Below are positions 1 through 64,000 of a DNA stretch of 64,000 bases, piece by piece (the stretch's first letter is position 1; every line of letters starts with the position of its first letter). The notes below the pieces were generated by a model, which was given only the letters and a program-made list of their open reading frames with translations, made no database searches and had not been told where the DNA came from. The position numbers and the translations under genes are program-made. Where the stretch lies: assembly GCF_003570885.1 (NCBI RefSeq), contig NZ_QXJC01000003.1, positions 558,001 through 622,000 of the forward strand. Direction: 5' to 3'. Source of the DNA: Simplicispira hankyongi (GTDB lineage: Bacteria > Pseudomonadota > Gammaproteobacteria > Burkholderiales > Burkholderiaceae_C).

Positions 1-691
1 GGCGCAGCGAGGCGTCTTTCAGGAACACGCCGCGCATCACCGAGTTGAGCATCTTGCTGTCCATCTCTTTCACGCCGCGCCAGGACATGCAGAAGTGGCT
101 GGCCTCCATGACGATGGCCAGGCCATCGGGCTGGGTTTTTTCCATGATCAGATCGGCCAGCTGCACCACGGCTTCCTCCTGGATTTGCGGGCGGCCCATG
201 ACCCAGTCGACCAGGCGCGCGTACTTCGACAAGCCGATCACGTTGGTGTGCTCGTTGGGCATGACGCCGATCCAGATCTTGCCGATCACCGGGCACAGGT
301 GGTGGCTGCAGGCGCTGCGCACCGTGAGCGGGCCGACGATCATCAGCTCATTCAAGTGCTCGGCATTGGGGAATTCGGTGATCGAGGGCGACTCGATGTA
401 GCGGCCCTTGAAGACTTCGCTCAAGTACATCTTGGCCACCCGGCGCGCGGTGGCCTGCGTGTTGTGGTCACCGTGGGTGTCGATCACCATGCTGTCGAGC
501 ACGCCCTGCATCTTGACCTCGACCTCGTCGAGCAAGGCTTCCAGCTCGCCGGGCTCGATGAACTGGGCGATGTTGTCGTTGGCGTTGAAGCGCTTGCGGG
601 CCGCGACAATGCGCTCGCGAATCTTCACGGAGACGGGAACGCCCTCGTCGTGGGCTTCGGGGCGGGTCTCAAAGGGTTCGGAGCGCTGCAT
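1..691 (-). CDS. folE: GTP cyclohydrolase I, 3' end cut by the window edge
   Basis: FolE converts GTP to 7,8-dihydroneopterin triphosphate, the first step of folate synthesis. About 230 residues are visible from the ATG at 691-689; the stop lies left of the window. The zinc-site signature is present: SACSHHLCP near residue 110-120, then SHFCMSWRGV near the visible end. The N-terminal 40 residues before the conserved core are long compared with E. coli, as in many Burkholderiales. It lies 113 nt downstream of clsB on the same strand, with a copy of the 42-nt repeat between them. nudB, which acts on the FolE product, is 4 kb upstream on the same strand. Identification is from family motifs and is firm. 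Confidence 0.95.
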   Translation of the reverse strand, partial: MQRSEPFETRPEAHDEGVPVSVKIRERIVAARKRFNANDNIAQFIEPGELEALLDEVEVKMQGVLDSMVIDTHGDHNTQATARRVAKMYLSEVFKGRYIESPSITEFPNAEHLNELMIVGPLTVRSACSHHLCPVIGKIWIGVMPNEHTNVIGLSKYARLVDWVMGRPQIQEEAVVQLADLIMEKTQPDGLAIVMEASHFCMSWRGVKEMDSKMLNSVMRGVFLKDASLR

Positions 692-746
692 GGGCGAATG
701 GTAACAGCCGCGCGGAGCCTTTGCTTATGAAGGTTTTTTGGCCTCT

Positions 747-788
747 AGCGCTTATTCAGCATGCGCTTCCAGCTATTTAAAGCATAGC
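747..788 (+). repeat. 42-nt double-hairpin repeat, copy A
   Basis: First stem AGCGCTT/ATGCGCT with a 7-nt loop, 4-nt linker, second stem GCTAT/ATAGC with a 7-nt loop. It lies between clsB and folE, both on the minus strand. The AGAGG carried on the minus strand is about 50 nt from the folE start, so it does not act as that gene's ribosome site. Confidence 0.9.
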
Positions 789-804
789 ATCAGTGCGAAA
801 TGGC

Positions 805-2022
805 TCAGTAGGTCTTGCCCGTGAGCCACAAGGCGCTGCGCACCAGTGCAAGGGCCAAACGGTCAAGCACACGCGCCCGCCACGGCCGCGCGGCGTAGGC
901 AGCGCTGTCGATCTGCCGACCTGCGTGCTCCATGGCGTCCACCAGGCGCTTGCGCAAATTCTGGGCGAACTCGGCATCGGCCACCGCCACGTTCGCCTCG
1001 CGGGCCAGCAGCAGGCTCAGGGGGTCGAGGTTGGACGAGCCCACCGTCGCCCAGGGGTGCGATCCTTCGGCATCGATCACGGCCACCTTGGCGTGCAAAA
1101 AGCTCGGCGCGTATTCGTGAATTTCAACACCTGCCTTCAATAGCAGGCCGTACACCGGCCGGGCTGCGTGGTACTGCAAAAAATACTCGTAGCGCCCCTG
1201 CAGCAGCAGGCGCACGCGCACCCCGCGCCGGGCCGCGTGCACCAGCGCGCGGCGAAGCCGCCGGCCGGGCACGAAATAGGCGTTGGCAATGATGATTTCC
1301 TCCCGCGCCTGGGCAATCGCGCGCAGGTAGGCGCGCTCGATCACCGCGCGGTGCAGGACGTTGTCGCGCAGCAGCAGGGCAGCGCGCACGCCGCTGCGCT
1401 CCTGCGGCGCAGCCGCCTTGGTTCGCGCCACCTGCCGCGCCGCGAAGAAATCGCGCCGCGCCTCGCCCAGGTGGCGCAAGCGCGCGGCGCTGACCGCCTG
1501 CATACGCCACCAGGCGATCTGCATCGCGGCATTCGCCTGCGCCGTGATGGGGCCGCGCACCTCAACCGCGAAGTCGAGCCGGGGCGCTTCGAGCCGCCCG
1601 TAATTCGGGTCATAAAAGTCGTCGAGCAGGTTGATGCCGCCGCAAAACAGCACCGCACCATCCACCACACACAGCTTGCGGTGCAGCCGGCGCCAGCGCT
1701 GCGGCAAGAGCAGCCCCAGCGGCCCAAGCGGCGCGAACGCCTGGTACTGCACGCCGGCGGCGCGCAGGCGCTCCAGCCAACCAGCATCCAGGCCGCCTGT
1801 GCCAAAGCCATCGACCAGCAACTGCACCTGCACGCCACGCCGTGCCGCGCGCTCCAGTGCCGCGCCAATGCTGGCCCCGCTGTCGGTGAAGTCGCAGATA
1901 TAGGTTTCAAACCGCACGCTTTGCGCCGCGCCATCCATGGCTCGCACCAGCGCGGGAAACAGCTCCTGAGCCCCCTGCAGGAGCGCCACGCTGTGGCCGG
2001 GAATCAGCTCGACATTGCGCAT
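805..2022 (-). CDS. clsB: Cardiolipin synthase B-type phospholipase D family protein
   Basis: Membrane-associated phosphatidyltransferase making cardiolipin or related phospholipids. Two HKD (HxKxxxxD) motifs are visible: H114-K116-D121 in HRKLCVVD and H310-K312-D317 in HAKVAVID, each followed by the usual small-residue stretch (GSSN after the second). The length of 405 residues fits ClsB (YbhO) rather than the longer ClsA, and there are no N-terminal transmembrane segments, also as in ClsB. Its start directly abuts the stop of the EEP-family gene (ATG at 2022, stop at 2023), the same ybhP-ybhO pairing seen in E. coli, so the two are surely co-transcribed. Substrate preference is inferred from the family. 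Confidence 0.88.
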   Translation of the reverse strand: MRNVELIPGHSVALLQGAQELFPALVRAMDGAAQSVRFETYICDFTDSGASIGAALERAARRGVQVQLLVDGFGTGGLDAGWLERLRAAGVQYQAFAPLGPLGLLLPQRWRRLHRKLCVVDGAVLFCGGINLLDDFYDPNYGRLEAPRLDFAVEVRGPITAQANAAMQIAWWRMQAVSAARLRHLGEARRDFFAARQVARTKAAAPQERSGVRAALLLRDNVLHRAVIERAYLRAIAQAREEIIIANAYFVPGRRLRRALVHAARRGVRVRLLLQGRYEYFLQYHAARPVYGLLLKAGVEIHEYAPSFLHAKVAVIDAEGSHPWATVGSSNLDPLSLLLAREANVAVADAEFAQNLRKRLVDAMEHAGRQIDSAAYAARPWRARVLDRLALALVRSALWLTGKTY

Positions 2023-2766
2023 CTACAGTCGAAACTCCGCCACCAGCGGCAAATGGTCCGACATGCGCCACCAGATGCGGCCTTTAGGCACGTACGTCCC
2101 CATGGGCATCAGGCCGCGCACATAAATGTGGTCGAGCTGCACGATGGGCAGACGCGCCGGGTACGTGAACGCGCTTTGCTCAAACTCCACCATGCCAATC
2201 TGCGCCAGCGCCTTCTTGACCTGCAAGCCCCAGTCGTTGAAATCGCCCGCCACCACCAGCGGCGCGCCCGCCGGAACCTCGCGCTCGATGAAGGCGCGCA
2301 GGCGCTGCACCTGGCGCACCCGGCTGCCGGGGATCAGCCCCAGATGCACGACGATGGAATGCACCGATCTGCCCGCGAGATCGATCTCCACGTGCAGCAA
2401 GCCGCGCTGCTCGAAGCGGTGGTCCGAGATGTCTTCGTGCTGGTGGCCCAACACCGGCCAGCGCGTCAGCAACGCATTGCCGTGCTCGCCATGCTTGGTG
2501 TAGGCGTTGGTGCGGTAGACGGCCTCGTAGCCCTCGGGCGCCAGGTACTGCGCCTGGGGGAGCGCTGGCCAGCGCTCGAAATAGGCCGCTTCGCTCCGGT
2601 TCAGGCTGCGCACCTCCTGCAGGCAGACGATATCGGCGTCGAGCTGCTCTACCGCATGGCCCAGGTTGTGGATCTCCAGCCGGCGCGCCGGGCCGAAACC
2701 CTGCACGCCTTTGTGGATGTTGTAGGTGGCAACGCGCAGCAGCGATGGGGATTCCATACCGCCCAT
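2023..2766 (-). CDS. ybhP: Endonuclease/exonuclease/phosphatase family protein (YbhP-like)
   Basis: A 247-residue protein with the metal-dependent EEP fold signature: TYNIHKG near residue 16, LQEV near 48, GDFNDW in the middle and a C-terminal SDHLPLVAEF. These supply the Asn, Glu, Asp and His residues of the family active site. No signal peptide is seen, so it is probably cytoplasmic. Coupled with no gap to clsB. The conserved pairing with ClsB suggests a role near phospholipid metabolism, but the substrate is unknown. The start is divergent from the response-regulator gene, leaving about 107 nt for both promoters. Confidence 0.85.
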   Translation of the reverse strand: MGGMESPSLLRVATYNIHKGVQGFGPARRLEIHNLGHAVEQLDADIVCLQEVRSLNRSEAAYFERWPALPQAQYLAPEGYEAVYRTNAYTKHGEHGNALLTRWPVLGHQHEDISDHRFEQRGLLHVEIDLAGRSVHSIVVHLGLIPGSRVRQVQRLRAFIEREVPAGAPLVVAGDFNDWGLQVKKALAQIGMVEFEQSAFTYPARLPIVQLDHIYVRGLMPMGTYVPKGRIWWRMSDHLPLVAEFRL

Positions 2767-2873
2767 TGTGGCGCAGATGCCTCTCCTGGGGGTCTGCCCT
2801 ATCGCCGGTTTGCGTGCGCCTGCTTACACTGCCTGGCGCCGCAACTCCCTGCACTGCCCAACCAAGCTTTCAC

Positions 2874-4598
2874 ATGGCCGAACCTCTGCCCAAACCCCCA
2901 CGCGCCTACGTCGCGCTGGTCGTGGATGGCAACGCAACGTCGCGCAGCATTCTTGCTGCGCAGCTGCGTGCCTACGGCATTGGCAAGGTGGTGCAGTGCA
3001 ACCGCATCCGCGACGCACGCAACCGCCTTGAGCACATGACCTTCGACTACGTGCTGTGCGAGCAATCGTTTCACGAGCACGACACCTCCGGCCAGACGCT
3101 GCTGGACGACTTGCGCCGCGCCCGGCTGCTGCCGTTTTCCACGGTATTTTTCATGGTCACGGGCGAAGCCACCTACGCCAAGGTGGCCGAGGCAGCGGAA
3201 TCGGCACTTGACGGCTATTTGCTCAAGCCCTTCACACCCTCGACACTGTTCGAGCGCCTGCGCCAGGCACGCCAGCGCAAGGAACACCTGAGCCCCATCT
3301 TCGAGGCGATCGAGGTCGAGGACTTCGAAGCCGCCGCACGCCTGTGCACCAAACGTTTTGAAGAGCGTGCCCCCTACTGGCTGTACGCCGCACGCATCGG
3401 CACCGAGCTGCTGCTGCGCCTGGGCCGCCACGACGATGCGCAAAAACTGTTCGAAGCCGTGATCGCCACCAAGGCCCTCCCCTGGGCCAAGCTCGGCGTA
3501 GCGCGCGCCCAGATCGAAGGCGGAAAATTTGCGCATGCCGCCACCACCCTGCAAGGCCTGATCCAGGAAGACGCCGGCTACGCGGACGCCTACGACGTGC
3601 TCGGCCGCGCGCAGGTCGAGCAGGGCCAGTTCGACGCAGCGCTGGAGACTTACCGCCTGGCGGTCAGCCTGACCCCCGAATCCCTGGCGCGGGTGCAAAA
3701 GCTGGGGGTCATGTCGTACTACCTGGGCCAGCGCAAGGAAGCGCACAAGGCCCTCGGCCGGGCCGTGCACATGGGCCTGGACTCCAAGCTGTTCGACTAC
3801 CAATCGCTGGTGTTGTATGCCTTCACCTGCTTCGAAACCGGTGACAGCAAAGGCCTGGAGCGCTGCAGTGCCGACTTCACCCGCGTCCTGGAGCGTTACG
3901 GTGAGAGCCTGCGTCTGAAGCGCTTTGCGCGCGTCGTGCGCACCTTGCGCTCCATCGGGCAGCGGCAGTTTTCCGACGCTGTGGACGCGGTGCGCAGCAT
4001 GGCTGGCGAGATTACCGACCCGGAACTCGATTTTGAAGCCGCCTGCAACCTGACCGGCCTGATTGCCGCGCTGGCCACCACATCGATCAGCCTGGACCAG
4101 GCCGAAGGCTGGATTCAGGCGCTGGGCATGCGCTACGCCCACACGCGCGGCTTGGCACAAATGCTCGCCAGCGCCTGCGGCGCACACCAGCAGTTTGCTG
4201 ATCGCCTCCGTGCCTGCCTGCCGGTCATCAACACAGTGGCTGAAAAAGCCATTGCCCAAAGCCTGGCGGGCCATCCGCGAGCGGCCATCGATCTGCTGCT
4301 GGAACAAGCGGGCGCCACGCGCAACACCAAGCTGCTGGAGCTCGCGCAGCAAGTTCTCCAGCGCCACCGCAGCAAGGTAGACGGTGCCGCCGAACTGCAA
4401 GCGGCCATCGATACCCTGCGCCCCCAGTGTGTGGGCACACAGCCGCGCACGCTGATCACCGGCGAGAGCGAGCGCGCCGCGGGGGGCGTTTCGCTGCGCA
4501 TGCCGATCCCTGCGGCGGCGGCTACCCCCACTGTAGTCGCGGGTCTCGTCGAAACGCCCATACCGTTTACCAGCGCCGCACCTGCGCAGCCGGACTGA
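2874..4598 (+). CDS. Degenerate response-regulator receiver with TPR domain
   Basis: A 574-residue cytoplasmic protein. Residues about 12-135 are a CheY-like receiver; the rest, from about 150, is helical with TPR-type repeats (for example around residues 210-310). Aligned by eye with CheY, the phosphoacceptor Asp is Glu63 (YVLCEQ), and the second acidic-pocket Asp is Gly19 (VVDGN). The Thr (T96, MVTGEA) and Lys (K118, LLKPF) switch residues are kept. This looks like a receiver that is not phosphorylated normally, possibly locked in a phospho-mimic state. The start at 2874 fits the beginning of the receiver; upstream ATGs in frame add only unlikely sequence. It is the only plus-strand gene in this block and separates nudB from ybhP. 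Output and partner are unknown. Confidence 0.8.
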   Translation: MAEPLPKPPRAYVALVVDGNATSRSILAAQLRAYGIGKVVQCNRIRDARNRLEHMTFDYVLCEQSFHEHDTSGQTLLDDLRRARLLPFSTVFFMVTGEATYAKVAEAAESALDGYLLKPFTPSTLFERLRQARQRKEHLSPIFEAIEVEDFEAAARLCTKRFEERAPYWLYAARIGTELLLRLGRHDDAQKLFEAVIATKALPWAKLGVARAQIEGGKFAHAATTLQGLIQEDAGYADAYDVLGRAQVEQGQFDAALETYRLAVSLTPESLARVQKLGVMSYYLGQRKEAHKALGRAVHMGLDSKLFDYQSLVLYAFTCFETGDSKGLERCSADFTRVLERYGESLRLKRFARVVRTLRSIGQRQFSDAVDAVRSMAGEITDPELDFEAACNLTGLIAALATTSISLDQAEGWIQALGMRYAHTRGLAQMLASACGAHQQFADRLRACLPVINTVAEKAIAQSLAGHPRAAIDLLLEQAGATRNTKLLELAQQVLQRHRSKVDGAAELQAAIDTLRPQCVGTQPRTLITGESERAAGGVSLRMPIPAAAATPTVVAGLVETPIPFTSAAPAQPD

Positions 4599-5052
4599 CT
4601 CCCGCCGCGCGCTGCGGCAAATCCAGGCAGGCCTGCGCGTTGCTTTGCGAAAAACAGGCGGCTGCCGCCTCGCGCCAAGGCAGCCAGCGTGCCGCCAGAT
4701 GTTCCCTCGGGCTAAGAATGGCCGGTGTCCCCACCGGTACGCACAGGCCAAACACGTGCTCCCGGTTGCGCAGCACGCCGGGTGCGTAGCGGTGGCGCCA
4801 GCGCGGCCAGATGGCGTAGTCGTTTTCGTACTGCCAATCGGTCAGCACATGGCCAGGAAGCCGTGCACCAATGCCGGTTTCTTCGCGTACCTCGCGGATG
4901 GCCGCGGCTTCGAACGATTCGGTGGCGAAATCCTTGGAGCCTGTCACCGATTGCCAGTGGTCCGGCCAGTCTGCGCGCGCGAGCAGCAACACCTCCAGCG
5001 CCGGGGTATGGATCACCACCAGCACGGACTCAGGGATCTTGAATTCAGGCAT
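4567..5052 (-). CDS. nudB: Dihydroneopterin triphosphate diphosphatase (Nudix)
   Basis: NudB removes pyrophosphate from dihydroneopterin triphosphate, the FolE product, in folate synthesis. The 161-residue protein has a Nudix box (G-x5-E-x7-REVREETGIG) at about residues 38-60 and the NudB-typical WYENDY-like region (TDWQYENDYAIWPRWRHRY). It sits downstream of aspS, the usual betaproteobacterial order, but a strong terminator separates them, so it probably has its own promoter. Its 3' end overlaps the convergent response-regulator gene by 32 nt. Other Nudix functions cannot be excluded from sequence alone, but length and context favour NudB. Confidence 0.86.
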   Translation of the reverse strand: MPEFKIPESVLVVIHTPALEVLLLARADWPDHWQSVTGSKDFATESFEAAAIREVREETGIGARLPGHVLTDWQYENDYAIWPRWRHRYAPGVLRNREHVFGLCVPVGTPAILSPREHLAARWLPWREAAAACFSQSNAQACLDLPQRAAGVSPAAQVRRW

Positions 5053-5067
5053 GGGGTGGGCAAATAA

Positions 5068-5093
5068 TAAAAAAGGGCGCCGCGAGGCGCCCT
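5068..5093 (-). terminator. Rho-independent terminator after aspS
   Basis: An 8-bp perfect stem (AGGGCGCC at 5074-5081 with GGCGCCCT at 5086-5093), loop of 4 nt, followed on the minus strand by TTTTTTATTATT. It lies between the aspS stop and the nudB start and should end the fmdB-DUF502-aspS transcript. Confidence 0.88.
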
Positions 5094-5121
5094 GATTTTC
5101 TAACGCAAGACCGGAGACCTC

Positions 5122-6936
5122 TCAACCCACCTTCACCGCATCCACATTGCGCAGGCGGATATGCAGCTCGCGCAGCTGCTTTTCGTCCACCGGCGAAGGC
5201 GCTTGTGTCAGCAGGCACTGGGCGCGCTGCGTCTTGGGGAAGGCGATCACGTCGCGGATCGATTCAGCACCCGTCATCAGCGTGACGATGCGGTCCAGGC
5301 CAAAGGCCAGGCCGCCGTGCGGGGGCGCACCGTATTGCAGCGCGTCGAGCAGGAAGCCGAACTTCTGCTGCGCTTCCTCGGGGGTGATCTTGAGCGCGTC
5401 GAACACTTTGCGCTGCACGTCGGCGCGGTGGATACGCACCGAGCCGCCGCCCATTTCCCAGCCGTTCAGGACCATGTCGTAGCCCTTGGAGATGCACTTC
5501 TCGGGCGCGGTGACCATGTAGTCTTCGTGGCCGTCCTTGGGCGCCGTGAAGGGGTGGTGCACCGCGACCCAGCGGTTGTTTTCCTCGTCGTGCTCGAACA
5601 TGGGGAAATCCACCACCCACAGCGGCGCCCAGCGGTCGTCGAACAGGCCGTTCTTCTTGCCAAATTCACTGTGGCCGATCTTGATGCGCAGCGCGCCGAT
5701 GGCGTCGTTGACGATCTTTTCCTTGTCGGCCCCAAAGAACAGCAAATCGCCATCCTGCGCGCCAGTGCGCTTGAGGATTTCGGCAATCGCCGCGTCGTGA
5801 ATATTCTTGACGATGGGGCTCTGCAAGCCATCACGGCCCTTGGCCAGCTCGTTGACCTTGATATAGGCCAGGCCCTTGGCACCATAAATCTTGACGAACT
5901 CGGCATAGCCGTCGATCTCGCCACGCGAGAGGCCGCCGGTCTCACGCGCGCCGCCGGGCACGCGCAGGGCCACGACGCGGCCGTTCTTCATGTTGGCGGC
6001 GCCCGAGAACACCTTGAAGTCCACGTCCTTCATCACGTCGGTGAGCTCGGTGAATTCGAGCTTGACGCGCAGATCTGGCTTGTCCGAGCCGAAGCGGTAG
6101 GCCGCGTCCTGGTAGGTCATGACCGGGAACTCGCCCAAATCCACGCCCAGCGTGTTCTGGAACACCGTCTTGATCATCTCCTGCGTCAGGTCGCGGATCT
6201 CCTGCTCTTCCATGAACGAGGTTTCAATATCGATCTGGGTGAACTCAGGCTGGCGGTCGGCGCGCAAGTCTTCATCGCGGAAGCACTTGGTGATCTGGTA
6301 ATAGCGGTCGAACCCCGCCACCATCAGCAGTTGCTTGAAGAGCTGGGGTGATTGGGGCAGTGCGAAGAACTGGCCGTCGTGCACGCGACTGGGCACCAGA
6401 TAATCCCGCGCACCCTCCGGCGTGCTCTTGGTGAGCATCGGGGTTTCGATATCCACAAAACCATGCGTATCGAGGAACTTGCGCACTTCCATGCTCACGC
6501 GGTAGCGCAGCATGAGGTTGTTCTGCATGTAGGGGCGGCGCAGGTCCAGCACGCGGTGCGTCAGGCGCGTGGTTTCCGACAGGTTCTCTTCGTCGATCTG
6601 GAAGGGTGGCGTCACCGAGGGGTTGAGCACCACCAGGGAATGGCACAGCACCTCGATCTTGCCGCTCTTCAAGTTGTCGTTGGTGGTACCGGCTGGGCGC
6701 TCGCGCACCAGGCCTACCACTTGCACGCAGAACTCGCTGCGCACGTCTTCGGCGGTGGCGAACATCTCGGCACGGTCGGGGTCGCAGACCACCTGCACCG
6801 AGCCTTCGCGGTCGCGCAGGTCGATGAAGATCACGCCGCCATGGTCGCGGCGGCGATTCACCCAGCCAGAGAGGGTGACGGTTTGGCCCAGCAGGGCTTC
6901 GGTCACAAGACCGCAATAGTGGGAACGCATGGCCAT
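5122..6936 (-). CDS. aspS: Aspartyl-tRNA synthetase, probably non-discriminating
   Basis: Charges tRNA-Asp in the cytoplasm. A 604-residue bacterial-type enzyme: OB-fold anticodon domain (residues about 18-110), class II core with motif 2 ([20 protein letters not shown]), an inserted GAD-like domain in the middle, and motif 3 GLAFGLDRI near the end. The ATG at 6936 is chosen because a GGAAG ribosome site sits 7 nt before it and the protein then begins MAMRSHYCG like its relatives. His32 in RRRDHGG and Gly83 in RPAG match the residues of non-discriminating AspRS (E. coli has Leu and a different loop), so it may also charge tRNA-Asn for GatCAB. Last gene of an fmdB-DUF502-aspS operon. Confidence 0.97.
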
Positions 6937-6976
6937 GGCAAAACTTCCGGCGCCGTCAGGGGCGCATTGAGAAAAA

Positions 6977-7597
6977 TCAGGAGGGCAAGGTCGCAGCCGC
7001 TTCGTGCGGCACAACAACGCCCATGGAGACGATGTAGCGCAGCGCCGCATCGACCCCCATGTCGAGTTCGATGCAGTCGCTCTTGCGCAGCATCACAAAA
7101 TAACCGCCCGTGGGGTTGGGCGTGGTGGGCACGTACACGCTGACGAATTCGTCCTGCAGCAGTGCGGCGACTTCCCCGGCTGGCGCGCCGGTGACAAACG
7201 CCACCGTCCATACCCCTTCGCGCGGCCACTGGACCAGCACGGCCGTGCGAAACGCATTGCCGCCTTCAGAAAACAGCGTATCGGACACCTGTTTGACGCT
7301 GGAGTAGATCGAGCGCACCACCGGGATGCGGCTGACCAGACGGTCGCCCCATTGCACCAGCTTGCGCCCGGCAAAGTTGCTCGCCACGGCGCCCACCACC
7401 AGCAGAATCGCCAGCGCCAGCAGTGCGCCGAAACCGGGCACGTGGAAACCAAGGACCCGGTCAGGCTGCCAGGTGCCGGGGAGGATCAGCAGTGTCTGGT
7501 CCAGCAAACCCACCATCCAGTTCAGCACGGCCAGCGTGATGACCACCGGCACGATGACCAGCAGCCCGGTGAAGAACCATTTGCGCAGAGAAGGCAT
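6977..7597 (-). CDS. DUF502 family membrane protein
   Basis: A 206-residue inner-membrane protein with two predicted transmembrane helices: residues about 8-30 ([20 protein letters not shown]) and about 55-75 ([15 protein letters not shown]). The remainder is a soluble domain with the family-typical [13 protein letters not shown] and PTTPNPTGG segments. DUF502 has no established biochemical role. The start at 7597 (MPSLRKW) is preferred over longer frames because it begins just before the first helix and lies 11 nt after the fmdB-like stop. It sits 40 nt before aspS, an arrangement common in Burkholderiales. Confidence 0.86.
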
Positions 7598-7608
7598 GGA
7601 CGGCAAGC

Positions 7609-7932
7609 TCAATCGGCCTTTGTGCTTGAAGCCGACGCTGCAGGCGCAGGCGATGCCGTCGGCGCCGGCACAGGCGCCGCAGCACCTGCATCCGCTGAGC
7701 CGCCAGCGGGTTTGTCGGCGCTGGTGCCCACAGCCGATGCTGGCGCCGCACCACCGCGAAAGTCCGTCGCGTACCAGCCCGAGCCCTTCAATTGGAAGCC
7801 TGCGGCCGTCACCTGTTTGGTGAACGTCTCTGCGCCGCACTGCGGGCAGACCGTCAGCAAAGGATCGGACATTTTCTGCAGCACGTCGCGCGCATGGCCG
7901 CAGGCACTGCATTTGTAGGCGTAAATAGGCAT
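7609..7932 (-). CDS. FmdB-like zinc-ribbon regulatory protein
   Basis: A 107-residue protein that begins MPIYAYKCSACG with a second CPQCG knuckle about 26 residues later, a single zinc ribbon of the FmdB/putative regulatory type. The region GFQLKGSGWYATDF is typical of the family. The last 45 residues are Ala/Pro/Ser-rich and probably disordered. First gene of the fmdB-DUF502-aspS group, 11 nt before the DUF502 gene. The molecular role is unknown; the regulatory label is historical. Confidence 0.85.
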   Translation of the reverse strand: MPIYAYKCSACGHARDVLQKMSDPLLTVCPQCGAETFTKQVTAAGFQLKGSGWYATDFRGGAAPASAVGTSADKPAGGSADAGAAAPVPAPTASPAPAASASSTKAD

Positions 7933-8042
7933 GGAGTGGGCGTGAGCTGCAAAGCCTTTAATTATAGGCAGCGGCCTGTTTTTCAATCCCCGCTTCTGCC
8001 GATGCGCTGGCGCAACGGCGTGGGGCTGCAAACCATGGCCCC

Positions 8043-9497
8043 TCAACCCGGGGTGGCGGTGTAATGCACCACGTGGCCCTTCTGGTCGCGCAGGAACTGG
8101 GGCACCAGGGAGCCGACCAGCATGCCCGCGATCGCCGCCAGCAGCCCGGCGAGCTGCTGCGGAAACGCCTGGTTCAGTGCCGGGCTGGCGGCAAACAGCA
8201 GCCACACCCCCATGCCCAGCGCCACCGCCAGCAAAGCGCCCTGGCTGGTGGCCCGGTGCCAGTACAGGCCAAACGCGAGCGGCACAAACGCACCCACCAG
8301 CGGCACCTGGTACGCGCCGGACACCATGTCATAGATGGAGGTTCCCTGCGCAGAGATGGCATAGGCCAGCACGCACAAGGTGAACACAAACACCGAAATA
8401 CGCATCGCCTTGAGCGTGAGCGCATCGCTCATGCCAGGCCGCATATTGCGCAAAATGTTCTCGACGAACGTGGTCGAGGGGGCCAGCAGCGTGGCCGAGG
8501 CCGTGGACATGATGGCCGAAAGCAGTGCGCCAAAAAACGCCACCTGCAAACCGATCGGCATGCGCTCCATCACCAGCGTGGGCAAGAGCTTCTGTGGGTC
8601 GTCCTTGAGCAGCGCGGTTGCCGAATCGCCCATGACCAGCACCGCGGCGGCGACGACAAACATGGGAACAAACGCAAACAGCAGGTACAGCACGCCGCCA
8701 ATCACCGGGCCGCGCCGCGCCGTGGAAGCGCTGTTGGACGACATGACGCGCTGGAACACGTCCTGCTGCGGAATCGAGCCCAGCATCATGGTGATGGCGG
8801 CGGCGCCAAAGAACGTCCATTCCTTCAGGCCGGCATCCTTGGGAAACAGCGAAAACCGCCCTTCGCGCGCCGCAAATTCCACCACCCGCCCGGTGCCGCC
8901 CGCCAGATCGGCGGCAAACCAGGCAATTGCGAGCAGGCCGGCAACAATGACGATCATCTGCACGAAGTCAGTGAGCGCCACCGACCACATGCCGCCGTAG
9001 AGCGTGTACACCAGCACGATGGCGGTTCCCAGCACCGTGCCTGCGGTCACCGATACCGCACCCTGCGTCAGCAGGTTGAACACCAGCCCAAGCGCCGTGA
9101 TCTGCGCCGCCACCCAGCCCAGGTAGCTGAAAATGATGATGGCCGAGCACAGCACTTCGAGGGTGCGGCCAAAGCGCTGGCGGTAGTAGTCGCCCAAGGT
9201 AATCAGGTTCTTCTGGTACAGCCGGTAAGCAAAGAAAAGGCCCACCAGTACCAGGCACATCGATGCGCCAAACGGGTCTTCCACCACGGCGCCCAGCCCC
9301 CCGTCAATGAACCGGGCCGGCACGCCCAGCACCGTCTCGGAGCCAAACCAGGTGGCAAAGGTGGTGGCGATCACCACCGGCAACGGCAGGCTGCGGCCGG
9401 CCACGGCGTAATCGGCTGTGTTGTGCACGCGGGTCGCTGCGTACAGGCCAATGCCGATGGATACCAGCAGATAGAAAGCGATGAAGGTCAGCAGCAT
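8043..9497 (-). CDS. Sodium:solute symporter family (SSS) transporter
   Basis: A 484-residue inner-membrane protein with about 13 hydrophobic segments. The SSS family features include the early GxxLYAATRVHNTADYAVAGRSLP loop between helices 1 and 2 and FATWFGSETVLGVPARF. This family couples sodium import to uptake of solutes such as proline, pantothenate, sugars or carboxylates; the substrate here cannot be told. The start at 9497 (MLLTFIAFY) puts the first helix at the N terminus; the longer in-frame extension is implausible. It appears monocistronic, between the fmdB-like gene (110 nt) and ubiB (94 nt). Confidence 0.88.
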   Translation of the reverse strand: MLLTFIAFYLLVSIGIGLYAATRVHNTADYAVAGRSLPLPVVIATTFATWFGSETVLGVPARFIDGGLGAVVEDPFGASMCLVLVGLFFAYRLYQKNLITLGDYYRQRFGRTLEVLCSAIIIFSYLGWVAAQITALGLVFNLLTQGAVSVTAGTVLGTAIVLVYTLYGGMWSVALTDFVQMIVIVAGLLAIAWFAADLAGGTGRVVEFAAREGRFSLFPKDAGLKEWTFFGAAAITMMLGSIPQQDVFQRVMSSNSASTARRGPVIGGVLYLLFAFVPMFVVAAAVLVMGDSATALLKDDPQKLLPTLVMERMPIGLQVAFFGALLSAIMSTASATLLAPSTTFVENILRNMRPGMSDALTLKAMRISVFVFTLCVLAYAISAQGTSIYDMVSGAYQVPLVGAFVPLAFGLYWHRATSQGALLAVALGMGVWLLFAASPALNQAFPQQLAGLLAAIAGMLVGSLVPQFLRDQKGHVVHYTATPG

Positions 9498-9590
9498 GCG
9501 CGGCTCCGAAGAGGGGGCGGTTGGCAGGAAAACGCCGCGCATTATCCGTGCCAAACCCCCATGCCGGTCAACCGAATGCGCGCTACAGCG

Positions 9591-11162
9591 TCAATGCAAC
9601 AGCGAAACGCGCACGATCGCCTGCACCACCACCAGCCCGAGCACGAAGCCGATGCCGCAATAGACGATGGCCTGCAGCAAGCCGTTGGTGCGGCGTTGCT
9701 CCTTGAGCAGTGCCATCAGTTCGCGCTCGCGCGCATCGTTAGGGGCGCGCTTGAGATAGTCGTGCAGCAGGCGCGGCAATGCCGGCAGCAACTGCGCATA
9801 GTGCGGCGCCTCGGCGCGCAACTCGCGCAGGAAGCGCTGCGGCCCGACCTGCTCGAGCATCCAGGTTTCCAGAAACGGCTTGGCGGTGCTCCACAGGTCA
9901 AGCTCGGGGTCGAGCTGGCGGCCCAGGCCTTCGATATTGAGCAGCGTTTTCTGCAGCAACACGAGCTGGGGCTGGATTTCCACCTGAAACCGCCGCGAGG
10001 TCTGAAACAGCCGCATCAGCACCATGCCCAGCGAGATTTCCTTGAGCGGCCGGTCGAAATACGGCTCGCACACGGTGCGAATGGCCCCTTCGAGCTCGTT
10101 GACGCGCGTGTTCGCCGGCACCCAGCCGCTCTCTACGTGCAATTCGGCCACACGTTTGTAGTCGCGCCGGAAGAAGGCGGCGAAATTCTGCGCCAGGTAT
10201 TCCTTGTCGGATTCGGTCAGCGTGCCGACGATACCGAAATCGAGCGAGATGTAGCGCCCGAACGTGGCGGGCTCCAGGCTGACCTGGATGTTGCCGGGGT
10301 GCATGTCGGCGTGAAAAAAGCCGTCGCGAAACACCTGCGTGAAAAAAATGGTGACGCCGTCGCGCGCCAATTTGGGGATGTCGACCCCCGCATCGCGCAG
10401 GCGCTGCACCTGGCTGATGGGCACACCGTTCATGCGCTCCATCACCATGACTTCCGGGTGGCAGAAGTCCCAAAAAATGGTCGGGATTTCGACCAGACCC
10501 AGGCCTTCCATGTTGCGCCGCAGTTGCGCGGCGTTGGCCGCCTCGCGCACCAGGTCGAGCTCGTCGTGCAGGTAGTTGTCGAACTCGGCCACCACCTCGC
10601 GTGGTTTCAGGCGCTTGCCATCGGCCGACAAACCATCGACCCAGCCGGCCATCATGCGCATCAGGCTTAGGTCCTTCTCAATGACCTCCAGCATGCCGGG
10701 GCGCAGCACCTTGACCGCCACCTCGTGCAACGCACCCTGGCGATCGCGCAGCGTGGCGAAGTGCACCTGCGCAATCGAGGCGCTGGCCACGGGCACGCGG
10801 TCAAAGCTGACAAAGACCTCTTCCACAGGGCGGCGAAAGGCACGCTCTATAGTCGCGATGGCGATGGCGCTATCGAACGGTGGTACGCGGTCTTGCAGCA
10901 GGGCGAGCTCGTCGGCAATGTCGGGTGGCATCAGGTCGCGCCGCGTGGAGAGCACCTGGCCAAACTTGACGAAAATGGGCCCCAGGCGCTCCAGTGCCTC
11001 GCGCAGGCGCTGGCCGCGCGGCGCGCGCAGGTCGCGCCCCACCGAAACCATGCGTGCCAACAAGCGCAGCCAGGGTTTCTGGAAGCTCGTCAGCACCAGG
11101 CCATCGAGCCCATAGCGCAGCGCCACCCAGACAATGGTGGCACCACGAAAAATGCGCTTCAT
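9591..11162 (-). CDS. ubiB: Ubiquinone biosynthesis regulatory kinase-like protein UbiB
   Basis: An ABC1/ADCK-family atypical kinase needed for ubiquinone synthesis, thought to act as an ATPase at the membrane. The 523-residue protein has the hallmark KxGQ motif (K66-F-G-Q69 in [14 protein letters not shown]), the alanine-rich nucleotide loop ([14 protein letters not shown]) and [12 protein letters not shown] with DFG-like LDFGIVG. Two C-terminal transmembrane helices are visible from about residue 485. The start overlaps the ubiJ stop by 4 nt (ATGA), so the two are translationally coupled. End of the DUF971-ubiE-tim44-ubiJ-ubiB run. Confidence 0.95.
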
Positions 11163-11731
11163 GGCAAGGGGCCGTTGCCCGACCAGGGCGCCACCGCGCC
11201 GCCGGCGGCCGCGCCGCTTTTGCGCACAAAGCCGCGCAGCGCCTGCGCCGCGCTGCGCGCCACGCTGGCAATGGTGTGCGCCGGCACGTCACCGATGACG
11301 CGCGCCATGTCGTCCTCGATGTCCCAGCGCAGGTTGTCGGCCAGCCACTGCAGATCACCAGCGAAATCCACCGCGCCGTCGATGCGCACGGGCGGGCGGT
11401 CCCCCCGCAGAGCGGCCTGCGCCAGCCCGAGCGGCGAGGTTTCGGTCACTTCGAAACGCAGGTCAGGGGTACCCCCTTGCGCTGCCAGATCAAACAACCC
11501 AGCGGGGGTCACCTGCAAGGCGACGAAAAACTGGCGCCATTGAACCCGCACCACGCGGCCCTTGCGCGGGATCAAGCGCTCGGTCGCCGCGCGCTCCTGC
11601 ATCAGCACGTGGTTGATAAGGAGCACCAGGCGCTGCTGCGCCTCGTTCACCAGCCAGTCGGGCGGGCGCGGGCCCTGTGCGATACGTTCAAAGAGACCGT
11701 CGAGAAAGGGGAAGGGAGACTGTGTGGCCAT
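11159..11731 (-). CDS. ubiJ: Ubiquinone biosynthesis accessory factor UbiJ (SCP2 domain)
   Basis: A 190-residue protein with an SCP2-like lipid-binding region in the centre (residues about 30-130) and a helical C-terminal part. In E. coli UbiJ binds ubiquinone intermediates and is part of the soluble Ubi complex with UbiK. The match is by context (between ubiE and ubiB) and by general SCP2 character more than by strict motifs, so the symbol is an inference. Overlaps ubiB by 4 nt. It has an Ala/Gly-rich end. Confidence 0.82.
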
Positions 11732-11794
11732 AGCGGTGGATTATGGCAAGCCGACAGCGGCCGCAACGCGCAGCCGCACGCTGCGGCGCGGTCT

Positions 11795-12787
11795 TTATTG
11801 CAGCGCCTGCACGCCCGCCACCAGCCAGCCGCTCCCGCCGCTGCGGGGTTTGGTCATGTTCCAGACCTCGCGGAAGGGGCTCGGGCCGGCCGAGGGTTCC
11901 TCACGAATCATCCCGGAGAATTCCACGCTGGCCATGTAGGCATCGCCCAACTCTTCGATGCCCAGCAATTGGGCTTCGATCATGACCACGTCGGTGTGGT
12001 TGGGCTGGTCCCCACGGTGCAATTCGCGTTCGGTGAGCTGGCTCTGAATCTCTTCAACCATGGCGTCCGTCATCATGGAGCGCAGCGTGGCGATGTCGGA
12101 GCGGTCCCAGGCCGACTGCAGGGTGATGAAGTTGCGTTTGGCCGCCTCCAGAAAACCCGCCGTATCAAACCCCTGGGGCACGCCCCAGTTCTGCGAGCCC
12201 GAAAGCGCCGACCCGATGATGGAGCCCTCCTCATTTCCCGCGCTGCGCTGTGCATCAAAAGCCAGGCTACTGCGCTCCCAGGGGCGTGCGGAGGCGTCAT
12301 TGCCCACCTTGTCGGGGCTGTACTGCTGCGCGACCGGGACGCTGGCAGGGGCACCACCGCCCGCCCCCTGGAAGGCGAAGGGCGATGCGGGCGAGGCCGC
12401 CGCCTTGCCGCGCGAGCGCAGCATGCGAAACAGCGCGAAGCCCACCAAGCCGAACAGCAGCAGCATCAGGACTTGGCCAAACCCGGCCCCCAGACCGAGC
12501 GAGCTGGCCAGCCAGGCCAGCCCCAGACCAGCCGCCAAGCCGCCCAGCATGGCGCCCCATGGGCGCTTGGGGGCCGCCGCAGGCGCAGCGCCCGCTGGCG
12601 TACCGGGGCGAGCGGCATTGGCGCTCTGCGCAGGCGCTGCCGGGGCGGCAGGTGGTGCGGCCTGGCGCTGCGTCACGTTGCTGGACTGGCGGCCAAAAGA
12701 CTTGCCACCGCCCATGCGCTTGGCCTCGGCTTCGAAATGCACCACGACCAACATCAGGGCCAACAGGGCCGGGAAGAGTCTTTTCAT
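11795..12787 (-). CDS. Tim44-like domain membrane protein
   Basis: A 330-residue protein. It starts with a signal-like helix (MKRLFPALLALMLVVVHFEAEA), then GGGKSFGRQSS, an Ala/Pro-rich linker, two hydrophobic segments around residues 85-130, and a C-terminal Tim44-like domain with the family pattern FLEAAKRNFITLQSAWDRSD and ELGDAYMASVEFSGM. The start at 12787 is set by the signal sequence. This gene is regularly found between ubiE and ubiJ in Burkholderiales. The role is unknown; it may help organise membrane proteins. Confidence 0.84.
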   Translation of the reverse strand: MKRLFPALLALMLVVVHFEAEAKRMGGGKSFGRQSSNVTQRQAAPPAAPAAPAQSANAARPGTPAGAAPAAAPKRPWGAMLGGLAAGLGLAWLASSLGLGAGFGQVLMLLLFGLVGFALFRMLRSRGKAAASPASPFAFQGAGGGAPASVPVAQQYSPDKVGNDASARPWERSSLAFDAQRSAGNEEGSIIGSALSGSQNWGVPQGFDTAGFLEAAKRNFITLQSAWDRSDIATLRSMMTDAMVEEIQSQLTERELHRGDQPNHTDVVMIEAQLLGIEELGDAYMASVEFSGMIREEPSAGPSPFREVWNMTKPRSGGSGWLVAGVQALQ

Positions 12788-12801
12788 GGTTTTTCCTTGG
12801 C

Positions 12802-13533
12802 TCAACACTTGATACCAACATGCAGGGCGACGACGCCGCCCGTCATGTTGTGGCAATCGACATGGCCGAACCCGGCCTGCTTCATCAGCGCCTTGAGCGC
12901 CTGCTGGTCCGGGTGCATGCGGATGGATTCGGCCAGATAGCGGTAACTGTCGGCATCGCCCGCCACCAACTGGCCGATGCGCGGCAGCACATTGAACGAA
13001 TACCAGTCGTACACCTTGGCGAGCGGCTTGGCCACCTTGGAAAATTCGAGCACCAGCAGCTTGCCGCCAGGCTTAAGCACGCGGCACATCTCGGCCAGCG
13101 CAATGTCCTTGTGCGTCATGTTGCGCAGGCCAAAGGCCACGCTGACCAGATCGAAATGCGCGTCGGGGAACGGCAGTTGCTCCGCATCGCAGACCACCGT
13201 GGGCAGCACCACGCCGGCGTCGATCAGCCGGTCGCGCCCGGTGCGCAGCATGGCTTCGTTGATGTCGGTGTGCACCACCTGGCCACGCTCGCCCACCTTC
13301 TTGGAAAAAGCCAGCGCCAGATCGCCCGTGCCGCCGGCAATATCCAGCACGCGCTGGCCCTCTTGCAGGTTGGCGACCAACACCGTGTAGGCCTTCCACG
13401 CGCGGTGCAGGCCACCCGACATCAAGTCGTTCATCACGTCGTATTTGGACGCCACCGAATCGAACACACCGCGCACGCGGCGCGCCTTGTCGCGCTCGTC
13501 CACCGACTCGAAACCAAAATGTGTAGTGCTCAT
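12802..13533 (-). CDS. ubiE: Demethylmenaquinone/2-octaprenylbenzoquinol C-methyltransferase UbiE
   Basis: A 243-residue SAM-dependent methyltransferase that carries out the C-methylation step in ubiquinone (and menaquinone) synthesis. The glycine-rich SAM motif is [14 protein letters not shown] near residue 65; the UbiE signatures [17 protein letters not shown] near 30-46 and [16 protein letters not shown] near 135 are clear. It sits 14 nt before the tim44-like gene. Upstream (higher coordinates) a repeat copy separates it from the DUF971 gene. Confidence 0.96.
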
Positions 13534-13609
13534 GGTGGGAATGCTAGCCGCTTGCAGGGCAACCCTCTAAATGCGTGGGATATCGGATATTTAAGCCAAA
13601 CCACGCTCT

Positions 13610-13651
13610 AGCGCTTATGGGTATTGCGCTAGCAGCTTCTAAAACGATAGC
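13610..13651 (+). repeat. 42-nt double-hairpin repeat, copy B
   Basis: AGCGCTT/TTGCGCT stem with loop atgggta, 4-nt linker, GCTTC/ATAGC second stem with 7-nt loop. It lies in the intergenic gap between the DUF971 gene and ubiE, both minus-strand. Confidence 0.88.
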
Positions 13652-13687
13652 AAAACAGTGGCAAATCTGCCACCAACCGAGCGCGAA

Positions 13688-14137
13688 TCAGTGCCCGCCG
13701 CAGCCCTGGGCGCTCTTGGTTTTCGTCTTGCTCACGCCCTTGGACGCGCTTTTGGGCGCCATGGGGGTATCGCGGTCCACCCCTGCCGCTGCCAGCCGGG
13801 CCTCGTAATCGGCCCACAGTTCGGCCTGGCGCGCGCCAAGCTCATAGAGGTAATCCCACGAAAAAATGCCGCTGGCATGCCCATCGGAAAAGCTCGGCTG
13901 CACGGCGTAATTGCCCACCGGAGCCAGCTCCAACACCACGACATCGCGCTTGCCGGTCTGCAGCACCTCCTGCCCATGGCCATGGCCCATGACCTCGGCC
14001 GAGGGCGAGTACACGCGCAGCAGCTCAAACGGCAGGCGAAAGTGCGCACCGTCGGAAAACTCCACTTCCAACACGCGGGACTGGCTGTGGACGGTGATGG
14101 AATCGGGTGTGGGGGCGCCGGGTTTGAGGCCTGCCAT
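13688..14137 (-). CDS. DUF971 (gamma-butyrobetaine hydroxylase-like N-terminal domain) protein
   Basis: A 149-residue protein whose residues about 12-110 form a DUF971 domain (LEVEFSDGAHFRLPFELLRVYSPSAEV, then HASGIFSWDYLYELG). In eukaryotic BBOX/TMLHE this domain precedes the dioxygenase; bacterial stand-alone copies are uncharacterised and may bind zinc or iron-sulfur. The tail is Lys/Ser-rich and ends QGCGGH. First gene of the ubiE cluster in many Burkholderiales. The function is not known. Confidence 0.85.
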   Translation of the reverse strand: MAGLKPGAPTPDSITVHSQSRVLEVEFSDGAHFRLPFELLRVYSPSAEVMGHGHGQEVLQTGKRDVVVLELAPVGNYAVQPSFSDGHASGIFSWDYLYELGARQAELWADYEARLAAAGVDRDTPMAPKSASKGVSKTKTKSAQGCGGH

Positions 14138-14349
14138 GGAGATTTCCTTATGGGATAGGACTTACTGAAAATTGTCCCAGCAAGGCGCTCTGACGCAGAC
14201 AGTGCAAGCGCACGGCAAGGAAGAGCAACGCCGCTGGGACGATTTTGCGCAAGTTCTGTGGGAAAACGATTGCTAAAACGGGCCGCCATTGTCCCATCCG
14301 CCCTGTGGCGGCCTGCCCTTTAGCCACATGAACCCTTGTACCCCGGTGG
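14138..14349. other. Intergenic scar with inverted repeat, no gene seen
   Basis: No supported gene. Two 14-nt arms, AAAATTGTCCCAGC near 14169 and GCTGGGACGATTTT near 14233, form an inverted repeat with one mismatch around a spacer of about 50 nt. A third copy of the ATTGTCCCA motif occurs near 14288. A GGCCGCC/GGCGGCC hairpin lies near 14281-14314. These could be the residue of a mobile element end, next to the integrase relic. Confidence 0.5.
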
Positions 14350-14480
14350 TTACAGGGCATGCAGCGGGCTCAAAACGCCGCGCCCGCCTTTGTTGCGCAC
14401 ATGGGTGTAGACCATGGTGGTGCTCACGTCCGAGTGCCCCAGCAACTCCTGCACCGTGCGGATGCTGTAGCCGTCAACCC
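14350..14480 (-). pseudogene. intI: Integron-type integrase, C-terminal relic
   Basis: The last about 42 codons before the TAA at 14350-14352 encode a clear tyrosine-recombinase end: [19 protein letters not shown] followed by [10 protein letters not shown] and SPLHAL. The LLGH histidine and the nucleophilic Tyr in TTMVYTH are intact, and the G-rich SPL tail is characteristic of integron integrases (IntI). The upstream sequence in frame, past about 14480, is unrelated, so more than 85% of the gene is gone. No start codon or IntI-specific insertion is present. Certainly non-functional. Confidence 0.75.
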
Positions 14481-14504
14481 CACGGGCACGTTCGCTTCCA
14501 TCGA

Positions 14505-14645
14505 TTTTTCGGTCATGCTGCCTTGCTTGCCCAACTCGCCATCCGGCACGATCTGACGCTCCTGACCACAGACAACGACTTCCCGTATGGGGCCAAGCAC
14601 TGCGCACTTCGCATATGGCCAGCGCAGGCACGCGTAAGGCAGTGA
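14505..14645 (+). pseudogene. PIN-domain (VapC-like) toxin, C-terminal relic
   Basis: The plus-strand frame ending at TAA 14643-14645 contains [20 protein letters not shown], then [13 protein letters not shown]. This matches the usual end of VapC-type PIN domains (helix, then LTLLTxDxDF with a conserved Asp, then a short strand). The sequence before about 14505 does not fit the family. It joins the integrase relic within about 25 nt. The position and direction are those expected of a gene cassette facing an integron integrase. The assignment rests on about 35 residues and is tentative. Confidence 0.5.
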
Positions 14646-14685
14646 GCCTCCCTGAGCTTGGCCTGCGCTTGGCCGGGAACGCCCG

Positions 14686-15141
14686 TCAATCTCCTTGCGA
14701 CGCCTCACCCTTTGCCAAATACCCCCGTATCTGCGCGTTGACGGCGTCGAGGTGCGTGCGAACCGCCGCCTCCTTGTCGCGGTCTCGGGCGCGCTGCGGT
14801 TCGCCCCAGAAGGCGTTCGGGAAGTGCGTATCCCATTCAAATCGTGCGATCACGTGCCAGTGCAAGTGCGGCACCTGGTTTCCCAGGGCGGCAAGGTTGA
14901 CCTTGGTTGGCGCCAAGTGTTCGATGAGCGCACGTTCGACGCAGACCACCGCGTCCATGCACTCGGTGCGTTCTTCGGCCGAGAGGTCGGAAAACTCGGC
15001 GACATGCGCATTCCAGATCACGCGGTAGTAGCCGGGGAAGCCCTCTTCTTCGACGTGCACCACCCGCAGCTTGGCGCTGTGCCACACCAGGGCGCCGCCG
15101 TCCTGCGCGCACAGCGCACAGCCAAAAGACGATTGGCTCAT
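14686..15141 (-). CDS. HIT family protein
   Basis: A 151-residue histidine-triad nucleotide hydrolase/transferase. The triad motif is HLHWHV at about residue 95, with CALC near the N terminus (residues 8-11). The start at 15141 (MSQSSFGC) is supported because it overlaps the stop of the upstream FAD/Fe-S gene by 4 nt (ATGA), which implies coupled translation. The substrate is unknown; relatives act on adenosine phosphoramidates or dinucleoside polyphosphates. Co-transcribed with the oxidoreductase. Confidence 0.9.
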
Positions 15142-18100
15142 ACCAACACCCTTTCGATACCGCCGCTGTTGGCGCACTGCACGTATTCGGGCAACCAGTT
15201 CTCACCCAGAATCTGTTTGGCCATTTCAATGACGATGTAGTCGGCCTCCAGCAGGCCGTTCTGCAAGTCGTCCTCGTAGCGCTTGAGGCCTTGCAGGCAG
15301 CTTGGGCAACTGGTCAGAATCTTCACATTGGCCTGCGGCGCCACGCTGCCGTTGGCGCGCAGCAGTGCCTCGCCCTTCTTGATTTCCTCTTCCTTGCGAA
15401 AGCGCACCTGGGTCGAGATGTCGGGGCGGGTGACGCCCAGCGTTCCCGATTCGCCGCAGCAGCGATCGCTCTTGATGACCTTGTCGCCCACCAGCGCCTT
15501 GACGGTTTTCATCGAGTCGCCCAGCTTCATGGGGTTGTGGCAGGGCTCGTGGTACAGGTAGCCGCCCTGCCCGGCCGGCAAGGTAATGCCCTTTTCCAGC
15601 AGGTATTCGTGGATGTCGATGATGCGGCTGCCAGGGAAGATCTTGTCGAATTCGTAGCCCTGCAGCTGGTCGTAGCAGGTGCCGCAGCTGACCACCACCG
15701 TCTGGATGTCCAGGTAGTTCAACGTGGTCGCCACTCGGTGGAACAGCACCCGGTTGTCGGTGATCATCTTCTCGGCCTTGTCGAACTGGCCGCTGCCGCG
15801 CTGCGGGTAGCCGCAGCACAAATAGCCCGGTGGCAGCACGGTCTGCACGCCGGCGTGCCACAGCATGGCCTGCGTGGCCAGGCCCACCTGGCTGAACAGC
15901 CGCTCGGAGCCGCAGCCGGGGAAGTAAAACACCGCCTCGCTGCTGGCCGTGGTGGCCTGCGGGTTGCGGATGATGGGGACGTAGTCCTTGTCTTCGATGT
16001 CGAGCAGGGCGCGCGCCGTCTTGGTGGGCAGGCCACCGGGCAGCTTCTTGTTGATGAAGTGGATCACCTGCTCCTTGATCGGCGCCGGGCCCACGGTGGC
16101 GGGCGGGTGCGCTGTCTGCTTGCGGCTGACCTTGCGCAGCAGATCGACGGCGATGCGCTGCGCCTTGAAGCCCACGCCCACCATGCCGGCACGCAGCAGC
16201 TTGATTTTCTCGGGGCTGGTGGCATTGAGCATGGTCATGGCCAGTGCGTTGCCGGGGCGCCAGCTCTTCTTGCCCATCTTGCGCAACAGGTTGCGCATGT
16301 TCATCGTCACATCGCCAAAGTCGATCTTCACCGGGCAGGGCGAGAGGCATTTGTGGCAGACGGTGCAGTGGTCGGCCACGTCCTCGAACTCCTGCCAGTG
16401 GCGGATGCTGATGCCGCGGCGGGTTTGCTCTTCGTACAGGAACGCCTCGACCAGCAGCGAGGTGGCGAGGATTTTGTTGCGCGGGGAGTACAGCAGGTTG
16501 GCGCGCGGCACGTGCGTCGCGCAGACCGGTTTGCACTTGCCGCAGCGCAGGCAGTCCTTGACCGAATCGGCAATGGCGCCGATGTCGCTCTGCTGCATGA
16601 TGAGCGATTCGTGCCCCATCAGGCCGAAGCTCGGGGTGTAGGCGTGGGTCAGGTCGGCCGAGCGCAGATTTGATGCAAAATCGGCCTCCAGCGCTTGACC
16701 AGTAAGCGCTGATAGCTCCTGGTTACGTAGCAATTTTCCCTTGTTGAAGCGGCCCTGCGGGTCCACGCGCCGCTTGTAGTCGGCAAAGGGCGCGAGCTCT
16801 TCGTCGCTCAGGTATTCGAGCTTGGTGATGCCAATGCCATGCTCGCCCGAAATCACCCCGCCCAGGCTGCGTGCCAGCCGCATGATGCGGCCCACGGCGG
16901 CGTGCGCGGTCTGCAGCATCCGATAGTCGTCGCTGTTGACGGGGATGTTGGTGTGCACGTTGCCGTCGCCAGCGTGCATGTGCAGGGCCACCCACACGCG
17001 CCCCTTGAGCACGCGCTGGTGAATGGCAATGCACTCGGCCAGGATGGGGGCCAAGGCGTCGCCGGCAAAAATGCCGCGCAGAGGTGCGAGGATCTGCGTC
17101 TTCCAGCTCGCCCGCAGGCTGTGGTCCTGCAACTGCGGGAACAGCGCCTCGACCCCCTGCAGCCATTGGCTCCACAGCGTGCGCGCTTGCTGCACCACGT
17201 CCAGCGCCTCGTTCACGCGCTCCTGCAGCGTCTCAGGCGAGAGCGCGTCGCCCGCGTCCTGGCCGGCCGCGCCCAGCGGCAGTTGGCCGCGGGCAAAGAA
17301 ATCCTCCAGCGCATCGCACAGCGCCAGTTTGTTCTGCAGCGAGAGCTCGATGTTGATGCGCTCGATGCCGTCGGTGTACTCGGCCATGCGCGGCAGCGGG
17401 ATCACCACGTCTTCGTTGATCTTGAAGGCGTTGGTGTGCCGGCTGATGGCCGCGGTGCGCTTGCGGTCGGCCCAGAACTTCTTGCGCGCCTCGGCGCTGA
17501 TGGCGATGAAGCCTTCGCCGCTGCGCGAATTGGCAATGCGCACCACCTCGCTGGTGACGCGGGCCACGGCATCCGCATCGTCGCCGGCAATGTCGCCAAA
17601 CAGCGCCATTTTCGGCAGGCCAGCGCGCTTGGATTTGGTGGCGTAGCCCACCGCCTTGAGGTAGCGGTCGTCCAGGTGCTCCAGGCCGGCCAGCACCACG
17701 CCCGAGCGTTTTTGCTCGGCGAACATGAAATCCTTGATCTCGACGATGCTGGGCACGGCGTCCTTGGCGTTCCCAAAGAACTCCAGGCACACGGTGCGCG
17801 TGTGCACCGGCATGCGGTGCACGATCCAGCGGCAGCTGGTAATCAGGCCGTCGCAGCCTTCCTTCTGGATGCCGGGCAGGCCGGCGAGGAACTTGTCGGT
17901 CACGTCCTTGCCCAGGCCCTCGGTGCGAAAGCGCTTGCCGGGGATGTCCAGGCGCTCGCTGCGCACAGGTGTCTTGCCGTCGGCCTCGAAGTAGTTCAGC
18001 TCGAAGCTGGCCACTTCGGCGTCGTGAATCTTGCCCAGGTTGTGGCCCACGCGCGTCACTTCCAGCCACTGCGCGTCGGGTGTCACCATGCGCCAGCTCG

Positions 18101-19049
18101 CCAGGTTGTCCAGCGCCGTGCCCCAGAGCACCGCCTTCTTGCCGCCGGCGTTCATGGCGACGTTGCCGCCCACGCAGGAGGCTTCGGCGCTGGTCGGGTC
18201 CACGGCAAACACGAATCCCGCCGCCTCGGCGGCGTCCGCCACGCGCTGCGTGACGACACCGGCCTCCGTCCAGACGGTGGCGACCTCGCCCGCCACGCCC
18301 GGCAGCGCGCGCATTTCCACCGCCGTCATGGCTTCGAGTTTTTCGGTGTTGATGACGGCGCTTTTGTCGGTCAGCGGAATCGCGCCGCCGGTGTAGCCGG
18401 TGCCGCCGCCGCGCGCAATGATGGTCAGGCCCAGTTCGATGCAGCCTTTGACCAGGCCGGCCATTTCGGCCTCGGTGTCGGGGGTGAGCACGACAAAGGG
18501 GTACTCGACGCGCCAGTCGGTCGCATCCGTCACATGGCTGACGCGCGAGAGCGCATCGAACTTGATATTGTCCTTGGCCGTCAGCCGCGAGAGCGTGCGC
18601 CGGGTGGCGCGGCGCAGCTGGGCTGCGGCGTCAAACGAGGCGTCAAACCGGCGCACCGCGGCGGTGGCCGCAGCGAGCAGCTCGCCCACCAGCGCGTCGC
18701 GCTCGGGCGCGGCATCGGGCTGGCGGCGCTTGTGCACTTCAGAGAGGCGGTGGTCGAGCGCCTGCACCAGTTGCTTGCGCCGCTCGCGGCTGCCCAGCAG
18801 GTCGTCTTGCAGGTAGGGGTTGCGCTGCACCACCCACATGTCGCCCAGCACCTCGTAGAGCATGCGCGCCGAGCGGCCAGTGTCGCGCTCGCGCCGCAGT
18901 TGCAGCAGCGTGTCCCAGGCGCGGCTGCCCAGCAGGCGGATGACGATCTCGCGGTCGGAGAAGCTGGTGTAGTTGTAGGGGATCTCGCGCAGGCGCACGG
19001 GCTGAGGGGGTTGCGCCATCAAGTTGGCCAGCGCGGTGGGAGCATTCAT
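15138..19049 (-). CDS. FAD-linked oxidase fused to Fe-S/CCG domains (DUF3683 type, lactate/glycolate-dehydrogenase-like)
   Basis: A 1303-residue flavin and iron-sulfur oxidoreductase. In order: an N-terminal DUF3683-type region (about 10-150), an FAD-binding PCMH domain with [14 protein letters not shown] (about 200-370), an FAD-linked oxidase C-terminal domain with [12 protein letters not shown] near 690, two 4Fe-4S motifs ([11 protein letters not shown] near 830, CTVCHKC near 895), and two CCG heterodisulfide-reductase-like domains (CCGYP near 1080, CCGESG near 1197). The layout resembles D-lactate or glycolate dehydrogenases merged with a GlpC-like subunit; the electron donor is not certain. 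The start at 19049 (MNAPTAL) fits the family. Residues about 772-786 are encoded by repeat copy C, in a linker before the Fe-S domain. Confidence 0.86.
16690..16731 (+). repeat. 42-nt double-hairpin repeat, copy C, inside a coding region
   Basis: AGCGCTT/AAGCGCT stem with loop gaccagt, linker gata, GCTCC/GTAGC stem with 7-nt loop. It is read antisense as part of the FAD/Fe-S oxidoreductase, giving residues around [14 protein letters not shown] in the linker after the flavin domain. The only copy inside a gene; the frame stays open. Confidence 0.85.
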
Positions 19050-19126
19050 TCGGGGGAACCTGGGATGGGTGGCAGCCTGTGGGCACACAGGCGCCCGGGA
19101 ACCCGCGATTTTAAAGACGCAGCGCC

Positions 19127-19158
19127 TAAACGCGCTTTCCACGTGAAATGCGCGTTTA
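19127..19158. promoter_or_regulatory. Inverted repeat upstream of the FAD/Fe-S gene
   Basis: A perfect 9-bp stem, TAAACGCGC (19127-19135) with GCGCGTTTA (19150-19158), with a CACGTG palindrome in the 14-nt centre. It lies between the serA stop and the FAD/Fe-S start, both minus-strand. No T-run follows it on the minus strand, so an operator for the FAD/Fe-S-HIT transcript is more likely than a terminator. Confidence 0.45.
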
Positions 19159-19196
19159 GAGTCAGCTCTCGGCGCGCCGCCTGGCGCGGAACGCTT

Positions 19197-20435
19197 TTAG
19201 AACAGCACGCGGCAGCGCAGCGTGTTGGGCACCTGCTGGAGCTTTTGCAGCGCCAGCTCGGACGAAGCGGCATCGATATCCATCACCACATAGCCAATGG
19301 CCTCGTTGGTCTGCAGGTACTGGGCGGCGACGTTGATGTGGTTCTCGGCAAAGACGCGGTTGATCTCGGACATCACGCCCGGCACGTTGCGGTGCACGTG
19401 CAGGATGCGGTGCGTACCGCGCTGCGGCGGCAGCGCCACTTCGGGGAAATTGACCGAGCTGATGGAGGTGCCGTTGTCGCTGTAGCGCACCAGCTTTTCG
19501 GCCACCTCGACGCCGATGTTGGCCTGTGCTTCGAGCGTAGAGCCGCCGATATGCGGTGTCAGGATGACGTTGTCCAGGCCGCGCAGGGGGCTGGCGAATT
19601 CTTCCTTGTTGCTGCGCGGCTCGACCGGGAACACATCAACTGCCGCGCCCAGCAGGCGCCCGGCGCGCAAGGCCTCGGCGAGGGGTTCGATCTCGACCAC
19701 GGTGCCGCGTGCAGCGTTGATGAAGATCGCGCCGGGCTTGAGCGCGGCGATTTCCTTGGCGCCGATCATCCATTTCGTGGACGGCAGTTCGGGCACGTGC
19801 AGGCTGACCACATCGCTCGCGCCCAGCAGCTCCGTCAAACTGCCGACCTGGCGCGCATTGCCCAGCGGCAGCTTGGCGATCACGTCGTGAAAAATCACAT
19901 GCATGCCGAGCGACTCGGCCAGCACCGAGAGCTGCGAGCCAATGGCGCCGTAGCCGACGATACCCAGCGTCTTGCCGCGCGTCTCGAACGCGTTGTCGGC
20001 CGACTTGAGCCAACCGCCACGGTGCGCGGCCGCATTGCGCGCCGGAATGCCGCGCAGCAGCAAAATGGCCTCGGCCAGCACCAGCTCGGCCACGGAGCGG
20101 GTGTTGGAATACGGCGCGTTGAACACCGCAATGCCACGCTCGCGCGCCGCGTTCAGGTCCACCTGGTTGGTGCCGATGCAGAAGCACCCGATCGCAACGA
20201 GCTTGTGGGCATGCGACAACACCTCGGCGGTGAGCTGGGTGCGCGAACGGATGCCGATGAAATGCACGTCGGCAATGCGCTTGATGAGTTCCTCTTGCGG
20301 CAACGCGCCAGACACCGCATCGATCTGCTCATAGCCGGCATTGCGCAGCACCTGCAGGCCGGAGGGGTGCAGGCCTTCGAGCAACAGAAACTTGATCTTG
20401 CTTTTATCGAGGGAAGTGGGGGCAGCAGCGCTCAT
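19197..20435 (-). CDS. serA: D-3-phosphoglycerate dehydrogenase
   Basis: First enzyme of serine synthesis, oxidising 3-phosphoglycerate with NAD. The 412-residue length matches the E. coli type (with an ACT domain but no large insert). The nucleotide loop GIVGYGAIGS is near residue 160; the catalytic Arg is in INAARGTVVE, and the Glu and His are seen downstream (LTPHIGGST). The C-terminal ACT domain begins at about residue 340 and would allow serine feedback. Transcribed away from ugpB; a 19-bp palindrome lies 47 nt before the start. Confidence 0.95.
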   Translation of the reverse strand: MSAAAPTSLDKSKIKFLLLEGLHPSGLQVLRNAGYEQIDAVSGALPQEELIKRIADVHFIGIRSRTQLTAEVLSHAHKLVAIGCFCIGTNQVDLNAARERGIAVFNAPYSNTRSVAELVLAEAILLLRGIPARNAAAHRGGWLKSADNAFETRGKTLGIVGYGAIGSQLSVLAESLGMHVIFHDVIAKLPLGNARQVGSLTELLGASDVVSLHVPELPSTKWMIGAKEIAALKPGAIFINAARGTVVEIEPLAEALRAGRLLGAAVDVFPVEPRSNKEEFASPLRGLDNVILTPHIGGSTLEAQANIGVEVAEKLVRYSDNGTSISSVNFPEVALPPQRGTHRILHVHRNVPGVMSEINRVFAENHINVAAQYLQTNEAIGYVVMDIDAASSELALQKLQQVPNTLRCRVLF

Positions 20436-20481
20436 GGGTCAACGGGTCAGGCCGGCGAGTGAAAGGAAGCCGGAACCGTAA

Positions 20482-20500
20482 CATGTTGCGTCGCAACATG
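20482..20500. promoter_or_regulatory. Perfect 19-bp palindrome in the serA-ugpB intergenic region
   Basis: CATGTTGCG, one central T, CGCAACATG. The arms match exactly. It sits 47 nt upstream of the serA start and 185 nt upstream of ugpB, the position of an operator for serA. I cannot assign the regulator with confidence. Confidence 0.6.
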
Positions 20501-20684
20501 AAAGTTTTTGCGCGGCTGGCACTACCTGCATCCAGGGAATATGCGAGACACAGCCACGGGGTTAACCCGCCTATTCCAACAAGCAAACGCTGGTTAAAAA
20601 GCAAGGTGGTTCCGGGTTGCGACACGCAATGGTCACACAAGCAAGCCAGGATCAGCGTTTTCACCCCAGCAAGGAGACCCTTTC

Positions 20685-21995
20685 ATGAACTACCGATCGC
20701 TCGCCGCCTGCGCCGCCCTGGCCGCCATGGCCAGCACCGCTGCCCAGGCCCAGACCGAAATCCAGTGGTGGCACGCGATGAGCGGGCCGCTAGGCGAATG
20801 GGTCAACGACCTGGCCAAGGAGTACAACGCCAGCCAGACCGAGTACAAGGTGGTGCCTACGTTCAAGGGCACCTACGACGAGAACATGACCGCCGCCATT
20901 GCGGCCTTCCGCGCCGGCAATGCCCCCGATATCCTGCAGGTGTACGAAGTGGGTACAGCCACCATGATGGCGGCCAAGAAGGCGATCGTGCCCGTGGGAG
21001 AAGTGATGAAGCAGGCCAAGGTCAAGTTCGACCCCAAGGCCTACATCCCTGCCGTCGCCGGGTACTACACCGCGCCCAATGGGCAAATGCTGAGCTTCCC
21101 ATTCAACAGCTCGACCACGGTTTTCTACTACAACAAGGACAAGTTCAAGGCAGCCGGTCTCGATCCTGAGAAAGCGCCCGCCACCTGGCCCGAAGTGGTC
21201 GCTGCCGCCGCCAAGCTCAAGGCCAATGGCGAAAAATGCCCCTTCACCACGAGCTGGATCAGCTGGACCCAGCTTGAGAGCTTCTCGACCTGGCACAACA
21301 CCTTGTTCGCCACCAAGAACAACGGCTTTGGCGGCACCGACGCGCGCCTGGCGTTCAACTCGCCGCTGCATGTTCGCCACTTCGAGAACCTGGCCAATAT
21401 GGCCAAGCAGGGCCTGTTCGTCTACAAGGGCCGCGCCAATGCGCCCGACGTCTCGTTCCCCTCGGGGGAGTGCGCCATGATGACCGGCTCGTCTGGCCTG
21501 TACGCCCGCGTCAGCAAGGAAGCCAAGTTTGCCTACGGCATCAGCCAACTGCCCTACTACCCGGATGTGGCTGGCGCACCGCAGAACACCATCATCGGCG
21601 GCGCCAGCCTGTGGGTGATGTCGGGCAAGCCGCCTGCGCACTACAAGGGCGTGGCGGACTTCTTCTCGTTCCTCTCGAACGCCAAGGTGCAGTCCGACAG
21701 CCACATGCGCACCGGCTACCTGCCCATCACCATGGCGGCCTTTGAGCTGACCGAGAAATCGGGCTTCTACAAGGCGCATCCGGGCACCGACGTGGCCGTG
21801 ACGCAGATGATCCGCAAGACCACCGACAAGTCGCGCGGCATCCGCCTGGGCAACTTCAACCAGATCCGCACCATCATCGACGAGGAAACCGAGCAGATCT
21901 GGGCCGGCAAGAAGAGCGCCAAGGAGGCCCTGGACACCGCGGTCAAACGCGGCAACGAGCAGCTTGAGCGCTTCCAGAAGGCCAACAAAACCTGA
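20685..21995 (+). CDS. ugpB: sn-Glycerol-3-phosphate ABC transporter, periplasmic binding protein
   Basis: A 436-residue extracytoplasmic solute-binding protein (family 1). A classic signal peptide (residues 1-22, cleavage after AAQA) precedes [12 protein letters not shown]. Conserved UgpB segments include [32 protein letters not shown] and [12 protein letters not shown] good ribosome site (AGGAG) lies upstream of the ATG. First gene of ugpBAEC-ugpQ. The substrate assignment rests on motif similarity and on the full ugp gene set including ugpQ. Two stable hairpins follow the stop. Confidence 0.93.
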
Positions 21996-21998
21996 GCC

Positions 21999-22062
21999 AG
22001 CGGGCGTTCGCGCCCGCTTCCAACCTCTCGGCCCGCCGCACTGCAAGCCGCAGCGCGGCGGG
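21999..22062 (+). promoter_or_regulatory. Two intercistronic hairpins after ugpB
   Basis: Hairpin 1: an 8-bp GC-rich stem closed by a UUCG-type tetraloop (AGCGGGCG, TTCG, CGCCCGCT at 21999-22018). Hairpin 2: CCCGCCGC (22032-22039) with GCGGCGGG (22055-22062) and a nested CTGC/GCAG stem. No T-run follows, so these fit mRNA 3'-end protection or partial termination, which would raise the binding protein over the permease. Confidence 0.65.
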
Positions 22063-22084
22063 TCGTTGCATTGACACCGGATTC

Positions 22085-22966
22085 ATGGAAAAACGCGTAC
22101 TTTTTCGCTCGGGCTGGCTGCCCTGGGTGCTGCTGACACCGCAACTGGCGGTGATCATCGTGTTCTTTTTCTGGCCGGCCAGCCAGGCCCTGCTGCAGTC
22201 GATGCAGGTGCAGGACGCGTTTGGCACCTCGACCGAATGGGTGGGGCTGCAGAATTTCCGCGAGCTGTTCAACGACCCGGCGTACCTTGAGTCGTTCAAG
22301 ACCACGGCCTGGTTCTCGCTGCTGGTGGCCACGCTGGGCATCGGCATCTCGCTGCTGCTGGCCATCTTTGCCGACCGCATCGTGCGCGGCGCCATGTTCT
22401 ACAAGACCTTTCTGATCCTGCCGTATGCCGTGGCGCCCGCCGTGGCCGGGGTGCTGTGGGTGTTCATGTTCTCGCCCACGCTGGGGGTGGTGGCGTATGC
22501 GCTGGAGCATGTCGGTATCCACTGGAACCATCTGCTCAACTCGGCGCATGCGCTCACGCTCATCGTCATGGCGGCCGTGTGGAAGCAGATTTCGTACAAC
22601 TTCCTGTTCTTTCTGGCCGGCCTGCAATCGATCCCCAAATCGCTGATCGAGGCCGCGGCCATGGACGGCGCAGGCCCCTGGCGGCGCTTCTGGAGCATCC
22701 AGTTTCCGCTGCTCACGCCGACCACGTTCTTCCTGCTGGTGATCAACATGGTGTACGCCTTCTTCGACACCTTCGCCATCGTCGACGCCACCACCCAGGG
22801 CGGCCCAGGGCGCGACACGGCGATCCTGGTCTACAAGGTGTACTACGACGGCTTCAAGGCACTCGACCTGGGCGGCTCGGCGGCGCAGTCGGTGGTGCTG
22901 ATGGCGATCGTCGTCGCGCTGACCGTGGTGCAGTTCCACTACGTCGAGAAGAAAGTCCAGTACTGA
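22085..22966 (+). CDS. ugpA: sn-Glycerol-3-phosphate ABC transporter permease UgpA
   Basis: A 293-residue inner-membrane subunit with six predicted helices. The cytoplasmic EAA coupling motif [20 protein letters not shown] is near residue 195. It pairs with UgpE and contacts UgpC. The start at 22085 ([11 protein letters not shown]) gives the usual charged N terminus. Its stop overlaps the ugpE start by 1 nt (TGATG), so translation is coupled. Confidence 0.93.
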
Positions 22967-23817
22967 TGGTTGAACGCAATCCCTTTCTGAGCGTGCTCTC
23001 GCACGCCGTCATGCTGCTGGGCGTGGCCATCGTCGCCTTCCCGCTGTACCTGGCATTTGTGGCGTCCAGCCACACCGCCCAGGAAATCGTCCAGGCGCCC
23101 ATGCCACTGCTGCCCGGCAGCCACCTGTGGGACACCTACAAAACCGCCCTGCTCGGCGGCGGCGACGGCGCGGGCTCGACGGCGCCGGTGGCCCGCATGA
23201 TGTGGGTGAGCTTTGTCAGCGCCATGGTCATCACCGTGGGCAAGATCTCCATCTCGCTGCTCTCGGCGTTTGCCGTGGTGTATTTCCGCTTTCCGTTCAA
23301 GCAGTTGTGCTTCTGGGCCATTTTCGTCACGCTGATGCTGCCGGTGGAAGTGCGCATCGGCCCGACCTACCAGGTGGTCTCCGACCTGGGCATGCTCAAC
23401 AGCTATGCGGGCCTGACGGTGCCGCTGATTGCCTCGGCCACGGCCACCTTCCTGTTCCGGCAATTCTTCCTGACCGTGCCGGACGAACTGGTGGAAGCGG
23501 CACGCATGGACGGCGCGGGCCCGATGCGCTTCTTCAAGGACGTGCTGGTGCCGCTCTCGGCCACCTCGATTGCGGCGCTGTTCGTCATCCAGTTCATCTA
23601 CGGCTGGAACCAGTACCTGTGGCCGCTGCTGGCCACCACCAGCGAGGACATGTACCCGGTAGTGATCGGCATCAAACGCATGATCGCCGGAGGCGACGCA
23701 GCGAACGACTGGAACATCGTCATGGCCACCGCCATTCTCGCCATGCTGCCACCGGCCTTTGTGGTGGTGCTGATGCAGAAGTGGTTCGTCAAGGGCTTGG
23801 TGGACACCGAAAAATAA
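22966..23817 (+). CDS. ugpE: sn-Glycerol-3-phosphate ABC transporter permease UgpE
   Basis: A 283-residue membrane subunit, six helices, EAA motif EAARMDGAGPMRFFKDVLVP near residue 178. The start at 22966 (MVERNPF) overlaps the ugpA stop by 1 nt; the long upstream open frame is only antisense or out-of-frame to ugpA. The C terminus ends WFVKGLVDTEK, typical of the family. Followed within 9 nt by the repeat that forms the gap to ugpC. Confidence 0.93.
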   Translation: MVERNPFLSVLSHAVMLLGVAIVAFPLYLAFVASSHTAQEIVQAPMPLLPGSHLWDTYKTALLGGGDGAGSTAPVARMMWVSFVSAMVITVGKISISLLSAFAVVYFRFPFKQLCFWAIFVTLMLPVEVRIGPTYQVVSDLGMLNSYAGLTVPLIASATATFLFRQFFLTVPDELVEAARMDGAGPMRFFKDVLVPLSATSIAALFVIQFIYGWNQYLWPLLATTSEDMYPVVIGIKRMIAGGDAANDWNIVMATAILAMLPPAFVVVLMQKWFVKGLVDTEK

Positions 23818-23834
23818 TGGTCAAATTGGCCTCT

Positions 23835-23876
23835 AGCGCTTACCCATAAAGCGCAAGCAGCTTCCAAATAAATAGC
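23835..23876 (+). repeat. 42-nt double-hairpin repeat, copy D
   Basis: AGCGCTT/AAGCGCA stem with loop acccata, 4-nt linker, GCTTC/ATAGC stem. It ends 3 nt before the ugpC ATG at 23880 and fills the whole ugpE-ugpC gap, so it is the 5' translation region of ugpC. Confidence 0.9.
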
Positions 23877-23879
23877 ACA

Positions 23880-24887
23880 ATGGCATCCATCACGCTCCGC
23901 AACATCGTCAAGCGCTACGGCCAGGGGCCCAAGGCCAACCAGGTGATCCACGGCGTCAACGCCGACATCCACGACCGCGAGTTCGTCGTCATCGTCGGGC
24001 CATCGGGCTGCGGCAAATCCACGCTGCTGCGCATGGTCGCCGGGCTGGAGGAAGTCACCGGCGGCGACATCCTCATTGGCGACAAGGTGGTCAACAACCT
24101 GGAGCCCGCCAAGCGCGACATCGCCATGGTGTTCCAGAACTACGCGCTCTACCCCCACATGAGCGTGTTCGACAACATGGCCTACGGTCTCAAGATCGCC
24201 AAGGTGCCCAAGGACGAGATCAAGACCCGCGTCGACAAGGCGGCCAAAATTCTCGAACTCGGCCACCTGCTGGAGAGGAAGCCCCGCGAACTCTCGGGCG
24301 GCCAACGCCAGCGCGTGGCCATGGGCCGCGCCATCGTGCGCCAGCCGCAGGTGTTTTTGTTCGACGAACCGCTCTCCAACCTGGACGCCAAGCTGCGCGC
24401 CCAGACCCGGCTCGAAATCCAGAAGCTGCACCGCGAGCTGGGCATCACCAGCCTATTCGTCACGCACGACCAGGTCGAGGCCATGACGTTGGCGCAGCGC
24501 ATGATCGTGATGAACGCCGGCAACATGGAGCAGTTCGGCACACCCGAAGAGGTCTACCACCGCCCCACCAGCACCTTTGTCGCCAGCTTCATCGGCTCGC
24601 CGCCGATGAATTTGCTGCAGCACGCGCCGGGTGCCCGCCCCGGCACGCTGTTGGGCATCCGGCCCGAGCATCTTGACGTGACCACCGAGGGCGGATGGGA
24701 CGTGGAAGTCGAGACGGTGGAGCTGCTGGGCGCCGAGCGCCTGATTTATGGGCGCCTCAACGGCGAAGCACTGATCATCCGGGTGGAAGAAGGCAGCCAC
24801 GCCCCCGCGCCCGGCAGCCGCATCCACGTCACGCCGCGCGCCGGCCGTACCCACGCTTTCGATGTCGCCAGCGGGAAGAGAAAGTGA
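23880..24887 (+). CDS. ugpC: sn-Glycerol-3-phosphate ABC transporter ATPase UgpC
   Basis: A 335-residue ABC ATPase of the sugar/G3P (MalK-UgpC) type. Walker [10 protein letters not shown] near residue 40, signature LSGGQRQR near 138, Walker [13 protein letters not shown] near 160, and a C-terminal regulatory TOBE-like domain from about 240. It is shorter than E. coli UgpC. The ATG at 23880 lies 3 nt after repeat copy D and has no visible Shine-Dalgarno sequence. The second, GC-rich repeat begins 3 nt after its stop. Confidence 0.93.
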
Positions 24888-24890
24888 AAT

Positions 24891-24989
24891 CCCCCTGAGG
24901 CGCTTCGCGCCTTCCCCCTTCTCTCGGTTTCGCCGGGAAGGGGGACGCCGCCAACGCGGCGGGGCGGCCCTTGCGCGGCGGCCACTGGC
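24891..24989 (+). repeat. GC-rich 3'-end repeat, copy K
   Basis: Begins CCCCCTGAGG, has a GGCGCTTCGCGCC hairpin, a CCCCCTTC/GAAGGGGG stem and the tail GGGGCGGCCCTTGCGCGGCG. It starts 3 nt after the ugpC stop, in the orientation of ugpC. It fills most of the gap to ugpQ. Confidence 0.85.
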
Positions 24990-25022
24990 ATTGGCCACCC
25001 CAGCTTCAAAGTACGCAGAGCA

Positions 25023-25784
25023 ATGAATGAAAGCAGCACCAAGATGACGACACCCTGGCCCTATCCGCGCTGGATCGCCCACCGGGGCGCCGGCAAGCTC
25101 GCACCCGAAAACACCCTGGCGGCGTTCCGGCTGGGTGCGCAATACGGCTACCGCATGTTCGAGTGCGACGCCAAGTTGAGCCGTGACGGCATTCCTTTCC
25201 TGCTGCACGACAGCACGCTGGAGCGCACCACCGACGGCACAGGCACCGCTGGCGAGTTCGACTTTGCCGAACTCGCCCGGCGCGACGCCGGCAGTTGGCA
25301 TGGCCGCGCCTGGGCCGGCGAGCCACTGCCCACGCTGGAAAGCGTGGCGCGCTACTGCCTTGCGAACCATTTTTTTCTGAACATCGAAATCAAACCCACC
25401 CCCGGCCAGGAACTGGAGACTGGCCGTGTGGTCGCCGCGCAGGCCGCCCAGCTCTGGGCCGGTGCGAAGGTGCCGCCGCTGCTCTCGTCCTTCCGGCCCG
25501 AATCCCTTGCCGGCGCACGCGAGGCCGCGCCCCATGTGCCCCGCGCCCTGCTGCTCGACAGCCTGTGGGAAGGGTGCATCGAGCAGGCACGGCAACTGGG
25601 CTGCGTGGCGCTGGTGTGCAAGTACACCCTATGGGATGCCGCGCTGGTGGCGCGCACCCACGGACTGGGCATGCGCGCGCTGAGCTACACGGTGAACGAC
25701 GCTGCGGCCGCCGATGCGCTGCTCGCGCTGGGCACCGACGGCCTCATCACCGACCGGGTGGACTTGTTCAGCCCGGCAGCCTGA
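25023..25784 (+). CDS. ugpQ: Glycerophosphodiester phosphodiesterase
   Basis: UgpQ hydrolyses glycerophosphodiesters to glycerol-3-phosphate and an alcohol, which feeds the adjacent Ugp transporter. The 253-residue protein has the GDPD core: HRGAGKLAPENT near residue 20, FECDAKLSRDGIPFLLHD near 45-62, and IEIKP near 120. There is no signal peptide, as for cytoplasmic UgpQ. The start may be 25023 or 25044 (MTTPWPY); neither has a clear ribosome site. The nearby stem-loops of copy K separate it from ugpC. Confidence 0.92.
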   Translation: MNESSTKMTTPWPYPRWIAHRGAGKLAPENTLAAFRLGAQYGYRMFECDAKLSRDGIPFLLHDSTLERTTDGTGTAGEFDFAELARRDAGSWHGRAWAGEPLPTLESVARYCLANHFFLNIEIKPTPGQELETGRVVAAQAAQLWAGAKVPPLLSSFRPESLAGAREAAPHVPRALLLDSLWEGCIEQARQLGCVALVCKYTLWDAALVARTHGLGMRALSYTVNDAAAADALLALGTDGLITDRVDLFSPAA

Positions 25785-25790
25785 CGGATG

Positions 25791-26075
25791 TCAACGCCGC
25801 CAGCCGCGCACCAGCAGCCATTGGGTGCTCGCGCTGGCCAGCACCAAGGCGGCATAGGTCAGCATCTTGCCGTCGCGCCCCCCTGCCCACAGCCCCACCA
25901 ACAGCACAGCGGAACACACTGCGGCCTGCACCAGCCACTGCAGCCACCAGCGGGGCGCGCCAGCGGGCCGGCCGAAGGCAAGGCGCGCCAGCGGCCAGAG
26001 CAGCACGGGCAGGCACCAAGCCGGCAAAAAGAAATTCAACAGGTGGTTGGTGGCGGAGGCGAAATCCATGAACAT
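25791..26075 (-). CDS. Small conserved-type membrane protein
   Basis: A 94-residue protein with three predicted transmembrane segments (residues about 13-32, 42-63, 71-87). It starts MFMDFASATNHLLNFFLP (26075) or at the second ATG (26069). I recognise no domain. It is convergent with ugpQ, 6 nt from its stop, and divergent from hemA with 66 nt between starts. Longer minus-strand frames upstream are antisense to hemA. The hydrophobic pattern and GC-typical codon use argue that it is real. Confidence 0.62.
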   Translation of the reverse strand: MFMDFASATNHLLNFFLPAWCLPVLLWPLARLAFGRPAGAPRWWLQWLVQAAVCSAVLLVGLWAGGRDGKMLTYAALVLASASTQWLLVRGWRR

Positions 26076-26129
26076 GACGCAAGTCAAGACACTTGCGCAG
26101 GTTGTTAGGCGTTGAAGGGCCGGCGATTT

Positions 26130-26135
26130 TATAAT
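26130..26135 (+). promoter_or_regulatory. -10 box immediately before hemA
   Basis: A perfect TATAAT ends 6 nt before the hemA ATG at 26142. No convincing -35 is seen at 16-18 nt (TTGTTA occurs at a 22-nt spacing). Transcription from this box would begin at or next to the start codon, giving a leaderless mRNA. Confidence 0.5.
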
Positions 26136-26141
26136 CGCGCC

Positions 26142-27440
26142 ATGTCTGTCTGGGCCTTGGGCATCAACCACAACACCGCGCCAATCGATTTGCGTGGCCG
26201 TTTTGCGTTTGCGCTTGACCAGATCGCACCCACGCTGCAGGGTTTGCGCTCGGCCCTGGGGGCCTCCAATCCGCATCGCGGCATCGAATCGGCGATCATT
26301 TCCACCTGCAACCGCACCGAGGTGTATTGCGCCGGTGACCAGATTGCACTGGACCACACGCTGGGCTGGCTGGCGCAGAGCGGCGGCGTCAGCGCCGACC
26401 TGCTGCGCTCGCACTCCTACGTGCTGGAAGACGGCCCGGCCGCCCGCCACGCGTTCCGAGTGGCCAGCGGGCTCGATTCCATGGTGCTGGGCGAGCCGCA
26501 AATTCTGGGGCAGATGAAAGATGCGGTGCGCGCTGCCGAGAGCGCGGGCGCCCTGGGCTCCACGCTCAACCAGTTGTTCCAGCGCAGCTTTGCCGTCGCC
26601 AAGGAAGTGCGCACCTCCACCGAAATCGGCGCGCACAGCATCAGCATGGCGGCCGCCGCCGTGCGCCTGGCCAGCCAGATTTTTGAAGACCTGGGCAAAA
26701 CCAAGGTGCTTTTTGTCGGTGCCGGCGAAATGGTCGAGCTCACCGCCACGCATTTCGCTGCGCGCAACCCGCAATCCATCGCCATCGCCAACCGCACGCT
26801 GGAGCGCGGTGAGCGCCTGGCCGCGCGCTTTGGCGCCGAGGTGCTGCGCCTGGCCGACCTGCCCGAGCGCCTGCACGAATTCGACATCGTCGTCAGCTGC
26901 ACCGCCAGCACGCTGCCCATCGTGGGCCTGGGCGCGGTCGAGCGCGCACTCAAAAAGCGCCGCCACCGCCCCATGTTCATGGTCGACTTGGCGGTGCCGC
27001 GCGACATCGAACCCGAAGTCAAAGCCCTGCGCGACGTCTACCTCTACACCGTGGACGACCTGGCCAGCGTGGTGCAAACGGCGCAGGCCAGCCGCCAAGC
27101 CGCCGTCGAGCAGGCCGAAGTGATCATCGACGCCGGCGTGCAAAGCTTCATGCACTGGATGGACCAGCGCGACCCACAGCATGGCGTGGTGCCGCTGATC
27201 CGGCAGATTCAGGAACAGACCGACCAGTGGCGCGCCATCGAACTGGCCCGCGCGCGCCGCCGACTGGCCCGGGGCGAGGACGTAGACGCCGTGCTGGAGG
27301 CGCTCGCGCGCGGGCTCTCGCGCAAGATGCTGCATGGCACCATGGCCGAGCTGCGCGCCAGCGACGCCGAGGCGCGCGATCAAACAGCGCGCACCGCTTC
27401 GCGCCTGTTTCTGCGCTCTCAAAGCAAAACCTCCTTGTAG
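26142..27440 (+). CDS. hemA: Glutamyl-tRNA reductase
   Basis: First committed step of heme synthesis by the C5 route: reduces Glu-tRNA to glutamate-1-semialdehyde with NADPH. The 432-residue protein has the catalytic Cys in STCNRTEVY (about residue 53), the family segment [15 protein letters not shown] near 115, and the nucleotide loop LFVGAGEM near 190. The start at 26142 ([14 protein letters not shown]) agrees with the family N terminus; no ribosome site precedes it. The stop codon TAG is formed by the first bases of repeat copy E. prfA and prmC follow, the common hemA-prfA-prmC order. Confidence 0.95.
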
Positions 27441-27480
27441 CGCTCATTGGGCCTACGCTTATAGCTATCTTTTGGGTAGC
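27439..27480 (+). repeat. 42-nt double-hairpin repeat, copy E (degenerate)
   Basis: AGCGCTC/CTACGCT with loop attgggc, 4-nt linker tata, GCTAT/GTAGC with 7-nt loop. The most diverged copy, but the spacing is intact. The hemA stop codon (TAG at 27438-27440) uses its first two bases. It lies 17 nt before the prfA start. Confidence 0.78.
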
Positions 27481-27497
27481 TAAACGATCTTTCGCGC

Positions 27498-28607
27498 ATG
27501 CAAACATTTCTCAGGAACCAGCTCGAACGCTATGCCCGGCGCATGGAGGAGCTCGACTTCCTGCTTTCGCGCGAGGACATCATGGCCGACATGGGCCAGT
27601 ACCGCACGCTCTCGCGCGAGCACGCCGAGGTGACGCAGATTGCCGGCCGCTTTGCCCGCTACCGCCAGTGCGAGGCGGACCTGGCATCGGCGCGCGGCCT
27701 GCTGGACGACCCCGACATGGCCGAACTGGCGCAGGACGAGATTGCCGCTGCCGAAGCCGAAATGCCCGTGCTGGAGGCCGAGTTGCAACGCCTGCTGCTG
27801 CCCAAAGACCCCGACGACGCACGCAACGCCTTTATGGAAATCCGCGCCGGCACTGGCGGCGATGAGTCGGCACTGTTTGCCGGCGACCTGGCCCGCATGT
27901 ACACGCGCTACGCCACCACCCTGGGCTGGCGCGTGGAAGTGGTCAGCGAGAGCCCGTCCGAGCTCGGCGGCTACAAGGAAATCGTGCTGCGCATCGAAGG
28001 CCCGGACGGCAGCGGCCCCGGCGGCGCGGGCGTGTACGGCACGCTGCGCTTTGAATCCGGTGGCCACCGCGTGCAGCGCGTGCCCGCCACCGAAACCCAG
28101 GGCCGCATCCACACCAGCGCCTGCACGGTGGCCGTCATGCCCGAGCCGGACGAGCATGAGGCCGTCAAACTCAACCCGGCGGATCTGCGCATCGACACCT
28201 TCCGCGCCAGCGGCGCCGGAGGCCAGCACATCAACAAGACCGATTCGGCCGTGCGCGTGGTGCACCTGCCCACCGGCATCGTCGCCGAATGCCAGGACGG
28301 CCGCAGCCAGCACGCCAACAAGGCCAAGGCGCTGCAGGTGCTGCAGGCGCGCATCCAGGAAAAGGAGCGCAGCGAGCGCGCCGCCAAGGAAGCGGCCGAG
28401 CGCAAGGGCCTGATTGGCAGCGGCGACCGGAGCGATCGCATCCGCACCTACAACTTCCCGCAAGGGCGCTTAACCGACCACCGCATCAACCTCACGCTGT
28501 ACAAGCTGCTGGCGGTCATGGAGGGCGACTTGGGCGATGTGCTGCAGGCGCTGGCGCACGCCCGCGAGGCCGAGCTGCTGGAAGAATTCGAGATCGGCGC
28601 GCTGTAG
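27498..28607 (+). CDS. prfA: Peptide chain release factor 1
   Basis: RF1 reads UAA and UAG and releases the finished peptide on the ribosome. The 369-residue protein has the GGQ motif ([12 protein letters not shown], near residue 240) and the RF1 PxT decoding motif as PAT in [14 protein letters not shown] near 193. The usual RF1 length is about 360; a slightly longer loop ([12 protein letters not shown]) precedes the decoding region. prmC, its methylase, is next, so they form a functional pair. Confidence 0.96.
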
Positions 28608-28655
28608 GCCTGCTGCCTGCGTGCGGCACCAGAAATTTGAATGAAATAGGGCTCT

Positions 28656-28697
28656 AGCGCTTTACCCATAAGCGCTAACAGCTATGCAAAATATAGC
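28656..28697 (+). repeat. 42-nt double-hairpin repeat, copy F, carrying the prmC start
   Basis: AGCGCTT/AAGCGCT with loop tacccat (the reverse complement of the loop in copies B and I), linker aaca, GCTAT/ATAGC with a 7-nt loop. The prmC ATG (28684-28686) is made from the last two bases of the GCTAT arm plus the first loop base. It shares an extra 15-nt left flank (TGAAATAGGGCTCT) with copy H. Confidence 0.9.
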
Positions 28698-29526
28698 AAA
28701 CACTGTCACTTCCGCGCTGACCTGGGCGCAGGCGCAGGGCCTGGAGCGCATCGACGCCCAATGGCTGCTGCTGCACGTGCTGGGCCAGCCGGACAGCGGG
28801 CGTGCCTGGCTGATCACCCATGGGGACGATGCGCTGAGCAGTGCCCAAAGCGAGCGACTTTTTGCCTTGTGCGCACGCCGGGTCGCCGGAGAGCCCGTGG
28901 CCTACCTCACTGGGCACAAGGGCTTTTACGGCCTCGACCTGCAGGTGGACGCACGCGTGCTCGACCCCCGGCCCGACACCGAAACCCTGGTGGACTGGGC
29001 GCTGGAGCGCTTGGCCGGGCGCCCAGCGCCCCGCGTGCTGGACCTGGGCACGGGCAGCGGTGCCATCGCCCTGGCGCTCGCGCATGCGCGCCCAGATGCC
29101 ACCGTGCTCGCCGTGGACGCCAGCGCAGACGCCCTGGCCGTGGCCCGCGCCAACGCCGAGCGGCTGCGCCTGCCGGTGCAGTTCGCCCAGTCCGACTGGT
29201 TCAGCGCGGTGCCAGGCCCTTTTGATCTGATCGTCTCGAACCCCCCCTACATTGCCGAGCACGACCCCCATCTGCCCGCCCTGCGGCACGAACCCCTGGC
29301 CGCCCTGGTGGCGGGCGCCGACGGCCTGCGCGATCTGCGCGCCATCACTGGGGCAGCACCCGCCCACCTCGCGCCCGGCGGCTGGCTGCTGCTGGAGCAC
29401 GGCTGGGATCAGGCCGAGGCGGTGCAAACGCTCTTGCGCGCCCAAGGCTTCACAGAGGTGCAAACCCGCAATGACCTGGCCGGCATAGGGCGTTGCTCGG
29501 GCGCAAGACGCCCGAGAGTGAAATAA
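28684..29526 (+). CDS. prmC: Release factor glutamine methyltransferase
   Basis: PrmC methylates the Gln of the GGQ loop in release factors 1 and 2 using SAM. The 280-residue protein has the SAM motif VLDLGTGSGAIAL near residue 120 and the catalytic NPPY (SNPPYIAEH) near 185. The first five or six codons (MQNIA) are encoded by repeat copy F, and no conventional ribosome site is visible. A start further downstream is possible, but no other ATG, GTG or TTG is close to the family N terminus. Immediately follows prfA. Confidence 0.93.
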   Translation: MQNIANTVTSALTWAQAQGLERIDAQWLLLHVLGQPDSGRAWLITHGDDALSSAQSERLFALCARRVAGEPVAYLTGHKGFYGLDLQVDARVLDPRPDTETLVDWALERLAGRPAPRVLDLGTGSGAIALALAHARPDATVLAVDASADALAVARANAERLRLPVQFAQSDWFSAVPGPFDLIVSNPPYIAEHDPHLPALRHEPLAALVAGADGLRDLRAITGAAPAHLAPGGWLLLEHGWDQAEAVQTLLRAQGFTEVQTRNDLAGIGRCSGARRPRVK

Positions 29527-29584
29527 TCCCCCCCGATCACCGCTACCCCCACCGGCCCCACGCGGCCACTATCTTGGAGCCCCC

Positions 29585-29902
29585 ATGAGCGACACCCAGA
29601 AACGCATCGACGATCTCGTCAAATCCAGCAACGTGCTTTTGTTCATGAAGGGCACGGCCAGCTTCCCCATGTGCGGTTTTTCCGGCCGCGCCATCCAGAT
29701 CCTGAAGGCCTGCGACATAGACCCCAAGGACATCACCACGGTCAACGTGCTCGACGACGACGAAATCCGCCAGGGCATCAAGGACTACAGCCAGTGGCCC
29801 ACGATTCCGCAGTTGTACGTCAAAGGCGAATTCATTGGCGGCTCGGACATCATGATGGAGATGTACGAATCGGGCGAACTCAAGCAGACGCTGGCCCGCT
29901 GA
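29585..29902 (+). CDS. grxD: Monothiol glutaredoxin (Grx4 type)
   Basis: A 105-residue class II glutaredoxin with the CGFS active site (FPMCGFSGRA, near residue 30). Such proteins carry or transfer [2Fe-2S] clusters together with glutathione. The GSH-binding segments WPTIPQLYVKGEFIGGSDI are typical. A clear terminator follows 20 nt after the stop. The upstream gap to prmC is 58 nt and may contain its own promoter or be part of one transcript. Confidence 0.95.
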   Translation: MSDTQKRIDDLVKSSNVLLFMKGTASFPMCGFSGRAIQILKACDIDPKDITTVNVLDDDEIRQGIKDYSQWPTIPQLYVKGEFIGGSDIMMEMYESGELKQTLAR

Positions 29903-29922
29903 GCGACTGCACACCCCGAGCA

Positions 29923-29945
29923 AGCCGCCTGCGGGCGGCTTTTTT
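29923..29945 (+). terminator. Rho-independent terminator after grxD
   Basis: A 7-bp stem AGCCGCC/GGCGGCT with a 4-nt loop, followed by a run of T. It should end the transcript from hemA-prfA-prmC-grxD or from grxD alone. Confidence 0.88.
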
Positions 29946-30021
29946 GTGCCCGCAGCGCAATGCGGCCGGGACACCCGCTTGCCGCCTAAACTCGGATACC
30001 CGCCTAAGGCGCTCGTGCTCC

Positions 30022-31335
30022 ATGCTGCAAGACCTTTTTTTCATCGCCCTCTTGATCGCTGCCAGTGCATTCTTCTCGGCGGCAGAGATTTCTCTGGCCG
30101 CCTCAAGGCGCCTGCGGCTGCGCCAATTGGCCGACGACGGCGACGCACGCGCCGAACGCGTCCTGCGCCTGCAAGAGCAACCGGGCGACTACTTCACCGT
30201 CGTGCAGATCGGGCAAAACGCCGTGGCGATCCTGGGCGGTATCGTGGGCGAGAGCGCCCTGAGCCCGGGATTTGGCGCCCTTTTGGCTCGCTGGCTGCCC
30301 GAGGCAACGGCGCAGAACCTGGGGTTTGCCGCCTCTTTCCTGCTGGTGACCTCGCTCTTCATCCTGTTTGCCGACCTGGTCCCCAAGCGTCTGGGCATGG
30401 CGGACCCCGAGCCGATGGCCGTGCGCCTTATGCGGCCGATGTCGCTGTGCATGGCCCTCCTCAAGCCGCTGGTGTGGCTCTACAGCCGCAGCGCTGACGG
30501 GCTGTTTCGCCTGATGGGCCTGTCTTCGCTGCGCGACGACCGCATCACCTCGGACGACGTGCTCGCCATGATGGAGGCCGGCGCACGCGCCGGTGTGCTG
30601 GCGGCGCGCGAGCAGCAGGTCATCACCAATGTGTTCGAGCTCGATACACGCACCGTCTCCAGCGCCATGTCGCAGCGCGAGCGCGTGGCGTTTTTCCGCC
30701 GCGATGACGCGGATGCCGTGATCCGCCTGCGCATCGCCGCCGAGCCGTTTTCCACCTACCCGGTCTGCGAAGGCGACATCGACCACGTGGTGGGCTACGT
30801 GGACGCCAAAGACCTGTTCCAGCGGGTGCTCAACAACCAGCCGATTTCGCTTGCCGACGACAGCCTGGTGCGCAAGGTGCTGATCGTGCCGGACCGGCTG
30901 ACGCTCTCGGAGGTGCTCGAACAGTTCCAGCAGGCGCACGAGGATTTCGCCGTCATCGTCAACGAATACAGCCTGGTGGTGGGCGTGGTCACGCTCAACG
31001 ACGTGATGAGCACGGTGATGGGCGACCTGGTATCGCCGTTTGACGAAGAGCAGATCGTGCGGCGCGACCAGGATTCCTGGCTCATCGACGGCATCACACC
31101 CATCGAAGACGTGTGCCATGCGCTCAGCCTGGACGAACTGCCGCACGATTCCGAATACGAGACCCTGGCCGGGTTTCTGATGGTGATGCTGCGCCGCGTG
31201 CCGCGCCGCACCGACAGCGTGCTGTGGGGCGGCTACAAGTTTGAGGTGCTGGACGTGGACAGCTACCGCATCGACCAGGTCATGGTCTCGCGCGTACCCT
31301 CCGGCAGCGCACCAGGTGCGGTCGCCGCCGATTAG
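30022..31335 (+). CDS. CNNM/CorC (HlyC/TlyC) family membrane protein with CBS domains
   Basis: A 437-residue inner-membrane protein. Residues 1-190 form the DUF21/CNNM transmembrane part (FFSAAEISLAASRRLRLRQL near 20-35 is typical), then a CBS pair (about 205-330), then a C-terminal CorC_HlyC domain. Relatives are implicated in Mg/Co efflux or polyamine export (PaeA/YtfL); the substrate here is not known. The start at 30022 (MLQDLFFIALL) starts the first helix. The stop overlaps that of the convergent transglycosylase gene (TAG at 31333-31335 and TAA at 31332-31334). Confidence 0.88.
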   Translation: MLQDLFFIALLIAASAFFSAAEISLAASRRLRLRQLADDGDARAERVLRLQEQPGDYFTVVQIGQNAVAILGGIVGESALSPGFGALLARWLPEATAQNLGFAASFLLVTSLFILFADLVPKRLGMADPEPMAVRLMRPMSLCMALLKPLVWLYSRSADGLFRLMGLSSLRDDRITSDDVLAMMEAGARAGVLAAREQQVITNVFELDTRTVSSAMSQRERVAFFRRDDADAVIRLRIAAEPFSTYPVCEGDIDHVVGYVDAKDLFQRVLNNQPISLADDSLVRKVLIVPDRLTLSEVLEQFQQAHEDFAVIVNEYSLVVGVVTLNDVMSTVMGDLVSPFDEEQIVRRDQDSWLIDGITPIEDVCHALSLDELPHDSEYETLAGFLMVMLRRVPRRTDSVLWGGYKFEVLDVDSYRIDQVMVSRVPSGSAPGAVAAD

Positions 31336-31976
31336 CCCGCGAGGCGGCCGTCGAACTGCCAGTTGCGCTGGGCAGAGAACACGGCATTGGGATACGGCGA
31401 GCGCCCGCGGCTGCCGTTGTAGCGCCCTAGCGTCATGTACAGATCGCCTTGCTCTCGGTCCAGGTAGTGGCGCAGGATGACGCAGCCAAAACGCAGGTTG
31501 GTCTGCATCTGGAACAGCTTGGACGGGTCGCCGTCGCCAATCAAGCGCGTCCAGAACGGCATGACCTGCATGTAGCCGCGCGCCCCGACGCTGGAGACAG
31601 CGTACTTGCGAAATGCGCTCTCGACCTGAATCAGACCCAGCACCAGCGCCACATCCAGGCCGGCGCGGCGGCTTTCGTACCAGGCGGTCTGCAGAAAATC
31701 GCGCCGCACTTCCCAATCGAGCTTGCGCCGACGCAGGCGGTCGCTCATGGTGGCGAGCCAGCGCACATACAAGATACGCTCTTGCGTGCTGCCAAAGAGC
31801 GGCTCGGGCGGCGCCTCGTTGGCAACTGCGGCACTCAGCGCGCTGCGCACCGAATCCATCAAGGGCTCTTCTACCTGGCCACCGGCATGCGCCACACCGG
31901 GCACAGCCCAGCCCAGCGGCACCAGCGCAGGCAGCGCCGCCGCTAGGCAGTTGCGGCGTGTGACTCCCGTAGTCAT
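31332..31976 (-). CDS. Lytic transglycosylase domain protein
   Basis: A 214-residue exported enzyme likely to cleave peptidoglycan. It has a signal peptide with an RR pair near the start ([19 protein letters not shown]), possibly Tat-type, ending near VAHA. The catalytic Glu is in [20 protein letters not shown], followed by QVMPFW, the SLT (Slt/MltC-E) pattern. The ATG at 31976 overlaps the proS stop by 4 nt, so it is co-translated with proS. The 3' end overlaps the convergent CNNM gene. Confidence 0.87.
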
Positions 31977-33718
31977 TTGCTCAATTGGCCCTTCAGGTGG
32001 GCCAGGATGTCTGTGAGGGCAATTTTGGTCGCGCCAGTATCGCGCCGGTGCTGGTATTCGACAAGGCCCTCCTTGAGGCCCCGGTCGCCAATGGTCACGC
32101 GGTGCGGCACGCCAATCAGCTCCCAATCGGCAAACATGGCGCCGGGGCGCTCACCGCGGTCGTCGAGGATGACGTCAACGCCCGCCGCAAGCAGTTGGAC
32201 GTACAACTGCTCCGCCGCCACTTTGACTTCAGGAAACCGGTCGGGCGTGATCGCACACAGCACCACGGTGAACGGCGCAATCGCGTCGGGCCAGATGATG
32301 CCGCGCTCGTCGTGGTTCTGCTCAATGGCCGCCGCCGGCAGGCGGGTGATGCCGATGCCGTAGCAGCCCATTTCGAAAAACGCAGGCTTGCCGTCTTCGC
32401 CCAGGAAGGTGGCGTTCATGGCGCGGCTGTACTTCGTCCCCAGATAGAACACATGGCCGACCTCGATGCCACGCTCGATGGCCAATGGCCCAGCGCCGTC
32501 GGGCGAAGCATCGCCCGCCACGACGTTGCGAATATCGGCCACCAGTTCGGGCTCGGGCAGGTCGCGCCCCCAGTTGACGCCGGTCCAGTGAAAATCGGGC
32601 GTATTGGCGCCACACACCCAGTCGGCCATCACCGCCACTTCGCGGTCCACCACCACGCGCACGGGCTGCAGCAGCCCGATAGGTCCCAGATAGCCCGGCT
32701 CACAGCCGAAATGCGCCTTGATCTCGGCCAGCGTGGCAAAGCGGAAGCCCGCGTCGAGACCCGGCAGCTTGCCCACCTTGATCTCATTCATGTCGTGGTC
32801 ACCGCGCAGCAACAGCAGCCAGACCTGGCTGCGGACGATTTCGCCGGCCTGGTTCGTCTCGTCGGTCGCCAGCACCAGCGATTTCACGGTGTTCTGCAGC
32901 GGTAGGTTCAGCAGCGCAGCCACATCGGCGCAGGTGGCTTTGCCCGGCGTTGGTGTTTTGGCCATGGAATGGGCGGGTGCGGGGCGCGGCCCCGCTGGCG
33001 CCAGTGCCTCGGCCTTTTCCATGTTGGCGGCGTACTCGCTGCCGGGGCAATAGACGATGGCGTCCTCGCCGGTCGCGGCAATCACCTGGAACTCTTCGCT
33101 CAAATCGCCGCCAATGGCGCCGCTGTCGGCCGCCACCGCGCGGTAGCGCAGCCCGAAACGATCGAAGATGCGCCGATAGGCCTGGGCCATGACTTGGTAG
33201 CTCGCCTTGGCCGCATCCACATCGCGGTCAAAGCTGTAGGCGTCTTTCATGGTGAACTCGCGCCCACGCATCAGGCCAAAGCGCGGACGGCGCTCGTCAC
33301 GGAATTTGGTCTGAATCTGGTAAAAGTTGCGCGGCAGCTGCTTGTAGCTGCGCAGTTCCTGGCGGGCGATGTCGGTCACCACCTCTTCGCTGGTGGGCTG
33401 CACCACATAGTCGCGGCCGTGCCGATCCTGAATGCGCAGCAACTCGGGGCCCATGGTCTCAAAGCGCTTGGTCTCCTGCCACAGCTCGGCAGGTTGGACC
33501 ACCGGCATGCTCAGCTCGACGGCACCCGCGCGGTTCATTTCTTCGCGCACGATGGCTTCGACTTTCTGCACCACACGCAAGCCCATAGGCATATAGGTGT
33601 ATATGCCGGCGCCCAATTTCTTGATCAGGCCGGCGCGCGTCATGAGCTGGTGGCTGGCGACTTCGGCGTCGGCAGGCGCTTCCTTGAGCGTGGAAATAAA
33701 GAACTGAGAAGCTTTCAT
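31973..33718 (-). CDS. proS: Prolyl-tRNA synthetase
   Basis: Charges tRNA-Pro. A 581-residue bacterial-type enzyme: class II core, a long editing INS domain (about 220-405) that hydrolyses mischarged Ala, and a C-terminal anticodon domain. Motif 1 and 2 regions include the [21 protein letters not shown] and [21 protein letters not shown] stretches. The start at 33718 ([12 protein letters not shown]) fits the family. It overlaps the transglycosylase gene by 4 nt. Divergent from rppH with 90 nt between starts. Confidence 0.96.
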
Positions 33719-33808
33719 CGGAACATTACAGACTGCACGCGCTCCGGCCGCCGCAGCAGGCAAGTGCCGTGCATAATGGATGCAGTTTTAAGATTTTGGG
33801 GTTCGATT

Positions 33809-34498
33809 ATGCTTGACCGGGACGGCTTTCGGCCGAACGTCGGCATCATCCTGCTCAACCAGAGAAACCAGGTGTTCTGGGGCAAGCGCATACGCACCCA
33901 CAGCTGGCAGTTTCCGCAAGGCGGCATAGACCGCGGCGAATCGCCCGAGCAGGCGATGTTCCGGGAACTCCACGAAGAAGTAGGCTTGTACCCCAACCAC
34001 GTCCGCGTGGTGGCCCGAACCCGGGATTGGTTGCGCTATGAGGTGCCTGACCGGTACATCCGCCGCGATGCGCGGGGACATTACAAGGGACAAAAGCAGA
34101 TCTGGTACCTGCTTCAGTTGGTCGGTCACGACTGGGATTTGAACCTGCGTGCCACCAACCACCCGGAATTCGACGCCTGGCGCTGGAACGAGTACTGGGT
34201 GCCGCTGGACGTGGTCGTCGAATTTAAGCGTGGCGTTTATGAGACGGCATTGACCGAGCTCGCCCGCTTTTTGCCGCGCCAAGAACAGCGCAACCGCTAC
34301 CTGCGCAGCGGCATGCGCGCGCGCGACGCCGAATCGGGGGGCTATAGCAGTCTCCACCGCAGCGGCGCCATGCTGGTGCATCCGGGGGTAGAACTGCCTC
34401 CGGGAGCGAGCTTCGATCCGAATCCGCAAAAGGACTGCTCCGCAGACCCGATGGAACCCCCTGAAGACACCGACACCTTGCCGCGCCACGGGAACTGA
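33809..34498 (+). CDS. rppH: RNA pyrophosphohydrolase RppH
   Basis: RppH removes pyrophosphate from the 5' end of mRNA and so triggers RNase E decay. The 229-residue protein has the Nudix box ([20 protein letters not shown]) at about residues 38-58 and begins [17 protein letters not shown], as in RppH. The C-terminal 60 residues (from about 165) are an extra, Pro/Ser-rich tail not needed for the fold. The ATG at 33809 is chosen by that N terminus; an ATG 30 nt upstream in frame is less likely. Confidence 0.93.
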
Positions 34499-34525
34499 CG
34501 GGGAGGGACCGCGCCCTTGCGTGGT

Positions 34526-35674
34526 TTAGCGCCCTGTGAGCACCAGATTGTCGCGGTGCAGCATCTCGGGTTCGGCTGCATAGCCCAGCAAGGCTTCGAA
34601 GGCGCTGGAGGGTTTGCGGCACAGGCGCCGCGCCTCGTTGCTGGCGTAGTTGGCCAGGCCGCGCGCAATCTCGACGCCTTCTGGGTCGTGCACCGCGATG
34701 ATGTCACCGCGTTCGAACTCCCCTTCGACATGCGTCATACCGATGGGCAGCAGGCTCTTGCCCTCGCCACACAGTTTGGCCGCCGCCCCGGCATCCACCC
34801 GCACGGCGCCGCGCAGTTGCAGGTGGTCCGCCATCCACTGCTTGCGTGCCTGCTTCTTGGCGGTCTGGGACACCAGCAAGGTGCCGATGGGTTCACCTGC
34901 CGCGAGCCGCAGCAGCACATCGGGCTCGCGACCCCAGGCAATCACGGTGGAAGCCCCCGAGCCGGCGGCGCGCTTGGCGGCCAGTATCTTGGTGAGCATG
35001 CCGCCTCGCCCGATACTGGAGCCGGCGCCTCCCGCCATGGCTTCGAGCGCCACATCGCCGGCGCGACCCTGGTGCACAAACGCCGCCGCGGGGTCCCGGC
35101 GCGGGTCGGCGGTGTACAGCCCCTTTTGGTCCGTGAGAATCACCAGCGCATCGGCCTCCACCAGATTCGCCACCAGGGCGCCCAGCGTGTCGTTGTCGCC
35201 AAACTTGATCTCGTCGTTGACGACGGTGTCGTTTTCGTTGATGACCGGTACCACGCCGAGCTGCAGCAGGGTGACCAGTGTTGAGCGCGCATTGAGATAG
35301 CGTTCGCGGTTAGCCAAGTCGGCGTGGGTCAGCAGCACCTGTGCGCTGCCAATGCCGTTTTCACGCAACTTGGTTTCGTACATTTGCGCAAGCCCCATCT
35401 GCCCTACGGCGGCAGCGGCCTGAAGTTCATGGACCTGGCGCGGGCGGGCACTCCAGCCCAGGCGCTTCATCCCCTCTGCGACAGCGCCGCTGGAGACCAT
35501 GATGACTTCGCGCTTGCCCCCCACCTGACCACTGACCAGCGCCGCGAGTTGCCGCGCCCACTCACCAATGGCCTGTGCGTCCAGCCCACGGCCCTCGTTG
35601 GTGACCAGGCTGGAGCCCACTTTGACGACGATGCGGTGCGCGGTCCGCAGCACCTCCGAGTTTTCAAGGGTCAT
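34526..35674 (-). CDS. proB: Glutamate 5-kinase
   Basis: First step of proline synthesis: phosphorylates glutamate. The 382-residue protein has the amino-acid kinase fold ([14 protein letters not shown] near residue 15, [15 protein letters not shown] near 60, VINENDTVV near 148) and a C-terminal PUA domain (about 285-375). The ATG at 35674 is preceded by AGAGG, 5 nt away, which belongs to repeat copy G. It follows obgE in the same direction, separated only by that repeat. Confidence 0.95.
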
Positions 35675-35684
35675 TTCTGCCTCT

Positions 35685-35726
35685 AGCGCCCTATATATAA
35701 GCGCTTAAAGCTATATTTATAATAGC
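35685..35726 (+). repeat. 42-nt double-hairpin repeat, copy G, supplying the proB ribosome site
   Basis: AGCGCCC/AAGCGCT with loop tatatat, linker taaa, GCTAT/ATAGC with 7-nt loop. On the minus strand its outer edge reads GCTAGAGGC, then 5 nt after AGAGG comes the proB ATG. It fills the 63-nt gap between obgE and proB. Confidence 0.9.
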
Positions 35727-35737
35727 AAATTTCGTAC

Positions 35738-36841
<1,104 letters not shown>

Positions 36842-36856
36842 TCATAGGGCTTGCGG

Positions 36857-36887
36857 CAAAAAACAAAGCCCCGACTAAGCGGGGCTT
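36857..36887 (-). terminator. Terminator between rpmA and obgE
   Basis: An 8-bp stem AAGCCCCG (36866-36873)/CGGGGCTT (36880-36887); on the minus strand it is followed by TGTTTTTT. Placed after rpmA and before obgE, it should lower expression of obgE and proB relative to the ribosomal genes. Confidence 0.85.
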
Positions 36888-36912
36888 GGACTGCAAAGAA
36901 AGCGCGCGCGCT

Positions 36913-37173
36913 TCAGGCTGCAGCAGTCACGTTGACCGTATGCTTGGACAACGCACCCTTGACGGCAAACGACACATGGCCGTCCACCAGGGCAAACAAG
37001 GTGTGGTCCTTGCCCACGCCGACATTAGCGCCAGGGTGGAACTTGGTGCCGCGCTGGCGCACGATGATCGCGCCTGCGCTGATCAATTCGCCGCCAAAAG
37101 CCTTTACACCGAGCATCTTGGGCTTGGAATCGCGCCCGTTTCGCGTAGAGCCGCCGCCTTTTTTCTGTGCCAT
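36913..37173 (-). CDS. rpmA: 50S ribosomal protein L27
   Basis: An 86-residue basic ribosomal protein near the peptidyl-transferase centre. It begins [20 protein letters not shown] and keeps GVKAFGGE and [20 protein letters not shown], the family core. It lies 28 nt after rplU in the standard rplU-rpmA-obgE order. No N-terminal extension as in Firmicutes. Confidence 0.98.
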
Positions 37174-37201
37174 GACATCTCTTCCTGGTTAGCCGGCCGG
37201 A

Positions 37202-37513
37202 TTACCCAGCAATTGCGCCGATTTGCAGTTCAGTGAACTGCTGGCGGTGGCCCTGGCGCTTCTGATAGTGCTTGCGACGGCGCATCTTGAAGATGTGCAC
37301 TTTGTCGTGCTTACCGTGTGCCAGCACAGTGGCTGTCACAGTGGCGCCGGACACCAGGGGCGTGCCCACCTTGAGTTCAGCGCCGTTTCCGACGGCCAGA
37401 ACCTGGTCGATCACGATTTCCTGGCCTACGTCCGCAGCAATCTGTTCTACTTTAATTTTTTCGCCGGAAGCAACGCGATACTGCTTGCCACCGGTTTTTA
37501 TGACCGCGTACAT
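37202..37513 (-). CDS. rplU: 50S ribosomal protein L21
   Basis: A 103-residue ribosomal protein beginning [14 protein letters not shown] and keeping [19 protein letters not shown] near the end. The start at 37513 is set by this N terminus; longer frames are not real. First gene of the rplU-rpmA-obgE-proB group, divergent from ispB. Confidence 0.98.
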
Positions 37514-37715
37514 GTTGACCTCTTGAGTCTGATAGCGAAGGCAGCGAGCCGCCTCCCACGAACTTTCCGCAGAAGGATTTCCGCAGAACCCATAAGTGTA
37601 CCACGCCACTGCTGCTCGTTGAAACCCAGTCGCACACCCGTCTTCCCTCCCTCAGGTACAGGCAAACTCGGCAACCCGAGCGTCTTCGCCGCCTGTCCTA
37701 CCCTGTAGACGTTCC

Positions 37716-37721
37716 TATAAT
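37716..37721 (+). promoter_or_regulatory. -10 box immediately before ispB
   Basis: A perfect TATAAT ends 7 nt before the GTG start of ispB. The best -35 at a 17-nt spacing is weak (CTGTCC). It would give a leaderless or near-leaderless mRNA if the GTG at 37729 is the true start. Confidence 0.5.
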
Positions 37722-37728
37722 TCCCCCC

Positions 37729-38745
37729 GTGTCTTCGATCCACATCCCGAATGCTCCAGCCCCTGCCCCACTGGCAGCGCAACGCCCCTCTCCACTGGCC
37801 TTGGTGGCGGACGAATTGCGAAACGTCGATGCCGTTATCGCACAGCGACTGGAGTCTGGGGTTCCCCTGATAGGCCAGGTCTCGCGGTACATCATTGCGG
37901 CCGGTGGGAAAAGGCTGCGCCCCGCCCTGTTGCTGCTCATGTGCGGTGCGCTGGGCGTCGAAAATCGCGCGCGGTTCACGCTGGCAGCCGTGGTGGAGTT
38001 CATTCACACCGCCACCTTGTTGCACGACGATGTGGTGGATGAGTCCACATTGCGTCGCGGGAACGCCACAGCAAATGAAACCTTTGGTAACCCGGCAAGC
38101 GTGCTGGTGGGCGATTTTCTCTATTCCCGCGCCTTCCAGATGATGGTGGATGTGGGCGAGATGCGCGTCATGCAAATCCTGTCGGATGCCACCAACGTGA
38201 TTGCCGAGGGCGAGGTTTTGCAACTGATGAACATGCACGACGCCTCGCTGGACGAGGCAAGCTACCTGCATGTCATTCGCTCCAAGACAGCCAAGCTGTT
38301 CGAAGCAAGCGCGCGCCTGGCCGCTGTGTTGGCGAAATCAGAACCAGGAATTGAAGAGGCATGCGCAATTTACGGGCAAGCACTCGGCACGGCCTTCCAG
38401 ATTATTGACGATGTACTGGACTACGACGGCAATGCCTCGGAGATGGGCAAGAACCTGGGAGACGATCTGCGCGAAGGCAAGGCCACGCTCCCCCTCATTG
38501 CCGCAATGCAGCGCGCCAGCACAGCCGACAGCAGACTCATTCGCAGTGCCATCGAAACCGGCAATACCGATCAACTTGATGCCGTGGTGCGCATCGTCCG
38601 CGAAACGGGCGCACTAGACGTTGCGCGAGCCCTGGCGGCAGCGGAAGCAGAACGCGCAATGACGGCAATTGCCACCTTTGCGCGCAATGAGCACCAGGCC
38701 AGTTTGCTACAATTGGCGGCTCAGTTGCTCGGGCGCAGAATGTAA
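37729..38745 (+). CDS. ispB: Octaprenyl diphosphate synthase
   Basis: Builds the C40 side chain of ubiquinone-8 from IPP and FPP. The 338-residue protein has both Asp-rich motifs: LLHDDVVDES (near residue 99) and IIDDVLDYD (near 224), and GGKRLRP near 60. The start is a GTG at 37729 without a ribosome site; family homology begins about residue 26, so a GTG/TTG near 37801-37804 is an alternative. It supplies the ubi genes at 9-14 kb. Confidence 0.93.
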   Translation: MSSIHIPNAPAPAPLAAQRPSPLALVADELRNVDAVIAQRLESGVPLIGQVSRYIIAAGGKRLRPALLLLMCGALGVENRARFTLAAVVEFIHTATLLHDDVVDESTLRRGNATANETFGNPASVLVGDFLYSRAFQMMVDVGEMRVMQILSDATNVIAEGEVLQLMNMHDASLDEASYLHVIRSKTAKLFEASARLAAVLAKSEPGIEEACAIYGQALGTAFQIIDDVLDYDGNASEMGKNLGDDLREGKATLPLIAAMQRASTADSRLIRSAIETGNTDQLDAVVRIVRETGALDVARALAAAEAERAMTAIATFARNEHQASLLQLAAQLLGRRM

Positions 38746-38770
38746 ATAAGTGCCCGCTCACAACACACTT

Positions 38771-38847
38771 CGGGGTGTAGCTTAGCCTGGTAGAGCGCTA
38801 CGTTCGGGACGTAGAGGCCGGAGGTTCGAATCCTCTCACCCCGACCA
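38771..38847 (+). tRNA. tRNA-Pro (anticodon CGG)
   Basis: 77 nt with the acceptor stem CGGGGTG/CACCCCG, D-loop AGCCTGGTAG, an anticodon stem CTACG/CGTAG and a 7-nt loop TTCGGGA giving CGG, T-arm GGTTCGAATCC and an encoded CCA. Reads CCG codons. It follows ispB by 25 nt and is followed by a strong terminator. Confidence 0.97.
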
Positions 38848-38863
38848 CAATCTGGACCTGTAA

Positions 38864-38897
38864 AACGCCTTGGCACTTTTTGTGCCAAGGCGTTTTT
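38864..38897 (+). terminator. Rho-independent terminator after tRNA-Pro
   Basis: A 13-bp perfect stem AACGCCTTGGCAC/GTGCCAAGGCGTT with a 5-T loop and a T-run. Ends the ispB/tRNA transcript before the pil genes. Confidence 0.93.
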
Positions 38898-39008
38898 GCT
38901 TCTTAAATGGCTCCCGTTCAAATCAGCTGCAACGACTTCAATTTACAGCGCAACACTGATCGGCGATGATAGGATGATTGTCGAATTCTTACGAGGACCT
39001 CTGCCTCT

Positions 39009-40742
39009 ATGGCTGCTGTTGATATCGCTCAGAAAGATGCTTCTTCGATAGCCTTGCCCGGGCTGGGAAGGGCCTTGATTTCTGCAGGCAAGCTGACCCA
39101 AAAAACGGCTGAAGATATTGTGCGAAAAGCACAAGCTTCGCGTAACAGCTTTATCGCGGAAGTCACAGGCGCAGGAATCGTTTCGGCAAGCGACCTAGCA
39201 CACACGGTGTCGTCTATTTTTGGCGCCCCCCTCCTGGATCTCAACGCCATTGATCCGTTGCGCCTGCCCCGCGACTTGCTCGATGCCAAGATATGTCAAG
39301 CGTATCGGGTGCTGGTGCTGAGCAAGCGCAGCAATCGCTTGATTGTTGCCACCGCAGACCCCACTGATCAGGAAGCGGCAGAGAAGATCAAATTCACCAC
39401 CCAGATGGGGGTGGACTGGGTCATTGCAGAATACGACAAACTTGTTCGCCTGATTGATGCCAATACCAAAACGGCCAGTGAGGCAATCGATGCTTACGCA
39501 GGTGCGGGCGAATTCGAATTTGAAGAGGCCTCATCGGAAACTGAAGCCGATCCGGGCGATGCAGCGAACGACGTCGAGGATGCGCCCATTGTCAAATTTC
39601 TGCACAAAATGCTGCTTGACGCGTTCAATATGCGCGCCTCAGATTTGCACTTTGAGCCCTATGAGCACCATTACCGGGTGCGTTTTCGGGTAGATGGGGA
39701 ACTGAGGGAAATTGCCTCCCCCCCAATTGCCATCAAGGAGAAACTTGCATCGCGCATTAAAGTCATTTCACGGCTCGATATTTCGGAGAAGCGCGTACCG
39801 CAAGACGGGCGCATGAAACTCAAGGTTGGCCCGGATCGCGTTATCGATTTTCGCGTAAGCACGCTGCCAACACTGTTTGGGGAAAAGATCGTTATCCGTA
39901 TTTTGGACCCGAGCAGCGCCAAAATGGGAATTGAAGCCTTGGGTTATGAACCGGAGGAAAAAGAGCGTCTTCTCAAGGCCATTGAGCGGCCTTACGGGAT
40001 GATTCTCGTCACCGGCCCAACAGGTTCCGGAAAAACGGTGTCGCTCTACACCTGCTTGAACCTCCTGAACAAGCCTGGTGTGAATATTGCAACAGCTGAA
40101 GATCCATCTGAAATTAATTTGCCGGGAGTGAACCAGGTCAACGTTAACGAAAGGGCTGGATTAACGTTTGCTGTTGCACTCAAGGCTTTCCTCCGTCAGG
40201 ATCCAGACATTATTATGGTCGGTGAAATTCGCGATCTGGAGACTGCGGATATTTCGATCAAGGCCGCCCAAACCGGTCACTTGGTGCTTTCGACCCTGCA
40301 CACCAACGATGCGCCGACGACACTGACACGCATGCGCAACATGGGTATCGCGCCGTTCAATATTGCGTCTAGCGTGATTCTCATCACGGCGCAACGTTTA
40401 GCAAGACGGCTTTGCCCACTGTGCAAAGAGCCGGCAGATATCCCGCACGAGGCGTTGATTGATGCGGGCTATGCCGAGGAGACTATTGATGGCTCCTGGG
40501 TCCCTTATAAACCTGTTGGGTGCTCGGCCTGTAACAACGGCTACAAGGGTCGGGTTGGTATTTACCAAGTCATGCCCGTGTCCGAAGAGATTCAGCGCAT
40601 TATTCTGCGGGATGGCAGCGCATTGGAAATTGCCGCACAAGCCAAAGCTGAAGGTGTGCGCTCCCTACGCGAATCCGGGCTCCACAAAGCCAAGTTGGGC
40701 CTGACTTCCCTCGAAGAAGTGCTGGCAGTCACCAACCTCTAA
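39009..40742 (+). CDS. pilB: Type IV pilus assembly ATPase PilB
   Basis: The hexameric ATPase that drives pilus extension, bound to the inner face of the cytoplasmic membrane. The 577-residue protein has an N-terminal GspE/MshEN-like domain (residues about 15-150) and the ATPase core: Walker A GPTGSGKTVSLY near 340, an Asp box (TAEDPSEINLPG), Walker B PDIIMVGEIRD near 400, a His box (LSTLHTNDAPTT), and the zinc tetracysteine CPLCK plus CSAC. The start codon follows a weak ribosome site, GAGGA. First gene of pilBCD. Confidence 0.96.
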   Translation: MAAVDIAQKDASSIALPGLGRALISAGKLTQKTAEDIVRKAQASRNSFIAEVTGAGIVSASDLAHTVSSIFGAPLLDLNAIDPLRLPRDLLDAKICQAYRVLVLSKRSNRLIVATADPTDQEAAEKIKFTTQMGVDWVIAEYDKLVRLIDANTKTASEAIDAYAGAGEFEFEEASSETEADPGDAANDVEDAPIVKFLHKMLLDAFNMRASDLHFEPYEHHYRVRFRVDGELREIASPPIAIKEKLASRIKVISRLDISEKRVPQDGRMKLKVGPDRVIDFRVSTLPTLFGEKIVIRILDPSSAKMGIEALGYEPEEKERLLKAIERPYGMILVTGPTGSGKTVSLYTCLNLLNKPGVNIATAEDPSEINLPGVNQVNVNERAGLTFAVALKAFLRQDPDIIMVGEIRDLETADISIKAAQTGHLVLSTLHTNDAPTTLTRMRNMGIAPFNIASSVILITAQRLARRLCPLCKEPADIPHEALIDAGYAEETIDGSWVPYKPVGCSACNNGYKGRVGIYQVMPVSEEIQRIILRDGSALEIAAQAKAEGVRSLRESGLHKAKLGLTSLEEVLAVTNL

Positions 40743-40767
40743 TACCACGCAAACACTAGGGACCGCA

Positions 40768-41988
40768 ATGGCGACTGCAGCATCTGCCCAAGGGGCCAAG
40801 GACTACGTCTACGAATGGGAAGGCAAGGATCGCAACGGCAAAATCGTCCGTGGCGAGATTCGAGCCTTGGGCGAAAACCAGGTTCAGGCGACCTTGCGAC
40901 GTCAAGGCGTTCTCCCCGTCAAAATCAAGAAGCGCAAGATGCGCTCGGGGAAAAAGATCAAGCCCAAAGATATTGCGTTGTTCACTCGCCAAATGGCGAC
41001 GATGATGAAGGCTGGCGTCCCTCTGCTGCAAGCCTTTGACATTGTGGGCCGTGGCAACGCCAATGTCAGCGTGGGAAAATTGCTCAACGATATTCGCAGC
41101 GATGTAGAAACCGGGACCTCGCTCAATGGTGCATTTCGCAAATACCCGATGTATTTTGATAGCCTCTACTGCAACTTGGTGGAGGCTGGCGAGGCCGCAG
41201 GTATTCTCGAAGCACTGCTCGATCGCCTTGCCATGTATATGGAAAAAACCGAGGCCATCAAATCGAAAATCCGATCGGCCTTGATGTACCCTATTTCTGT
41301 GGTGATCGTCGCTTTCGTGGTGGTGACGGTGATCATGATTTTTGTAATCCCGTCTTTCAAACAGGTTTTCACATCCTTTGGTGCAGATTTACCCGCCCCA
41401 ACTTTGTTTGTAATGGGAATTAGTGAGATTTTTGTAAAATGGTGGTGGCTGATCTTTGGCGTACTGGGAGGCGGTTTTTATTTTTTCATGCAGGCTTGGC
41501 GGCGCAGTGAAAAGATGCAGATCTTCATGGATCGCGCCCTGCTGAAGATCCCGATCTTTGGTGTTCTGATTGACAAATCTGCGGTAGCACGCTGGACACG
41601 CACGCTCTCGACCATGTTTGCTGCAGGCGTTCCTCTGGTGGAAGCCTTGGACTCCGTCGGAGGCGCTGCGGGGAATGCGGTGTATGCGTTGGCAACCAAC
41701 AAAATCCAGCAGGAGGTCTCCACCGGCACCAGCCTGACCGCTGCCATGACGAACGCCAATGTTTTTCCCTCCATGGTGCTGCAGATGTGTGCCATTGGTG
41801 AGGAATCGGGTTCCATCGACCACATGCTTGGCAAGGCGGCCGACTTCTATGAGGCAGAGGTCGACGACATGGTGGCCGGCCTCTCCAGCCTGATGGAGCC
41901 CATCATCATCGTGGTGCTGGGTTCCCTCATCGGTGGCATCGTGGTGTCGATGTACCTGCCCATCTTCAAACTGGGCCAGGTCATTTGA
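40768..41988 (+). CDS. pilC: Type IV pilus inner-membrane platform protein PilC
   Basis: Polytopic platform protein that couples PilB to the pilus. The 406-residue protein has two repeated T2SF domains with FTRQMATMMKAGVPLLQAFDIV near residue 75 and a second AVARWTRTLSTMFAAGVPLVEALDSV near 275, and transmembrane segments around 175-200, 215-240 and 375-400. The start at 40768 (MATAASAQGAKDYVYEWEG) fits the family. Overlaps the pilD start by 1 nt. Confidence 0.96.
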   Translation: MATAASAQGAKDYVYEWEGKDRNGKIVRGEIRALGENQVQATLRRQGVLPVKIKKRKMRSGKKIKPKDIALFTRQMATMMKAGVPLLQAFDIVGRGNANVSVGKLLNDIRSDVETGTSLNGAFRKYPMYFDSLYCNLVEAGEAAGILEALLDRLAMYMEKTEAIKSKIRSALMYPISVVIVAFVVVTVIMIFVIPSFKQVFTSFGADLPAPTLFVMGISEIFVKWWWLIFGVLGGGFYFFMQAWRRSEKMQIFMDRALLKIPIFGVLIDKSAVARWTRTLSTMFAAGVPLVEALDSVGGAAGNAVYALATNKIQQEVSTGTSLTAAMTNANVFPSMVLQMCAIGEESGSIDHMLGKAADFYEAEVDDMVAGLSSLMEPIIIVVLGSLIGGIVVSMYLPIFKLGQVI

Positions 41989-42863
41989 TGCCGCCTGAGG
42001 TCTGGTGGGGCGCCAGCATTGCAGGCGTTCTGGGCTTGTTGATTGGCAGCTTTCTCAATGTGGTGATCTACCGATTGCCCCGCATGCTGGAGCGCCAATG
42101 GGAGCAGGAGGTGGCCGAATATGCCACCCGCGCCGTGCCGGAGGGAGCCGCTGCACAGGCGCCGTCTGAGCCCTTCAATCTGATGCTGCCACGCTCGCAC
42201 TGCCAAGCGTGCTCCCACCAGTTGCGTTGGTACGAGAACATTCCGGTGCTCAGCTATGTGGCACTGCGCGGAAAGTGCTCGTCGTGCGGCGCCTCCATCA
42301 GCATGCGCTACCCTTTGGTGGAGTTGCTGGTTGGGAGCTTATTTTTCTATTGCGGGGAGCGCTTTGGCCTCAGCGCCAGCGGTATGGCATGGGCGTTTTT
42401 CTGCGCCATGTTGGTGACCATGGCGTTTATTGACTGGGACACTACCTTGCTTCCCGACGCCCTGACACTGCCGCTTCTGTGGGCGGGGCTGCTCGCATCG
42501 GCAGCTGGCTGGATTGAGGTTTCACTGCAGCATTCCGTGGTGGGCGCCGCCGCCGGTTATCTCTCGCTGTGGCTGGTCTACTGGGCCTTCAAGCTGGCAA
42601 CGGGCAAGGAAGGGATGGGCTATGGGGACTTCAAGCTCTTTGCCGCTCTGGGCGCCTGGTTTGGCTGGCCGGCGCTAGTGCCCTTGATCTTGATGGCCTC
42701 GGTGGTGGGTGCCTGCGTGGGTATCGCCATGAAGTTTGCCAGCCGTCTGCGCGCGGGCGGCTACGTGCCGTTCGGGCCATTCCTGGTAGGCGCAGGACTT
42801 GCTGCCTTGTTCTTAGGCCCAGACACCGTGCAACGGGCGATTTTGGGCGCCTTGAGCCCGTGA
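41988..42863 (+). CDS. pilD: Prepilin leader peptidase/N-methyltransferase PilD
   Basis: Bifunctional membrane enzyme that cleaves and N-methylates type IV prepilins. The 291-residue protein has the cytoplasmic four-Cys zinc motif (CQACSHQLRWYENIP, then KCSSCG near residue 95-103) and the two aspartates of the aspartyl protease site (FIDWDTTLLPD near 150 and GYGDFKLFAALGAW near 208). The ATG at 41988 overlaps the pilC stop (TGATG). The stop overlaps the coaE start by 4 nt. Confidence 0.95.
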   Translation: MPPEVWWGASIAGVLGLLIGSFLNVVIYRLPRMLERQWEQEVAEYATRAVPEGAAAQAPSEPFNLMLPRSHCQACSHQLRWYENIPVLSYVALRGKCSSCGASISMRYPLVELLVGSLFFYCGERFGLSASGMAWAFFCAMLVTMAFIDWDTTLLPDALTLPLLWAGLLASAAGWIEVSLQHSVVGAAAGYLSLWLVYWAFKLATGKEGMGYGDFKLFAALGAWFGWPALVPLILMASVVGACVGIAMKFASRLRAGGYVPFGPFLVGAGLAALFLGPDTVQRAILGALSP

Positions 42864-43480
42864 ATCAGCGCCGGGCATCTGCACCGCGCATTGGTCTGAC
42901 AGGGGGCATTGGCAGCGGTAAAAGTACGGTGGCGGCATTGCTCGCCAGCGCTGGTGCAGCAATTCTGGACGCCGATGCCCTTTCCCGCGAAAGCACTGCC
43001 AGCGGCGGCGCAGCGATTCCCCTCATTGCCGAAGCTTTCGGCCCAGAATTTCTGGATGGCGATGGCGCCTTAGACCGCGCCCGCATGCGCAGCCTGGTGT
43101 TTGCCGACCCATCGGCGCGCGCGCGCCTGGAGGCCATCGTGCATCCCCTCGTGCTGCGCGGCATTGCCGAGCGTACCGACACCGCGCTGCAGGCGGGTGC
43201 TCGACTATTGGTACTTGACATTCCCTTGCTGGTCGAATCAGGGCACTGGGCCCCGGCACTGGACGCGGTACTGGTGGTGGACTGCCGTACCGAGACCCAG
43301 ATAGAGCGCGTCATGCGGCGCAGTGGCATGCCGCGCGCGCAAGTGCAAAGTATTTTGGACACGCAAGCCAGCCGCGCCCAGAGGCGCGCCGTGGCCGATG
43401 CAGTGCTTTTCAACGATTGCATCTCCTTGGCAGCGCTTGACGACGCGGTCCGCACGTTCGCACGGGGGTTCGGGCTATGA
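42860..43480 (+). CDS. coaE: Dephospho-CoA kinase
   Basis: Last step of CoA synthesis: phosphorylates dephospho-CoA with ATP. The 206-residue protein has the P-loop GLTGGIGSGKSTVA near residue 12. The start is a GTG at 42860 (MNQRRASAPRIG), which overlaps the pilD stop by 4 nt (GTGA). Placed between pilD and zapD, the order usual in gamma- and betaproteobacteria. Confidence 0.95.
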   Translation: MNQRRASAPRIGLTGGIGSGKSTVAALLASAGAAILDADALSRESTASGGAAIPLIAEAFGPEFLDGDGALDRARMRSLVFADPSARARLEAIVHPLVLRGIAERTDTALQAGARLLVLDIPLLVESGHWAPALDAVLVVDCRTETQIERVMRRSGMPRAQVQSILDTQASRAQRRAVADAVLFNDCISLAALDDAVRTFARGFGL

Positions 43481-43527
43481 TTCCCAATGCGTTCTCCCTC
43501 CAACGCAACCTTTAGAAAACCGGCCGC

Positions 43528-44283
43528 GTGATCCTGTACGAATACCCCTTTAACGAGCGCATCCGCACGTATCTGCGGCTTGAGCATCTGTTTCGCCGCC
43601 TGGGCGTACTGATTGCCCGCGAGCATCCGCTGGACCACCATTTCGCCCTGACGACGATCTTCGAAGTCATGGATGTCGCGGCCCGGGCCGACTTGAAGTC
43701 CGACGTCATGAAGGACCTTGAAAAGCAAAAGCACCAGCTCGACGGCTACCGGGGCAACCCTTCCATCTCTCTGGATGCACTCGACAGCGTGGTGCGCCAG
43801 CTCGACGGCTGCTTTTCCGCGCTCAATGCGCAATCCGGCAAGGCGGGCCAGTCGCTCACCGAAAACGAGTGGCTCATGGCCATCCGAAGCCGCGTCGGCA
43901 TTCCCGGCGGCACCTGCGGTTTTGACCTGCCCGCGTACGCCGCCTGGCAGCACCGCCCTGCCGCAGAGCGCCAGCAGGCGCTGGCCGAGTGGGCGCACAC
44001 GCTGGCCCCGCTGGCCGAGGCGGTGTTTTTGCTGCTCAAGCTGCTGCGCGACTCCGGCGTGCCGCAAAAGATGGTCGCCGAACGCGGGCAGTTGCAGCAA
44101 ACGCTGCCGCAAGGGCGCACTTTTCAGCTCCTGCGGCTGCGCATTGACCCAGCGCTGGAAGTGGTGCCCGAAATCAGCGGCAATCGGCTGATGGTGTCGG
44201 TGCGTTTGATGCACGAACAACCCGGCGAGCACGCCACGGCCAGTACACAGGACGTCAGCTTTGAGCTGACACTGTGCGCCTGA
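43528..44283 (+). CDS. zapD: Cell division protein ZapD
   Basis: ZapD cross-links FtsZ filaments at the division site. The 251-residue protein starts ILYEYPFNERIRTYLRLEHLF, then GNPSISLDALDSVVRQL, as in the family (DUF1342), with no transmembrane segment. The start is GTG at 43528. Between coaE and yacG, the standard neighbourhood. Confidence 0.94.
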   Translation: MILYEYPFNERIRTYLRLEHLFRRLGVLIAREHPLDHHFALTTIFEVMDVAARADLKSDVMKDLEKQKHQLDGYRGNPSISLDALDSVVRQLDGCFSALNAQSGKAGQSLTENEWLMAIRSRVGIPGGTCGFDLPAYAAWQHRPAAERQQALAEWAHTLAPLAEAVFLLLKLLRDSGVPQKMVAERGQLQQTLPQGRTFQLLRLRIDPALEVVPEISGNRLMVSVRLMHEQPGEHATASTQDVSFELTLCA

Positions 44284-44301
44284 GCACCGGAAAGACGCAG
44301 C

Positions 44302-44517
44302 ATGGCGCAGCCTCCTGACCTTAAAGCCCGCCAGGTCGTCTGCCCGGCCTGCGGCGGCCCAAGCCTCTACAGCAGCGCCAACCCTTGGCGGCCGTTCTGC
44401 TGTGAGCGCTGCAAGCAGCAGGATCTGGGGGCTTGGGCGAACGAGGAATTTCGCATGCCGACGGAGGCGCCACCCGACGATGCGCCGTACGGCGATCCCC
44501 GCACAAAAAATGAATGA
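44302..44517 (+). CDS. yacG: DNA gyrase inhibitor YacG
   Basis: A 71-residue zinc protein known to bind and inhibit DNA gyrase. Zinc motif: CPACGG near residue 14 and CCERCK near 33, then DLGAWANEEFRMP, the family hallmark. Its stop (TGA at 44515-44517) lies in the left flank of repeat copy H. Closely follows zapD (18 nt). Confidence 0.93.
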   Translation: MAQPPDLKARQVVCPACGGPSLYSSANPWRPFCCERCKQQDLGAWANEEFRMPTEAPPDDAPYGDPRTKNE

Positions 44518-44528
44518 AATAGGGCTCT

Positions 44529-44570
44529 AGCGCAATACCATCAAGCGCTGACAGCTATTTATTTCGTAGT
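44529..44570 (+). repeat. 42-nt double-hairpin repeat, copy H, between convergent genes
   Basis: AGCGCAA/AAGCGCT with loop taccatc, linker gaca, GCTAT/GTAGT with 7-nt loop. It lies between yacG (+) and the MutT-like gene (-). The minus-strand stop (CTA at 44555-44557 on the plus strand) is in its second stem and its loop encodes the last codons (NK) of that protein. Confidence 0.88.
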
Positions 44571-45013
44571 ATTTCGGGGTCAAACGCCAAGCCGCGCTCC
44601 TGCGCCAGCCATTCAAGCACCGGCAAGGCGCCCGGCAGCACGGGCCGCACCGTGACAGGCCAGTGCTGCCAGCACATCTGCTGGGCCTCGCGCATCTCGA
44701 ACGCGCCGCTCCACTCGGTCACCCGGCACCAATGCAGGCGCACCAAGGCGTGCGGGTAATCGTGCTCCGTCACCTTCCAGACCTGTGCCGGGCCAATGGT
44801 GATGCCGATTTCTTCCTGCAGCTCGCGCCGCAGCGCCTGCTCCACGCTCTCGCCCGCTTCGAGCTTGCCGCCAGGAAACTCCCAATAGCCGGCGTAGACC
44901 TTGCCCTCCGGGCGGCTGGTGAGCAGCAGCGCACCGTCGCCCCGGATCAAAATGCCAACGGCAACCTCCGTGTACGGACGCATCTCAGGTGGCTGCGGCC
45001 GCTGTTCACGCAT
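44555..45013 (-). CDS. MutT-like Nudix hydrolase
   Basis: A 152-residue Nudix protein with the box GGKLEAGESVEQALRRELQE then EIGI near residue 49-71. The overall form, EVAVGILIRGDGALLLTSRP then YAGYWEFPGGK, is that of 8-oxo-dGTP diphosphatase MutT, which clears oxidised dGTP from the nucleotide pool. Its last codons and stop come from repeat copy H. The start could be 45013 (MREQRPQ) or the later MRPYTEV. Placed convergent to yacG, as in related genomes. The exact substrate is inferred. Confidence 0.83.
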   Translation of the reverse strand: MREQRPQPPEMRPYTEVAVGILIRGDGALLLTSRPEGKVYAGYWEFPGGKLEAGESVEQALRRELQEEIGITIGPAQVWKVTEHDYPHALVRLHWCRVTEWSGAFEMREAQQMCWQHWPVTVRPVLPGALPVLEWLAQERGLAFDPEILRNK

Positions 45014-45050
45014 GGCGCACCTGCTTCGCTCGCAACTGGCGCGGCCCCGC

Positions 45051-45140
45051 CAGTGGACGCCGCGCAAGGGCCGCCCCGCTGCGCTGGCGTCGTCTCCCCT
45101 CCCGCAGGAGAGGGGGGAAGGCGCGAAGCGCCTCAGGGGG
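45051..45140 (-). repeat. GC-rich 3'-end repeat, copy L
   Basis: Reads on the minus strand CCCCCTGAGGCGCTTCGCGC, then a CCCCCCTCTCC/GGAGGGG stem, then GGGGCGGCCCTTGCGCGGCG. The DUF815 stop codon (TGA, plus-strand 45133-45135) is inside its first ten bases. It lies between the DUF815 and the MutT-like genes. Confidence 0.85.
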
Positions 45141-46011
45141 GCGTTGCATGCTTTCCTGCATAGTCACGGGCAAATTGATACGCCACACGCCCGCTGCGCG
45201 AGCCGCGCTCCAGCGCCCAGACCAGTGCCTCGGGCCGAGCCGCTTCAATCGCCGTGGTCGCTACACCGAACGAGGCCAGCCACTGCGCGGCAATTGCCAG
45301 GTACTCGTCCTGGCTGAACGGGTAAAAGCTGACCCACAAGCCAAAGCGCTCGGAGAGCGAAATTTTCTCTTCCACGCCTTCACCCGGATGCACTTCGCCG
45401 TCGTCGGTGTGCGTGTAGGTGAGGTTCTCGCGCATGTACTCGGGCAACAGGTGGCGGCGGTTGCTGGTGGCGTAAATCAGCACATTGGGCGTGGCAGCGG
45501 CCACCGAGCCGTCGAGGATGGATTTGAGCGCCTTGTAGCCCGGCTCACCGTCCTCGAAGCTCAGGTCGTCGCAGAAGACGATGAACTTCTCGGGCCGATC
45601 CGCGACCACTTCGATGATGTCCGGCAGATCGGTCAGATCGGCCTTGTCCACCTCGATCAGGCGCAGGCCGGCGCTGGCATAGGTGTTCAGGCAAGCCTTG
45701 ATGAGCGAGCTCTTGCCGGTTCCACGCGCGCCCGTGAGCAGCACATTGTTGGCCGGCTGGCCATGGACGAACTGCTCGGTGTTGCGCCGGATCTTTTCCT
45801 TCTGGCCATCAATTTCCTTGAGGTGGCCGAGTTCCATGGCAGCCACGTGGCGCACCGGTTCCAGCCGGCCATGGCCGCCGGCGCGCCTGCGGTAGCGCCA
45901 GGCGACGGCCTGCGACCAATCGGGCGCGGACAAAGCTTGCGGCAGGGCCAACTCGATGCGCGCCATGAGTTGTTCTGCGCGGGCAATCAACTGGTCAAAA
46001 TTATGGGTCAT
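45133..46011 (-). CDS. DUF815 family AAA+ ATPase
   Basis: A 292-residue ATPase of unknown partner. Walker A: TGARGTGKSSLIKAC near residue 95; Walker B-like FIVFCDDLSFEDG near 143; sensor region VLIYATSNRRHLLPEYM near 178. The ATG at 46011 has AGAGG 5 nt upstream, from repeat copy I. The last codons and stop are from the GC-rich repeat copy L. Placed before argJ and mutT-like genes, common in Burkholderiales. The function is not established. Confidence 0.88.
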   Translation of the reverse strand: MTHNFDQLIARAEQLMARIELALPQALSAPDWSQAVAWRYRRRAGGHGRLEPVRHVAAMELGHLKEIDGQKEKIRRNTEQFVHGQPANNVLLTGARGTGKSSLIKACLNTYASAGLRLIEVDKADLTDLPDIIEVVADRPEKFIVFCDDLSFEDGEPGYKALKSILDGSVAAATPNVLIYATSNRRHLLPEYMRENLTYTHTDDGEVHPGEGVEEKISLSERFGLWVSFYPFSQDEYLAIAAQWLASFGVATTAIEAARPEALVWALERGSRSGRVAYQFARDYAGKHATPP

Positions 46012-46021
46012 TTTGGCCTCT

Positions 46022-46063
46022 AGCGCTTATGGGTAAAGCGCTTACAGCTATTGAATCAAGAGC
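46022..46063 (+). repeat. 42-nt double-hairpin repeat, copy I, supplying the DUF815 gene's ribosome site
   Basis: AGCGCTT/AAGCGCT with loop atgggta, linker taca, GCTAT/AGAGC (one mismatch) with a 7-nt loop. On the minus strand the outer edge AGAGG is followed after 5 nt by the DUF815 ATG at 46011. The argJ stop (TGA, 46056-46058) is in its second loop. Confidence 0.9.
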
Positions 46064-47285
46064 GATAGTCGGCGTTGATGCTGACGTAGTCGTGGCTCAA
46101 ATCGCAGGTCCAAACCTGGTCCTGCGCGTCGCCTCTGCCGAGCAGCACGCGCACCGTGATTTCGGCCTGCTGCATGACGCGCTGGCCGTCTTCCTCGCGG
46201 TAGTCGGGGTTGCGCCCCCCTTGGCGCGCAACCAACACATCGTCGAGGTACAGGTCGATGCGCGTCTGGTCGAGGTCTTCAATGCCCGCGTAGCCGACGG
46301 CCGCCAGAATGCGCCCCAGGTTCGGGTCGCTGGCGAAAAAGGCCGTCTTCACCAACGGTGAATGGGCGATGGCATACGCCACCTTGCGGCACTCTTCTGT
46401 GCTGGCACCGCCTTCGACGCGCACGGTGATGAACTTGGTCGCCCCTTCGCCGTCGCGCACGATAGCCTGCGCCAAAAGCCGCGCCACATCGCCCAGCGCA
46501 GCGGCCAGTGCCCGGCCTTCGGCGCTGTCAAGCGAGGTGATTTCAGCGTTCCCGGCGCGCTGCGTGGCGATCAGCGTGAACGAGTCGTTGGTGGAGGTGT
46601 CGCCATCAATGGTGATGCGGTTGAAGGATTGCTCGGCCAACTGGCGCACCAGCCGCGGCAGCAGCGCCGGCGCCACGCAGGCATCGGTGGCCAGAAAGCC
46701 CAGCATGGTCGCCATGTTGGGGCGAATCATGCCGGCGCCCTTGGAGATACCGGTGACGGACACCGTGGCGCCGCCAATCTGCACCTGGGCGCTGAAGGCC
46801 TTGGGCACGGTATCGGTCGTCATGATGGCCTGCGCCGCCGTGCCCCAGTGGTCGGCAGCGGCGTTGGCAATGGCATTGGGCAGGCCCGCCACGATACGCT
46901 CGACGGGCAGCGGCTCCATGATCACGCCGGTGGAATACGGCAGCACCTGCTGCGCGGCGATGCCCAGCGCCTGCGCCGCAGCCGTGCAGGTGCGGCGGGC
47001 ACGCGCCAGGCCATCGGCGCCGGTGCCCGCGTTGGCGTTGCCGGTGTTGATCACCAGCGCGCGGATGGCGCTGCCGCTCGCCAGATGCTCGCGCGCCACC
47101 TGCACGGGAGCCGCGCAGAAGCGGTTCTGCGTGAACACGCTGGCCACGGCGGCACCTTCATCAAGCAGAAAGACGGTGACGTCTTTGCGCCCCGGTTTTT
47201 TGATACCCGCTTCAGCGGTGCCGATACGAATCCCTGCAATGGGGCGAAGGTCAGATGCAAGGGGAGCAGAGAGATTCACAGGCAT
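46056..47285 (-). CDS. argJ: Bifunctional ornithine acetyltransferase/N-acetylglutamate synthase
   Basis: ArgJ recycles the acetyl group in arginine synthesis and makes N-acetylglutamate. The 409-residue precursor is cleaved in itself at an ATM|L site; here [13 protein letters not shown] near residue 195 has the essential Thr. The start at 47285 ([13 protein letters not shown]) fits the family. The DUF815 gene follows, with copy I between. secA is upstream on the same strand. Confidence 0.95.
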
Positions 47286-47368
47286 GGTTGTCCTTAAAAA
47301 CCTTAAAAAATGCACTTGAAAATGCAAACTTAGGCCAAGTGGTCAATGAGACGGCCCACCCCCGTACC

Positions 47369-47468
47369 CGTGGACACCGCGCAAGGGCCGCCCCAGAGCG
47401 TCGGTGCCGTCCCCCTTGCGCAGCGCAGCTGCAAGAGAAGGGGGAAGCCGCGCAAGCGGCTCAGGGGG
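47369..47468 (-). repeat. GC-rich 3'-end repeat, copy M
   Basis: On the minus strand CCCCCTGAGCCGCTTGCGCG, then a CCCCCTTC stem, and the tail GGGGCGGCCCTTGCGCGGTG. It starts 3 nt after the secA stop and fills much of the 186-nt gap to argJ; the remainder of that gap shows no gene. Confidence 0.84.
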
Positions 47469-47471
47469 TTG

Positions 47472-50231
<2,760 letters not shown>

Positions 50232-50369
50232 TCAGACATGGACCTCTCGCGACGGGTGAGCGCGCGAAAAATCCGCAATCCCTGTGAAGAAGTGGGTCAA
50301 ATGAGGCCGAAAGCGGGAACTGCAAGCAAACCTTGCGCCCCAGGCACTCGGACCCGAAAGGAGGGGATT

Positions 50370-51365
50370 TTACCTGCGCGCCACCGGGGTGGCAGCGCCT
50401 GCGATTGGCGCAACACTGGCAGTCACCGACTGGGCGCGCGTAGCGGCGTCGCCTGCAGCGAGGAATTTCTTCGGATCCTGCAATACACCCTGCACCCAGA
50501 CTTCGAAATGCAGGTGGGGCCCGGTGGAACGGCCGGTGGTGCCTACCAGTGCGATTTTCTGCCCGCGCCGCACCAAGTCGCCGCGGCGAACAAACACCCG
50601 GGACGCATGCGCATAGCGTGTGATCACCTGATTCCCGTGGTCAATCTCGACCATATTGCCGTACTCTGGGTGAAACTCCTGGGTCACGACCACGCCGCCG
50701 GCCGCCGCCAGGATAGCGGACCCTGTCGCAGCAGGGAAATCCAGGCCGGTGTGCAGCGCCGATCGACCTGTGATCGGATCGATGCGCCAACCAAATCCCG
50801 AGCCCACCATATGGCCAGGAACCGGTTCTTGGGTAGGAATCATGTGCTTGCTCAGGAGTTGGTCGAGCAAGCGCGATTCGAGCACCGTCATCAAGTCTGC
50901 CCGTTGGCCGCTGATCGCGTCCAGCTCATCCAACGTGCGCTGCAACTCGTCCATGCTGAGCGGACGGCTCGCCACCAGCACGCCGCCCTGCCCCGGCGCC
51001 TTGCCGGGTTTGTCACCCGTGCTCGCTGGCAAAGGGATTCCGGCCAGACCGGAGACCCGGTCGCTGAGCGACTCCAGTTGCACCATGCGTGCCTGCATTT
51101 CTCCGACCTTGCGCGCCATGGCGTCCAGGTTCTGGCGCACGAAGCGGTTGCGCTGATCGGTATCGTCCTTGACGACCAGGCGAACCAAATCGCCAATGAC
51201 GGGCCAGCCTTCGCGTGCACCCTTCAAAAATACCAGGTGGTAGAGGCCTGCGGCCACGCACATCAACACCAGCGAAAACACCAAACCCGCTAGAACCAGG
51301 CGCGTACCGGAAAGTGTCAGCGTCCGGCTGCGCGCAAGACGCGCGTCCATGATAATTACCTGCAT
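50370..51365 (-). CDS. M23 family (LytM-type) peptidase
   Basis: A 331-residue membrane-anchored protein: one N-terminal helix (about 22-45), a coiled-coil-like region (about 70-105), and a C-terminal M23 domain with HTGLDFPAATG near residue 215 and HLHFEVW near 293, with all metal ligands apparent. It likely cleaves peptidoglycan peptides or activates amidases. The ATG is at 51365 (MQVIIMDARL) or 51350. Divergent from the DciA-like gene with only 36 nt between starts. Confidence 0.89.
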   Translation of the reverse strand: MQVIIMDARLARSRTLTLSGTRLVLAGLVFSLVLMCVAAGLYHLVFLKGAREGWPVIGDLVRLVVKDDTDQRNRFVRQNLDAMARKVGEMQARMVQLESLSDRVSGLAGIPLPASTGDKPGKAPGQGGVLVASRPLSMDELQRTLDELDAISGQRADLMTVLESRLLDQLLSKHMIPTQEPVPGHMVGSGFGWRIDPITGRSALHTGLDFPAATGSAILAAAGGVVVTQEFHPEYGNMVEIDHGNQVITRYAHASRVFVRRGDLVRRGQKIALVGTTGRSTGPHLHFEVWVQGVLQDPKKFLAAGDAATRAQSVTASVAPIAGAATPVARR

Positions 51366-51401
51366 TTGCCGCCTTTAACTGCGTGGCTTCTGCCTTTGTT
51401 T

Positions 51402-51701
51402 ATGCACCGCCGCCACCATGCCGTGACTTTTCAGCAGGCCGCCGAGGAGGCGCCTGTCTTGGCCCAACTCACGAGCCTTGCGCGCGATTCAAGCGCACGC
51501 CTGAATGCCATCGAACCGCTGGTTCCCCCGGCGCTCCGGGCGTCTTTGCGCGCCGGACCCATTGACGGTACGACCTGGTGCCTGCTTGTCCAGGGCAACG
51601 CTGCCGCTGCCAAACTGCGCCAGTTGCTGCCCGCCCTGGAAGCCCATTTGCGCAGCAAGGGGTGGGAGGTTAGCGCGATTCGCCTGAAAGTTCAAACTTA
51701 G
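51402..51701 (+). CDS. DUF721/DciA-like protein
   Basis: A 99-residue protein of the DUF721 (DciA) type, which in many bacteria loads the replicative helicase DnaB in place of DnaC. The pattern LAQLTSLARDSSARLNAIEP then LRAGPIDGTTWCLLVQGNAAAAKLRQLLP is typical of DciA. Short relative to DciA with long tails. ATG at 51402 (MHRRHHAVTF). The position upstream of M23-secA is the usual one in Burkholderiales. Function inferred from the family. Confidence 0.75.
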   Translation: MHRRHHAVTFQQAAEEAPVLAQLTSLARDSSARLNAIEPLVPPALRASLRAGPIDGTTWCLLVQGNAAAAKLRQLLPALEAHLRSKGWEVSAIRLKVQT

Positions 51702-51758
51702 GGCGCCTGCAGATGCTCTGGTCAAGGGCGGAAAATGCTTCGGACACCTTCGCGCCTG

Positions 51759-53432
51759 CTAGCGACTGCGCAGGGCACGGCTCAGCAGCAGCACCGGCAC
51801 CAGCCCGACCAGCACCAGCGCGAGTGAAGGCAGTGCTGCTTCGCCCAGGCGCTCGTCGCGCGCCAGCTGGTAGGCCACCACCGCCAGCGTATCGCTGTTG
51901 AACGGCCGCAGCACCATGGTGGCGGGCAGCTCTTTCATCACGTCGACAAATACCAGCAGCGCGCCCGCTGCCGCAGCGCGCTTGAGCAAGGGCCAATGCA
52001 CCTCGCGGGCCAGGCGGATACTGCCGGCCCCCAGCAACCGGGCGCTTTCGTCCAGGCTAGTGGGCAGGCGGGCATAGCCGCTTTCCACGCTTTGCAGTGC
52101 CACGGCGCAAAAACGCACCAGGTAGGCCCAGACGATGCCCACCGCTGTCGTGGTAACGACTGCCGCAAGCCCCAGGTGCGGAAATTGCTGCTGAATCCAG
52201 GCGACAGGCAGCAATACGCCAACGACAATGACGGCGCCCGGCACTGCGTAGCCCACGCCCACCAGGCGCGCCACGAAACGACCCGGCCCTTGCGGCGTAC
52301 GGCGCCCGGCAAACCCGAGCGCCAGCGCGAGACCCAACGCCAGCGCAGCGGTGATGCCGCCGAGCCGCACACTGTTCCCTGCCCATTCCAGAAAACGCTC
52401 CCAGGGCAGTACCGACCAATCGGCCGCCAGGGGCCGCAGCATGAAGCCCACCGGCGCGGCAAACCCCAGCACAACAGGCAGGCCGCACACCAACCACGCA
52501 AGCACGGTGCCCCAGCCGGACAATGCTGTCGGCACAGCAGCTGCCCCACCCGCCCCGCGGATGCTGAAACGCAAACGCCGTTGCGCGCGGCGCTCCAGCC
52601 ACAACAGCACCAGCACGAATGCCAGCAGCATGGTCGAGAGCTGCGCCGCGACACGCGGGTCGTCCATTGCCAGCCAGGCCTTGATGATGGCGGTGCTGAA
52701 CGTCTGGATGCCAAAGTAGCTGGTGACGCCAAAGTCCGCCAGCGTCTCCATCAAGGCAAGTGCCACGCCAGCCGCCACCGCCGGGCGGGCCAGTGGCAAT
52801 GCCACTTCGGCAATGCGGCGCGAGAGTGGTGCGCCGAGCATGCGCGCGGCCTCCATCAATTGGGGAACGCGCTCGGCCAACGCCGTGCGCGCCAGCAAGT
52901 ACACATAAGGATAGAGAGACACCACGAAGACCAGTACGGCGCCGCCCAGGCTGCGTACTTCCGGCAGCAAACGCCCTTCCAGCCCAAAGGCCGTCCGAGC
53001 CCATGTCTGCAAAGGCCCACTGAATTGAAGGAAATCGGTGTATGCGTAGGCCGTGACATAGGCGGGCATCGCCAGCGGCAGGAGGAGCAGCCATTCGAAA
53101 CTGCGCCGGCCTGGAAAATCAAACAAGGTGACAGCGACGGCTGCGCCGGTTCCCACGACCGCAGTCCCAACGCCGACGCCTAGCGCCAGCCAGAGCGTCG
53201 TCCACAGGTACCCCGGCAGCACCGTCTCGGCCATGGCCCTGAGCACAGGCAATGGCGCCGTAGACGCTGTGCCCGGCAACCACGCGCCCAGCAAGGCGAG
53301 GACAGGCAAACCAAGCACGCCGGCAATCAGCAACAAGGGAAGGTGACGCAATACCGCGCGGAAGGTAAGCAAGATAGGAAGTCGGAAGGTGCGCGGCAAC
53401 GCCAGTTCAATGCAAATGAGAATTTTACGCAT
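51759..53432 (-). CDS. Fe(III)-type ABC transporter permease (two fused permease domains)
   Basis: A 557-residue inner-membrane protein with about 12 helices and two BPD permease domains (FbpB/SfuB type, also similar to thiamine permease ThiP). The EAA motifs are MEAARMLGAPLSRRIAEVALP near residue 200 and LDESARLLGAGSIRLAREVHWP near 465. It imports iron(III) or a related substrate with the divergent ATPase; no binding-protein gene is in the window. Start ATG at 53432; the ATPase starts just 22 nt away on the other strand, so promoter elements must overlap coding sequence. Confidence 0.82.
   Translation of the reverse strand: MRKILICIELALPRTFRLPILLTFRAVLRHLPLLLIAGVLGLPVLALLGAWLPGTASTAPLPVLRAMAETVLPGYLWTTLWLALGVGVGTAVVGTGAAVAVTLFDFPGRRSFEWLLLLPLAMPAYVTAYAYTDFLQFSGPLQTWARTAFGLEGRLLPEVRSLGGAVLVFVVSLYPYVYLLARTALAERVPQLMEAARMLGAPLSRRIAEVALPLARPAVAAGVALALMETLADFGVTSYFGIQTFSTAIIKAWLAMDDPRVAAQLSTMLLAFVLVLLWLERRAQRRLRFSIRGAGGAAAVPTALSGWGTVLAWLVCGLPVVLGFAAPVGFMLRPLAADWSVLPWERFLEWAGNSVRLGGITAALALGLALALGFAGRRTPQGPGRFVARLVGVGYAVPGAVIVVGVLLPVAWIQQQFPHLGLAAVVTTTAVGIVWAYLVRFCAVALQSVESGYARLPTSLDESARLLGAGSIRLAREVHWPLLKRAAAAGALLVFVDVMKELPATMVLRPFNSDTLAVVAYQLARDERLGEAALPSLALVLVGLVPVLLLSRALRSR
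53417..53431. promoter_or_regulatory. Possible Fur-type box in the permease/ATPase divergent region
   Basis: TGAGAATTTTACGCA partly matches the Fur 7-1-7 pattern (TGATAATnATTATCA): 6 of 7 in the left half, 3 of 7 in the right. It lies over the first codons of the permease. The match is weak. Confidence 0.25.
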
Positions 53433-53453
53433 TTACAAACATAAAATGGATGA

Positions 53454-54530
53454 ATGTTCCTGCAGCTATCAAATCTGGGTGTGCGCTACCCGGATCAAAA
53501 CACCCCGGCAGTCGATGGCGTCAGCCTGGGCCTGCCCGCTGGCAGCATTGGCGTTCTGATCGGGCCCTCTGGCTGCGGCAAGACCACGCTCTTGCGCGCG
53601 GTGGCCGGGCTGGCGCCCGTTGAACACGGTGAAGTGCGGCTGGCTGGCGAATGTGTGAGTTGCCCGGGCCACGGTGTGCCTCCCGAGGCAAGGCACATCG
53701 GCATGGTGTTTCAGGACTACGCGCTGTTCCCTCACCTGGACGTGGGCCGCAATATTGCGTTTGGCTTGCACGGCATGGAGCGCCACGCACAAACCCACCG
53801 CATTGGCGAGGTCCTGGATTTGGTGGGTCTTCCGGGCCGCCAGGGAAGCTACCCCCACGAACTCTCAGGCGGACAGCAGCAGCGTGTGGCGCTGGCGCGC
53901 GCTTTGGCACCCCAACCCAAACTGATGCTGCTGGATGAGCCCTTTTCCAATCTTGATGTGGGCTTGCGCGAGCGTCTGGCGCACGAAATGCGTGACATTC
54001 TCAAGGCAGCAGACGCCACAGCGTTGTTTGTCACGCACGATCAACTGGAAGCTTTTGCCATTGGCGACCTGATTGGCGTCATGCAGGCCGGCAAGCTGGA
54101 GCAATGGGACGATGCCTACAGCCTCTACCACCGCCCCGCCACCCGGTTTGTCGCCAACTTCATCGGGCACGGCGTCTTCGTGCCGGCCTCGCTTGAGCAA
54201 AGGCAGACGGGTGTTGCCGTGCATACCGCCCTGGGCAGCTTGCAGAACCTGACCGATTGCCCCCTGCCTTCGCACTATGCAGATGGCAAGTGTGACGTGC
54301 TGCTGCGCGCCGACGATATCGTGCACGACGATGCATCGCCCGTGAAAGCCCGCGTGCTGCGCAAGGCGTTTCGAGGCGCCGAGTTTCTCTACACCTTGCA
54401 GATGCAGGGCGGCTTGCAGCTACAGGCCCATGTGCCCAGCCACCACGACCATGCCATTGGCGAATGGATTGGCGTGCGCGTGCAAGCCGACCATGTCGTC
54501 ACATTCGCCCGTGAGGCAGTGAACGCCTGA
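53454..54530 (+). CDS. Fe(III)-type ABC transporter ATPase (FbpC-like)
   Basis: A 358-residue ABC ATPase. Walker A GPSGCGKTT near residue 40, signature LSGGQQQRVALARAL near 140, Walker B LMLLDEPFSNLDVG near 160, and a C-terminal TOBE-like region (from about 270). The match is to iron/thiamine/putrescine importers of the FbpC-PotA group. Divergent from the permease, with a 21-nt intergenic gap. A direct function with it is inferred. Confidence 0.85.
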   Translation: MFLQLSNLGVRYPDQNTPAVDGVSLGLPAGSIGVLIGPSGCGKTTLLRAVAGLAPVEHGEVRLAGECVSCPGHGVPPEARHIGMVFQDYALFPHLDVGRNIAFGLHGMERHAQTHRIGEVLDLVGLPGRQGSYPHELSGGQQQRVALARALAPQPKLMLLDEPFSNLDVGLRERLAHEMRDILKAADATALFVTHDQLEAFAIGDLIGVMQAGKLEQWDDAYSLYHRPATRFVANFIGHGVFVPASLEQRQTGVAVHTALGSLQNLTDCPLPSHYADGKCDVLLRADDIVHDDASPVKARVLRKAFRGAEFLYTLQMQGGLQLQAHVPSHHDHAIGEWIGVRVQADHVVTFAREAVNA

Positions 54531-54565
54531 GACCGCTGCGGCCTCCAGCCACGCACCAAGCCTGC

Positions 54566-55735
54566 TCAGACGAGCAACCTGCGGCCCGTGATCCGCTCGT
54601 GTTCCGCCGCGGCAAAGCGGTCCGTCATACCGGCGATGAAATCCGCCACCACCCGTTCACATTGCCCTGGCGCTGCGGCAGCGCGGGCGAGGTAACCAGG
54701 CTTCATCGCCTTCGGGTCGGAAAGATAGGCCTGGAACAACTCACGCACCACGACTTGGGCATTGTCCGTGGTCGCCACAACCTGCGGATGCCGGTACAGG
54801 TTGTCGAAGAGAAAGCGCTTGAGCGCCTGCGACTCGCTGCGCATCTCCGGGCTGAAGCAAATCAAGGGCTCGGCATGGCGGGCGCCGTCCACATCGGCCG
54901 GCGTGGCGCGCGCCAGTGCCGCCTGGGTCGCCGCAATGACGTCGTAGACCTGCGCGCTGAGCATGCGGCGAATGGTTTCGTAGAGCAGGCGGCGCTGGTG
55001 ATCGGGCATATCGAGCGAAGGGTACTCACTCAGCGCCTGCGCCCGGTAGCGCGCAAAGAGCGGCACCTGCTGCAGTTGTTCTTGCGTGATGAGCCCCGAA
55101 CGCACGCCATCGTCGATGTCGTGGGCGTTGTAGGCGATCTCGTCGGCCAGATTGGCCAACTGGGCCTCCAAGCTGGGTTGGCGATGTTCCAGGAACCGGG
55201 CGCCGACACCGCCAGGCTCTTCGGCCTCCAGGGCCTGGGCATTCGTGCGCGAGCAATGTTTCAAAATGCCTTCGCGCGTCTCGAATGTGAGGTTGAGGCC
55301 AGCAAACTGCGGGTAGCGCAGCTCCAGCTTGTCCACCACACGCAGGCTTTGCAGGTTGTGCTCAAAACCGCCATGCGAGCGCATGCAATGGTTCAAGGCA
55401 TCCTGCCCAGCGTGGCCAAAAGGCGTGTGGCCCAGGTCATGCGCCAGGGCGATGGCCTCCACCAGGTCTTCGTTCAGGCGCAGCGAGCGCGCCACCGAGC
55501 GGGCCAGTTGCGCCACTTCGAGCGAGTGCGTCAGCCGGGTGCGAAACAGGTCTCCCTCATGGTTGAGGAACACCTGCGTCTTGTAGACCAGGCGCCGAAA
55601 GGCCGAGGAATGCACGATGCGGTCGCGGTCGCGCTGGTAGTCGCTGCGCGTGGGCGCGGGCGCTTCGGGATGCCTGCGTCCGCGGGTGCCCGCCGCATGG
55701 CAGGCATAGGCGGCCAAACCAAAAATATCAGTCAA
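54566..55735 (-). CDS. dgt: dGTPase-like HD-domain triphosphohydrolase
   Basis: A 389-residue deoxyguanosinetriphosphate triphosphohydrolase-like protein (dGTPase family). HD domain: FRTRLTHSLEVAQLARSVAR near residue 64, ALAHDLGHTPFGHAGQDAL near 96, then DEIAYNAHDIDDG near 198. The start is read as TTG at 55735 (LTDIFGLAAYA); AGAGG from repeat copy J lies 5 nt before. No ATG exists upstream of the conserved HPEAPAPTRSDYQRDRDRIVH. The last gene of aroK-aroB-dgt. Confidence 0.88.
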   Translation of the reverse strand: MTDIFGLAAYACHAAGTRGRRHPEAPAPTRSDYQRDRDRIVHSSAFRRLVYKTQVFLNHEGDLFRTRLTHSLEVAQLARSVARSLRLNEDLVEAIALAHDLGHTPFGHAGQDALNHCMRSHGGFEHNLQSLRVVDKLELRYPQFAGLNLTFETREGILKHCSRTNAQALEAEEPGGVGARFLEHRQPSLEAQLANLADEIAYNAHDIDDGVRSGLITQEQLQQVPLFARYRAQALSEYPSLDMPDHQRRLLYETIRRMLSAQVYDVIAATQAALARATPADVDGARHAEPLICFSPEMRSESQALKRFLFDNLYRHPQVVATTDNAQVVVRELFQAYLSDPKAMKPGYLARAAAAPGQCERVVADFIAGMTDRFAAAEHERITGRRLLV

Positions 55736-55745
55736 ATCTGCCTCT

Positions 55746-55787
55746 AGCGCTTATTCCATATGCGCATACAGCTATGTATTCAATAGC
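55746..55787 (+). repeat. 42-nt double-hairpin repeat, copy J, supplying the dgt ribosome site
   Basis: AGCGCTT/ATGCGCA with loop attccat, linker taca, GCTAT/ATAGC with loop gtattca. On the minus strand its edge AGAGG is 5 nt before the dgt TTG. It lies between aroB and dgt. Confidence 0.9.
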
Positions 55788-55814
55788 ATTCAAGGGCTTT
55801 GCCAAGCTTGTGCC

Positions 55815-56912
55815 TCAGTCGGTGGCGCAGCACAGGTCGATCACCTCACGCACCAAGGCATCGGGTGCCCCGCGCACCACGGCCTTGCCTGGGCCGTCGA
55901 TCAGCACAAAGCGGATGTCACCTGCCTGCGCCTTCTTGTCCACCCGCATCAATTCGAGATAGCGCCCGGCGTTGTCCTGCGCATCCAGCACCGGTGCCCG
56001 CACCGGGAGGCCGGCCCGCTCGACCAAGGCGCGCAGGCGCGCGCAGAACGCCGCATCCAGCAAATTCAGGCGACGAGAGAGCTCGGCGGCCATCAGCATG
56101 CCAACGCCAACGCCCTCGCCGTGCAACCACACGCCGTAGCCCATGCCAGACTCAATGGCATGCCCAAAGGTGTGGCCAAAGTTGAGAATGGCGCGCAGGC
56201 CCGATTCGCGCTCGTCCTGGGCCACCACCTCGGCTTTGATCTCGCAACTGCGCCGCACCGCATGGGCAAGCGCCGCCTGATCGCGTGCGCGCAGCGCATC
56301 CATGTGGGCCTCAAGCCACCCCATGAATGCCATATCGTAGATAGGCCCGTACTTGATCACCTCGGCCAGACCTGCACTCAGCTCGCGCGCCGGCAGGGTA
56401 GCGAGGGTGGCCAGATCACAGACCACCAGCAGCGGCTGGTGGAACGCACCCAGCATGTTCTTGCCCAGCGGGTGGTTGATACCCGTCTTGCCGCCCACGG
56501 AAGAATCCACTTGCGCGAGCAAGGTGGTGGGCACTTGCACAAATGGCACGCCGCGCATGTAGCACGCGGCAGCGAAGCCCGTCATATCGCCGACCACACC
56601 GCCGCCCAAGGCGAACAGGATGGTTGTGCGGTCGCAGCCCTGGGACAGCAAGGCATCAAAAATCAGGTTCAGCGTGGTCCATGATTTGTGCTCTTCGCCA
56701 TCCGGCAAGACTACCCCATGCACTTTCGCGTACTTCGCCTCCAGGCTGGTGCGCAAGGCTTGGGCGTACAGGGGCTCCACCGTTGTGTTGGTGACAATGA
56801 GCGCGGACGTTGCCGGCGGCAGTGTGGCAAAGCTGCTTGCCATGCCCAAAAGGCCTGGGCCGATAACGATAGGGTAGCTGCGGTCGCCCAGCTCAATAAA
56901 GACAGTTTGCAT
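55815..56912 (-). CDS. aroB: 3-Dehydroquinate synthase
   Basis: Second shikimate-pathway step: closes DAHP to dehydroquinate using NAD and a divalent metal. The 365-residue protein has the NAD segment [11 protein letters not shown] and [20 protein letters not shown] near residue 100, and zinc ligands in [13 protein letters not shown] near 250. The start at 56912 ([18 protein letters not shown]) fits the family. aroK lies 247 nt upstream; dgt follows after a repeat copy. Confidence 0.96.
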
Positions 56913-57159
56913 GTTCGTGGATACGGGCTAGCCAACAGAAGGTGCAGCGCCTGCGCGATCGCGGGACAGCGTGGCGTCGTGGATGTGAATCGAAGAGGAC
57001 ATGGCACGCAAAGTGTAGGACATGAATGTCGTGGGGGGCGGCTTATCCAGGCTGGTGTGTGGGGGCGCCCCGCTCCAGAGGGCACAGGCGACACAGTCGC
57101 TGGCCCTTCCAAGGAATCGGCCACGGCGAGGCGAAGCGGGCAGTGGGATAGCGTCTTGG

Positions 57160-57714
57160 TTATGGGTGCGCCTTATCACCAGGCGGCACAACGCTGCCCA
57201 GTTCCAGTTGCATCACGACCATGTTCACCAAGGTCGCGACCGACGGGCGGCCGGTTTCAATCACGAAATGCGCTGTTTCGCGGTACAGCGGGTCACGCTC
57301 GGCATACAGGCTGCGCAGCCGCTCCAGGGGATTGGCGGTTTGCAGCAAGGGCCGCGTGGTGTCGTGGCGCAGGCGTCGGTAAATATCCTCGGGCAAGGCA
57401 TGCAGGTAAATTACCCGAGTACGCTCATGCAGATGATGGCGGTTCACAGGGCGAAGCACGGCACCACCTCCAGTCGATATCACTGCAAAACGATTGGCGG
57501 CCGTTAGCTCATCGATAACGGTTTCTTCCAAAGCACGAAATTGCTGCTCCCCCTCGCGCTCGAAGTAGTCACGAATGGAACACCCCAGACGCCGCTCAAT
57601 TTCTTGATCAGTATCGAAAAAAGTGAAGCCGAGCCTACGGGCTAAATAGCGTCCAACCGTGGATTTTCCACTGCCAGGCATGCCGATAAGAGCAATCATA
57701 TGAACATGCGACAC
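57160..57714 (-). CDS. aroK: Shikimate kinase
   Basis: Phosphorylates shikimate with ATP. The 184-residue protein has the P-loop GMPGSGKSTVGRYLA near residue 12, the DTDQEIERR Asp pair near 35, and VISTGGGAVLRP near 78. The start at 57714 fits (MSHVHMIALIGMPGSG); the longer family forms start one or two codons differently. The gap to aroB (56913-57159) shows no supported gene. Upstream, the pilus operon ends at a terminator, so aroK should have its own promoter. Confidence 0.95.
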   Translation of the reverse strand: MSHVHMIALIGMPGSGKSTVGRYLARRLGFTFFDTDQEIERRLGCSIRDYFEREGEQQFRALEETVIDELTAANRFAVISTGGGAVLRPVNRHHLHERTRVIYLHALPEDIYRRLRHDTTRPLLQTANPLERLRSLYAERDPLYRETAHFVIETGRPSVATLVNMVVMQLELGSVVPPGDKAHP

Positions 57715-57923
57715 GGACTATCCTGCTTGCAGGCTCGCCTCAAATAAGGTTTCATGTCTGCCACAATAAAATCTCAACAATTTTCTGTCCAGTATCTTCG
57801 ATACATTCGCGATTAAAACGAAAATCTCCAATTTAGCAGGTAAAACAAAGCCAATTCCACTCAAATTTCTATTGCTACGAATCTAGCCCGTGATCGGGTG
57901 CTGAGGAGAAAGAGGAAATTCAT
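57715..57923. other. AT-rich gene-free gap upstream of aroK
   Basis: Noticeably richer in A and T than the surrounding sequence. No ORF or RNA can be supported. It probably holds the aroK promoter. Confidence 0.5.
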
Positions 57924-57946
57924 AAAAAATGGGGCTTACGCCCCAT
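57924..57946 (-). terminator. Rho-independent terminator after the pil-operon lipoprotein
   Basis: A 7-bp stem ATGGGGC/GCCCCAT with a 4-nt loop, followed on the minus strand by TTTTTT. It lies about 58 nt after the lipoprotein stop and should end the pilMNOPQ-lipoprotein transcript before aroK. Confidence 0.87.
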
Positions 57947-58004
57947 ATGGTCTGTCGCCACTGAAGCTGCTCCAATCCATAGCTCCAGCGGCAAACTCAA
58001 TTGA

Positions 58005-59546
58005 TCAAGGGCAACCACCGCTACCGCTAGCCAACTTAACCAGTATCTGACGACTCACTGATAAGGTATCGCGTGTGGCAGTTGCCAGAAAACTTACACT
58101 GCATTGAGCTGCTGGAACGGGGCTGACAGGCGTTCCACTGATTACGCCATTGTTTCCTACCTGGGTAGCTGTCAGCCATGCAGGTGTTGCGGGAGTGAAA
58201 TTCCACGTCACAGGCTTGGTTTCATCCCCCCCTGTAGCAGAAAACGCGTACAAATAAAGCATGTCTGCAGTTGCGTTAGGCAGTTGGCATACGGTTGTGG
58301 CACTACCCGTGCAACCAGTGATCGTCAGAGGCGCCTGAGCCGGCGCAGTGGGGGTGGGCGGCGTTACCACAGCCGCTGCGGCGACTGTGATCGCCATATT
58401 TTGCGTTGTTGTCGCACCCAAGCTATCAGTAACAGTGACAACGATGTTGTAGGAGCCCTCTACTGAAGGAGTGCCTTGAAGCACCCCAGAACTGCCAAGT
58501 GTCAAGCCACTTGGTAGACCTGCAGTAGCAACCCAACTATACGGTGGCGTGCCCCCACTTGCCTGCAACACATATGCGAAGGGTACACCCACTTGAGCTC
58601 CAGGCAACGTAGTTGCAGCAATAGACAGTGGAGTCGCAGAAATAGCGTCGTAGACACCCACAGCCAGAAGAGAAGTTACCGGGTCTTGAATGCCATTACT
58701 CACATCATTATCGAAGCGATCAGTCGTAAATTCAAGTAAAATTACGCCAGAATTGGGGCCACTAGATAGTGAAATCAAGCCAGTACCGCCAATAGTGCGC
58801 ACTTGGAGAACGCTGCCTGATTGAGAACCCGACAAAAGACGCGCACCAGCTGAAGCGTCACTAGCCGAGGCGAAGGGGCGAATGCTGATTTGAACATTGG
58901 CCGCGCTTGGGTTTGGAATCGGCTGATTGGCATCATCCATGATAAATGCCTGAATACCAACGTTATTTCTAATTAAGCTTACATTTCCTTGAGATCCGAG
59001 ATATTTCGGTTCCTGCGCCGAGGCAATCACGCTCGCCGGTTTGCCCGTCGCAGCACCGACAACAATATCGACGCTTGCGCTGGAGACCTGATTGTCCGCA
59101 GGATTAGTAACCGAACAGGTCACCCGCGCCGTGCCTGACTTAGTGCCGGCATGAAAGTGAAAGGAGTTTCCACCAGAGTTCGCCCCTAGCGTGATGGATC
59201 GGTAAGCCAGCGGATTTCCATTATCGTCCTCATGGGACTTATCACCGTCAAGATAATACAAAACCCCAGAATCCAGTCCCTGGGAAATATTACAGGCAAA
59301 AATATCTTTCCCGCCTTGAATTGGGGCTCCGCCTTCAAAGGCATTCACATACAACGTTGTGGTATAAGTTGCATAGGCTCCAATACTTGCAGCTTGACTG
59401 GAAATATTGATAGGTAATTGAGTTTTGTCCGCCGTCAGCGTGATGGTGTAGGGTAGTTTGGTGTCCCCTGGGCTCCCTCCACCTCCACCGCAGGCAGTCA
59501 ACACCGAAGAGATTACCAGGGCAGCAACGCCAAATAACTTTCTCAT
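58005..59546 (-). CDS. Ig-like-repeat lipoprotein in the pilus operon
   Basis: A 513-residue predicted lipoprotein. Signal peptide with lipobox LTAC (about residue 16-19) followed by a GGGGG stretch. The rest is beta-rich, with at least one putative Ig (He_PIG) domain: PLSIAATTLPGAQVGVPFAY, then GGTPPYSWVATAGLPSGLTL around residues 305-385; a second, diverged copy lies near the C terminus (TWNFTPATPAWLTAT). The ATG at 59546 is chosen because GAGGTGA lies just before it; a GTG at 59555 overlaps that site. It is 18-27 nt after pilQ, and its base composition is lower in GC than neighbours. The function is unknown; a surface or adhesin-like role is a guess. Confidence 0.75.
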   Translation of the reverse strand: MRKLFGVAALVISSVLTACGGGGGSPGDTKLPYTITLTADKTQLPINISSQAASIGAYATYTTTLYVNAFEGGAPIQGGKDIFACNISQGLDSGVLYYLDGDKSHEDDNGNPLAYRSITLGANSGGNSFHFHAGTKSGTARVTCSVTNPADNQVSSASVDIVVGAATGKPASVIASAQEPKYLGSQGNVSLIRNNVGIQAFIMDDANQPIPNPSAANVQISIRPFASASDASAGARLLSGSQSGSVLQVRTIGGTGLISLSSGPNSGVILLEFTTDRFDNDVSNGIQDPVTSLLAVGVYDAISATPLSIAATTLPGAQVGVPFAYVLQASGGTPPYSWVATAGLPSGLTLGSSGVLQGTPSVEGSYNIVVTVTDSLGATTTQNMAITVAAAAVVTPPTPTAPAQAPLTITGCTGSATTVCQLPNATADMLYLYAFSATGGDETKPVTWNFTPATPAWLTATQVGNNGVISGTPVSPVPAAQCSVSFLATATRDTLSVSRQILVKLASGSGGCP

Positions 59547-59573
59547 TTTTCTCACCTCAGTTTAAATCTTGAT

Positions 59574-61709
59574 TTATCGCACGGGACCACGATCCGAAAT
59601 CACCTTGGGCGTGATGAAGACGAGCATCTCACGCTTCGTGGATTCCTTGGTCCTGCTCTTGAAGAGATTCCCCATCACCGGAACGTCTCCAAGGAATGGA
59701 ATCTTATTTTCCTGATTGGTCTCCTCCATCTCGAAGATGCCGCCAATCACAACCGTGCCACCATTTTCCACAAGAATCTGGGTGACGATATGCTTGGTAT
59801 CGATGGCGACGCCCTGCGTCGTGGTTTCGCCCCGGCTGTCCTTGTTGATATCAAGGTCGAGAATAATATCGCCTTCTGGCGTGATCTGGGGAGTAACTTC
59901 CAGTTTCAACACTGCTTTCTTGAAAGCAATTGTGGTAGCACCGTTTGGCGCTGTGACAGAGTAAGGGTATTCCGTCCCTTGCTCAATCAGCGCCTTGGTC
60001 TGATCGGCCGTGATGATGCGCGGGCTGGATACGATTTTGCCTTTTCCATCCGCTTCAAGAGCCGATAACTCCAGCGTCAGAAAACGGTTTGCCGCCGCAT
60101 TAAAGATGGACAAAGCGAAGCTTCCCACGGCATCGCCACCCGAGAGGGATGCCGGCAAGTTAACGAAATTACCGGTGGCGTCCGTAGTACCCCCGGCGCC
60201 ACTGCTGGCAACGGCGTTGCTATAACTGGTCCCGAATGCCACGCGGTTGTTATTGCCCAGGGCGTAACCGCCCGTTCCGCCATTATTGGCGCGAAGATCT
60301 GTCCCGCCCAGGCGAACACCGAGGGAACGACCGAAGGTATCGCGGGCTTCGACAATTCGCGCTTCGATCAGCACTTGCCGTACGGCGACGTCCAGTGACA
60401 GCAGAAGCTTGCGCACCTCCTCGATCTTGGCGGCGGTATCGGTGACGAAGAGCTGGTTCGTGCGCGGCTCCGCGATGGCACTGCCGCGCTCGGAAAGGAA
60501 GCGCACTGTGTTGCCCCCGCTTGATCCACTGCCAGTGGACGTGAGCTGATCAACCATCGCTGTCGCTTTTGCGTAGTTGAGCTGAAATGCCTGCGTGCGC
60601 AATGGTTCCAGCTTTTGAATTTCCAGCGCTGCCTCAAAATCCTTCTTGGTGCGCGCGTCGATCTCGTCCTTGGGCGCTATCCACAGCACCGTACCCGTCT
60701 TGCGCATCCCCAGGCCCTTGGCGTCCATGATGATCTGCAATGCTTGGTCCCAAGGCACATCCTTGAGCCGCAGCGTGAGCGCGCCCGTCACAGTGTCGGA
60801 TGTCACGATGTTGAAGTTGGTGAAATCCGCAATCACCTGCAGCAGGGAGCGCACTTCAATGTTCTGGAAATTCAGCGAAAGCTTTTCTCCGCTGTAGCCA
60901 GGGCCTTGCGTCAACTTGCTCAGGTCCACCTTTTTCTGCCGAACTTCAACGACAAACTGGTTGTCGCTTTGGTAGGCGCTGTGCTCCCACTCGCCGATCG
61001 GCTCAATCACCATGTGGACGCGGTCTCCGTCCTCTGTCGTGGTAATGCGCTGCACCGGCGTACCAAAGTCGGTGACATCCAACTTTCTCCGCAATCCCTC
61101 AGCCAGTGAAGAGCGAAGAAAATCGACAGTCAATGTTCTGGCCTGCTGCCGCAAATCAACGCCCACCTGATTGTTTGCCAAGGCCACTACAATTCTGCCG
61201 GAACCATCAGGGCCACGTCGAAAATCGATATCCTTGATGGGCAACACATCGCTATTACCGGACTCCGAAAATACCGTCGTCTGCGCAGAGGCGCTGCCGG
61301 TAGATGCCACAGGCTCCAGGACAACCAACAATGCATCCCCCTGAAGCTCTGTCCGGTATGCCGTTGGCTGCTTCAAGTTGAGCACCACACGTGAACGGCC
61401 TTGGGCTTGGACGACATTGACAGTTTTGAGGTTACCTTGGTTGATATCCACGACAGGCTTGTCCAATGCGCTGGTTGCGCCAGGAAAATCAAGTGCAATG
61501 CGTGCAGGTGACTGAGTGGCAAACCCAGTGGGGAGCGCTGCCAGTGGCTGCGTGAAATCAATACGCAGTACTTCTGAGCCACCTTGCAGCGATCCTGTCA
61601 CAGATTTGATGGCGCCCTGTGCAAAAGCGAGAGAAGAGACAAGAGTAGCAGCGGTCGCGAAAGCCACGCTGCGAGCAAAGTTCATCATATTGAAATTATC
61701 CCGCTTCAT
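59574..61709 (-). CDS. pilQ: Type IV pilus secretin PilQ
   Basis: Outer-membrane channel for the pilus. The 711-residue precursor has a signal peptide (cleavage near ALAFAQ), two AMIN-type domains (about 35-240), secretin_N/STN modules with LSLNFQNIEVRSLLQVIADF near 275, and a C-terminal secretin domain (EAEARIVEA-like VLIEARIVEARDTFGRSLG and VPVMGNLFKSRTKESTKREM). Overlaps pilP by 4 nt (ATGA). The second start, MMNFARS, is an alternative. Confidence 0.95.
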   Translation of the reverse strand: MKRDNFNMMNFARSVAFATAATLVSSLAFAQGAIKSVTGSLQGGSEVLRIDFTQPLAALPTGFATQSPARIALDFPGATSALDKPVVDINQGNLKTVNVVQAQGRSRVVLNLKQPTAYRTELQGDALLVVLEPVASTGSASAQTTVFSESGNSDVLPIKDIDFRRGPDGSGRIVVALANNQVGVDLRQQARTLTVDFLRSSLAEGLRRKLDVTDFGTPVQRITTTEDGDRVHMVIEPIGEWEHSAYQSDNQFVVEVRQKKVDLSKLTQGPGYSGEKLSLNFQNIEVRSLLQVIADFTNFNIVTSDTVTGALTLRLKDVPWDQALQIIMDAKGLGMRKTGTVLWIAPKDEIDARTKKDFEAALEIQKLEPLRTQAFQLNYAKATAMVDQLTSTGSGSSGGNTVRFLSERGSAIAEPRTNQLFVTDTAAKIEEVRKLLLSLDVAVRQVLIEARIVEARDTFGRSLGVRLGGTDLRANNGGTGGYALGNNNRVAFGTSYSNAVASSGAGGTTDATGNFVNLPASLSGGDAVGSFALSIFNAAANRFLTLELSALEADGKGKIVSSPRIITADQTKALIEQGTEYPYSVTAPNGATTIAFKKAVLKLEVTPQITPEGDIILDLDINKDSRGETTTQGVAIDTKHIVTQILVENGGTVVIGGIFEMEETNQENKIPFLGDVPVMGNLFKSRTKESTKREMLVFITPKVISDRGPVR

Positions 61710-62251
61710 TTTTTCTCCCCCTCTTGCAGTTCCAGCGATGCTGTGCGCTCAACCCAGTCGCCCGTGGCGTCCTGCACGATTTCACGAAGTTGAACCGCAG
61801 TTTCGGTGATATTTTTAATACGGCCATAGTTTTGACCGAGATAGTCGCCCACACTGACTTGGTAAAGCAAATTCTCCACCTTGAGGAGTGCAGTGGGTTT
61901 GCCTGCTTTCCTCAAACTCCCCACCATGGCCATGGAATCCAATGGAAACGCCTCCAATGGCTCTTTCCGACGGGCCAGCTCGGGGGCAATCAAGGCCGCA
62001 TTCGACGCCGTTTGAGTAGAATCGCGCCGCAATGCTTGCGTCAGACGCTGAGGGTTGAAGGGCTCCAAATCGCTTTGTGCAATATACGGCTGAGGCTCGA
62101 AGTGCTTAGGTTCGGTAAGGGGCGTCACATGGGGCTGGGTTTGCGCACGCTCCTGTGCCATCCATTCGCGCAATTCACCTTCGCCCGAGGAATCGCACCC
62201 CATGAGAACCAGAACAACAGCACCTAGCAATGCGACATGAATTTGCTTCAT
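61706..62251 (-). CDS. pilP: Type IV pilus inner-membrane lipoprotein PilP
   Basis: A 181-residue lipoprotein (signal with LMGC lipobox near residue 17-19) that links the PilN/PilO complex to PilQ. The C-terminal beta domain has the PilP pattern AMVGSLRKAGKPTALLKV, then VSVGDYLGQNYGRI. It overlaps pilQ and pilO by 4 nt each, so translation is coupled. Confidence 0.94.
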   Translation of the reverse strand: MKQIHVALLGAVVLVLMGCDSSGEGELREWMAQERAQTQPHVTPLTEPKHFEPQPYIAQSDLEPFNPQRLTQALRRDSTQTASNAALIAPELARRKEPLEAFPLDSMAMVGSLRKAGKPTALLKVENLLYQVSVGDYLGQNYGRIKNITETAVQLREIVQDATGDWVERTASLELQEGEKK

Positions 62252-62928
62252 TTTGGCTGCTCCTTCGCCACCTTGCGCTGGGCTTCAATTTCATCAGCAT
62301 CTAGATAGCGGAAGGTTCTTGCCGTCGCATCCATAGTGAGGTTGGTGCTATTCTTATCCTTATCGCTGGCTACGATAGCGATATCGTTCAAGGTCACAAT
62401 GCGAGAAAGATTAGCGATATCGGCCGCAAATGCACCCATATCGTTGTATTTTCCGGTCACACGAATAGCAATAGGAAGCTCTGCATAGTATTCGCGAACA
62501 ATCACTTGCCCAGGACGGAAAAGTTCAAACTGCAGGCTACGCCCCACACCCGCCTGATTGATGTCAGACAGGAGGGCCGCCATCTCCGCCTTACTGGGAA
62601 GCTGTTTTTCCAACTGAATCACATATTGTTGAATTTGTTCTCGCTGCTTCTTCAAAAGATCCAAGCTCACCGCTTTGGCCAACTTGGTTTTGTAATCTTG
62701 ACGCAGAGTTTGCTCAGTAGCACGCTCTGCATCCAACGCGTCTCGATAGTCGGTTAGTTTTGCAAACCACAATACCACTGCGACCGCAGCAGCAATAAAG
62801 ATACAGAGCAGATACCGCGGCAGAGGAGGCCACAGCGATGGGTCCTTGGTATCCAGATTTCGGAATTGGCGTTGCAATTTACTTTGCAATGCCGCCATGT
62901 CTATGGAGTTTTTTTGCTTCTTGGCCAT
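62248..62928 (-). CDS. pilO: Type IV pilus assembly protein PilO
   Basis: A 226-residue bitopic inner-membrane protein: helix at about 44-62 (LLCIFIAAAVAVVLWF), a coiled coil (residues about 75-115), and a ferredoxin-like periplasmic domain. Part of the PilMNOP alignment complex. Overlaps the pilP start by 4 nt. The N terminus has a basic, cytoplasmic stretch. Confidence 0.93.
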   Translation of the reverse strand: MAKKQKNSIDMAALQSKLQRQFRNLDTKDPSLWPPLPRYLLCIFIAAAVAVVLWFAKLTDYRDALDAERATEQTLRQDYKTKLAKAVSLDLLKKQREQIQQYVIQLEKQLPSKAEMAALLSDINQAGVGRSLQFELFRPGQVIVREYYAELPIAIRVTGKYNDMGAFAADIANLSRIVTLNDIAIVASDKDKNSTNLTMDATARTFRYLDADEIEAQRKVAKEQPK

Positions 62929-62931
62929 GAT

Positions 62932-63546
62932 TTAGTTTCCGGCCGCTGGCGTATTCACATCGCCATCTTTTGTCTTGTTTGCGCCACTGGACCGCTTCAA
63001 CGTAAAGCTGAGGTTAAAGGCATACACGCGTCTCTCATCACGCGGCGTCAGAGCAACCTTGCTTGCCACAATCTCAACCAATTGAGGCTTCGACAACCAA
63101 GGCGTATTGTTGGACAAATTGCGCAACATTTCAGACACACGCTCATTGGACTGCGCCATCCCCTGAATTGCAATCTGCTGGTTGGTTTGCTTCAGATTGG
63201 TCAGGTAAACACCATCAGGCAATTGCTTGACCAGTTCACTCAGCAGGTGCACAGGCAAATTACGATCTGCCTGTAAGTCCTCTACCGCTTTCTGGCGAGC
63301 ACGCAGCGAAGCAATTTCGTCTTCAATGCCGGCGATCTCCTTGATTTGCCCTTCCAAAACCGTGATTTCGCTGTGCAAAAAGGCGTTTCTGGCCTGCTGT
63401 TGCTCGATCATCATCTGGAACCACCAGTAGATGAGACCGGCGATTAGCAAGCCCACCAAAAATGAGGCAAACATCGTTGCCTGGAATGCTTCGCGCCGAC
63501 GCTTGCGCGCCACTTCGCGATGCGGTAGCAGGTTGATGAGAATCAC
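62932..63546 (-). CDS. pilN: Type IV pilus assembly protein PilN
   Basis: A 204-residue bitopic membrane protein starting MILINLLPHREVARKRRREA, which includes the INLLP motif that binds PilM. A helix at about 24-44 is followed by a coiled coil and a periplasmic domain. It overlaps pilM by 4 nt, and the gap to pilO is 3 nt. Pairs with PilO. Confidence 0.95.
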   Translation of the reverse strand: MILINLLPHREVARKRRREAFQATMFASFLVGLLIAGLIYWWFQMMIEQQQARNAFLHSEITVLEGQIKEIAGIEDEIASLRARQKAVEDLQADRNLPVHLLSELVKQLPDGVYLTNLKQTNQQIAIQGMAQSNERVSEMLRNLSNNTPWLSKPQLVEIVASKVALTPRDERRVYAFNLSFTLKRSSGANKTKDGDVNTPAAGN

Positions 63547-64000
63547 TGCAGGAACCTCCGCATCGCAAGACCACAGGATGTGAGGTAGGAAGGCGCCTCA
63601 CGCACCATCTTCTTGATCCGAACCGAGCTCGACATCTCCATGCCTTCAAAAGGATTGACCACGGCGGACGGAAAACCTGTGTGCTGCGTTACCGCATCAG
63701 ACAAACCCTGCAGGGGAGATGACCCCCCCGCAAGCAAGATGCGATCGACCCGGTTGTGCGGCGTACTGGTGAAGAAGAACTGCAATGCGCGTCCGACCTC
63801 CTGCGCCATGCTTTCAACAAACGGCCGAAGGACCACACTCGCATAGTCTTCTGGAAGATCACCGCTGCGCTTCTTGCTTTCCGCCTCTTCGACAGAGAAG
63901 CCATATTGCCGCATGATCAGTTGTGTCAGCTGGGCACCACCGAAAGCCTGGTCGCGGTCGTACAGCACCTCGTCATTGCGAATGACCTGCATGCTGGTGG
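63543..64000 (-). CDS. pilM: Type IV pilus assembly protein PilM, C-terminal part (cut by window edge)
   Basis: About 152 codons of an actin-like ATPase that binds the PilN tail in the cytoplasm. The visible segment holds FGGAQLTQLIMRQYGFSVEEAE, ILLAGGSSPLQGL (the second phosphate-binding loop) and a C-terminal PFEGMEMSSSVR. The 5' end lies beyond 64000, so no start can be given. First gene of pilMNOPQ. Confidence 0.93.
   Translation of the reverse strand, partial: TSMQVIRNDEVLYDRDQAFGGAQLTQLIMRQYGFSVEEAESKKRSGDLPEDYASVVLRPFVESMAQEVGRALQFFFTSTPHNRVDRILLAGGSSPLQGLSDAVTQHTGFPSAVVNPFEGMEMSSSVRIKKMVREAPSYLTSCGLAMRRFLQ

Follow-up and report, generated by a model that had tools for sequence, protein, structure and literature searches.

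A palindromic REP-like repeat of the Comamonadaceae inherited in place, mostly between genes

Ten copies of a palindromic element in a 64,000-nucleotide stretch of DNA from Simplicispira hankyongi (the window) belong to a repeat present hundreds of times per genome in many Comamonadaceae, for which neither the literature searched nor Rfam gave a description. Its copies are ancient and have been inherited where they stand, with retention across congeners and, at the prfA-prmC junction, across genera. We put the probability at about one-half that this is a REP-like family, spread early and then inherited in place, which is kept as a gene-end element read by its sequence irrespective of orientation. 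Many species retain the element and one clade has naturally lost nearly all of it, so that comparing them offers a handle on whether REP-like repeats are useless, parasitic or functional.

Results

The first-pass annotation of the window described ten copies of a 42-nt double hairpin with 7-7-7-4-5-7-5 spacing, and all ten lie where it placed them, with that spacing and on the plus strand:

723..788 (core 747-788), +, antisense copy flanked by co-directional genes on the minus strand; its neighbour 805-2022 (-) is clsB-like
13586..13651 (core 13610-13651), +, copy with ubiE (12802-13503 -) on one side and a short gene (-) on the other
16666..16731 (core 16690-16731), +, copy in frame, antisense, within a 22-residue linker inside a gene (15138-19049 or 19142, -) for a DUF3683/FAD-oxidase_C/Fer4/CCG oxidoreductase
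23811..23876 (core 23835-23876), +, copy filling the ugpE-ugpC gap, sense; the stop codon of ugpE (22966-23817 +) is within its left end, and ugpC is 23880-24887 (+)
27415..27480 (core 27439-27480), +, divergent copy between hemA (26142-27440 +) and prfA (27498-28607 +), its left part overlapping the 3' end of hemA
28632..28697 (core 28656-28697), +, best-matching copy, between prfA (27498-28607 +) and prmC (28684-29526 +), whose ATG at 28684 falls within it
35661..35726 (core 35685-35726), +, copy between proB (34526-35674 -) and a gene at 35738-36811 (-), which we take to be obgE-like, antisense
44505..44570 (core 44529-44570), +, copy between convergent genes 43528-44283 (+) and 44555-44983 (-)
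45998..46063 (core 46022-46063), +, copy between argJ (46056-47285 -) and gene 45133-46011 (-), antisense
55722..55787 (core 55746-55787), +, copy between aroB (55815-56912 -) and gene 54566-55735 (-), antisense

Scanned with a 25-position core, the window gave these ten copies at 0-5 mismatches, and the next best plus-strand sites had 9; the best minus-strand site (7 mismatches) is one of these copies read on its opposite strand. The copies also stood out from shuffled sequence, as the core at up to 3 mismatches had 7 matches in the window and none in 100 dinucleotide shuffles. The proposed 42-nt extent proved correct for the core but too short for the element: conservation begins about 23 nt upstream, in the stretch AAATTTTNAGTNAAATTGGCCTCT, and ends near +42, which gives a length of about 66-70 nt. 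Searches of Rfam returned one tRNA only for the whole window at the gathering threshold and no family for 28600-28740 at E values up to 1. We also considered AGCGCTT alone as an uptake-type sequence: the window has 35 occurrences (15.5 expected, sd 4.7), 14 of which lie within the ten copies, leaving the remainder near expectation.

The element proved abundant in the rest of the genome and occurs in other Comamonadaceae. This genome (G000) has 330 pattern matches at up to 2 mismatches, and the element was found in 59 of 250 family genomes (1 to 521 matches each) and in none of 291 genomes outside the family, a second search outside the family also giving none. Among the 150 model matches listed genome-wide the span was 73 bases in 148, 74 in one and 75 in one; in G093, of another genus, spans were 68-82. 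Copies usually stand singly (G543 has one cluster of six) and occur also on four plasmid records. The uniform plus orientation is local to the window, G000 having 173 forward and 157 reverse copies.

The element is orientation-neutral at gene ends. Of 382 copies classified with a rough gene caller, 323 were intergenic, and in co-directional gaps 121 copies were sense and 100 antisense (binomial p 0.18, related copies being counted as independent). Divergent gaps were under-used, with 30 of 323 copies against 14 of 68 background gaps, all from one genome (p 0.011). The median distance was 32 nt from a stop codon on the left to the core and 16 nt from the core to an opposing stop codon on the right.

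The first-pass annotation argued that shape is conserved over sequence. We found instead that letters are conserved, as CGC-N11-GCG-N6-GCT-N11-AGC, and that covariation is weak or absent. Counting Watson-Crick pairs only, the 7-nt stem is fully complementary in 3 of the ten copies and the 5-nt stem in 4. In 319 non-redundant copies the central stem had a weak excess of pairing (1964 pairs vs 1935.3 by arm swaps, with 0 of 2000 swaps as high), which was gone in 74 low-scoring copies; the right stem had none (1323 vs 1324.8) and was marginal in a set of 98 orthologue sequences. Folding z-scores of the ten copies ran from 0.09 to -3.18, only one being below -2. An AT-rich left hairpin was considered as a third stem, but the left part is without clear covariation.

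Comparison of G000 with G516 located the conserved letters. Against outer parts identical at 241 of 336 positions, arm1 was identical at 93/98 (Fisher p 2e-7), the right 3' arm at 65/70 (p 6e-5) and AGCTAT at 74/84 (p 0.002). As the central 3' arm (75/98) and GGCCTCT (77/98) were no more conserved than the outer parts, selection is evident in only part of the core. Loop1 (48/98) and the NNN linker (16/42) evolve more rapidly than the outer positions and, it seems, than fourfold sites, of which 523 of 671 were identical in one gene. This rapid change could be conversion among copies, which would also keep the arms uniform. Loop1 was 0.49 identical between orthologous copies and 0.33 between sites, the linker 0.38 and 0.36. 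The right 3' arm, however, was 0.93 identical between orthologous copies vs 0.72 across sites, with the neighbouring tail at 0.71, which argues against conversion as the whole cause. Nor does loop inversion seem to act generally: of 307 orthologue pairs, the 9 that look inverted all come from site 28656, where one event suffices.

Syntenic sites, where recovered, all held the element (14/14 in G516 and 13/13 in G557), orthology being less sure at site 80877, where the spacer is 469-534 nt. Copy 723..788 is present in both genomes where its site was recovered (G516 and G433), and the site of copy 13586..13651 is occupied in G550, G516, G557, G545, G549, G433, G543, G555 and others; the copy in G547 is a poorer one. 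Among G000, G516, G557 and G550 there was no gain or loss at five sites of the compared 16.5 kb, and no extra element.

The prfA-prmC junction carries an element-sized insert. Of the 13 genomes that have at least 50 copies, 10 carry one element there; G093 (155 copies) and G555 (95) have none, and in G314 it is farther downstream. In the element-free G264, G300, G049, G391, G234 and G490 the computed gap is 0 nt, extrapolated in three of the six over 18-19 unaligned residues. Three "zero-copy" genomes (G345, G352 and G418) retain relics at the junction, and element integrity there tracks copy number (Spearman 0.72, 29 genomes). The copies at this junction may come from separate insertions. The oxidoreductase linker has related sequence in bearers of several genera. 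Among 13 zero-copy outgroups it was 5-14 residues long in nine, two others had 21 and 34, and the last two had 23, with related residues; given this variation among element-free genomes, there is no clean empty/occupied pair.

The clade of G541, G554 and G561 (0, 0 and 4 copies), nested among bearers with support of 95-100, lost nearly all copies. Its root-to-tip paths were 0.20-0.22 in DNA vs 0.17 for G000 and 0.18 for G555, and 0.21 in protein (from the 30-genome clade) vs 0.27 and 0.19.

Discussion

Persistence at the same spots, protected letters and near-vanishing in some lineages suggest that the element has a job. Dispersal, the prfA-prmC insert, orthologous retention, conservation of some core blocks and near-absence from one clade are direct observations; on the reading that we prefer, palindromic elements of about 66 nt would have spread early in the Comamonadaceae, mostly into intergenic gaps and occasionally in frame within a gene, and then been inherited in place. 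We infer that copies are retained because a putative reader recognises CGC-N11-GCG-N6-GCT-N11-AGC in DNA or from either strand. The likely role is that of a REP/BIME-type site, a gene-end or intercistronic element, and the reader might be a chromosome-associated or 3'-end-processing protein, upon loss of which the copies would decay together. A wider proposal, which we consider rather doubtful, is that a lineage-specific sequence-reading system of the Comamonadaceae, acting at gene ends whichever way the copies face, keeps hundreds of chromosomal sites per genome in place, that reader loss erases the set, as in G541, G554 and G561, and that the fast loop between conserved arms is the mark of a strand processed again and again at the hairpin.

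The likeness to REP elements noted at first pass extends to dispersal, high copy number and a mostly extragenic position, but the suggested link to RAYT failed, since neither presence nor adjacency of the transposase tracks the element. That the repeat is a selfish palindrome moved by a RAYT (Y1/HUH) transposase, REP/REPIN in the strict sense, would fit dispersed copies in both orientations, the copy in frame within a gene, the plasmid copies and the elements (at least 15 bits) that adjoin a Y1 gene at 3 of 30 loci (L067-L096): L071 (G414), L079 (G530, a genome without a pattern match) and L089 (G505), the sole locus of the 30 with elements on both sides, one at only 15.4 bits. We think it quite improbable, as a Y1 relative is present in 237 of 250 family genomes vs the element in 59, Y1 genes persist in all three members of the loss clade, and the related genomes compared show no gain or loss. 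A Y1 gene flanked by the hairpins was sought, but the lone Y1 gene found in G000 has no element within 1.5 kb (none at locus L031), and of 29 Y1 loci in the genus (L308-L336) six have an element within about 1.5 kb, in each case on one side only. Of 319 copies, 56 carry the GTAG tag at right-arm positions 38-41 and 104 have ATAG. RAYT was thus ruled out as a diagnostic partner by its presence in element-free genomes and rare adjacency. We also looked for an autonomous form, in which two copies would enclose a gene: when the 133 ORFs lying between neighbouring copies were grouped by similarity, the largest groups examined were each one locus across genomes.

A hairpin acting in the 3'-UTR of the transcribed strand, as terminator, RNase barrier or RNA-chaperone binding site, would account for the proximity to stop codons, the under-use of divergent gaps and the small pairing excess in the central stem. 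We regard it as unlikely, because sense and antisense copies are about equal, the right stem does not covary, folding z-scores are modest, and some copies (L013 and L022, by eye) are followed by a terminator-like hairpin and T run of their own. Right-side start codons are, moreover, nearly as near as stops (median 25 vs 16 nt), as expected in short gaps. There is similarly little likelihood, and somewhat less than for an RNA hairpin, that the copies are functionless relics of one ancestral burst, recognisable through conversion. The little or no orthologue-specific identity of loop1 and linker is what conversion would give, and decayed relics do occur in zero-copy genomes, but the right 3' arm keeps its site-specific letters beside a variable tail, arm1 is conserved far above the outer parts, and near-complete retention in bearers stands against near-total loss in one clade over similar path lengths.

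A literature search that included the available portions of PMC3733652, PMC6006769, PMC3098052 and PMC3110155 yielded no description of the element; it covered few subscription journals, so absence in print is weakly tested. Terms for Comamonadaceae had zero matches in the available text of PMC12306157 and PMC13155455. REP, BIME and REPIN sequences are short, palindromic, high-copy and mostly extragenic, lie in both orientations and occur in some genes, according to the portion of PMC3733652 consulted. The present element differs in being longer (about 66 nt), in its conserved AT-rich left end, in mostly lacking the GTAG tag, in being uncoupled from RAYT and in being retained at orthologous sites by congeners and, at prfA-prmC, by different genera. 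Rickettsia palindromic elements (RPE) can sit in frame in protein-coding genes and be inherited there, and our element shares both this ability and palindromy. It belongs to a different lineage, is mostly intergenic and, compared by description only, has CGTC or its complement GACG in 12 of 319 copies, whereas RPE have a CGTC end (PMC3733652, same portion).

The Bordetella repeat BRE, as described in the portion of PMC3110155 consulted, is about 90 bp, 69% G+C, often tandem, with at most 29 copies counted there; it is mostly intergenic with some copies in coding sequence, is reported from Comamonadaceae too, and has a context only moderately conserved between Bordetella species. Our element is likewise betaproteobacterial and mostly intergenic with some copies within coding sequence. 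Compared by that description, it is set apart by its length of about 66 nt, AT-richer outer parts, usually single copies, hundreds of copies and conserved context among congeners. MITEs of the IS200/IS605 type lack terminal inverted repeats and have subterminal hairpins. For our element the analysis brought out neither an autonomous partner nor a target site, nor an empty site between strains. It resembles these MITEs in its subterminal hairpins and probably in lacking terminal inverted repeats: its consensus ends, AAATTTT on the left and ATAGC on the right, are not inverted copies of each other.

A dispersed REP-like element

The anatomy and history of the element fit a REP-like repeat that spread long ago. 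The first-pass annotation had described ten copies on a 7-7-7-4-5-7-5 plan, and their coordinates and spacing hold for all ten, which lie on the plus strand. These copies have 0-5 mismatches to the 25-position core versus 9 in the next-best plus-strand site, and with three mismatches allowed the core gives seven window matches versus none in 100 shuffles. The 7-nt stem is perfect in three copies and the 5-nt stem in four. In 32 copy records from the Simplicispira hankyongi genome (G000, whose C13:558001-622000 is the window), chosen by the exact core pattern and with two copies counted twice in overlapping loci, conservation extends from about -23 to +42, with the consensus roughly AAATTTTNAGTNAAATTGGCCTCT-AGCGCTT-N7-AAGCGCT-NNCA-GCTAT-N7-ATAGC. 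AGCGCTT occurs 35 times on both strands of the window (15.5 expected from shuffles), 14 of these within the ten elements.

The proposed scan of this genome and other Comamonadaceae found many copies. At two or fewer mismatches the pattern matched G000 at 330 sites (173 forward, 157 reverse; none when read backwards) and 59 of 250 family genomes, with 1 to 521 matches in each. A covariance model gave at least 150 copies in G000, all those listed having E below 1e-11. The exact pattern was present in 3 of 300 genomes of the order, all three among the nine family members, and hence in none of the 291 outside; with stricter filters the covariance model found 3 of 150 genomes positive, again all within the family and none outside. 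Hosts among the matches listed include Acidovorax, Paenacidovorax, Extensimonas, Giesbergeria, Simplicispira, Rhodoferax and Comamonas. Four plasmid records carry copies, and two plasmid copies sit between co-directional annotated genes; phage records had none at the limits used. No description of the element was found in the literature searched, and no Rfam family matched it.

Copies are usually single. On the minus strand of one locus (L252, G543:C32:14300-32500), six elements near 2688, 3007, 3589, 4142, 4460 and 6420 all point the same way over about 4 kb, and five of them have spacings of about 320-580 nt; the cluster looks like local expansion or tandem duplication. Three symmetric copies (G479:C12:9611-9649, G479:C19:23499-23537 and G542:C33:129280-129318) have both halves of the right-end type and match on each strand with a 9-nt offset, resembling a head-to-head fusion of two right halves.

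A rough gene caller places 323 of 382 copies (related ones included) between genes. Where the two neighbours are co-directional, 121 copies are sense and 100 antisense; a further 72 lie in convergent gaps and 30 in divergent ones. Among background gaps of at least 40 nt in 124 kb, 43 were co-directional, 11 convergent and 14 divergent; copies thus occupy divergent gaps less often than expected (30/323 versus 14/68, p 0.011). On the left, the core lies at a median of 32 nt from a stop or 76 nt from a start; on the right, the medians are 16 and 25 nt, respectively.

Inheritance, age and loss

Within the 16.5 kb compared, each of the five window sites is occupied in the congeners G550, G557 and G516, and among species at about 80% identity most bear elements at most sites recovered; the matches listed score 11-85, the reversed-sequence null reaching at most 0.9. 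Over 124 kb G000 has 20 elements scoring above 15. The element is present at all 14 syntenic sites recovered in G516 and all 13 in G557, counts that exclude six of the 20 sites having no syntenic match; orthology is less sure at site 80877, which has a long spacer. Single-site losses were seen in G549 (23835) and G555 (27439). At window 25.9-26.1 kb eight species carry an element in an apparent coding region, and G000, G516, G557 and G550 carry unlike sequence of equal length.

Two sites bear on age:

28656, plus strand: copy between prfA and prmC
16690, plus strand: copy in frame and antisense in the gene of a DUF3683/FAD-oxidase_C/Fer4/CCG protein (an oxidoreductase), within a linker of 22 residues

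The computed prfA-prmC gap is 0 nt in six element-free genomes (G264, G300, G049, G391, G234 and G490), three of these values being extrapolated across 18-19 unaligned residues. Of 13 genomes that carry at least 50 copies, 10 (G000 included) hold one element at the junction, as do G301 (20 copies) and G313 (5 copies). It is absent there from G093 and G555, and lies farther downstream in G314. The zero-copy genomes G345, G352 and G418 retain degraded junction copies (scores 28.9, 15.2 and 7.9; maximum of 1000 reversed segments, -4.9). Junction integrity rises with copy number across 29 genomes (Spearman 0.72, p 1e-5); the two share a cause, since decay of the element lowers both. In G000 the probable prmC ATG (28684) falls within the right hairpin (GCTATGC); the start codon and opening residues of PrmC may therefore come from the element. 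In another genome (G433, locus L257) a G+C-rich repeat-like insertion adjoins the junction element (net 212 nt versus 71 in G000) and could represent another repeat of the Comamonadaceae, perhaps a BRE-like one.

At 16690, bearers from several genera have related linker residues, as do zero-copy G345 and G418 (23 residues). Of 13 zero-copy outgroups, nine have 5-14 residues; the linkers of G506 and G305, also zero-copy, are 21 and 34 residues long and unrelated. This pattern makes an old insertion likely, of a size that departs from the clean element size.

At three or fewer mismatches, 23 of 26 Simplicispira genomes have 95-467 matches each, G561 has four, and G541 and G554 have none. The last three form one clade next to G555. 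In a wider tree (one gene, quick method, midpoint root), 27 of the 29 genomes carrying at least 50 copies fall in one group of 30, within which this clade is nested; copy-rich G414 and G314 are placed outside, G314 unsurely on a long branch. Loss is argued chiefly by this nesting among bearers. The 16690 linker is still about 21 residues long in this clade, without a recognisable element, and the prfA-prmC gap is 19 nt in G541 and 11 nt in G561. The clade's path lengths are similar to those of bearers (DNA 0.20-0.22 versus 0.17 for G000; protein 0.21 versus 0.27).

Proposed recognition of core letters, and rival readings

One rival reading takes the copies for neutral relics kept recognisable by conversion among copies, and decayed copies do occur. 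Between G000 and G516 (14 sites), however, identity was 93/98 in arm1, 65/70 in the right 3' arm and 74/84 in AGCTAT, against a background of 241/336 in the outer parts. No difference from that background was seen in the central 3' arm (75/98) or in GGCCTCT (77/98), and loop1 (48/98), the NNN linker (16/42) and loop2 (55/98) fell below it. Fourfold sites of the oxidoreductase gene were identical at 523/671. Hence, the loops evolve fast and parts of the core slowly. The loop would be accelerated by conversion among copies, by hairpin mutagenesis or by both; conversion by itself does not account for the right 3' arm being conserved site by site. The letters kept best across 78 syntenic orthologues are C3 G4 C5, G17 C18 G19, G26 C27 T28 (78/78) and A40 G41. 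We infer a reader of these core letters, through whose orientation-independent recognition most descendants would keep their copies.

Action at the RNA level is a second rival. The proposal that shape is conserved over sequence was examined in the stems. Among 319 non-redundant copies (of 353 unique) the central stem has 1964 pairs versus 1935 in whole-arm swaps (0 of 2000 as high), an excess absent from 74 low-scoring copies, so part of it may arise from pooling intact with decayed copies; the right stem has none (1323 versus 1325). In 98 orthologue sequences the excess is small: 546 versus 537 central pairs, a count reached by 45 of 2000 column shuffles, and 425 versus 418 right-stem pairs (123 of 2000). 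By eye, single copies at 16690 and 27439 appear compensated in other species; site 27439 is atypical because the hemA 3' end extends into the left part of its copy. Folding z-scores of the ten copies run from 0.09 to -3.18. Shape over sequence is not upheld, and recognition would be through the element's sequence. The REP-style dispersed palindrome that had been suggested stands on anatomy and hundreds of copies; mobilisation by a RAYT does not, for Y1 genes do not follow the element. The one Y1 gene found in G000 lacks an element within 1.5 kb on either side. Its relatives occur in 237 of 250 family genomes, and all three element-free congeners have Y1 genes. Elements lie near 3 of 30 such loci (on both sides in one, one of that pair scoring only 15.4) and within about 1.5 kb of 6 of 29 genus loci, flanking none on both sides. 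By these tests the element is not a RAYT system, and RAYT mobility is a rival of low probability. Several Y1 matches in G544, G560 and G561 are partial (about 50-60 of 121 positions) and some sit at contig ends, a hint that the genus has IS200-like genes that are decaying or cut.
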